Positions 1 to 37,960 of a stretch of 37,960 bases of DNA are shown in pieces. Under the pieces are notes generated by a model. It had not been told where the DNA came from. It ran no database searches and saw nothing but the letters and a program-made list of their open reading frames with translations. The translations under genes and the position numbers were made by a program. How positions within the stretch are numbered: position 1 is the first letter of the stretch; each line of letters opens with the position of its first letter. The stretch comes from Bacteroidia bacterium. Lineage in GTDB: Bacteria; Bacteroidota; Bacteroidia; SpSt-205. The DNA is taken from NCBI GenBank assembly GCA_025054525.1, contig JANWZJ010000012.1, positions 1-37,960 on the forward strand, read 5' to 3'.

Positions 1-1280
1 GAGATTACCTGCTTATTGTACGGGGTAAGCCTGAGCATCGGTTTGAAGAAGTACTAAGCTGGGCGGTCAGTCCAACAGGAGAGGTAATTGCTCTCCGTCA
101 TCGCATGCAGGGTATGCAGCGTGTGTATCTCAACGGCGAAGAAGGGCGACCACTGGATGAAATCTCTTCCCTTACCCTGTCTCCTGACTACAAGTCTCTC
201 GCTTACATCGGTAGAAAAGGAGAAGAAATCTTTGTCTTCTTAGATAATGTAGGCATGGGACCCTACCTTCAAGTAAGCAACCTTACCTTCCGTCCTGGGG
301 AGCGTAGCGACCTCTTTTTCGCCTATCAAAAAGAGAAAAACTGTTGGGAGATTTCTGACCATTTGCAAAATACCTATGGTGAGCCCGCACCTTACATAGA
401 CCTGCTCACCTTTTCACCGAATGGAAAAAGAATGGTCTATGTGATACTAAAGAATCGTAAGTTTCATCTAAAGGAACGGGACAGTCTTAGTGATCCCTTT
501 GATCAGATTTCCGACATAGAATTCACAGAAGATAGCAAGCATCTCGTATATCTTCTGAGGAAGGGTATGCAGTTTGGTATTGCATGGGATCATGAAGTAC
601 TCCAAATGGCAGAGGGTATTAGTGGGGTAGTTCTCTCGCCGGACAGTCGGTTTGTAGCCTATATCGCTCGCATCAAAGAGCAACAATATCTCTCTATCCA
701 GAAGCAGCGTTTCGGACCTTACGATAGGGTTGATAGACCCTTTATCACACGCACTAAATCTGCAGTGGTGTATGTAGCTACCCTTCATGGTCGTTCCAGC
801 ATCTATGTAAATGGTGCGCCAGAAGCTGGGCCTTTTGAGAATGTGCTTCGGCTTTCGGGGCAGGGCGAAAGCTATGCCGCTGTGGTGCGCAAAGGTAGTG
901 AAGGGCAGATGGTGGTCCGTGATGGAAAAGTAGGTAATGTTTATTCTGCGGTAGAGCATCTCACATGGGATGAGAAAGGCAAGCAGTTGGCTTATACAGC
1001 CCGTCGTAAGGGAGGTTGGTCAGGGGTCGTTTGGAATGACCAGGAAAGCGATCAGTATGAGTTTCCCCAGCATCTTACCTTTGATGACCAAGGGAAAGCC
1101 TTGCTTTTCTTTGCCCGCAAGCGCGACGGATGGTATGCCGTGCTCAATGACACCCCTATACCCGACACCTTAGCCAAGGAAATCGTAGCTCCTCCCGTGT
1201 ATGACCCAAAAAGTAAAAGTTTTGCGTACTTGTATCGCATCGCCAAAGACGTCTACGAAGGAAGGATAACGCTCAAGTAG
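1..1280 (+). CDS. WD40-like/PD40 beta-propeller repeat protein, 5'-truncated by the window edge
   Basis: Frame is open from base 3 (DYLLIVRGKPEHRFEEVLSWAVSPTGEVIAL...) upstream of the listed Met; repeated units of the form LTFSPNGKRMVYV / VVLSPDSRFVAYIAR / LTWDEKGKQLAYTAR. Confidence 0.7.
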   Translation, partial: DYLLIVRGKPEHRFEEVLSWAVSPTGEVIALRHRMQGMQRVYLNGEEGRPLDEISSLTLSPDYKSLAYIGRKGEEIFVFLDNVGMGPYLQVSNLTFRPGERSDLFFAYQKEKNCWEISDHLQNTYGEPAPYIDLLTFSPNGKRMVYVILKNRKFHLKERDSLSDPFDQISDIEFTEDSKHLVYLLRKGMQFGIAWDHEVLQMAEGISGVVLSPDSRFVAYIARIKEQQYLSIQKQRFGPYDRVDRPFITRTKSAVVYVATLHGRSSIYVNGAPEAGPFENVLRLSGQGESYAAVVRKGSEGQMVVRDGKVGNVYSAVEHLTWDEKGKQLAYTARRKGGWSGVVWNDQESDQYEFPQHLTFDDQGKALLFFARKRDGWYAVLNDTPIPDTLAKEIVAPPVYDPKSKSFAYLYRIAKDVYEGRITLK

Positions 1281-1282
1281 GC

Positions 1283-2332
1283 ATGCAGAGCTTCTCCGAA
1301 CGGGATGAAGTTCTGCTGAGAAGGGCTTTGCTGCTGGCGAAGCGCGCCGCCCCCCCTGTCGTAGAACCTAATCCTCGGGTAGGCGCAGTCATAGCGATAG
1401 GAGAACGCATCTTAGGCGAAGGATATCATCGGGAATATGGAGGTCCGCACGCAGAAGTGGAAGCCCTTCAGCAAGTGCGCGAGCGGTCCTTTTTGGCTCA
1501 GGCTACGCTATATGTAACCCTGGAGCCCTGCTGCCACCAGAACAAGAAAACCCCGCCTTGTGTGCCGCAAATCATTCAGATGGGTATTCCTCGGGTTGTT
1601 GTAGGCACGATAGACCCGAATCCCGCAGTTTCAGGTAAAGGCATAGCCCTTCTAAAAGAAGCAGGTGTAGAAGTGGTTCTTGCGCCTGATCCTATTCCTT
1701 ATCGCCGAGTTCTACAGCACTTCTGGGTCAATATGCAAGAGCGGCGCCCCTACATTACCCTCAAGTGGGCGCAAACTTCGGGACATTTCCCTTTTGGAGG
1801 GGGTATCATAGGCAGCCGCACCCAAGGAAAGTGGCCTATTACGGGATTTACAGGAAAAGTTTGGGCGCACCGCCTGCGAGCTCAGCATAGTCATATCGCA
1901 GTAGGGTATCGCACTTGGCTCTTAGACCAGCCGCAGCTTACGACCCGCTATTTTCCCGGAAGCAGCCCTAAGCCCCTGGTATTATATGATGCCAAGCGTC
2001 CTCTACCTTTCCCAGCACCTTCTTTCTTCCACCCTTACGAGGCAATCACGCAGGATTGGCTCAGCGAGCTCTACGAGAAACATAAAGTCGGTTCTATTCT
2101 GGTAGAAGGAGGGGCAGCTCTATTAGAGCAGTTCCTCAAGTCGGGATATTACGACGAGGTGCACGCAATAGTGAGTAATGCTAATCAGTTACCTCCACCT
2201 GAAAGCGCTGTAATGGCTCCCTCATTACCTCCCATGGCTTGGCAGTCTTTGAGACTTAGTACGCAAGAGGAGGTCTGGATAGGAAGGAAGTATTCAACGC
2301 TTCTCGTACCAGGACACACCCACACAATATAG
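1283..2332 (+). CDS. ribD: Bifunctional riboflavin biosynthesis deaminase/reductase RibD
   Basis: N-terminal deaminase motifs HAEVEAL and PCCHQNKKTPPC; C-terminal reductase RPYITLKWAQT...SILVEGGAALLEQFL. Confidence 0.93.
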   Translation: MQSFSERDEVLLRRALLLAKRAAPPVVEPNPRVGAVIAIGERILGEGYHREYGGPHAEVEALQQVRERSFLAQATLYVTLEPCCHQNKKTPPCVPQIIQMGIPRVVVGTIDPNPAVSGKGIALLKEAGVEVVLAPDPIPYRRVLQHFWVNMQERRPYITLKWAQTSGHFPFGGGIIGSRTQGKWPITGFTGKVWAHRLRAQHSHIAVGYRTWLLDQPQLTTRYFPGSSPKPLVLYDAKRPLPFPAPSFFHPYEAITQDWLSELYEKHKVGSILVEGGAALLEQFLKSGYYDEVHAIVSNANQLPPPESAVMAPSLPPMAWQSLRLSTQEEVWIGRKYSTLLVPGHTHTI

Positions 2333-2881
2333 AAATCCCAAAATCGGGGTATATGTAGCAAAGTATCTAAGCTCTAAGTTAGGATAGTGTCCGTAAGGAT
2401 AAACAAGAGCGATTACTATGTAGAGGACTATTATGGATATGGGCATCAGGTATAGAAGAAGTATGTCTCCTTTTTGAGGTACTGCAGTGCGTATGAGTAA
2501 GAGGACCACGATTGTCGCAAGTATTAGCCATACCAAAAAGGTAAAACCGGCCATAAAGTACCTAGGATGTTTGGGCATATGGAGTATCCATGCCGACACA
2601 GATAGACTCTTGTACATAAAAGCGTAATCCGTGAAGAAGGTGTGGTAAAGTAAGTATAAGAGGCGTTTGTGTGAAGGTATGCTAATCCTGTATAGAAGCT
2701 CGGCGGATTTCTCGTTTAGATACATTTCATTATCACAGGTAGGCTCTGAACGAAACTTCTGTGTTCGCAATAGTACCTCTACTAGAAGGTTCTTCAGTTG
2801 ATTTTCTTGAGCTTCAGTTGGTAAAAGTTTGATGAACAAACTCGTATCTACATCCCATCCACCCGATAGCATATAAGTCAT
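2294..2881 (-). CDS. Hypothetical membrane protein with about 3 predicted TM segments
   Basis: 195 aa ORF with hydrophobic stretches FLVWLILATIVVLLLI and LYLMPISIIVLYIVIALVY; no family recognised; overlaps the ribD 3' end convergently. Confidence 0.55.
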   Translation of the reverse strand: MTYMLSGGWDVDTSLFIKLLPTEAQENQLKNLLVEVLLRTQKFRSEPTCDNEMYLNEKSAELLYRISIPSHKRLLYLLYHTFFTDYAFMYKSLSVSAWILHMPKHPRYFMAGFTFLVWLILATIVVLLLIRTAVPQKGDILLLYLMPISIIVLYIVIALVYPYGHYPNLELRYFATYTPILGFLYCVGVSWYEKR

Positions 2882-3056
2882 GCGACTATCTGAGGTGTAG
2901 CCCAGTGCGCGTGCGACTCGTGGCTTACTATGGCTCGGTGCCTACTTTTCATAGTGCTTTGACTTCGGCTAATTTGGGAACTCTTCGGTACTGGCTATCT
3001 CAAGGCCAAGTAGCCCTATTGTTTTTTTAGAAATATCCCGAACCTTCATTTTCGTT

Positions 3057-3064
3057 TATATTTG
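3057..3064 (+). promoter_or_regulatory. Bacteroidota-type -7 box TATATTTG, 4 nt before sdhC ATG
   Basis: TATATTTG-cagt-ATG. Confidence 0.75.
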
Positions 3065-3068
3065 CAGT

Positions 3069-3743
3069 ATGGCACAGGCAGCTTCCCCAGCAGTAGGATG
3101 GCTTCACACCTCTGTCGGCAGAAAGGTCGTCATGGCTGCTACTGGGATCTTCCTCATGACATTCTTAGTAGTGCATCTCTCGGGTAACCTGTTGCTTCTA
3201 CGAGGGGATAGGGGGGCAGCATTTAATGCTTATGCGGAGTTCATGAGCACCAATCCCTTCATTCGCGTATTGGAGGTCTTACTCTTCTTAGGATTCCTCA
3301 TCCACATCTATCAGGGGCTGTACTTCATCCTCAAAGAAAAACAAGCTCGCCCCCAAAGATATACCCTAAATGCTGCTCATGCCAATACTAGCCTCTTTTC
3401 CCGAACGATGCGCATCAGCGCTGTGGTAGTGCTGGTGTTTCTGATTGTACATATGCGACATTTCTTCGTGGAGCATCGTATTCTTGGCACCTCTCTCACT
3501 ATGTATGAGTCATGCAAGATTGCATTTGAGAACCCTCTTTATTCCGCCTTCTATCTATTCAGCTTTCTGCTGTTGGGCTTTCATTTAGTGCACGGATTTT
3601 ATAGTAGCTTTCAGACTTTAGGGGTTATCCTAAATGCCCGAGTAGAGCGCTTAATCCGTACTGTAGGCATAGCCTTCACGGTATTCATCACTGTCGGATT
3701 TAGCGCTATTCCTATTTACTTCTTGGCAGCGAAATATTTTTAA
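3069..3743 (+). CDS. sdhC: Succinate dehydrogenase cytochrome b subunit, single-subunit b558 type
   Basis: Five hydrophobic segments, [13 protein letters not shown]-like N-terminus, conserved His; directly upstream of sdhA and sdhB. Confidence 0.9.
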
Positions 3744-3754
3744 AATTCATACCT

Positions 3755-5734
3755 ATGGCAGAGATAGCAACACCAGTAGCACCCTCTGTAGTGCCAGCGC
3801 CCAGCTGGAGAGAAGGCGAGCTGATTCTACAGAATGCTTGTCCTACTGGGGATTTAGAAAAGCGGTGGACGCGCCATAAAGATAATCTGCGCTTGGTAGC
3901 CCCCCATAATAAGCGTAAGTTGGAGATTATCGTAGTAGGTGCGGGTTTGGCAGGGGCTTCGGCGGCTGCTACTTTGGGAGAGTTGGGCTACCGTGTGAAG
4001 GTATTTGTCTATCACAACTCCCCTCGTCGTGCCCATAGCATAGCAGCCCAAGGCGGCATAAACGCCGCAAAAAACTATCGCAATGACGGAGATAGTATAT
4101 GGCGACTCTTCTACGACACTATCAAAGGGGGAGATTTCCGAGCGCGGGAATCTAATGTATATCGTCTGGCAGAAGTCAGCGTCAAGATTATAGATCACTG
4201 CGTAGCCCAAGGGATACCTTTTGCTCGGGAATACGGAGGCTATTTAGACACTCGTTCCTTCGGAGGTGCCCAACTCATGCGAACCTTCTACGCTCGGGGA
4301 CAGACTGGGCAACAGCTTCTCCTTGGAGCTTATGCCGCCCTCCAGCGTCAAGTAGAACTTGGAAATGTACAGGTCTTCTACAATCACGAACTTCTGGATG
4401 TAGTCGTGGAAGAAGGCAAAGCCAAGGGAGTTATCGTAAGAAACCTCATTACAGGACAAATCTCTCGAGTTGCAGCCCATGCCGTGGTTTTAGCTACGGG
4501 GGGTTATGGAAATGCTTATTACCTTTCCACAAATGCCAAAATGTCCAACGCTACGGCTATATGGCGGGCTCACCGACGGGGTGCTTACTTCGGCAATCCC
4601 AGCTTCGTCCAAATCCATCCTACCTGCATTCCCCAATCGGGTGACTATCAGTCTAAGCTCACCCTCATGAGTGAGAGCCTGCGCAACGATGGACGCGTCT
4701 GGGTGCCGCGCAAAAAAGGCGATACGCGTCCACCTCATGAGACTCCTGATTCCGAGAGATGGTATTATCTGGAGGAGTGGTATCCTGCTTTTGGCAATTT
4801 AGTGCCTCGGGATATCGCTTCTCGTGCAGCAAAGCGGGTATGCGATATGGGATATGGGGTAGGCCCCACAGGTAGAGCGGTTTATTTAGATTTCTCGGAT
4901 GCTATTCGTCGCTTTGGCAGGGAAGTCATCTATCAGCGGTATGGTAACCTCTTTGAAATGTATGAAGAAATCACGGGCGAAAGCCCCTGGGAAACCCCTA
5001 TGCGTATATATCCCGCTGTGCATTATACGATGGGGGGGCTCTGGGTTGATTACAATCTTATGACGAATATAGAGGGGCTGTATGCTATTGGAGAAGCTAA
5101 CTTCTCTGACCATGGTGCGAATCGTTTGGGTGCCAGTGCCCTTATGCAAGGATTAGCCGATGGCTACTTTATCCTGCCTTACACGATAGGGCATTATTTA
5201 GCGACACAGCTCACTCAAAAGCTCTCTACGGATACGGCAGCCTTCGCCGATGCGGAAAAGGAAACGCGCCAACGAATAGGCAACCTTCTCAACACTAAAG
5301 GCACTCGTACGGTGGATGAGTTCCACAGAGAACTGGGTAAAATTTTATGGGACCAGTGCGGATTAGCCCGGAATGCAGAAGGCTTGCGCACGGCTATGTC
5401 TCAAATCCGAGAACTGCGAGAGCGTTATTGGAAGGAAGTCAAAGTAGTTGGCACGAATGAAGGCTTCAATCAGACGCTGGAAAAAGCATTACGGGTAGCT
5501 GATTTCTTAGAACTGGGTGAGCTGATGATAATAGATGCTTATCACCGAGAAGAATCCTGCGGATGCCATTTACGAGAGGAGTATCAGACTGAAGAAGGCG
5601 AAGCCCTCCGCAACGACAAAGATTACGCCTATGTGGCTGCCTGGCAATGGCAAGGGGAGAAAGAGCCCCCTGTTCTTCACAAAGAACCTTTGACTTTTGA
5701 GTTTGTTAAACCTACTGTCAGAAGCTATAAATAA
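3755..5734 (+). CDS. sdhA: Succinate dehydrogenase/fumarate reductase flavoprotein subunit
   Basis: [23 protein letters not shown] motif, [42 protein letters not shown]. Confidence 0.95.
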
Positions 5735-5742
5735 CACAGCGT

Positions 5743-6501
5743 ATGCGGTTCACGCTGAGAGTATGGCGGCAAAAAGATGCCAAGTCTCCGGGTCAGTTTG
5801 AAACTTATGAGGTGGATGGCGTACCAGCTGATGCATCCTTCTTAGAGATGTTGGATATTCTGAATGAAAAGCTCATCAAGGAGGGCAAAGAGCCTGTGGC
5901 TTTTGACCATGATTGTCGGGAGGGAATATGTGGCTCCTGTGGTCTATTCATCAATGGCAGAGCGCACGGCCCTCTACCCAACATCACTACTTGTCGGCTC
6001 TACATGCGCCATTTCAAGGATGGGGATACGATTACGATTGAGCCTTTCCGTGCACGTCCTTTCCCAGTAATCAAAGATTTAGTAGTAGATCGCTCGGCGC
6101 TTGATAGGATTATTCAGAAGGGCGGCTATATCTCCGTCAATACTGGAAGTGCCCCCGATGCTAACTCCATTCCCATCGCGAAAGCAGCTGCGGACAGAGC
6201 GTTTGATTATGCGACCTGCATAGGGTGCGGGGCATGTGTAGCTGCTTGTAAGAATGCTTCTGCGATGCTCTTCACCTCAGCGAAAGTGGCGCACCTTGCC
6301 CTGCTACCGCAAGGACAGCCTGAGCGTCGGGAGCGTGTCAAACGCATGGTTGCCCAGATGGATGCAGAAGGCTTCGGACACTGTAGCAATACTGGTGCTT
6401 GTGCCGTGGAGTGCCCTGCGAAGATACCCCTCTCCGCTATTGCCCGCCTTCAAAGGGACTTTATCTGGGCTAATCTCACTCCTGATCCCTACGCCCGCTG
6501 A
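5743..6501 (+). CDS. sdhB: Succinate dehydrogenase/fumarate reductase iron-sulfur subunit
   Basis: [10 protein letters not shown] 2Fe-2S motif and [19 protein letters not shown] / [12 protein letters not shown] clusters. Confidence 0.95.
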
Positions 6502-8689
6502 CAAAGTGCCATCTTAGACTTAGGCGAACCTGCCTCCCCACTTGGTCAGCGTAGAAGCGCATAAGGTCGGGATAAGCTCGGTACCGAACATTCAGCATGT
6601 TGTCGCCTGTGAGACCTATTTGCCATCGTCCCCGCTCGTAAGCTGTCTCTCCTCCTAAGAGGAGAAAACCGCGTGGCGGTCGGCTGTATTCTGCCCGCAG
6701 GTCATAGGGTCTGCGCGAAAAAGTGTAGCCTATCTGCGCCTCTAAGCGAAACCCTTTCTGGCTGAATTTCCCCCGTCCTCTCAAAGAGGGTGGAGGCAAG
6801 AGGGGCATCGGTATCCAAGTGGCTCTCTGATATTGGACGGCGCCCAGCGTAGCCTGACTGATTATCTCGGCTTCCCAAGGACCGCGCCGCCCAAGAAGCC
6901 ACTTCCCTGAGAAGGTCAGCCAACCGGCAGGCGACTGCATATACAAGATAGAGAGCGAGGCTCCCCGCAGAGAAAGTACCGGCTCCCCTAAGGCTTCCCA
7001 TATCCAAGCGGAACTTCCCCACAACCCTAAGCTCGCTTCTGCCCTGGAAGTGATGAAGGTAGAGCGCAGGCACACTACCGGCTCACTACGAAGGTGATTC
7101 CCTCCGATTTCAAATGCACCTTTACCCTGGTGATAGCCGAAGGCATAAAGCTCCGCAGGGTTAGGCGCTCTTCTAATCAGAGCCAGCTTTAGTCGCATCT
7201 CCAACAGTTGCGACAAAAAAAACTTTTTCTCCAGCTCTACGGCTAAGGGCAAGAATAGCCTTCTTACTTCAGGGAGGGGAGTTCCCCCTGTGCGCGGTAC
7301 GACCTGTAGGAAGGCATAATGTACAGCCTCTACGCGTGTGCCTACTTCCCATGTTTTTCTCCTGTACAGCAGCCAAGCTCCTCCCATCTCCCGCCTAAAC
7401 GAAGGAATAAAGTAAGCATATTGCCGCAGGTTTCGCTGGCGTTGAAGGAATACGCACCCTTCTAAGCCTGTGGTGCTCTGGTAGTTAAGATGGAGGAAAT
7501 GGGTGGTGAGCTGAAGATTGAGGGCGATACCAGTGCCTGCGGTGTAGATTCCGACAGCGTCTTGTTCTTCGCGTAGATTGTACTGCCGTCCGTAGGTGAA
7601 ATAAAACGCATGCCGAGCGCTGGGAACATAGCCTATTCGTATCGAGAAGAGTTCGTGGAGGGCATGCTGGAAAGGAGGGAGGAGTTCATAGTGAAACCGA
7701 GAAGGCACTAAGGGACGAGGGCTACGCATCGCTCGTTCCAAGTCGGTAAGATTGCCTACCTGCATGCCCTGAAAAATCCCCAGATCAGCGATATACGAAG
7801 CGTAGAAGGACTGAATGTGCCAGGCGGAGAATACTTTCTGCAGAGCGAAGCTGAAATGGCCTTGTTGGGTGGTCGTACCTGTGAGGAAGTAGTCGGGTGT
7901 GCGAAGGGTGCCCAGCTTGAGAGCGGAGCCTTGCAGACGATAACCCCAGCCCCGTAGGGTGCCGTGGAGTCGCCCACCTATGATTCCCCCTTTACCATTA
8001 GCTATGCCTGTGGAGAGAAATGTTCCTTCCAGGCGATTCTTGGGAAAAGTCGTGGGTAGCGGAAGGGCTATTACTCCACCTAAGGCTTCTGTACCATAGC
8101 GGACAGCATGAGGGCCCATGCGCACTTCTATTACTTCACTGCTGAAAGGGTCTATTTCGGGGGCATGTTCGGCGCCCCACTGCTGCGAGGCTAACGGTTG
8201 CCCCCCTTGCCAATACGCAATACGCGTGCCTTGCAGCCCTTCCAGTATAGGCTTTTGTATCAGCGGTCCTGCATAGGTTACGGCAACTCCCGGCAGTCCC
8301 TGAATCTGACCCACTAAACCCACTTCTGGAGGCTTCATTTGTTCCAAAGGCGCTGCTTCTATGTACCTCTTTCGCTCATCCTCAATAATCGTTGCATTTA
8401 GGCGCATCTTGCCCTCTATGTGAAGGGGCGCCTCTATTGGAAGGCTAAGAGTAGTCTCAGCAATCATAGTCGCTCCGTGCCAGACGCGCAGGGTGTAAGT
8501 GCCTGGACACAGGCTATGGATATGAAAATATCCTAAGCTATCTGCTTTCTCGCGTAGTTTAGGGGGTAATAGTTCTATATCGGCATACGGAAAGGGTACA
8601 TAACCTGCTAATTCGCAAGGCTGCATGCAGGGAGTTTGCCCATACAAAAAACCCCACAGGGTGAGGGCATACCATCTTTTTGCTACTAT
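6476..8689 (-). CDS. TonB-dependent outer membrane receptor; the ORF track starts at a TTG (8716), but promoter spacing and signal peptide suggest a start at 8689
   Basis: Carboxypeptidase-like N-terminal domain, plug domain ([26 protein letters not shown]...[21 protein letters not shown]), beta-barrel end LRLSLRWHF; signal-peptide-like (I)[17 protein letters not shown]. Confidence 0.85.
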
Positions 8690-8693
8690 GTGG

Positions 8694-8701
8694 CAAAAAT
8701 A
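8694..8701 (-). promoter_or_regulatory. -7 box TATTTTTG, 4 nt before the candidate TonB receptor start codon (ATA)
   Basis: Reverse strand reads TATTTTTG-ccac-ATA-GTA-GCA-AAA. Confidence 0.55.
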
Positions 8702-8720
8702 AGCTATTTGAGGCAAGAGT

Positions 8721-8728
8721 TAACTTTG
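8721..8728 (+). promoter_or_regulatory. -7 box TAACTTTG, 4 nt before the GTG of the DUF6580-like gene
   Basis: TAACTTTG-taaa-GTG. Confidence 0.75.
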
Positions 8729-8732
8729 TAAA

Positions 8733-9239
8733 GTGCAAAGACAAATCTGGGCCTGGCTACTGCTGGTGGGGATAGGGGTTGCTGGCAGGCTTCTCCCGCA
8801 TCCGCCTAACTTCACTCCTGTAGAAGCAGTATCCATCTATGGAGGAGCGTGGCTTCAGCCGATTTGGCTAGCGTATGCTACGCCAGTACTGGTGATGGCG
8901 ATTACTGATTTCATTTTAGGCTGGCATAATCTGTGGCCTTTTACTTGGGGGGGAATGGTATTAGGGGCGGTGTTAGGGAGAAACTGGCTGGAGCCGGGGC
9001 GCTGGCGATCGGCCGCTGGACTGGGCCTTCTGCAAAGCACCCTGTTCTTTCTCATCACGAACTTCGGGGTCTGGCTGCAAGGGTATTACGGCTATACAAG
9101 CCAAGGGCTGATTGCTTGTTATATAGCAGCCATTCCTTTCTATCATTATCAAGTGCTGGGTGCGCTTACTTTTAGTACGCTATTCTGGGCAGCTGAATAT
9201 ACCTTTCTTCGCAGGCTCTCGCCGGCTACGGCAAGATGA
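8733..9239 (+). CDS. DUF6580-like integral membrane protein (putative transport)
   Basis: 168 aa, several TM helices; PHPPNFTPVEAVSIYGGAWL N-terminus typical of this family as I recall it. Confidence 0.65.
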   Translation: MQRQIWAWLLLVGIGVAGRLLPHPPNFTPVEAVSIYGGAWLQPIWLAYATPVLVMAITDFILGWHNLWPFTWGGMVLGAVLGRNWLEPGRWRSAAGLGLLQSTLFFLITNFGVWLQGYYGYTSQGLIACYIAAIPFYHYQVLGALTFSTLFWAAEYTFLRRLSPATAR

Positions 9240-9379
9240 GACGCTTCTTGGCAGCCCCACCCCTCCTAAGCGGCTAAAAAAGCCCATTATTTACAGATGC
9301 TTCGTCGGAGAACCTCTAAAAGCCTGGCCTCTCCCAGCTAAGAAGCAGGTGTCTCTCCTTTGCGAACTTTGCGCCATCT

Positions 9380-10012
9380 ATGAGCGAAAAGCCACTGCCC
9401 AAAGAGGGGATTCTCATTATCGGTACGGGTACGCTGGCGCGCTGGGCAGCCCAAATCGCCGAAGCCAGTGGTATGCTCGTATATGGCTTTACGCCTACTC
9501 GTCAGCACCCTCAAAAAGAACAGGAGGATATTTCCATCCTTCCCCCTATCACGCAAGCTCGGATTTATGGATTGATTCGGCGGGGAAAGGCAGGTTATAT
9601 CTTAGGGCTGACAGACCCTGTGATGCGGGAGCGCATGGCCCACCAACTCTTTGAGAAAACCGAGCACGTAGCCTACTCTTGCATTCATCCTAATGTCTTC
9701 ATCTCTCCTCATGCTGAGATAGGAGGGGGGGCTATCATTTTTCCTTATGTAGTGATTGCTTTCCGAGCCAAGGTAGGAGGGTATGTGGTCTTGGAGAGCC
9801 ATAGCTCCGTAGGTGCCGGCGCCCTCATAGAAGATTTCGTCAATATCGGTAGCGGATGTCATATCGGAGAGGAATGTCGCATCAGTTCCTATGTGCGGAT
9901 AGGGCGAGGTAGCGTGTTATACGCGGGAGTGAAAGTAGGAAAGGGCGCCGAAATCCTCCCCGGCAGTGTCGTACGAGAAGATGTGCGTCCTGGCGAAGTG
10001 TACAGCAGTTAG
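9380..10012 (+). CDS. NeuD/PglD-like left-handed beta-helix acyltransferase
   Basis: N-terminal Rossmann-like IIGTGTLARWAAQIAE then hexapeptide repeats (AEIGGGAIIFPYVVIAFRAKVGGYVVLESHSSVGAGALIEDFVNIGSGCHIGE). Confidence 0.8.
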   Translation: MSEKPLPKEGILIIGTGTLARWAAQIAEASGMLVYGFTPTRQHPQKEQEDISILPPITQARIYGLIRRGKAGYILGLTDPVMRERMAHQLFEKTEHVAYSCIHPNVFISPHAEIGGGAIIFPYVVIAFRAKVGGYVVLESHSSVGAGALIEDFVNIGSGCHIGEECRISSYVRIGRGSVLYAGVKVGKGAEILPGSVVREDVRPGEVYSS

Positions 10013-10015
10013 CGT

Positions 10016-11416
10016 ATGGACTCGCTGAATGTACTTTTTTCGGTGTATCACAAGGAGTCTGTCTTGCCGTTAGCTCGGCGCTTCCACGAAACAGGTGCTC
10101 TGCTCTGGGCGACAGCAGGCACAGCGCACTTCCTGCGGGCTCAGGGGCTGCCTGCCCACTCCATAGAAGAACTCACAGGCTTTAGCGACCTCTTAGGCGG
10201 GCGCGTGAAAACGCTCCACCCGAGCATATTCGCAGGAATTTTAGCTCGTCCAGAAGATGAGCTGCCAATTAATCAGCCGCGCTGGCAGGCTGTAGTGGTA
10301 GAACTTTATCCCTTCCAACGAGAAGCCCCCCAGTGGGTAGAACTCATAGACATAGGAGGGGTAAGCCTCTTACGAGCCGCTGCCAAAAACTACGCAGCAG
10401 TTTGGGCTATCCCAGGACCTGATTACTACGAAGCGGCTCTGGAGGACATAGAGAAGTACTGCGGCGTCCCTCCCGTAGAAGTGCGCTTTCAATATGCCGC
10501 CCATACCTTCGCTTTCTGTGCCGCTTACGATTCTCGCATAGCTCAAGGATTTCTTCAAAAGCCTTTATCAGCTTGGTCCTTGCGTTATGGGGAAAATCCT
10601 CATCAAAAAGCTTTCTTCTTAGGAGAAATGCCCCAGCTTCACAGCACGCACAAAGAGCTCTCCTACAATAATCTCTTAGATTTGCATGTGGGTTGGCGGA
10701 TAGTCAGAGACTGGGCTAAGCCTGCTTGCGTTATCCTCAAGCACACGCAACCTTGTGGTGCGGCTTATGCGGATACGCCCGAGCAGGCTTACCAGTGGGC
10801 GCATGAAGCAGACCCAGAAGCCGCCTATGGAGGGGTAGTAGTGTGCAACTTCTCCATAGAGGTGTCATGGCTGGAGCGCACTAAAGGACACTTTATAGAT
10901 GTGCTGTATGCGCCAGCTTTTTCTGGGGAAGCGATAGCTTGGTTGCGCCGTTACAAGCCGGCTACCCTTTCTGTGCAGGGGCAAGGTTTTCGGGAGATGC
11001 CCTGGGAGGTGCGCAGCGCATGCGGTGGGCTTCTCTGGCAGGAAAGCCATTCCTCCGAAGAACCCGACATGCAACTTCGCTGGGCAGAACGCCTACTGCG
11101 CAGCTTGTATTCTAATGCAATTGTGATTCTGGAGGAGGGACGGTTGATAGCGGCTGCGAGCGGACAGACTTCCCGCATAGAGGCGGTGCGACTAGCGATT
11201 GCCCGGGCCCAGAAGCGGGGTTTCCAGCCTCAAACCGCACTCTTAGCCAGTGATGGATTTTTTCCCTTCCGAGATAGCCTGGAACTGACTCACGCAGTGG
11301 GGATTAGTCGGGTTGCTGTCCCACCCGGGGGCAAACGGCAAAATGAGCTTGAAGAATTCGCCCGTACCCACGATATTTGCATGACTTATTTCATGCATCG
11401 CCATTTCCGTCACTGA
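10016..11416 (+). CDS. purH: Bifunctional AICAR formyltransferase/IMP cyclohydrolase
   Basis: GGRVKTLHPSIFAGIL, LRYGENPHQKAFF, SDGFFPFRDSLELTHAVGISRVAVPPGG, C-terminal HRHFRH. Confidence 0.93.
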   Translation: MDSLNVLFSVYHKESVLPLARRFHETGALLWATAGTAHFLRAQGLPAHSIEELTGFSDLLGGRVKTLHPSIFAGILARPEDELPINQPRWQAVVVELYPFQREAPQWVELIDIGGVSLLRAAAKNYAAVWAIPGPDYYEAALEDIEKYCGVPPVEVRFQYAAHTFAFCAAYDSRIAQGFLQKPLSAWSLRYGENPHQKAFFLGEMPQLHSTHKELSYNNLLDLHVGWRIVRDWAKPACVILKHTQPCGAAYADTPEQAYQWAHEADPEAAYGGVVVCNFSIEVSWLERTKGHFIDVLYAPAFSGEAIAWLRRYKPATLSVQGQGFREMPWEVRSACGGLLWQESHSSEEPDMQLRWAERLLRSLYSNAIVILEEGRLIAAASGQTSRIEAVRLAIARAQKRGFQPQTALLASDGFFPFRDSLELTHAVGISRVAVPPGGKRQNELEEFARTHDICMTYFMHRHFRH

Positions 11417-11418
11417 AT

Positions 11419-12444
11419 ATGTTTGGGCTGCTATTGAGACAGGATATAGCTATAGACTTGGGCACGGCAAATACCGTTATCATGGTAGATGGGGAGGTAG
11501 TGGTGGATGAGCCTTCTATTGTAGCGATTGACCAGACGAAAAACAAAGTCATCACCGTAGGGCAAGAAGCCCTATACATGCATGAGAAAGCCCACAAGAA
11601 TATCCGCACTGTGCGTCCGCTACGGGGTGGGGTAATTGCGGACTTCGCTATGGCAGAAGCGATGATTCGGGGCTTTTTAGCTAGGATTCCAGGCTCCCGC
11701 CGCTTGCTCAAACCCAATCTACGACTCATGGTCTGCATTCCCAGCGGCATTACTGAGGTAGAAGAGCGTGCGGTGCGCGACTCAGCCGAGAGAGCAGGCG
11801 CACGGGAAGTGTATTTGATTCACGAACCGATGGCGGCTGCCTTGGGTATGGAGTTAGATGTAGAAGCCCCCGAGGGCAATATGATTATAGACATCGGCGG
11901 AGGCACTACCGAAATTGCCGTTATCACATTAGGGGGCATCGTATGTGATCGCAGCATTCGTACTGCAGGTGATGATCTAAATGCCGATATTGTAGAATAC
12001 ATTCGCCGTCAGCATAATCTCCAGATTGGGGAGCGTACCGCTGAACGCATCAAAATAGATATTGGCGCTGCGATGACCGAAATCCCCAAGCCCCCTCCCA
12101 ATCAAGCTGTTCGGGGCAAAGACATCATGACCGGAACGCCCCGAACCCTCTCTATTTCCTACAAAGAGATTGTGAATGCCCTGGATAAATCCATCGTCAA
12201 AATCTTAGAAGCGGTCATGCAGACCTTAGGGAATACTCCCCCCGAAATCGCCGCTGACTTAGTGGAGCGGGGAATTCATATGGCGGGGGGAGGCTCGCTA
12301 TTGAGAGGATTAGACCAGCGCATATCCCAACAGACCCATTTGCCAGTTCGCATCGCTGATGAGCCCTTGCGTGCGATCGCTAAGGGCACAAGCTATGCCT
12401 TACAGAATCTGCACCGCTTCCAGTTTCTTCTGGTGAAGAGCTAA
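11419..12444 (+). CDS. mreB: Rod shape-determining protein MreB; start moved from the ORF track to MFGLLLRQDIAIDLGTANT
   Basis: DLGTANTVIMVDGEVVVDEPSIVAID, IDIGGGTTEIAVI, MAGGGSLLRGLD. Confidence 0.96.
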   Translation: MFGLLLRQDIAIDLGTANTVIMVDGEVVVDEPSIVAIDQTKNKVITVGQEALYMHEKAHKNIRTVRPLRGGVIADFAMAEAMIRGFLARIPGSRRLLKPNLRLMVCIPSGITEVEERAVRDSAERAGAREVYLIHEPMAAALGMELDVEAPEGNMIIDIGGGTTEIAVITLGGIVCDRSIRTAGDDLNADIVEYIRRQHNLQIGERTAERIKIDIGAAMTEIPKPPPNQAVRGKDIMTGTPRTLSISYKEIVNALDKSIVKILEAVMQTLGNTPPEIAADLVERGIHMAGGGSLLRGLDQRISQQTHLPVRIADEPLRAIAKGTSYALQNLHRFQFLLVKS

Positions 12445-12447
12445 GTC

Positions 12448-13245
12448 GTGGGACTACCCCTTTGGCTACGGCTATTAGCCCGTCCCCCTGTCCTTTGGCT
12501 TTTCCTACAAAGCGCCGCTCTATACTTCTTCTTCACCTATAATCCCACTCCTGCTCATCGGTTAGAACGCTGGCTTCTGGGGCTGAGTGCCTCTATACAT
12601 GAAATTTTCTATGGATTAGCCCGGCCTTGGCTCGCACTGAGCGAAGTAGAGCGCCTACGAAAAATGAATGAAGAACTCCTAAATGCTTTAGCTACTATTC
12701 CTTTTCCTTCTCCACCCCTGAGTTATCCTTTGGCAGCCTGGGGGGATTTTACAGCTATGCAGAAGTACCGCTTCATCGCAGCAGAAGTCGTCTACCAGAC
12801 AATTCACCATCGCGCCAACTACGCCATCCTAAACAAAGGCGGGCAAGATGGAGTATATCCCGGGCTAAGTGTAGTGGGGCACCGCGGCATAGTGGGAGTT
12901 ATTGCAGAGACTACCGCTACTTATAGTGTAATGTATAGCGTGCTTCATCGGGATGTGCATGTAGCGGTAACACTGCCTCGGCATCAAGCAGTCGGTTTCA
13001 CTACCTGGAGCACCCCCACGCTAAATGAACTCCATGTAGAGTATATTCCTCTCTACATTAGTGTGGAAGTAGGGGAAGAAGTTTGGACCTCATCCAATAG
13101 TCTCATATTTCCCGGGCGTATCCGTGTGGGGGTGGTAGAAAGAATAGAAAGTGATTTTACCCAAGGCTTTCATGAGGTCATAGTGCGCACTTATGAAGAT
13201 TGGCAACGATTGGGGACTGTATTTATTCTCTGCCCCGCTTCATGA
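12448..13245 (+). CDS. mreC: Rod shape-determining protein MreC (GTG start)
   Basis: Follows mreB; N-terminal TM; NYAILNKGGQDGVYPGLSVVGHRGIVGVIAET motif. Confidence 0.92.
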   Translation: MGLPLWLRLLARPPVLWLFLQSAALYFFFTYNPTPAHRLERWLLGLSASIHEIFYGLARPWLALSEVERLRKMNEELLNALATIPFPSPPLSYPLAAWGDFTAMQKYRFIAAEVVYQTIHHRANYAILNKGGQDGVYPGLSVVGHRGIVGVIAETTATYSVMYSVLHRDVHVAVTLPRHQAVGFTTWSTPTLNELHVEYIPLYISVEVGEEVWTSSNSLIFPGRIRVGVVERIESDFTQGFHEVIVRTYEDWQRLGTVFILCPAS

Positions 13246-13748
13246 GAGAAGGAACAGCATTTCTGAACATAGGTTTTCTTACGCTGGTTTTTCAGTTAGG
13301 GTTAGCGAGGCATATCAGTGTGCATAGCTATGCAGTGCCGATGCCCTATGTGATGTACTGGTTGTATTTGCCTCTGAGTTGGAATCCTTACTGGGGGTTG
13401 GTAGCAGCGAGCGTATTTGGGGTGATTTTGGACATACTTTTTCCGCCTTACGGGCTTCAGAGCTTTTGTGGGCTGTGGGTCTGGGGGCTGCGGCGGTTTT
13501 GGCTGCGTGCCCTCCATCCTACTCTCCCCGAAAAAGCCGAAGCTACCCTCTTCCAACGATTCAGTAGTGGGGACTTTTTTGCTTATGGGTTCCCACTTAC
13601 TTTATGGCACCACTTATGGTATATTTCCTTAGTGGAATGGAGCCTGGGCTTCCATACCCTGCTGCGCATAGGACTAAGTAGCCTTTACAGCTTTTTCTGG
13701 GAATGGGTTATATTTGAACTGCTGCTACATAGGTATCATGCGCGATAG
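13242..13748 (+). CDS. mreD: Rod shape-determining protein MreD-like; start at ATGA overlap with mreC
   Basis: Small polytopic protein between mreC and the PBP gene; LPLSWNPYWGLVAASVFGVILDILFPPYGLQ. Confidence 0.8.
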   Translation: MREGTAFLNIGFLTLVFQLGLARHISVHSYAVPMPYVMYWLYLPLSWNPYWGLVAASVFGVILDILFPPYGLQSFCGLWVWGLRRFWLRALHPTLPEKAEATLFQRFSSGDFFAYGFPLTLWHHLWYISLVEWSLGFHTLLRIGLSSLYSFFWEWVIFELLLHRYHAR

Positions 13749-15558
13749 GGCGGTCCAGCGTACGGGAAAGTTCTGGTGGTGGGTCATCGGTGGCACGGTC
13801 GCGGTATTTGTCCTGAGGTTGGCTCAGCTCCAGCTTTTTTCGCCAGAGAGTCGCCGTCAAGCCCAAATGAATACCATTCGCCGTAAAGAAGTGCTACCCC
13901 CCCGAGGCACGCTCCGAGACCGAAAAGAGCGCTTGTGGGTCTCTAATACCCCCCTCTTCAATATCTTCATCACGCCCAAGGATGTTTCTCGCTTGGATAC
14001 CCCTCTCATGGCACAGTTTCTGAATGTTTCTCCTGCGCTGCTCCAGCAGCGGGTAGAAGCGGCTAATCAGTTTAGCCGCACGAAGCCGAGCTTACTGCTG
14101 CGCTATGTATCTCTACCTCGGTATGCCAGTCTCATGGAGCAGAAGTGGCGACAAACAGGACTGTCAGGACAGCTTGTACATACTCGGCAATATCTTTATC
14201 CTATCGCGGCGCATGTGCTGGGATACCTCAGCGAAGTAACTCCTCGCGAGATTGCTGAGTCCCAAGGCGCATACACGGCGGGAAACTTGATTGGGCGGGC
14301 TGGCATTGAACGGCAGTATGAGAGGCTCTTAGCAGGACGCAAAGGCTACCGGTTCGTCGTAGTGGATGCTATGGGCAGGGAACTATACCCTTATGAGGGC
14401 GGCATACACGATATTCCGCCAGTACGGGGCATGGATTTAGTCTTGAGTATAGATGTAGAGCTGCAGCAGTTTGCCGAAAGCCTCCTCCAAGGCAAAATAG
14501 GTGCAATCATAGCCATAGAGCCAGCCACAGGGGAGGTCCTGTGCAGTGCAAGTTCGCCCTCCTATGATCCGAATCTCCTTTCGGGAGAAGATGTAGGTAC
14601 CCACTGGAACCTACTCCAACGCGCCCCGCGATATCCCCTATATAATCGTGCTATCCAAGCGATGTATCCTCCGGGTTCTCTCTTCAAACTTGCCAATGCC
14701 TTGATAGCTCTTCAAGAAAGTACGCTCGTACCTGCTATGACTTATCCTTGTGCGATGGGCTACATCCGCAACGGCGGAAAGCCTGCCTGTCATGCCCACC
14801 CCTCTCCCTTGGAATTAGTAAGTGCCATCCAGCATTCCTGCAACGCATATTTCGCTTCGGTATTTAGTAACTTTCTGCATCATCCCTTTTATGGCAAGGT
14901 AGAAGTTGCTTATGAACGGTGGCGAGATTACATGCTTTACTTAGGAATAGGGCGCAGATTAGGGGCTGATATTCCAGGTGAAAAGCCAGGCTTTTTACCT
15001 ACACGGGCTTACTATGATAGACTCTATGGCAAAAGTCGCTGGAACTCACTCACTATCATCAGTAATAGCATAGGGCAAGGAGAGATTCTCATGACGCCAC
15101 TGCAAATGGCTAATCTAATGTGCATTATTGCGAATAGGGGATATTATGTACAGCCTCATTTTTTGCGGTATGTGTATGGGCAGCCTCATCGGCGGGTGAG
15201 TTATTTTGATACGATACGCGTGCCGATAGATTCGGTATATTTTGAGGTTGTGATAGAGGGCATGGCGAAAGCCGTAGAAGCTGGAACAGGCTATTCCGCT
15301 CATGTACCGGGCTTAGAAATCTGCGGTAAAACGGGCACTGCCCAAAATCCTCATGGAGCAGACCATTCTATTTTTGCGGGTTTTGCGCCGAAGCATCGTC
15401 CTCGTATAGCCGTTGCGGTTGTCGTAGAGAACGGAGGGTGGGGCGCCACATGGGCAGCGCCCATCGCCAGCCTCATCATAGAGAAATATCTCACAGGCAC
15501 TACCACTCGCCCCCATCTGGTGGAGTATATCAAGAAAACCTCGCTTATTCCGCAATAG
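13738..15558 (+). CDS. mrdA: Penicillin-binding protein 2 (class B PBP)
   Basis: RKEVLPPRGTLRDRKERLW, PPGSLFKL (SxxK-type context), HSCNAYFASVF, CGKTGTAQNPHG (KTGT). Confidence 0.94.
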   Translation: MRDRAVQRTGKFWWWVIGGTVAVFVLRLAQLQLFSPESRRQAQMNTIRRKEVLPPRGTLRDRKERLWVSNTPLFNIFITPKDVSRLDTPLMAQFLNVSPALLQQRVEAANQFSRTKPSLLLRYVSLPRYASLMEQKWRQTGLSGQLVHTRQYLYPIAAHVLGYLSEVTPREIAESQGAYTAGNLIGRAGIERQYERLLAGRKGYRFVVVDAMGRELYPYEGGIHDIPPVRGMDLVLSIDVELQQFAESLLQGKIGAIIAIEPATGEVLCSASSPSYDPNLLSGEDVGTHWNLLQRAPRYPLYNRAIQAMYPPGSLFKLANALIALQESTLVPAMTYPCAMGYIRNGGKPACHAHPSPLELVSAIQHSCNAYFASVFSNFLHHPFYGKVEVAYERWRDYMLYLGIGRRLGADIPGEKPGFLPTRAYYDRLYGKSRWNSLTIISNSIGQGEILMTPLQMANLMCIIANRGYYVQPHFLRYVYGQPHRRVSYFDTIRVPIDSVYFEVVIEGMAKAVEAGTGYSAHVPGLEICGKTGTAQNPHGADHSIFAGFAPKHRPRIAVAVVVENGGWGATWAAPIASLIIEKYLTGTTTRPHLVEYIKKTSLIPQ

Positions 15559-15559
15559 C

Positions 15560-16858
15560 ATGCATACGCGTCCGCTTCGTTTGCACATTACTACCTTGGG
15601 CTGTAGTAAGAACATATATGACTCGGAGCGACTCGCTGCGGCTCTATCCGATGCTTATAGACTTACGCACTCACAAGAGCTGCGTCCTGCAGATGTGGTC
15701 ATCCTGAATACTTGTGGGTTCATAGACCGAGCTAAGAAAGAGTCCGTAGAAGCCATTCTACGCTATGCAGAAGCCCGCCGCAAAGGAAAAATTCAACGCT
15801 TCTATGTAGTAGGTTGCTTGGTGGGGCGGGACCGAGCCACGCTGGAAGCCGAACTCCCCGAAGTAGATGGATTTTATACACAAGCTGAGTGGGATAAACT
15901 CATAGAAGAACTGCAGGGTGACCTACGGCGCTATCTCCTGGGCGAACGCAAACGCATAGGATATCCTCATCATGCTTATCTTAAGGTTTCGGAGGGCTGC
16001 GACCGTAAATGCAGTTTCTGTGCCATACCGCTCATGCGAGGCAAGCATCGTTCCCGTCCGATAGAAAGCATCCTCCACGAGGCCCAACATCTCATTCAAG
16101 AAGGCGTGAAAGAAATCAGTCTGATTGCACAAGACCTTACTTATTATGGAATAGACCTATACGGAAAACGGCGCCTAGCCGATTTGCTGGAGAAACTCGC
16201 TGCTCTACCAGGAATAGGTTGGATTCGTCTGCATTATGCGTATCCGGCGGGTTTTCCAGAGGAGATTCTTTCGGTTATGCGGGATGCCCCCCCTATATGT
16301 AAATACTTAGACATGCCTTTGCAGCATATATCGGATGATATTCTGCGGCGTATGCGGCGCGGGCTCACGAGAGCGCGTACCGAAGCCCTTTTGGAGAAAA
16401 TCCGTACGACTATTCCCGGCATCGTATTGCGCTCTACTTTCATCGTGGGCTTCCCCGGAGAAACTGACAAAGACTTTCAAGAACTTTTGGATTTCTTAGC
16501 GATTTATCGGATAGAGCGAGTAGGGGTGTTCTTATATTCGCATGAAGAAGGGACGGCTGCCTATGCTTACTCCGATGATGTGCCCCTTCGTGTGAAAAAG
16601 CAGCGTTATCATCAGCTCATGACCCTCCAGCAGAAGCATTCGTTAGAATGGAATCGGCAGTGGCTTCAGCAGACGGTGCCTATCTTAGTAGATGAACGGC
16701 GAGACTCAGTTGCGATTGGGCGTACGCCTTACGATGCGATAGAGGTAGATAATGCAGTTCATGTGCATGATCCCGAAGGCAAGCTCATACCTGGGGAGTT
16801 TGCGCAGGTGCGGGTGGTGGATGCTACTGAGTACGACCTTTGGGCGCAGCCCCTTTGA
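15560..16858 (+). CDS. rimO: Ribosomal protein S12 methylthiotransferase RimO
   Basis: ITTLGCSKNIYDSE, VSEGCDRKCSFCAIPLMRGKHRSRP radical SAM CxxxCxxC, C-terminal TRAM-like region. Confidence 0.94.
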   Translation: MHTRPLRLHITTLGCSKNIYDSERLAAALSDAYRLTHSQELRPADVVILNTCGFIDRAKKESVEAILRYAEARRKGKIQRFYVVGCLVGRDRATLEAELPEVDGFYTQAEWDKLIEELQGDLRRYLLGERKRIGYPHHAYLKVSEGCDRKCSFCAIPLMRGKHRSRPIESILHEAQHLIQEGVKEISLIAQDLTYYGIDLYGKRRLADLLEKLAALPGIGWIRLHYAYPAGFPEEILSVMRDAPPICKYLDMPLQHISDDILRRMRRGLTRARTEALLEKIRTTIPGIVLRSTFIVGFPGETDKDFQELLDFLAIYRIERVGVFLYSHEEGTAAYAYSDDVPLRVKKQRYHQLMTLQQKHSLEWNRQWLQQTVPILVDERRDSVAIGRTPYDAIEVDNAVHVHDPEGKLIPGEFAQVRVVDATEYDLWAQPL

Positions 16859-17498
16859 GGTACGCGTCCTTCCTGCCGCCCAAGAAGCCCTAATCTGGCT
16901 CTTCTTCCACCCCAGCGAATACATTCAGCGTGAGCACAGTTGTAGCGCTTCCTACGAGATAGAACTTATCATACGAGATAGTTTGCGCATTTATTACCGG
17001 TTTGTTCGGGATGTTTATGTAGAGAGTAGTGGCGAAGAGGTGCCGCTTACGATGAATACGCTGAGTTGGCGCGTACCCCTGCGCTCCGCAGGCCTCAAGT
17101 GGGAGGTTCTACTCTGGGACAAAGAGCGGCATCAATCCTCTTGGAAAGAAGGATTTTTCTCAGCTGCGCTCCCGCCTGTCTATAGTGTATTCCTACAGGG
17201 GAAAGGATATAGCTTGGAAGACTTCACGCGGGAGCAGGTGATTGGATATGTGCTGCCAAAGGGCGCTTATTGGGCAGAAGTAGCGTTGTATCGTGGGGAA
17301 CAGACGCTACCCGAACTAATACGCTATCTATCCATAGAAGAGCGTCGCTTCATCTTACAGGCTACGGGAACTTGGGATACGCTACGGTTATCCTGGCGCC
17401 CAGAAGAGTTCCCAGCCGGACGGTATTTAGTAGGCATATTCTTCTATCAAGGGGGACGGCTCTGTCTGGAATGGCTTCACCCCATTCTCCGCAAGTAA
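16821..17498 (+). CDS. Hypothetical protein, start uncertain and overlapping the rimO 3' end
   Basis: Frame open past the rimO stop; first plausible Met is MLLSTTFGRSPFEVRVLPAAQEA; no family confidently recognised. Confidence 0.55.
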   Translation: MLLSTTFGRSPFEVRVLPAAQEALIWLFFHPSEYIQREHSCSASYEIELIIRDSLRIYYRFVRDVYVESSGEEVPLTMNTLSWRVPLRSAGLKWEVLLWDKERHQSSWKEGFFSAALPPVYSVFLQGKGYSLEDFTREQVIGYVLPKGAYWAEVALYRGEQTLPELIRYLSIEERRFILQATGTWDTLRLSWRPEEFPAGRYLVGIFFYQGGRLCLEWLHPILRK

Positions 17499-17959
17499 AA
17501 GGCAAACTGAACGCCTCTCCCAGAGAAAGCTTGCCACTCGCCCTCCCAGGCGAATCCGATAATTTCTGCAGTAGAGAGTTCTAAGGTCTCTCCTTTCCAG
17601 CGGCTTGCTAAATAACTCCACAGGGGATTATGACCTATTAGAGCTACTGCTTGAATCTCAGAGGGGAGAGACCTGAGAGCCTCCAGAATAGCGTCATCTC
17701 GCTCGCGGTAGAAATCCATGATTCCCTTTACAGCCTCATGAGGTAGGGAGCACACTTGAGCCAGCAAATGGGCAGTATGCCACGCGCGTATAGCGGGGCT
17801 GGAGAGGATGTAGTCTGGCCGATGCCCTTCGCGTAGAAGCTGTTGCCCTTGCTGTAGAACATCGCGTATGCCTCTCTCGCTCAAAGGGCGATTGAAGTCA
17901 GAGACGCCACCTTCAGACCAGTCCGACTTCCCATGCCGCATGAGTATAATGTATCTCAT
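17477..17959 (-). CDS. sixA: SixA-like phosphohistidine phosphatase, histidine phosphatase superfamily
   Basis: IILMRHGKSDW (RHG motif), LSSPAIRAWHTAHLLA, VALIGHNP. Confidence 0.88.
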   Translation of the reverse strand: MRYIILMRHGKSDWSEGGVSDFNRPLSERGIRDVLQQGQQLLREGHRPDYILSSPAIRAWHTAHLLAQVCSLPHEAVKGIMDFYRERDDAILEALRSLPSEIQAVALIGHNPLWSYLASRWKGETLELSTAEIIGFAWEGEWQAFSGRGVQFAFYLRRMG

Positions 17960-19098
17960 AAACGGAGAATGCGAAAAAAGAGGATTTCGCCGGATTCTGT
18001 CTCCACACCTAAGATAAAGCTTCCTTGAGGTATTTCATGCAGGGATAGACTGGAGGCGCCTACTTGTTCAAGTAGGCAGCGGCCTGTCCAGTCGTAGAGC
18101 AGGATTCGGTGGGGGGTAACTCCTTCTATGTGATAAGCATGCGAATGTAGAACGAGACGAGGAGCAGGACGGGAGGGTTGAGCGACAAAGAGCAGGTTTG
18201 CGCACTGGGTTGATGTTGCAGGGCCTCCCCGTTGCTGGTGATTTGTAGAGCTGATTAGTGATGCTCCCCTTCCCGTCAAAAAGGTGCGCATTCGCAGTAT
18301 CTGGAGTGGAGTAAAGTGAGTCATGCAGCTATCATCCGCATAACCCATGAAGTTATAGACGGGGTCTGGTTGGTCGGTGGGGGTTTCTGTGCAGGTATTG
18401 GGGGGTACGGAAGGGCAATCATAAGCGGCATCCCGCTGAGGAGGGGTATCACAGATTTGGTCTCCCTCTATGGCGCATGTAGCAGGTGTAGTGCCGCGAC
18501 ACCCCCCTTCAAAAGGGTGCAGCAAACTAAAAACATGTCCCACTTCATGGACAGCCGTGCGTCCTTTATGATAGGGATATTGGGTGCCAGGGCCCTCCCC
18601 CACTACATAACTCACTAATACCACCCCCGGTAGGCTTTCGGGATCATCCAGAGAGCGTGCATATCCAATCACCTGCATAGGCATAGAATGTACTATCCAT
18701 ATATTGAGAAAGCTGTCTGGCGGCCAATAGCGCGATTTCTTCAAGGTATCTTCTTCTACTGTCCAGTCATGATTACCTAAGGGCGAGAGCATCCAAGTAA
18801 CCCCACAAGTAGCCACACCTCCCGGGCCATAACGGGGTAGATAAAACTGGATTCGGCTCGCTGCATAGTCTCGGTTGAGAATCTCTATCTGACGCACCAG
18901 CCGAGAATAGGGTATTATCTTAGCAGAGTCAGGGACTATCACATGAAAAACAACGGGGACCCAGAGAGTTTCTTGGGTCAGTTCATAGCGGTGGAAGGGA
19001 GGATGGGATAGATGGAGAAACTGCTTATCGGCGGGGCAATATCGCTGGGCTTGCAGCCATCCCCAAAAAGTGCTGAGCACTATCCATCTCAGAGCCAT
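17956..19098 (-). CDS. M43-family (pappalysin/cytophagalysin-like) zinc metalloprotease with T9SS C-terminal sorting domain
   Basis: HEVGHVFSLLH (HExxHxxxxxH), GDQICDTPPQ, Met-turn-like NFMGYADDSCMTHFTPLQILRM; tail RILLYDWTGRCLLEQ...SLHEIPQGSFILGVETESGEILFFRILRL resembles Por secretion tail; signal peptide from MALRWIVLSTFWGWLQAQ. Confidence 0.87.
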   Translation of the reverse strand: MALRWIVLSTFWGWLQAQRYCPADKQFLHLSHPPFHRYELTQETLWVPVVFHVIVPDSAKIIPYSRLVRQIEILNRDYAASRIQFYLPRYGPGGVATCGVTWMLSPLGNHDWTVEEDTLKKSRYWPPDSFLNIWIVHSMPMQVIGYARSLDDPESLPGVVLVSYVVGEGPGTQYPYHKGRTAVHEVGHVFSLLHPFEGGCRGTTPATCAIEGDQICDTPPQRDAAYDCPSVPPNTCTETPTDQPDPVYNFMGYADDSCMTHFTPLQILRMRTFLTGRGASLISSTNHQQRGGPATSTQCANLLFVAQPSRPAPRLVLHSHAYHIEGVTPHRILLYDWTGRCLLEQVGASSLSLHEIPQGSFILGVETESGEILFFRILRL

Positions 19099-20054
19099 TT
19101 CTTTATCTTGAAGTACCAGAGGGTGAGAATAGAAGAGGCAATAATCATCGCCCACGCCAGCGGGTAGCCGTAAGACCATTCTAACTCAGGCATGTCTTTG
19201 AAGTTCATACCATAAATGCTCGCTATGAGGGTAGGTGGCGCAAATACCACAGTAATCACGGCAAAGATACGAATGATGCGATTTTGCTCTAAGTTTAGCA
19301 GGTTCAAGATGGTATTTTGTATGGATTCAAGGCGCTGAAAGCTGAAGCTAATGTGTTCTATCAAGGAAGAGATATCCTTGAGCAAGATGCGGACTATTTC
19401 TCGGGATTTTTCGCCGAGTTTGCCGGAGCGTATGATGAGGGAGAGTACCCTTTGTACATCAAAGAGAGCCTCTCGCAGAAGTATCAAAAACTCTTGTAGT
19501 CTCTGAAGCTGTAGGACTATATCTTGTCTTTCCTCTAAGTTTGCCTCGTGGAGCTGGGAGGAGATTCTATTGATGTACTGGGAAATAAGCTCTATGTTAT
19601 CGGCATCGGCGTCTACGATCTGAGCGAAGATAGCGAGCATAAGCTGAATGGGGGACTCGGTAAGTTCGGGGTCGGAGCGCAGTCGCCGAATGAACTCCTG
19701 AAAAATACGGCTCTCTGAGTTACGAAGGGTAAAAACCTTATCTTGTAGCCAGACGAGAGCGATGTTTTGTTCTACGAGTTCTATGGTTTGGTGGTTGAGG
19801 CGGACCTCCATGAGGCGCAGGCTAATCCGAATCTGCTCATCATCTTCGTGGTAGCGAGAGCTCGTTTCTATTTCGGCGCCTTCTTTACGAGTGGGGAACT
19901 TGAAGCCGTAGTAGTTTTCAATTACCTTGAGCCATTCGGGTGGAAGTTCGCATGCATCCACCCACAAGTAAGGAGAAAGATCAAAGGGAGAAAAGGTTTC
20001 TTGAGAGAGCCACCGGGCTTGGCGATAGGGGCTGAACCGGTAGGCGCGTAACAT
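19089..20054 (-). CDS. corA: CorA-family Mg2+/divalent cation transporter
   Basis: IASIYGMNFKDMPELEWSYGYPLAWAMIIASSILTLWYFKIKKWL (GMN signature, two C-terminal TMs). Confidence 0.92.
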   Translation of the reverse strand: MLRAYRFSPYRQARWLSQETFSPFDLSPYLWVDACELPPEWLKVIENYYGFKFPTRKEGAEIETSSRYHEDDEQIRISLRLMEVRLNHQTIELVEQNIALVWLQDKVFTLRNSESRIFQEFIRRLRSDPELTESPIQLMLAIFAQIVDADADNIELISQYINRISSQLHEANLEERQDIVLQLQRLQEFLILLREALFDVQRVLSLIIRSGKLGEKSREIVRILLKDISSLIEHISFSFQRLESIQNTILNLLNLEQNRIIRIFAVITVVFAPPTLIASIYGMNFKDMPELEWSYGYPLAWAMIIASSILTLWYFKIKKWL

Positions 20055-20058
20055 AGGG

Positions 20059-20066
20059 CAAATTTA
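20059..20066 (-). promoter_or_regulatory. -7 box TAAATTTG, 4 nt before corA ATG
   Basis: Reverse strand TAAATTTG-ccct-ATG, in the short coaE-corA gap. Confidence 0.65.
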
Positions 20067-20073
20067 CACCTAT

Positions 20074-20676
20074 CTACTCCACAGAGATAGGAATGGAAAG
20101 GGTAGTCATACACTGCTGGAGTTGCGGTTCTAAGGGGTGGATGCCGTCGTTGAGGATGCAGTAATCGGCGAGAGCGATTTTGCGCCATTCGGGCCACTGC
20201 GTTCTCATGCGAGCAAGGGCTTCTTCGGAGGACATGCCGCGTTGGCGCAGTCGTGCTAAGCGCACCGATAACGGCGCATATACCACGACCAAATGGGTGA
20301 GTCCTTCCCCTGCATGGGCTTCCAGAGTGAGGGCTGCTTCTTTCCAGATGGCGGGGTAGCCTTCCTTTTGACGAGCTGCTACCCATGCCAAAAAATCCTC
20401 AATCGTCCGAGGATGAACAAGCTGATTGAGGCGATGGCGCAACTCAGTCTCCCGAAAGATTCGCTCCGCAATATAGGCTCTATTTAGCTTTCCGTCTGGT
20501 TGAAATGCCGACTCCCCGAAGAGTTCTTGAATCTTTCTCTTGAGCTGGGAGTCTTCTTCCATAAGCTGGCGGGCTCGCTGGTCCGCCTGGTAGACAGGAT
20601 ACCCAGCCTGAGCTATCTTCTCTAAGATAAAGGTTTTACCCACGCCAATTCCTCCTGTGATACCAATCACTTTCAT
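20074..20676 (-). CDS. coaE: Dephospho-CoA kinase
   Basis: VIGITGGIGVGKTFILEKIAQAGYPVYQADQRA (Walker A plus ADxxA-like). Confidence 0.94.
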   Translation of the reverse strand: MKVIGITGGIGVGKTFILEKIAQAGYPVYQADQRARQLMEEDSQLKRKIQELFGESAFQPDGKLNRAYIAERIFRETELRHRLNQLVHPRTIEDFLAWVAARQKEGYPAIWKEAALTLEAHAGEGLTHLVVVYAPLSVRLARLRQRGMSSEEALARMRTQWPEWRKIALADYCILNDGIHPLEPQLQQCMTTLSIPISVE

Positions 20677-21467
20677 TAGCGTACGTAGCTAAAATGGAGT
20701 ACATTAGGGGAAATCTCTACATATCGGGCATGAGGGTAACGCTTACGCAGTTCGGGATATACTACTGAGTCGCCACGAAGCACCTTTTTCACATTGACGA
20801 CGACCTCAAAGTCGGAGCGTTTCCACTCCTTGAGATGGGACTCAGGTATCCAGAACCGCACTGTAACATAAGCAGGACGCAAGAAGAAAGGACGACCAGG
20901 TTCGTCTTCTAAGATTGGGGTGAGTTCTACGCTGGCAGGAATGAATCGGGTAATATGAGCCTGAACCCACAGGGTCTCTGGATAAACCCCCATAGGAACA
21001 GGAACGGGATACAGGTGCTTGCCGGAGCGAGCTACGAGTTGAACCTCAGGAATCTGGGCTAAGGTGAAAGGTTCTATAGCCCATACACTATCGCTAACCC
21101 AAGTGGGTGGGACCACGAAATCCATACCTTCGGGCATGATCCATCGTACGATTGGGCGCAAGGGGAAGCGGCGAATTCGTTTGCAGAGTTCGGGATGGGC
21201 TTCCCAGGTGAGCCGCAGCGAAGAGCTTGCCTGTGGCGGCTTAAAGCAAAGGCGCACCGGTGAAATCGTATCTATGCGTTTCCAGAAAAGTAAGGCATAT
21301 CCTGTGCCTTCCACTTGGAGATGAGCCTCAGTGGGATAACCTGCACTTTCTGGCAGAGGCCAGAGCTTCACTTTATATTCTATCCGATAGGTCTGCTCTA
21401 AGCGAATAGAGAGCCAGATAAAAAAAGCACCGATAACAGCTATGCCGTACAGAATCAGTAGCCTCAT
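20676..21467 (-). CDS. YbbR-like domain protein
   Basis: N-terminal TM, LRLEQTYRIEYKVKLWPLP; conserved position between yajC and coaE. Confidence 0.65.
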   Translation of the reverse strand: MRLLILYGIAVIGAFFIWLSIRLEQTYRIEYKVKLWPLPESAGYPTEAHLQVEGTGYALLFWKRIDTISPVRLCFKPPQASSSLRLTWEAHPELCKRIRRFPLRPIVRWIMPEGMDFVVPPTWVSDSVWAIEPFTLAQIPEVQLVARSGKHLYPVPVPMGVYPETLWVQAHITRFIPASVELTPILEDEPGRPFFLRPAYVTVRFWIPESHLKEWKRSDFEVVVNVKKVLRGDSVVYPELRKRYPHARYVEISPNVLHFSYVR

Positions 21468-21775
21468 TAGCCCTCAGAGGGCTGAGCATACGAGCGTACA
21501 GCCGCTTTCTCTATGCGAAGGCGTACATTCCGGTCTACCTCCAGCAGGAGTGTATCTTTCTCTATCGCCACAATCTCTCCGTAAATCCCAGAAGTCGTAA
21601 CGACTTTATCTCCTTTTTTGAGGGAGTTGCGAAATTCTTGTTCTTTTTTCTGCTGGCGACGCTGCGGAAGGATTAAGAAGAAGTAAAAAATAGCGAACAT
21701 CCCCAGTAGCAAGACAATCTGCATGATGATAGGTTGTACTGGGGGGCTACCTTGGGCGGTATCTAACCAGAGCAT
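21467..21775 (-). CDS. yajC: Preprotein translocase subunit YajC
   Basis: IFYFFLILPQRRQQKKEQEFRNSLKKGDKVVTTSGIYGEIVAIEKDTLLLEVD. Confidence 0.94.
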   Translation of the reverse strand: MLWLDTAQGSPPVQPIIMQIVLLLGMFAIFYFFLILPQRRQQKKEQEFRNSLKKGDKVVTTSGIYGEIVAIEKDTLLLEVDRNVRLRIEKAAVRSYAQPSEG

Positions 21776-22245
21776 TATTGTTTCGCAGATACGACGGTTC
21801 CTCGGAAGCGCAAAATATGGCTCGGGGGCTCTGTATTAGCCATGACAGTTACGGTTTTCATCTGCTCGCCCACGCGTCCCTGTGAGTCAAAAACTACTTC
21901 TACATAACCTTCGCCGCCAGGGGGAATTGGTTCTTTGGTCCAAGAGGGCACGGTGCAACCGCAGGAAGGTTTCACATCCGTGATTTGGAGAGGTACATTC
22001 CCGGGATTGCGCACTTTGAAGCGATAAGAGGCTTTTTCTCCTTCTCGGATGCGCCCAAAGTCATGTTCCATCTTATCAAATTCTATGCGAGCGGTAGGGG
22101 CTGGAGCTTTTTGCTGAGTGGTGTCGGCAGCAGTTTGCGAGGATTCGGGGCGAGAGGTAGTGCAGCTTATCGCAAATAAAAGGGTGACCACCGCTACGAC
22201 TCTCATGGCACGCAAAAATAGGAACTTCTCAGCGAGTAGTGCCAC
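21775..22245 (-). CDS. DUF1573 domain protein, probable lipoprotein or secreted
   Basis: FDKMEHDFGRIREGEKASYRFKVRNPGNVPLQITDVKPSCGCTVPSWTKEPIPPGG. Confidence 0.88.
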   Translation of the reverse strand: MALLAEKFLFLRAMRVVAVVTLLFAISCTTSRPESSQTAADTTQQKAPAPTARIEFDKMEHDFGRIREGEKASYRFKVRNPGNVPLQITDVKPSCGCTVPSWTKEPIPPGGEGYVEVVFDSQGRVGEQMKTVTVMANTEPPSHILRFRGTVVSAKQ

Positions 22246-22540
22246 GCACCTCGCCCAAAAGCCCTTCTATTTCTAAGAGAAGTTGCTCGGCTTTTTTGTA
22301 CTCATCGGGACGCAGTCCACTCTCCATAAAGGCTTTTTGACGCACCTCTTCATAGGAAGAGGGTGAATCGTCGCTGCCAATCTTAGATTTGAGTGCTTGC
22401 CAGTATTCACTGAGTTTGCGGCGCAAGCGCCGGCGCGTATTTACGCCGCTATCGGGGGCTACGAGAATCCCCACTACCGCTCCCACCGCTACGCCTGCTA
22501 AGAATGCCCAAAAAGCACTACTCCCTCGTCCTTCACTCAT
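22229..22540 (-). CDS. YtxH-like small membrane protein
   Basis: FLAGVAVGAVVGILVAPDSGVNTRRRLRRKLSEYW. Confidence 0.75.
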   Translation of the reverse strand: MSEGRGSSAFWAFLAGVAVGAVVGILVAPDSGVNTRRRLRRKLSEYWQALKSKIGSDDSPSSYEEVRQKAFMESGLRPDEYKKAEQLLLEIEGLLGEVRGTTR

Positions 22541-23199
22541 AGAGGCAAATGTACGACAAAACTGGGCCAGCCTTGCTTACGCAGAAGGTTGCGAAGTCTT
22601 TCGGCTTCCTTTCGGGCGCTGAAGTGCCCTACAAGCACTTTATACCCGTCTCGGGTGCGCCATAGAAACACAGCCTCTTTTAGTTCATTAGAGGCATTTT
22701 GGGCAAGGCTAAGGGCATTCGCTTCGTCCTTGAAGGCACCGATTTGGATAGAGAAGGGGCGCGGAGTTAGAGGTTTGCCTTCGGGGGTGAAGAACGTGTA
22801 TTGAGAGGCTTCTGCAGGCAGTGAGGCGGGAGAGCCGACAACTTCTATATGCACCTGAGCAATACCCTGAGCTATGATGCCTAACTCTCGGGCTGCGCGT
22901 TCCGACAAATCCACAATCCGTCCTACTCGGTGCGGACCGCGATCATTAATGCGCACGATAACGCTGCGTCCAGAACGCTTCTCCGTAACTCGTATCTGCG
23001 TTCCAAAAGGAAGCGTGCGATGAGCAGCCGTCAGGGCATTTCTATCGTACTTTTCACCTGAGGCAGTCCGCCTTCCGTGAAAAGAAGGGGCATAGTATGA
23101 AGCCTCGCCTTCTTCCGTGTAACCTATCTGAGCTAAAAGCTGAGATAAACTCCATGCACTTAGGACAGTTAGTAGAGTGAGCGAATTTATTTGTCCCAT
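22537..23199 (-). CDS. rlpA: RlpA-like septal ring lytic transglycosylase with SPOR domain
   Basis: GEASYYAPSFHGRRTASGEKYDRNALTAAHRTLPFGTQIRVT...VIVRINDRGPHRVGRIVDLS; SPOR-like C-terminus FSIQIGAFKDEANALSLAQ. Confidence 0.92.
   Translation of the reverse strand: MGQINSLTLLTVLSAWSLSQLLAQIGYTEEGEASYYAPSFHGRRTASGEKYDRNALTAAHRTLPFGTQIRVTEKRSGRSVIVRINDRGPHRVGRIVDLSERAARELGIIAQGIAQVHIEVVGSPASLPAEASQYTFFTPEGKPLTPRPFSIQIGAFKDEANALSLAQNASNELKEAVFLWRTRDGYKVLVGHFSARKEAERLRNLLRKQGWPSFVVHLPL
22546..22553 (-). promoter_or_regulatory. Possible internal -7 box TACATTTG, 5 nt before the YtxH-like ATG
   Basis: Reverse strand TACATTTG-cctct-ATG, but it lies inside the rlpA 3' coding sequence (codons V-H-L), so it may be coincidental. 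Confidence 0.35.
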
Positions 23200-23942
23200 A
23201 GGGCGGCGGCTATCGCCGCGAAGCTGTTAGCTTGCAGGCTCGCCCCTCCCACTAAGCCCCCATCTATGTCGGGCTGACGAAAAAGCTCATGGGCATTTTC
23301 GGGTTTGAGGCTTCCTCCGTAGAGGATGGGGATGTGGGAGGCGGGGGCCCCCAGCTCCGTAAGAAGCTGCCGGATGAAGGCATGAGCCTCTTGGGCTTGG
23401 TCAGGGGTGGCGTTGATACCCGTACCAATCGCCCATACAGGTTCGTACGCAATAGCGAGCTGATTCCATGCTACGGATACCCCTTGGAGTACCTCCAAGA
23501 TTTGCTGGCGAAGGACATTCAAGGTCTCGCCGCATCGTCGCTCCTCCAGCGTTTCTCCGATGCAGTAGATGACCTTGAGTCCTCGGTGTTGGGCATCCAG
23601 GAGTTTGCGTTGAAGAAGGGGTGCTTTTTCTGCAAAGTACTGCCTTCGTTCGGAGTGCCCTACAATAAGCCACGCGCCACCGCTGGCGCTTACCTGAGCC
23701 ACAGAAACTTCCCCTGTGAAAGCTCCAAACTCCCCAGGATAAGCATTTTGAGCCCCAACTTGTATAGAGGAATGTTTTAGGATGTTAGCGATTTCTCGGA
23801 GATACAATAGCGGCGGAAAAATCACCGTGGGTAGATTTTGCCAGCCTTTTTCCTGCCAGTGGTGCCGAAGCTGCTGAGCAAGGGCTTGTGCGGTGTCGGC
23901 GTAGAGGTGCATTTTCCAGTTGGCTGCCAGTAGCTTCCTCAT
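23187..23942 (-). CDS. tpiA: Triosephosphate isomerase
   Basis: LLAANWKMHL, WLIVGHSERRQYF, AYEPVWAIGTG, ILYGGSLKPENA. Confidence 0.97.
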   Translation of the reverse strand: MRKLLAANWKMHLYADTAQALAQQLRHHWQEKGWQNLPTVIFPPLLYLREIANILKHSSIQVGAQNAYPGEFGAFTGEVSVAQVSASGGAWLIVGHSERRQYFAEKAPLLQRKLLDAQHRGLKVIYCIGETLEERRCGETLNVLRQQILEVLQGVSVAWNQLAIAYEPVWAIGTGINATPDQAQEAHAFIRQLLTELGAPASHIPILYGGSLKPENAHELFRQPDIDGGLVGGASLQANSFAAIAAALWDK

Positions 23943-25018
23943 AGCAGAATAAGCATGATAGGTTGGGGCAGGCGCCCTGTAGGCATGAAAAGTACCTCAC
24001 CCCCTCGTTTTCGGACCTCGGCTATGAAAAGGTCAATCCCATTTTGTGTGGGAAGATTGCGTTTCTTCCCAAGGAGCTCAGAAGCAGGGAAACTATAGCC
24101 TTCTTCCACAAACAGTACTAACGGAGAAGCAGGGGCTTCTTGCAGGATTTCCCAGATTTCCTTAGGGCTCTGGGTCTCTGAATAATCTAAAAAAGGTAGG
24201 TACATTTGGGCAAGTACCTGATGCTGACGCTGTAAATGCTGCTGTACCTGAGCAAGGATTATCTCGGGGGATGCTGTCTCAGGGACACCTCCTATCACTG
24301 ATAAGGCACTTTTGCCTTCAAACCGCTTAGCCAGTTCCCGAATAATCCGCTCTTCTCCCATAAGCAAAGTAGGTACTCTCTCTTCGTCTAAGTAAAAGCT
24401 GATAGTTTGCTGGAGAGTCTCTTCATATTTGACGAGGGCCATAGTGTAGGAAGAACGAGCCATTTGCGCGAAGAGTTCAGAATAATGCGGTGAATCTGTG
24501 AAGGTATTTTGCATTTGATGGCGAGCTTTTTGAAGCTGATGGAGAGCCTCCTTCACAGCAGAGGGTAAAGCCATCGGAAAAAGCCTACCTCCAACATATT
24601 CAAATAAACGGGCGGTATTCTCCGATACAAGCACTACAAATAGCGTATGAGTACGATATAAAGCATATAAAGCAGGCCCCACCTTTAGCGATTTGCCTAA
24701 GTGAATCTCCTCTTCCCATACAAAAGGTAGAAATATAGCTTGCGATTCGGAGGTCGTAACGGCGAGGAGCCATGTACCGCTTGCGAGTGTATTATTCTCC
24801 ACGACCTGCCCTATGGCAAACTCTAAGTTCGTGCGAAAATTCTCTGCTGCCTTGCGATCCTCATGCTTGGCGATTGCTTTTTCGGCTTTCTCCCGAACCT
24901 TTTCTATCTCGGTGGAAAGCGTAGCGGGAGTTTCTGCCACAGGCAAGTAGGCGGTGAGAGCTAAGGGCGCTTCCACCTCCGCTAAACGAAGTACCTTGTG
25001 GAACCTTAGCGACTCCAT
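23939..25018 (-). CDS. baeRF-like (bacterial archaeo-eukaryotic release factor-type) protein; start MESLRFHKVL
   Basis: Overall length and motifs (YLPVAETPATLSTEIEKVREKAEKAI, FVVLVSENTARLFEY, PTLLMGEERIIRELAKRF) resemble the baeRF superfamily; no profile was run. Confidence 0.55.
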   Translation of the reverse strand: MESLRFHKVLRLAEVEAPLALTAYLPVAETPATLSTEIEKVREKAEKAIAKHEDRKAAENFRTNLEFAIGQVVENNTLASGTWLLAVTTSESQAIFLPFVWEEEIHLGKSLKVGPALYALYRTHTLFVVLVSENTARLFEYVGGRLFPMALPSAVKEALHQLQKARHQMQNTFTDSPHYSELFAQMARSSYTMALVKYEETLQQTISFYLDEERVPTLLMGEERIIRELAKRFEGKSALSVIGGVPETASPEIILAQVQQHLQRQHQVLAQMYLPFLDYSETQSPKEIWEILQEAPASPLVLFVEEGYSFPASELLGKKRNLPTQNGIDLFIAEVRKRGGEVLFMPTGRLPQPIMLILL

Positions 25019-25060
25019 AAGCCGTCCGAATGCCCTATCTTTACCGCATGCGAGATATTC

Positions 25061-25450
25061 ATGACCATGCAAAATAAAGGGTTTCTGCTTTTTCTTGGAG
25101 GGGTGACTTTGGTGGGGGGTATGGCTTCGCTGTGGCTGCCACACTGGAGCGGAAGCCTCTATGTGCTGATTGTCATGGGGTATCTCTTTCCAACTTTCCG
25201 ATGGAGAGGCGCTGTAGCTGGTGGTATCATAATGGCTCTGATTTGGCTGATTTTAGCGCTGGCTTGGGACATTCCTAATCAGGGACTCCTCGCAGAGAAA
25301 ATAGCCGCTCTTTTCAGCGTCTCTCGCCCAGTACTCTGGCTCATGACCACTCTAATAGGCTTCCTATTGGGAAGCGTGGGAATAGCAATAGGACAAGCTT
25401 TATACGCCATCTTACCCCAAAAGCCCCCTAAACTCCGTGGCGAAGGCTAA
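25061..25450 (+). CDS. Small polytopic membrane protein, about 4 TM, unknown family
   Basis: Hydrophobic segments FLLFLGGVTLVGGMASLWL, LYVLIVMGYLF, GGIIMALIWLILALAW, VLWLMTTLIGFLLGSVGIAIG; overlaps the downstream symporter start. Confidence 0.65.
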   Translation: MTMQNKGFLLFLGGVTLVGGMASLWLPHWSGSLYVLIVMGYLFPTFRWRGAVAGGIIMALIWLILALAWDIPNQGLLAEKIAALFSVSRPVLWLMTTLIGFLLGSVGIAIGQALYAILPQKPPKLRGEG

Positions 25451-26738
25451 GGACTGGCAGCTTTCGGGATGGCTTCTGATAGGATTTTTGGTGGGTGCAG
25501 GGCTCGGTATGCTCGTCCGCAGCCTAGGACTTGACCAGGGACCTTTACTCTTTATAGCCAAGATGTGCGGTGAGGTCTTTTTGCGGGGTATCCTTATGCT
25601 CATTTTGCCTCTTATTGTGCCGATGCTGCTTCTGGGGGTGCAGAAACTCACGCAGACCGGCGCGATGGGCAAAATAGGCATAGCAACCCTTTTCACTGTG
25701 CTGGGGCTTACGGGGATAGCAGCGAAGATAGGACTGCTCTTAGCTAATCTCATTCAGCCCGGCCAAATGCTCTCTCCAGAAGCGCGCCAGAGCCTCATCC
25801 AGCGTTTCGGTACTGCTTCTCCCGCAGGGAAAAGCCTTAGCTCCGAGCTTTTCCTCAACCTCATTCCCAAAAATCCCTTCTACGACATAGCTACCGCTTT
25901 CACCCCCCAGCAACAAGGAGGACTTTTAGCCGTAGTGAGCTTTACGCTGCTCTTAGGACTTGCATTAGCCCGCTTGCCCTCCGAACAAACAAACTCATTC
26001 TACCAAGCCCTAAATATCCTCTACCAAGCCAGCCAGTGGCTTCTTATGCAGATTATGCGATGGATAGCGCCTATCGGAGTCGCTGGGCTTATTTTCCAAG
26101 CCGTAGTAGGTTTGGGGGGGGAACTTTTCCTCCTTCTGGGGCTGTATGCACTGACGGTGATTATTGGGCTTCTACTTCATGGGGGAGGGATTTATACACT
26201 CTTTTTGCGCTATTTCTCGCGCTGCTCCCCTTGGCAAGTGTTGCGCCAGAGTAGCCCCGCTCTGCTCATAGCTTTTTCTTCTGCCAGTAGTAATGCTACC
26301 TTGCCCACCACGCTCAAAGTAGCCATAGAGCGCCTGCACTTATATCCACCTGTGGCGCAGTTTATCTTGACCTTAGGCGCCACCGTCAATCAAAATGGCA
26401 CCGCCTTGTATGAAGGAGTTACTCTTCTGTTTCTGATGCAGGTATTTGGCGTGCCGCTCAGTTGGGGCGAACAGATTCTAATCGTAGGACTGGCTATGCT
26501 CATAGCCATAGGAGCAGCGGGGGTACCTGGCGGTTCTTTACCCCTTTTGGCGGGAGTGCTGCCTCAGTTTGGTGTGCCCGCTGCCGCTATTGCGCTCATC
26601 TATGGCATAGACCGCTTCTTGGACATGATGCGTACGACGCTCAATGTCTATGGCGACTTAGTGATTGCCACTTATTTGAATCGCCTATATTATGGAAGTC
26701 CTGCAGACCCGACAACAACTCAAAACATGGCGCAGTAA
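25437..26738 (+). CDS. Dicarboxylate/amino acid:cation symporter, DAACS family (GTG start)
   Basis: IAFSSASSNATLPTTL serine-rich motif, TLGATVNQNGTALYEGV, DRFLDMMRTTLNVYGD. Confidence 0.92.
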   Translation: MAKAKDWQLSGWLLIGFLVGAGLGMLVRSLGLDQGPLLFIAKMCGEVFLRGILMLILPLIVPMLLLGVQKLTQTGAMGKIGIATLFTVLGLTGIAAKIGLLLANLIQPGQMLSPEARQSLIQRFGTASPAGKSLSSELFLNLIPKNPFYDIATAFTPQQQGGLLAVVSFTLLLGLALARLPSEQTNSFYQALNILYQASQWLLMQIMRWIAPIGVAGLIFQAVVGLGGELFLLLGLYALTVIIGLLLHGGGIYTLFLRYFSRCSPWQVLRQSSPALLIAFSSASSNATLPTTLKVAIERLHLYPPVAQFILTLGATVNQNGTALYEGVTLLFLMQVFGVPLSWGEQILIVGLAMLIAIGAAGVPGGSLPLLAGVLPQFGVPAAAIALIYGIDRFLDMMRTTLNVYGDLVIATYLNRLYYGSPADPTTTQNMAQ

Positions 26739-27540
26739 GGTACATGGTTCGGTGGGCTTCGTGCCCACGATGGGAGCCCTGCATGAAGGGCATCTCGCCC
26801 TCGTGCGCCAAAGCCTCAACGAAAACCCCTGGACCCTCATCAGCATTTTTGTCAATCCTCGGCAGTTTGGTCCTACAGAAGACTATCACCGCTACCCGAG
26901 AAACTTAGAGGCTGATTTACGCTTGCTGGAAAACTTAGGTGCTTCCGCTGTGTTTGCCCCGCCGGTGGAAGAGATATACAGTCCTGAGGATGAGATTCAC
27001 ATCAGTCTTACGCGAATGAGCCGCCTATGGTGCGGAAACTACCGCCGAGGACATTTTGATGGCGTAGCTCTCGTCCTCGCTAAATTTTTCCACTTAGTTC
27101 ATCCCACACGAGCCTACTTCGGTGAGAAAGACTTTCAGCAAGTGCGCTTAGTGGAGAAAATGGTAGAAGAGCTTTTCTTCCCCATCCAGATTGTACGGGT
27201 GCCTACGGTGCGAGAATCAGATGGATTAGCGATGAGTTCTCGGAATACCTATCTTTCTCCTCGTGGCAGGGCGCAGGCGATCGCTTTGTACAAGACGCTA
27301 CAATACATTCAGACCCTTATTCCCACGCATCTCAACGTAGAAGAGCTACTGCGAGAGGGACGCTCCTATTTGACTGAACGGTTTCCTGAGGTACAGTTAG
27401 AGTATTTGGCTATCGTGGATGAGTATTCGCTGGAGCTTATAGAGCACCTGCATCAGAGTGCGCATCCGCGAGCCCTAATAGCTGCGCATGTGGAAGGGGT
27501 TCGGCTCATAGATAATATGCCCTTACGAGTGGGCGATTGA
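26692..27540 (+). CDS. panC: Pantothenate synthetase
   Basis: GFVPTMGALHEGHLALV, SIFVNPRQFGP, FGEKDFQQ, RESDGLAMSSRNTYLSP. Confidence 0.96.
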   Translation: MEVLQTRQQLKTWRSKVHGSVGFVPTMGALHEGHLALVRQSLNENPWTLISIFVNPRQFGPTEDYHRYPRNLEADLRLLENLGASAVFAPPVEEIYSPEDEIHISLTRMSRLWCGNYRRGHFDGVALVLAKFFHLVHPTRAYFGEKDFQQVRLVEKMVEELFFPIQIVRVPTVRESDGLAMSSRNTYLSPRGRAQAIALYKTLQYIQTLIPTHLNVEELLREGRSYLTERFPEVQLEYLAIVDEYSLELIEHLHQSAHPRALIAAHVEGVRLIDNMPLRVGD

Positions 27541-27948
27541 CACCTGGAGGCAGCGGTACGGGTCTTCTTGTGGAAGAAATACCACCTTCGCCCAAGGGGG
27601 AGAAACAGTAAAAGGCAGCCGGTCAGCCCATTCTATGAATACAAGCGAAGCATTTTGTATGGCTTCTTCCAGTTCTGCCCAGCGCGAGGGAATATCCCAA
27701 GGAAATCGGTACAAATCTACATGCACTGCCTGGCGATATCTATGAATATAGGTGAAGGTAGGACTGGCTACTTCTTCACCTATCCATGTGCGTACGAAGG
27801 TTGTTTTACCGCTGCCGAGCGGCCCCTCTAAAAGCCATATTCTAACTTCAGGGTGAAGCGCTTGCACTTCCGCTACGACCTGAGGAAGTTCGGCGAGGGT
27901 ATAACATCGTTTATATGATAGCGTTTCGGTAGGCACAGGGCTAACCAT
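27523..27948 (-). CDS. tsaE: tRNA t6A biosynthesis ATPase TsaE; start MVSPVPTETL
   Basis: LLEGPLGSGKTTFVRTWIG Walker A, SPTFTYIHRY, HVDLYRF. Confidence 0.92.
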   Translation of the reverse strand: MVSPVPTETLSYKRCYTLAELPQVVAEVQALHPEVRIWLLEGPLGSGKTTFVRTWIGEEVASPTFTYIHRYRQAVHVDLYRFPWDIPSRWAELEEAIQNASLVFIEWADRLPFTVSPPWAKVVFLPQEDPYRCLQVSIAHS

Positions 27949-29518
27949 TAGATGCCGAACCTTTGACTTCCAAGCGCACAAAAGGCACAATAATCTCCTC
28001 TAAGCTGACGCCCCCATGCTGATAGGAGTCTTTATATAGGCGTACGTAGTCGTTGTAGTTGGTAGGATATACTAAGAAGCGGTCTTCCATCGCAAAGAGA
28101 TAAGTAGAACTGGCTGTGGCTCGGGGCAGTTTGCCCTCCTCAGGCTTGCGGATATGAAAAACGCTTTTCTCCTCCTTGTCAAAGCTCAAATTTCGCCCTT
28201 GTTTATAGCGGAGGTTAGTAGTTGTTTCTCGGTCGCCCATGACGCGCACGGGACGCTTGACTTGCACGAAGCCGTGGTCGGTCGTGATAAAGACTTGCGA
28301 TACATATTGGGGGAGAAGCCGAAGTACTTGTAGCACTGCAGAGGTCTCTAACCATGCGCGAGTCGTGGCTCGCAGTCCGATATCGTTGGCAGCGAGTTCT
28401 TTGAGGATGTTCATTTGTACGCGCGTGTGAGCCAATAGGTCTAAAAAGTTAAATATCAAAACGACCACGGAGTTTTGCTGAAGGATTTGAGGCAAGCGCT
28501 GCAGGAGACTGCGGGATTCTTCGGGGCGAAGAACTTTTTCATAGGCTACCTTAGGGGGAAGTTTATGACGGCTCAGAAGGTCCCCGAAAAATTCCTCTTC
28601 AAATAAGTTTTTGCCTCCTTCTTCGTCGTCATCGGCCCAGTAGCGGGGGTAGCGCTGGGCGATTTCCAGTGGGAAAAGCCCTGAAAAAAGACTATTACGC
28701 GCATACTGGGTAGCCGTGGGTAAAATGGAGAAAAAAAGATGTTCTTCTGCTACATAGTAGTAGGGCGCAATCAAACTCTCCAAGACTTTCCACTGGTCGT
28801 ACCGCATGCCATCTATGAGAATCAGTACTACTGCTTCTTTGGGACGACTTCCGATATGGGGCAAGAAGAAGCGAGGCAATACATCGGGTGACAGGGTGGG
28901 GCGCTGCGCAGTATGCACCCATTCTAAGTAGTTTTGGACGAAGAAACGGCAGAAGCGCAGATTCGCTTCGGTGCGCTGGCCATCTAAGATTTCGCGGATT
29001 TCAGAAGCCTCAGACTTTTCTAAAGCAATATCCCAATAGACGAGCTCTTTATAGATAGCGTACCACTCTTCTAAGGTGGGGTCAAAAGCCAGTATCGTAG
29101 CGATGCGCCGAAAGTCTCTTTGATAGTCTAAGTGGGCTTGCTGTTGCTGGAGGATGGCTTTACTGAGTATGCGCCGGCAAGCAGAAAAGAGCTGTTGTGG
29201 TGAAACCGGCTTGATGAGAAAATCAGCAATATCTATGCCCACCGCTGACTCCAACAGGCTCTCTTCTTCATCTTTTGTTACCATGATGACTGGCAGGTGC
29301 GGTTGAAGTTTCTTCACGCGACGGGTTACTTCTATGCCGTCCATGCCGGGCATGTGCTCATCTACGATGAGGAGGTCTATGGGTTGGCGCGTTAGAATAT
29401 CCATCGCTTCACTTGGGTGGCGTGCCGAGAGCACCTCAAATCCCTTCGCTGTGAGATGGAGAATTTGCGGCTCTAAGTGCTCTATCTCATCATCTACCCA
29501 CAAAATCCGGGAACGCAT
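27941..29518 (-). CDS. porX: PorX-type response regulator with C-terminal PglZ domain (T9SS regulator)
   Basis: Receiver ILWVDDEIEHLEPQILHLTAKGFEV...LLIVDEHMPGMDG...IMVTKDEEE...DFLIKPV; PglZ-like VVLILIDGMRYDQWKVLESLIAPYY...QVFITTDHGFVQVKRPVRVMGDRETTTNLRYKQGRNL. Confidence 0.93.
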   Translation of the reverse strand: MRSRILWVDDEIEHLEPQILHLTAKGFEVLSARHPSEAMDILTRQPIDLLIVDEHMPGMDGIEVTRRVKKLQPHLPVIMVTKDEEESLLESAVGIDIADFLIKPVSPQQLFSACRRILSKAILQQQQAHLDYQRDFRRIATILAFDPTLEEWYAIYKELVYWDIALEKSEASEIREILDGQRTEANLRFCRFFVQNYLEWVHTAQRPTLSPDVLPRFFLPHIGSRPKEAVVLILIDGMRYDQWKVLESLIAPYYYVAEEHLFFSILPTATQYARNSLFSGLFPLEIAQRYPRYWADDDEEGGKNLFEEEFFGDLLSRHKLPPKVAYEKVLRPEESRSLLQRLPQILQQNSVVVLIFNFLDLLAHTRVQMNILKELAANDIGLRATTRAWLETSAVLQVLRLLPQYVSQVFITTDHGFVQVKRPVRVMGDRETTTNLRYKQGRNLSFDKEEKSVFHIRKPEEGKLPRATASSTYLFAMEDRFLVYPTNYNDYVRLYKDSYQHGGVSLEEIIVPFVRLEVKGSASNG

Positions 29519-29522
29519 ACCC

Positions 29523-29530
29523 CGAATATA
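29523..29530 (-). promoter_or_regulatory. -7-like box TATATTCG (one mismatch), 4 nt before porX ATG
   Basis: Reverse strand TATATTCG-gggt-ATG. Confidence 0.6.
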
Positions 29531-29543
29531 CGCGAATTCTCTA

Positions 29544-29551
29544 TACTTTTG
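29544..29551 (+). promoter_or_regulatory. -7 box TACTTTTG, 4 nt before the SpoIIE phosphatase ATG
   Basis: TACTTTTG-acta-ATG. Confidence 0.7.
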
Positions 29552-29555
29552 ACTA

Positions 29556-31304
29556 ATGTCCGCGCCGCTGGTGATTGGATGGCTTCCTTCGGCTGCGTCT
29601 TGTGCAAGTTTTTTGTCTCTCCTGCAGGGGGAGATCGGAGAAGCCTCTCTGAAGCTCTTTCGCCGTGCAGAAGAGGCGCACGCCTATGCAGAGAAAAGTA
29701 TTTTGCAGGGAGAAGAACCCTTTCTCTTCTTAGCTCGGCTGCCAGAAGGAGCGGTTTTTTTGGAGGAGCTTCTACGGCGCTGGCCGTTAGCGTATGGGAT
29801 CGGACTATATGAGCAGGAGGGGCAAATCGTCTCTCTGGAAGTCCCGTACCTACCCCTCAAGGCCAGTGCAGACCCTAATACCTTGCGTTTTCATTTACGA
29901 TTGCTACGCCAGCGCTATGAGGAGCGGCTTCAAAGCGAGAAAAAAAACATGCTCCTTTCTGAACTTCATCGCGTATCGCTTTCCCTCACCGCCGAAGTGC
30001 GATTAGAATGGCTCATCTTCAAGCTGCTGCGTATCGTTCTGGATGACAGTCAAGCCCAAGAAGCGATTCTTCTGAGTTATGAGGGGGAGAAACTTCGCCC
30101 TATTGGATATGCAGCGGGTGGCGATCATGCTCCTCGCGCACTGCCTCCGATTCCTTTTCTGGAAGAGAAGCTCTTTTTGCCTCTTTTAGAGTTTGTCGCC
30201 CGATCCCGCGAAAATATCCTCCTCACCGAGGGAATGAGCGATTCCCTGTGGCTTACGCATCCGCAGTGGCTTCGGCTGAATGTACCTTCGCTCCTGTGCC
30301 TACCCCTGGTATTCCAAGGCAAACTCATCGGCATCCTCTATCTCATAGCCCCTAAGACGGACTTTCTGGCTGTGCCCGAACGAATGGAGTTTCTCAAGCT
30401 CATCACGTCTCATGCGGCTATCGCTTTACAAAATGCTACCCTGTACGCTCAAATGGAAGCTAAAGTCCAAGAGCGCACCGCCGAAGTCGTACGCCAAAAA
30501 GAAGAAATAGAGCGCCAGAGTATCCTCCTCAAGCAGCAGAATGAGGATATTTTAGCCAGTCTACGGTATGCTCAGCGAGTGCAGCGTGCTATTTTCCCCT
30601 CTTGGCAGGAGTTCCAGCAGAGCTTTCCCGATAGTTTCCTCTTCTACCAGTCCCGAGAAATGGTAGGTGGAGACTTCTACTGGTTTGCCCAGCGCTTGAG
30701 CAAAGCCATTATTGCGGTCGGAGACTGTACAGGGCATGGTATTCCCGGGGCTTTCATGACCATCATCGCAAACACCCTCCTCAGGCAAATCGTGGAACTG
30801 GAAGGGGTCTTTCGTCCTTCTGAGATATTGTATTTGCTCAATCTGCGTTTGGCAGCGGCGTTGCATCATGAGGATAACCGATATGATCAGTTTCGGGAGG
30901 GGATGGAGTTAGCGCTCTTACAGGTTGATCCCAAGCGGCATAAACTCCTCTATGCCGGCGCAGGACGACCCCTCTACATCGTGCGAGATGGCTGCGGTAC
31001 AGAACTGCGTCCTGATAGGATTACGCTGGGGCTGCCTTGGGTGGGGGATGCACCCGAATTCACCCCACATGCGTATGACCTGCAGCCAGGGGATATGCTC
31101 TATCTTTTTTCTGATGGATTCTCGGATCAGCTCAACCCCGAGGGCAAGCGGTACCAGCTCAAAAGATTTTATGAGCTTCTGCAAGTGATGGCTCAGCACC
31201 CCGCCGAACATCAGTATATCGTATTAGAGGCAGAGTGGAAACGCTGGATGGAAAATACCCGACAGACCGATGACATTATCGTGATAGGGGTGAGGGTGCC
31301 GTAG
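29556..31304 (+). CDS. GAF domain, coiled coil and SpoIIE/PP2C serine phosphatase
   Basis: GAF-like VPSLLCLPLVFQGKLIGILYLIAP; SpoIIE REMVGGDFYWFAQRLSKAIIAVGDCTGHGIPGAFMTIIANTLL...QPGDMLYLFSDGFSDQ...RQTDDIIVIGVRV. Confidence 0.93.
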   Translation: MSAPLVIGWLPSAASCASFLSLLQGEIGEASLKLFRRAEEAHAYAEKSILQGEEPFLFLARLPEGAVFLEELLRRWPLAYGIGLYEQEGQIVSLEVPYLPLKASADPNTLRFHLRLLRQRYEERLQSEKKNMLLSELHRVSLSLTAEVRLEWLIFKLLRIVLDDSQAQEAILLSYEGEKLRPIGYAAGGDHAPRALPPIPFLEEKLFLPLLEFVARSRENILLTEGMSDSLWLTHPQWLRLNVPSLLCLPLVFQGKLIGILYLIAPKTDFLAVPERMEFLKLITSHAAIALQNATLYAQMEAKVQERTAEVVRQKEEIERQSILLKQQNEDILASLRYAQRVQRAIFPSWQEFQQSFPDSFLFYQSREMVGGDFYWFAQRLSKAIIAVGDCTGHGIPGAFMTIIANTLLRQIVELEGVFRPSEILYLLNLRLAAALHHEDNRYDQFREGMELALLQVDPKRHKLLYAGAGRPLYIVRDGCGTELRPDRITLGLPWVGDAPEFTPHAYDLQPGDMLYLFSDGFSDQLNPEGKRYQLKRFYELLQVMAQHPAEHQYIVLEAEWKRWMENTRQTDDIIVIGVRVP

Positions 31305-31306
31305 GA

Positions 31307-32014
31307 TTATATCTCTGCACGAGTGCCGAGCTTGATATTGAGTACTTCCACCGATGTGGAGAAAAGCATCGCAAAGTAGATGTATCCCCGAGGAATGTGT
31401 AATCCTGTGCCTTCTCCTATCAAACTCACACCAATCATCAGAAGAAATGCCAGAGCCAATACTTTCAGAGTGGGGTGTTCATTCAAGATGCTTTGAACCT
31501 TTTTGCCTGCGGCTACCATAAAGAGAAGGGAAATCACAACCGCACTCGTCATAATCCAAAAGTCCCGGGTCATGCCTATAGCGGTGAGCACCGAGTCCAC
31601 CGAGAAGACCATATCTACCAGCGCTACTTGCAGAAGCACCTGCCTAAAAGAAGCCTTGCGTATAATAGGTACTTCTTGGGCGGCGACTTCTAAGCGGTGA
31701 TGGATTTCTTTTACGCCTTTGTATAGCAAGAAGAGTCCTCCCCCTATTAGAAGCAGCTCTCGCAGACCATATGTATGCCCTCTGAAACTAAACCAGCTCC
31801 CCGATAGAGAAAGGAGCTGAACTAGTCCCAGTAGCAGAGCCACTCGTAATAAGGGCGAATATACCATCCAGAATCGCCATATAGCTTTGCGTTGGGCTTC
31901 TTCTGCACCAGAAGTGAGAATGCTCAGAAAGACTAAGTTATCTATCCCCAGAGCAAGCTCCATGAGGACTAAGGTGAAAAGTCCAAAGCCCCATTCCCAG
32001 AATTTATGCTCCAT
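31307..32014 (-). CDS. TerC-family membrane protein
   Basis: LVLMELALGIDNLVFLSILT, ALVDMVFSVDSVLTAIGMT, LLMIGVSLIGEGTGLHIPRGYIYFAMLFS. Confidence 0.92.
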   Translation of the reverse strand: MEHKFWEWGFGLFTLVLMELALGIDNLVFLSILTSGAEEAQRKAIWRFWMVYSPLLRVALLLGLVQLLSLSGSWFSFRGHTYGLRELLLIGGGLFLLYKGVKEIHHRLEVAAQEVPIIRKASFRQVLLQVALVDMVFSVDSVLTAIGMTRDFWIMTSAVVISLLFMVAAGKKVQSILNEHPTLKVLALAFLLMIGVSLIGEGTGLHIPRGYIYFAMLFSTSVEVLNIKLGTRAEI

Positions 32015-32017
32015 GGC

Positions 32018-32692
32018 TCAGAGAATCCAACCAAAAGCAATGCCGAAGCGAGGTATCGGACGCACCCCTTTTCGTAAAATCAGGTCGCCCACTGGCATTT
32101 TTTCTACGAGGTCAGGGTCAGGGGGGACTAAGGGACCCCACTGATGTAGCGTATATCTTATGCCCATTCCCCAAAATAAATCCACGGCTATTCTCCTGCC
32201 TATTGCGCCTTGAAAGCCTAAGAGTCCATTTATAGAGAGGGCTTGGATAGTTCGCTCGTAGGTTTTAGTCCGCGTAGGAGTTCCGGGCGAATAAAAAGAA
32301 GTATCTATTCCTCCCATGTTTTGATAGTAATACTGATAGCCTAACTGGGCGGAAGCATAAATACCTGTGAGTGTATATTGAGGTTTGTCGGGGGATGCTT
32401 CGGTCAGATATTCACGCCACTCCAAACGAGCTTTGAATCCCCGCTGAGTGTTGTCCTGATAGGGCAGGACCTCAGCTAAGTATCCAAAGACCCATCCTGC
32501 TTCTATTTGCGTGCTATTTTTCCGTGAAACGGGTAATTCCATCGCACCCTGTACTGCAAGCTGAAAAGGGTCCATCAGTGCCAAAGGATAAAGCTTGAAC
32601 ACGGACATGCGGTAAATGGGTACGCGAGAGTCTACCTCCTGCGCCCAAAGATATGTTCCCACACCTGCTATGAGAGCGAAGAGCTTTCTCAT
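32018..32692 (-). CDS. Predicted outer-membrane or secreted protein (signal peptide, beta-rich), unknown family
   Basis: MRKLFALIAGVGTYLWAQ signal; alternating aromatic/polar pattern YTLTGIYASAQLGYQYYYQ; C-terminal IPRFGIAFGWIL. Confidence 0.65.
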   Translation of the reverse strand: MRKLFALIAGVGTYLWAQEVDSRVPIYRMSVFKLYPLALMDPFQLAVQGAMELPVSRKNSTQIEAGWVFGYLAEVLPYQDNTQRGFKARLEWREYLTEASPDKPQYTLTGIYASAQLGYQYYYQNMGGIDTSFYSPGTPTRTKTYERTIQALSINGLLGFQGAIGRRIAVDLFWGMGIRYTLHQWGPLVPPDPDLVEKMPVGDLILRKGVRPIPRFGIAFGWIL

Positions 32693-32697
32693 TCCAC

Positions 32698-32705
32698 CAA
32701 AGATA
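32698..32705 (-). promoter_or_regulatory. -7 box TATCTTTG, 5 nt before the 32692 ATG
   Basis: Reverse strand TATCTTTG-gtgga-ATG. Confidence 0.7.
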
Positions 32706-32715
32706 CGATGAAATT

Positions 32716-33987
32716 CTATGGATGTCCCCAGACTTCTCCTTCGGGCTGGACTTCTGTTATATGGATGGTCAGAAGCTGATTCTCAGTATGGGGCTGGTGC
32801 AGATGGACTCGCAGATAGTTTTCAGTTAGGCCTTCATCGGGAGTTTCTAAGAGGAGGTGAAGTCGATGACCTTTGCAGCTTTCGGCGAAGATGCGCTTTT
32901 TTCGTTGGGAGAGCTCGCGCAGGATTTCACTACGAGCCAGACGCTCACTCCACGGTACGGATTCAGTAAAAGAGGCTGCTGGTGTATTAGGGCGTTCGCT
33001 ATACGGGAAAACATGCAGATAACTAATCGGCAGGTCTGCCAGAAACTTATGCGTTTCTGCAAAGTCCTCGGGTTTCTCTCCAGGAAAGCCTACAATCACA
33101 TCTACCCCTATTCCTGCCAGAGGGAAGCGTTTCCGAATCGCTTCTACTCGGCTGGTATACAGGGCGCGCCGATAACGGCGGCGCATTCGTCCCAAGATTC
33201 GGTCACTTCCACTCTGGAGGGGCAAGTGAAAATGAATAGCCCATCGGGGCGAGTCTTGAATGAAGTCTAAAATAGAGTCGGAAAGTAGATTCGGCTCTAT
33301 AGAAGAGAGGCGAAATCGTAGAACGCTATCAGGAGTATGTTTCTCTAACTTTTGTAGGAGTTCTAAGAAGGAGGCGCCATGCGGCTTGCCATAATCGCCT
33401 AAGTTAATGCCGGTCAGTACGATTTCTCGGTAGCCTTCCTGGGCGATTCGGAGAGCCTGGGTTAAGACGACATCGGGTGGGGCACTGCGGCTCGGACCTC
33501 GCGTTTGCGGTACGATACAAAAACTGCATTTGTAATCGCAGCCATCTTGAACTTTGAGGAAGGCTCGCGTGCGCCCTTCTGCGGAATGAGCAAGCCATGT
33601 CCATTCCCGCTGAAAAGAGACCGAAGGTAACTCGGACTGTTTGCCCGCCAGTAACTGCTGAATCTGCTCGGCTAAAAAGGGCTTCTGGGCGTTTGTAGCC
33701 ACGAGGGAGACGCCGGGCAGCTGAGCCAAACTCACCGCATCCCGCTGTGCGTAGCATCCTGTAACGACCAGCTTAGCTTGGGGGGAGCGCCGATGTACTT
33801 GGCGCAGGAGCTTATGGGCTTTTTTCTCGGCTTGGTGGGTTACGCTACAGGTATTGAGGACATAGACCTCGGCTTCCGCTTCCCAATCGGTAATCGTATG
33901 GCCTGCCTGTACAAGCTGTCGGGCCAAAGTAGCCGTCTCGGTGAAGTTGAGTTTGCAACCCAAGGTGTGGAAGGCAATCCGCGCCAT
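32716..33987 (-). CDS. mtaB: tRNA t6A37 methylthiotransferase MtaB
   Basis: AFHTLGCKLNFTET, NTCSVTHQAEKKAHKLLR, VQDGCDYKCSFCIVPQTRGPSRS, LTGINLGDYG. Confidence 0.93.
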   Translation of the reverse strand: MARIAFHTLGCKLNFTETATLARQLVQAGHTITDWEAEAEVYVLNTCSVTHQAEKKAHKLLRQVHRRSPQAKLVVTGCYAQRDAVSLAQLPGVSLVATNAQKPFLAEQIQQLLAGKQSELPSVSFQREWTWLAHSAEGRTRAFLKVQDGCDYKCSFCIVPQTRGPSRSAPPDVVLTQALRIAQEGYREIVLTGINLGDYGKPHGASFLELLQKLEKHTPDSVLRFRLSSIEPNLLSDSILDFIQDSPRWAIHFHLPLQSGSDRILGRMRRRYRRALYTSRVEAIRKRFPLAGIGVDVIVGFPGEKPEDFAETHKFLADLPISYLHVFPYSERPNTPAASFTESVPWSERLARSEILRELSQRKKRIFAESCKGHRLHLLLETPDEGLTENYLRVHLHQPHTENQLLTIHITEVQPEGEVWGHP

Positions 33988-33988
33988 A

Positions 33989-35383
33989 TCAGCCCATCTG
34001 ACCTGCCGCTCGGAAGAAGGGAATCACATCGCGCACATTGCTCATGCCTGTGAGGAAAAGGAGAAGCCGTTCCAATCCCAGTCCAAATCCGCTATGAGGC
34101 ACCGTGCCAAAGCGGCGCGTGTCTAAGTATCCCTTGTAGGCGAAAAGGTCCATACGGCGTTCTTCCATGCGATTTAGCAGCACTTCATAGCGCTCTTCCC
34201 GCTGAGACCCGCCAATCACTTCTCCTATCCGCGGGAAAAGTACATCAAAAGAAGCGACGGTCTTTCCATCCTCATTTTGGCGCATGTAAAAGGCTTTGAT
34301 GGCTTTGGGGTAGTTATATACAATGATGGGACGACGAGCGTATTCTTCTACCAGGTAGCGCTCATGTTCGGCTTGTAGGTCAGCCCCCCAATATACAGGG
34401 TACTCAAAGCGGCGCCCACTTTTCTCCAAAAGTTCAATCGCCTCCGTGTAAGAGAGACGCAAGAAGGACTCTTTCAGCACATTTTCTATCTGGGTGAGAA
34501 GCTGCGGTTCGTAGCGCTCTGCCAGAAACTGTAGCTCTTCTGAAAAGTGAGCCTGCGTATGGCGAATGATAGAACGCAGAAAATCTTCTGCTAAGTCCAT
34601 CGTCATAGTAAGATCATAGAACGCCATTTCGGGTTCTATCATCCAGAACTCTGCGAGGTGTCGGGGTGTATGCGAGGGTTCGGCTCGGAATGTAGGGCCG
34701 AAGGTGTAGATTTTACCCAGCCCCATCGCGAGCTGCTCCCCCTCTAACTGTCCGCTTACCGTGAGATAAGCTGTGCGCCCAAAAAAGTCTTTCGTGAAGT
34801 CTGTTTCCTGAGGAGACAAGGTAGTTACTCGGAAAAGCTGTCCGGCTCCTTCGCAGTCTGAGGGAGTGAGGATGGGCGTATGCACATAGACGAAACCCTG
34901 TTCTTGAAAGTACTGATGGATGGCGAAGGAAACCCCACTTCGTATGCGGAAGACGGCTTGAAAGGTGCGAGTGCGGGGGCGCAAATGGGCTATCTCCCTC
35001 AGAAACTCTAAAGAGTGTGCTTTCTTCTGGAGGGGATAAACCTCAGGGTCTGCCTGCCCGTAGAGCTGATAGCCTTCTGCCACCAGCTCAAAGGGCTGCG
35101 GACGATTCGGAGTAGCCTGCAAAGTACCCCATACTTCCAAACTACTCCCTGTGTGAAGTTCGCTCTCTATGCGTTCTACGGGGATTTGCTCATGAGCCAT
35201 GACCACTTGAAGCGAGCGAAGGGTGGAGCCGTCATAGAGTTCTACGAAACTTACCTGGCGTGTGGTGCGTCGCGTGCGTATCCAACCCCGAATGATAAGT
35301 TTTTCACCTATGGGGGGACTCTGGAATAGCTCTGCGATGCCGAGATACAGAGTAGGGCTCGGAAGCCCACGGGCTGGCTGCAT
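33989..35383 (-). CDS. asnS: Asparaginyl-tRNA synthetase
   Basis: OB-fold RGWIRTRRTTRQVSFVELYDGST; class II motifs FRAEPSHTPRHLAEFWMIEPEMAF; FGLGLERLLLFLTGMSNVRDVIPF. Confidence 0.94.
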   Translation of the reverse strand: MQPARGLPSPTLYLGIAELFQSPPIGEKLIIRGWIRTRRTTRQVSFVELYDGSTLRSLQVVMAHEQIPVERIESELHTGSSLEVWGTLQATPNRPQPFELVAEGYQLYGQADPEVYPLQKKAHSLEFLREIAHLRPRTRTFQAVFRIRSGVSFAIHQYFQEQGFVYVHTPILTPSDCEGAGQLFRVTTLSPQETDFTKDFFGRTAYLTVSGQLEGEQLAMGLGKIYTFGPTFRAEPSHTPRHLAEFWMIEPEMAFYDLTMTMDLAEDFLRSIIRHTQAHFSEELQFLAERYEPQLLTQIENVLKESFLRLSYTEAIELLEKSGRRFEYPVYWGADLQAEHERYLVEEYARRPIIVYNYPKAIKAFYMRQNEDGKTVASFDVLFPRIGEVIGGSQREERYEVLLNRMEERRMDLFAYKGYLDTRRFGTVPHSGFGLGLERLLLFLTGMSNVRDVIPFFRAAGQMG

Positions 35384-35387
35384 ACTG

Positions 35388-35395
35388 CAAAGGTA
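35388..35395 (-). promoter_or_regulatory. -7 box TACCTTTG, 4 nt before asnS ATG
   Basis: Reverse strand TACCTTTG-cagt-ATG. Confidence 0.75.
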
Positions 35396-35409
35396 AGCTA
35401 AGAAAATTC

Positions 35410-35417
35410 TAACTTTG
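35410..35417 (+). promoter_or_regulatory. -7 box TAACTTTG, 4 nt before the tandem-DUF1573 gene ATG
   Basis: TAACTTTG-tacc-ATG. Confidence 0.75.
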
Positions 35418-35421
35418 TACC

Positions 35422-36531
35422 ATGCGGAGAGCAGGAATAGGGCTTTTCATCTCATCCTGTTTGTGGGCACAAATCGTATTTGATAAGACGGAACATGATT
35501 TCGGCGAAGTAGAAGAAGGCCCCGCTGCAGTTTATACCTTTACTTTCAAGAATACGGGAGACAAGCCAGTGAAACTTACTTCGGTCAAGGCTTCTTGTGG
35601 TTGTACTACCCCGAGTTGGACGCAGGAGGAAGTGCCTCCGGGTGGCACAGGCACTGTCCAAGCGTCGTATGACACCAAAGGGCGCCCCGGCGCTTTCCTC
35701 AAAACTATCACTGTACAGCATAGCGCCAGCGAGACACCGATTGTTCTCACAATCAAGGGTTCAGTCAAGTCCAATAAGCCCGTAGAAAAATATACTGAGG
35801 TAGATGGAGGATTAGGCTGGGTCAAGCGTCGTGAAACCTTCGGGAATGTTAAGTCTACGGAGACCCCCAGCCTTACTTTTGAAGTCAAGAATATCGTCTC
35901 TTATCCAATAGAGTTCAGGGGGTTAGCTGACCCTAAGCCGATGTTCAAAGTATCTTTTCAGCCCACGCGCCTTCTCCCTGGACAAGAGGGTAAGGTGGTT
36001 GTTACGCTGGATGGCAAGGCGGCTCGTGCAGCAGGCTGGAAGCACCAATCGGGATTTTATGAGTTTCTGCGTATTCAGACTACCGATTCCTCTGCCCCCG
36101 AGAAACAGCTCGTTGTGAATGGCTCCTATGAAATTGTTTATACCTCGGAAGAACTTGCAAAAGCCCCCAAAGCTGCATTCTCAGTGATGGAGTTTGATGG
36201 CGGGGAAGTCTTAGAGGGACAAATGGTGGAGTACCGATTCATCGTGCGCAACGAAGGAAAAAGCGACCTTATCATAGAGAGCGTGAAGGCTTCCTGTGGC
36301 TGTACGGCGGTAGAACCCACCGAAAAGGTTCTCAAACCCGGTAAAAGCACAGAAATAGTAGCTCGTTTTGACTCCAAGGGGCGGTCTGGGTTCCAACATA
36401 AGACTATTACCGTGGAGACAAATGATCCCCTCAATCCACGTGCGCTTCTTCATCTCAAGGCGAATGTTGTGAGCACCTCTAACTTTTCTCCTTCTGGCGG
36501 AGCGCCCTTCAATCTCACTCCGAGCTACTGA
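35422..36531 (+). CDS. Secreted protein with two DUF1573-like domains
   Basis: Two copies of FD..EHDFGEV.EG....Y.F..KN.G.....L.SVKASCGCT...PPGG......YDTKGRPG...KTITV; signal peptide-like MRRAGIGLFISSCLWAQ. Confidence 0.9.
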   Translation: MRRAGIGLFISSCLWAQIVFDKTEHDFGEVEEGPAAVYTFTFKNTGDKPVKLTSVKASCGCTTPSWTQEEVPPGGTGTVQASYDTKGRPGAFLKTITVQHSASETPIVLTIKGSVKSNKPVEKYTEVDGGLGWVKRRETFGNVKSTETPSLTFEVKNIVSYPIEFRGLADPKPMFKVSFQPTRLLPGQEGKVVVTLDGKAARAAGWKHQSGFYEFLRIQTTDSSAPEKQLVVNGSYEIVYTSEELAKAPKAAFSVMEFDGGEVLEGQMVEYRFIVRNEGKSDLIIESVKASCGCTAVEPTEKVLKPGKSTEIVARFDSKGRSGFQHKTITVETNDPLNPRALLHLKANVVSTSNFSPSGGAPFNLTPSY

Positions 36532-36593
36532 GGGCTCAGCTTAGTTGCGCGGGAGTAGAGGGTAAAACCCCGCTAAGGCAAACAGAAAAGCAC

Positions 36594-36601
36594 TAACTTT
36601 G
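36594..36601 (+). promoter_or_regulatory. -7 box TAACTTTG, 7 nt before rimP ATG
   Basis: TAACTTTG-tctcaag-ATG. Confidence 0.65.
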
Positions 36602-36608
36602 TCTCAAG

Positions 36609-37082
36609 ATGCAAGTTCTGCGCATGATAGAAAAGCGCCTTCGGGTTTGGGTGACCTCTCAGCTTGCTGAATCTTTCCCGGAGGCATTCCTTGTGGAGAC
36701 TCGCTTGCGTGTGCATCGTAATGCGCCCGAGGTGTCGCTGCGTATAGACACAGATACGGGTTGGACGCTGGATAAGTTTGTGCGCATTCACCTTTTCCTC
36801 AAGGAGCGCATGGAAGGGCTCTCTTGGCTTCCTGAGGGATGCCATTTGAGTGTAGCTTCTCCCAGCTTGGACATGCCCATTAAGGTTCGCCGCCAGTACC
36901 TCCAAAAGCTGGGCAAGCCTCTCCGTGTCTATACCTGGCGGGGTAGATATGTACGGGGAATTTTAGAGAGAGTAAAAGAAGAGGGGATAGAGCTAAGCAC
37001 ACCTTCTCGGAAAATCTACCTGCGTTGGAGCGACATCAAGTTTGCTCGCTTAGAGAGAGAAAAACCTCAATCCCTGAACTAA
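36609..37082 (+). CDS. rimP: Ribosome maturation factor RimP
   Basis: VSPSLDMPIKVRRQYLQKLGKPLRVYTWRGRYVRG-type motif (here VASPSLDMPIKVRRQYLQKLGKPL); directly upstream of nusA. Confidence 0.88.
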   Translation: MQVLRMIEKRLRVWVTSQLAESFPEAFLVETRLRVHRNAPEVSLRIDTDTGWTLDKFVRIHLFLKERMEGLSWLPEGCHLSVASPSLDMPIKVRRQYLQKLGKPLRVYTWRGRYVRGILERVKEEGIELSTPSRKIYLRWSDIKFARLEREKPQSLN

Positions 37083-37085
37083 TCT

Positions 37086-37960
37086 ATGCCCCGCACACGC
37101 TCCACCCAAAAAATAACCGACAAAGCTCGCTATCGTCAGTCTCTCACGGAGTCTATACGAGACTTCATTCAGGTGCATGGCATAGATAAACAGCGTTTCA
37201 CTGATGTGATGCGTGAAGTCTTCATGGAGGTTCTTTCGGCGCATGGGGATAAGTCTGAGAATGCTGCTGACTCTTATCGGATTATCTTAGACTCAGAGAA
37301 GGGGGACTTGGAGATTTATCGTTTGCGCAAGATAGTACCTGATCATGAGGTAGAAGATGAAGCATACGAAGTACCTTTTAGCGAGGCGTTAGAGAAAGAG
37401 CCGGACTGCACTCTTGGAGAGACGCTGTATGAGGAAGTCTCGTTAGAGAGTCTTAGCCGCGCCCAAATAGAGCGCCTCAAAGAAAAGCTCCGAAATCAAC
37501 TGCGCGACTTAGACCGTACTGCGCTCTACGAAAGGTATAAGCAAATGGTAGGCGAAATCATAACGGGTGATGTACTCAAAATCACTCGGGATGAACTGAT
37601 TGTTCTACACGAGGGCAATGAACTATCCCTTCCCCGAAACGAGCTTATCCCTGAAAAAGATAAGTATGTCTCTAAGGACAGAATGGGCTCTCGGTTTCAG
37701 AGGGGCCTTTCTCGTCGTGGCGAAGCACCCACCAGTATTGTGAAGGCAGTGGTAGAACGAGTGCTCAATCCTCGTGAAATCTCTTCCTATCGTCCGATTG
37801 TAATTTTATCTCGTACATCGCCTTCATTCCTCAAGGCTCTCCTCAAGTTGGAGATACCTGAGATATATGATGGCATCATCAGCATCAAAAAGGTCGTACG
37901 TCACCCAGGTAAGCGGGCTAAGGTTTTAGTGGAAAGCTACGATGAGCGCATAGACCCTGT
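37086..37960 (+). CDS. nusA: Transcription termination/antitermination factor NusA, 3'-truncated by the window edge (absent from the ORF track)
   Basis: Translated from ATG 37086: MPRTRSTQKITDKARYRQSLTESIRDF..., ...LPRNELIPEKDKY..., ...EIYDGIISIKKVVRHPGKRAKVLVESYDERIDPV. Confidence 0.93.
   Translation, partial: MPRTRSTQKITDKARYRQSLTESIRDFIQVHGIDKQRFTDVMREVFMEVLSAHGDKSENAADSYRIILDSEKGDLEIYRLRKIVPDHEVEDEAYEVPFSEALEKEPDCTLGETLYEEVSLESLSRAQIERLKEKLRNQLRDLDRTALYERYKQMVGEIITGDVLKITRDELIVLHEGNELSLPRNELIPEKDKYVSKDRMGSRFQRGLSRRGEAPTSIVKAVVERVLNPREISSYRPIVILSRTSPSFLKALLKLEIPEIYDGIISIKKVVRHPGKRAKVLVESYDERIDP

Follow-up and report, generated by a model that had tools for sequence, protein, structure and literature searches.

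Very probably, the sigma-ABfr -7 boxes of the bacterial family to which the window belongs adjoin the start codons, so that most mRNAs begin on the start codon or a few nucleotides before it. The window is the whole stretch of DNA analysed here, 37,960 nt of a Bacteroidia genome (contig JANWZJ010000012.1, assembly GCA_025054525.1). The box, TAnnTTTG, equals the mapped -7 box of sigma-ABfr promoters, as a sequence-only reading of the window had held, and its spacing is given below as Nx, where x is the number of nucleotides between the box and the start codon.

That reading had quoted nine boxes in the window, and a box-by-box check found every one of them exactly as quoted and at the given spacing. 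The boxes are listed here together with those of a YtxH-like gene and a small gene, which the reading did not contain.

3057..3071, plus strand: sdhC, succinate dehydrogenase cytochrome subunit (Pfam Sdh_cyt), TATATTTG-N4-ATG
8721..8735, plus strand: DUF6580 gene, TAACTTTG-N4-GTG
20052..20066, minus strand: corA, TAAATTTG-N4-ATG
22204..22220, minus strand: small gene 21775-22206, TATTTTTG-N6-ATG
22538..22553, minus strand: YtxH-like gene starting at 22540, TACATTTG-N5-ATG, with the box inside an upstream ORF
29516..29530, minus strand: porX (NCBIfam T9SS_RR_PorX), TATATTCG-N4-ATG, one mismatch
29544..29558, plus strand: GAF/SpoIIE phosphatase gene, TACTTTTG-N4-ATG
32690..32705, minus strand: 224-aa gene starting at 32692, TATCTTTG-N5-ATG
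35381..35395, minus strand: asnS, TACCTTTG-N4-ATG
35410..35424, plus strand: DUF1573 gene, TAACTTTG-N4-ATG
36594..36611, plus strand: rimP-like gene upstream of nusA, TAACTTTG-N7-ATG

Two divergent regions, of 37 bp between porX and the GAF/SpoIIE gene and of 38 bp between asnS and the DUF1573 gene, each hold two promoters. The 224-aa gene gave no match in Pfam or NCBIfam. The starts that had been singled out as lacking a good box behave as described: 2881(-), 25018(-) and 25061(+) were checked and have no box, and 9380(+) has GAACTTTG-N8 as its sole box. The bare octamer is weakly over-represented in the window (30 occurrences against 17.9 expected; 1 of 100 shuffles was as high), and it is the spacing to start codons, rather than the abundance of the octamer, that constitutes the signal.

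Genome-wide spacing was determined in the window's genome (G000, a 1.8-Mb draft) and in a congener with a single-contig genome (G401). About 0.78 Mb of G000, the window included (~43% of the genome), and a contiguous 0.8 Mb of G401 were read as stretches, and whole-genome pattern counts cover the rest of G000. The G000 contigs beyond the longest were picked from a hit list, which introduces a mild bias; the contiguous G401 stretch is unbiased and agrees. The pattern TANNTTTG-N4-ATG occurs 133 times in the G000 genome, against 6 for the reversed pattern. When boxes followed by an ATG opening at least 60 codons were counted, the series from N0 to N10 was 0, 0, 4, 13, 64, 27, 20, 16, 11, 8 and 5 in G000 and 0, 0, 0, 16, 73, 30, 16, 25, 15, 5 and 4 in G401, falling to baseline thereafter. 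Both genomes thus have a hard lower edge at N3, as expected for a promoter whose transcript must include the AUG, and their counts are highest at N4. With the reversed motif, the counts at N4 and nearby spacings are flat, bar one stray value at N9 in G401. Among loci of named genomes (mostly Bacteroidota; asnS neighbourhoods) the N4 count was 1, and a broad hump lay at about N20-33. The genome-wide histogram that the sequence-only reading had proposed, taken here against reversed-motif and other-spacing controls and other Bacteroidota, yields a sharp, family-specific N4 peak. The spacing, which had been called near-fixed, is a range of values with its peak at N4 and a tail running out to N9.

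All 12 genomes of the window's family, drawn from two genera, are enriched for the arrangement at 7.7-95 times control. Their N4/N24 ratios range from 5.2 to 12.7, against a median of 0.99 for one representative each of 48 other families. It is a little-known family of Bacteroidota, and the genomes of its members are small. The order contains one further family, the sister of this one, which shows little excess (G407, whole-genome N4 count 50 vs 39 for the control; the G407 sample came from contigs chosen for N4 hits and is biased upward, so only this whole-genome comparison was used). Most of the 395 other Bacteroidota sampled show little or no excess. Outliers beyond the order are G415 (ratio 6.4, on small numbers), G422 (4.3) and G441 (2.3, the largest absolute excess); the histogram of G441 combines an N4-N5 peak with many longer leaders, and its initiation looks mixed.

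Conservation of the box can be followed at single loci. A perfect box precedes asnS in all 11 family genomes with the asnS locus, at N4 in eight, N5 in one and N7 in two, while the N-terminus of the protein varies in length and the remaining upstream DNA has no visible conservation. At rpsU, nine of nine readable family genomes have the box at N5-N7, one with a mismatch. Neither gene has a box in the sister family. In Flavobacterium johnsoniae, rpsU has retained a strong Shine-Dalgarno sequence through which it is autoregulated (PMC10783764), an arrangement that was not seen at rpsU in the window's family.

We used divergent neighbours as a test set, since each must begin a transcript. Perfect boxes at N3-9 precede 47% of divergent starts in G000 and 67% in G401, and boxes with at most one mismatch precede 69% and 85%, against 5-6% for a window of the same width further upstream; the figures for divergent starts in the named Bacteroidota set are 3% and 11%. 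Perfect boxes are similarly common at genes after gaps of 16-59 nt (47% in G000, 51% in G401) and are found at 13% and 9% of closely packed genes (gap <16 nt). For same-strand genes after gaps of at least 100 nt the values are 16% and 28%, and the unboxed genes of this class may reflect read-through, missed small genes, other sigma factors or long leaders. In both genomes boxes at leader distances are few, with no second hump. No box within one mismatch was found at about 30% (G000) to 15% (G401) of divergent starts and at most same-strand genes with gaps of at least 100 nt; a minority of transcript starts is without a recognisable box. The earlier statement that the box stands at most transcription-unit starts is accordingly sound for divergent genes and holds less well after long same-strand gaps.

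The usual leader signals are missing from the first genes of transcripts. Shine-Dalgarno-like 4-mers at -17 to -4 occur in 8% (G000) and 6% (G401) of such genes, not above the upstream background. Enrichment of A at -3 and -6 is likewise absent (0.25 and 0.13 at -3, and 0.15 and 0.10 at -6, in G000 and G401, respectively, against 0.34 at -3 and 0.37 at -6 in named Bacteroidota), as expected if the mRNA lacks these positions. Box genes are no less structured over their first 40 nt than in later windows, and slightly more so if anything, which lends no support to an avoidance of 5' structure by leaderless genes. Changes in the machinery were also considered. A pattern search gave the 16S 3' tail of G401 as GGATTACCTCCTTTCT, in which the CCTCC anti-Shine-Dalgarno core is intact, and an altered anti-Shine-Dalgarno sequence was rejected; loss of bS21 was rejected as well, the protein being present in 12 of 13 genomes of the order. 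The congeners G401, G398 and G406 each have one copy of an intact primary sigma factor of the short Bacteroidota type starting MRQLKI; none was found in G000, whose assembly is incomplete. A changed sigma factor is not evident: the DNA-binding regions are near those of other Bacteroidota, and what differs after region 4.2 is small.

As for the promoter itself, the TAnnTTTG -7 box of sigma-ABfr promoters is recovered by a mixture model that converges on it, and an AT-rich tract lies upstream at -15 to -21. The -33 TTTG is not recovered: at -35, a single one of 151 G000 boxes has it, compared with 7 of 43 from named Bacteroidota, and in G401 it is weak and shifted to -38. The missing -33 partner remarked on in the window is thus borne out for its species. 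This element is also weak in F. johnsoniae (PMC6847099) and hence not strictly defining.

Could the peak arise from the way in which starts were called? If starts had been chosen too far upstream, the true leaders would be longer, and the home-made gene finder does misplace some of them (e.g., sdhC and the DUF1573 gene). However, the whole-genome pattern count is independent of gene calls, the asnS box moves along with the start as the N-terminus changes in length, and starts called by coding score only gave the same N4 peak. The same holds for starts defined by protein alignment only: across 220 ortholog pairs between G000 and G401, strict boxes at N3-9 outnumber those at N10-45 by 39 to 8 in G000 and 45 to 9 in G401 (39 of the 47 and 45 of the 54 within 45 nt of the start), and in 33 pairs both orthologs have a near box. 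An expectation-maximization (EM) mixture model that re-chose starts converged on TAnnTTTG at N4 from one of three scrambled starting motifs, the other two staying diffuse; its mixture fractions (67% and 73%) are too high on account of weak matches, controls reaching ~33-38% in a first pass, and were not used as estimates. We regard an annotation effect as extremely improbable. We have equally little faith in a reading of the box as a translation signal recognised on the mRNA, with no promoter element involved. The box does lie near starts, where ribosome signals are found, but packed genes inside operons are also translated and mostly lack it (9-13%, against 47-67% of divergent starts), and both its identity with the mapped -7 box below an AT-rich tract and the retention of a sigma-ABfr-type factor in the family speak for a promoter.

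The position of +1 bears on how short the leaders would be. In Flavobacterium psychrophilum the sigma-A box occupies positions -12 to -5 relative to the mapped transcription start site (TSS) (PMC9723704), and the box of F. johnsoniae ends 4 or 5 nt short of the TSS (PMC6847099); with this geometry, +1 of an N4 gene would coincide with the initial base of its start codon. Among 165 N4 start codons there are 122 ATG, 40 GTG and 3 TTG, and the near-absence of TTG fits a requirement for a purine at +1. A pyrimidine precedes the N4 start in 79% of cases in G000 (57/72), and in N6-N12 genes the base at box+5 is a purine in 77% of cases in G000 (p=4e-5) and, more weakly, in 61% in G401 (p=0.12). Only N3-N5 would predict strictly or almost strictly leaderless mRNAs; N5-N9 genes probably have leaders of about 1-5 nt, and N6-N9 genes of about 2-5 nt. 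The proposal that leaderless initiation is the default of the lineage thus agrees with the family-specific N4 peak and with the mapped Flavobacterium geometry, and needs amendment for the short leaders of N6-N9 and for starts without a box. A related alternative is that initiation is offset throughout, so that most mRNAs have leaders of 1-6 nt on which the 30S subunit is still loaded. Spacings of N5-N9 make up about half of the N3-N9 boxes, rpsU is conserved at N5-N7, and the box-to-TSS distance is borrowed from Flavobacterium; against this, the commonest spacing lies close to the lower end of the distribution, which has an edge at N3, and there is no peak at intermediate length, and TTG, which would need +1 to be U, is nearly absent at N4. 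We judge this alternative quite unlikely. A further one concerns origin and is compatible with initiation at the start codon: shrinkage of intergenic DNA may have left promoters beside starts as a by-product, without any functional preference for leaderless mRNA. Median divergent gaps are small (48 bp in G000 and 65 bp in G401; G410, G049 and the named set have 213-317 bp), and same-strand neighbours frequently overlap by 4 nt (61 of 408 in G000 and 54 of 381 in G401). In divergent gaps of at least 150 nt, however, genes with near boxes (N3-9) still stand against far-only genes at 15 vs 2 in G401 and 9 vs 8 in G000, and compaction as the whole story seems unlikely to us, if less so than the offset model. 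According to PMC9581028, the FCB group has far fewer 4-nt overlaps than Actinobacteria, and in this respect the family resembles Actinobacteria.

Our preferred reading remains that of promoters drawn up against the start codon. The boxes would serve the housekeeping sigma factor of Bacteroidota (sigma-ABfr type) as -7 elements, and RNA polymerase would initiate most mRNAs at the start codon's own A or G (N3-N5) or up to about 5 nt before it (N6-N9). Ribosomes would then start on the 5'-terminal AUG or GUG, without a Shine-Dalgarno sequence or A-rich leader, and would reach operon-internal genes mostly by translational coupling across overlapping or abutting ends; we infer the exact +1, this route of ribosome entry and the coupling from the arrangement of boxes and genes. 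Tentatively, and with more doubt than belief, we extend this to a scheme in which the 5'-terminal AUG is practically the sole fresh translation start and coupling serves the internal genes, Shine-Dalgarno and A-rich leaders would have been abandoned, and rpsU would have lost the Shine-Dalgarno autoregulation known from Flavobacterium, with CCUCC and bS21 kept; milder versions would have appeared separately in other families of the class (f65, f72 and f91).

Earlier surveys rank the phylum low in leaderless mRNA. Leaderless genes were detected in 1 of 37 Bacteroidetes/Chlorobi genomes, at 2.4% of genes (PMC3160421), one likely reason being that the survey sought Pribnow-type boxes only. Another survey placed the Bacteroidota in an 'AT-rich RBS' class (PMC9581028), and more leaderless genes in the phylum have been suspected (PMC5397173). 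We found no report of a Bacteroidota lineage with a leaderless default in the open-access literature; the mechanism and the box are already known, and their lineage-wide deployment is new. A family with the sigma-ABfr box at most transcript starts, beside a sister with little excess, offers a system for studying a switch in initiation mode with the anti-Shine-Dalgarno sequence kept. The box also allows base-exact calls of gene starts, some of which may be misplaced by finders that expect Shine-Dalgarno or A-rich leaders.

Actinobacteria and archaea are also known to have leaderless genes in which a core promoter box lies directly against the ORF. The leaderless genes of Actinobacteria and mycobacteria share ATG and GTG starts and frequent 4-nt overlaps with those described here; these bacteria also use Shine-Dalgarno leaders, of which none were seen in the window's family. 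As in Bacteroidota with A-rich, Kozak-like initiation, CCUCC is kept in the 16S rRNA (read here from G401) yet no use is made of Shine-Dalgarno sequences, but the A enrichment of those bacteria at -3/-6 is lacking. With the sigma-ABfr promoters of Bacteroides and Flavobacterium it shares the -7 box, the AT-rich tract at -15 to -21 and the type of sigma factor. The -33 TTTG is missing in the window's species, and leaders are long in those genera, with medians of 24-32 nt, 5.5% leaderless in F. psychrophilum and 3.7% below 10 nt in B. thetaiotaomicron (PMC6847099, PMC7366714, PMC9723704). A close parallel in promoter layout is Deinococcus-Thermus, where a -10 motif, TANNNT, adjoins about 30% of ORFs and gives leaderless mRNAs without need of a -35 element, as verified experimentally (PMC12340547). 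Both systems abut a -35-independent core promoter element to the ORF; they differ in phylum, sigma factor and box (TANNNT vs TAnnTTTG) and in the kind of evidence, experiments there and sequence here, and in the present case it is one family that shows the trait most strongly, within a phylum whose mRNAs carry leaders.

Partial enrichment of the TAnnTTTG box 4 nt before start codons (N4) was also detected in other families of the class, with ratios of box counts at N4 over N24 of 2.3 in G441 (family f91), 4.3 in G422 (f72) and 6.4 in G415 (f65), which suggests that families of the class moved towards leaderless starts more than once or to differing degrees.

The following features of the window carry start-adjacent boxes:
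29516-29558, both strands: divergent pair (porX and SpoIIE genes), 37 bp apart, two back-to-back start-adjacent boxes
35381-35424, both strands: divergent pair (asnS and DUF1573 genes), 38 bp apart, two back-to-back start-adjacent boxes
32018-32692, (-) strand: gene for a 224-aa protein, own start-adjacent box

The compactness of the two double promoters is unusual. The 224-aa protein gave zero matches in Pfam and NCBIfam.

Boxes of the congener G401 show a weak TTTG at about -38, not -35 (6 versus 0.6 expected); no such element was found at boxes of G000, the window's genome. The G401 16S rRNA gene body is masked in the genome collection, and the part read was its 3' tail, GGATTACCTCCTTTCT (G401:C1, about 792391; L160/L161).

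Starts lacking a Shine-Dalgarno sequence usually have a less structured 5' end. In contrast, box genes sampled from G000 and G401 showed no reduced structure over their initial 40 nt, which were slightly more structured than later coding windows. Whereas a Shine-Dalgarno leader is reported for Flavobacterium rpsU (bS21), rpsU starts in the window's family (L215, L217-L224) have instead a box at a spacing of N5-N7, and this spacer is in many cases rich in pyrimidines (CCCCCC, CGCCCC, CGCCCT).
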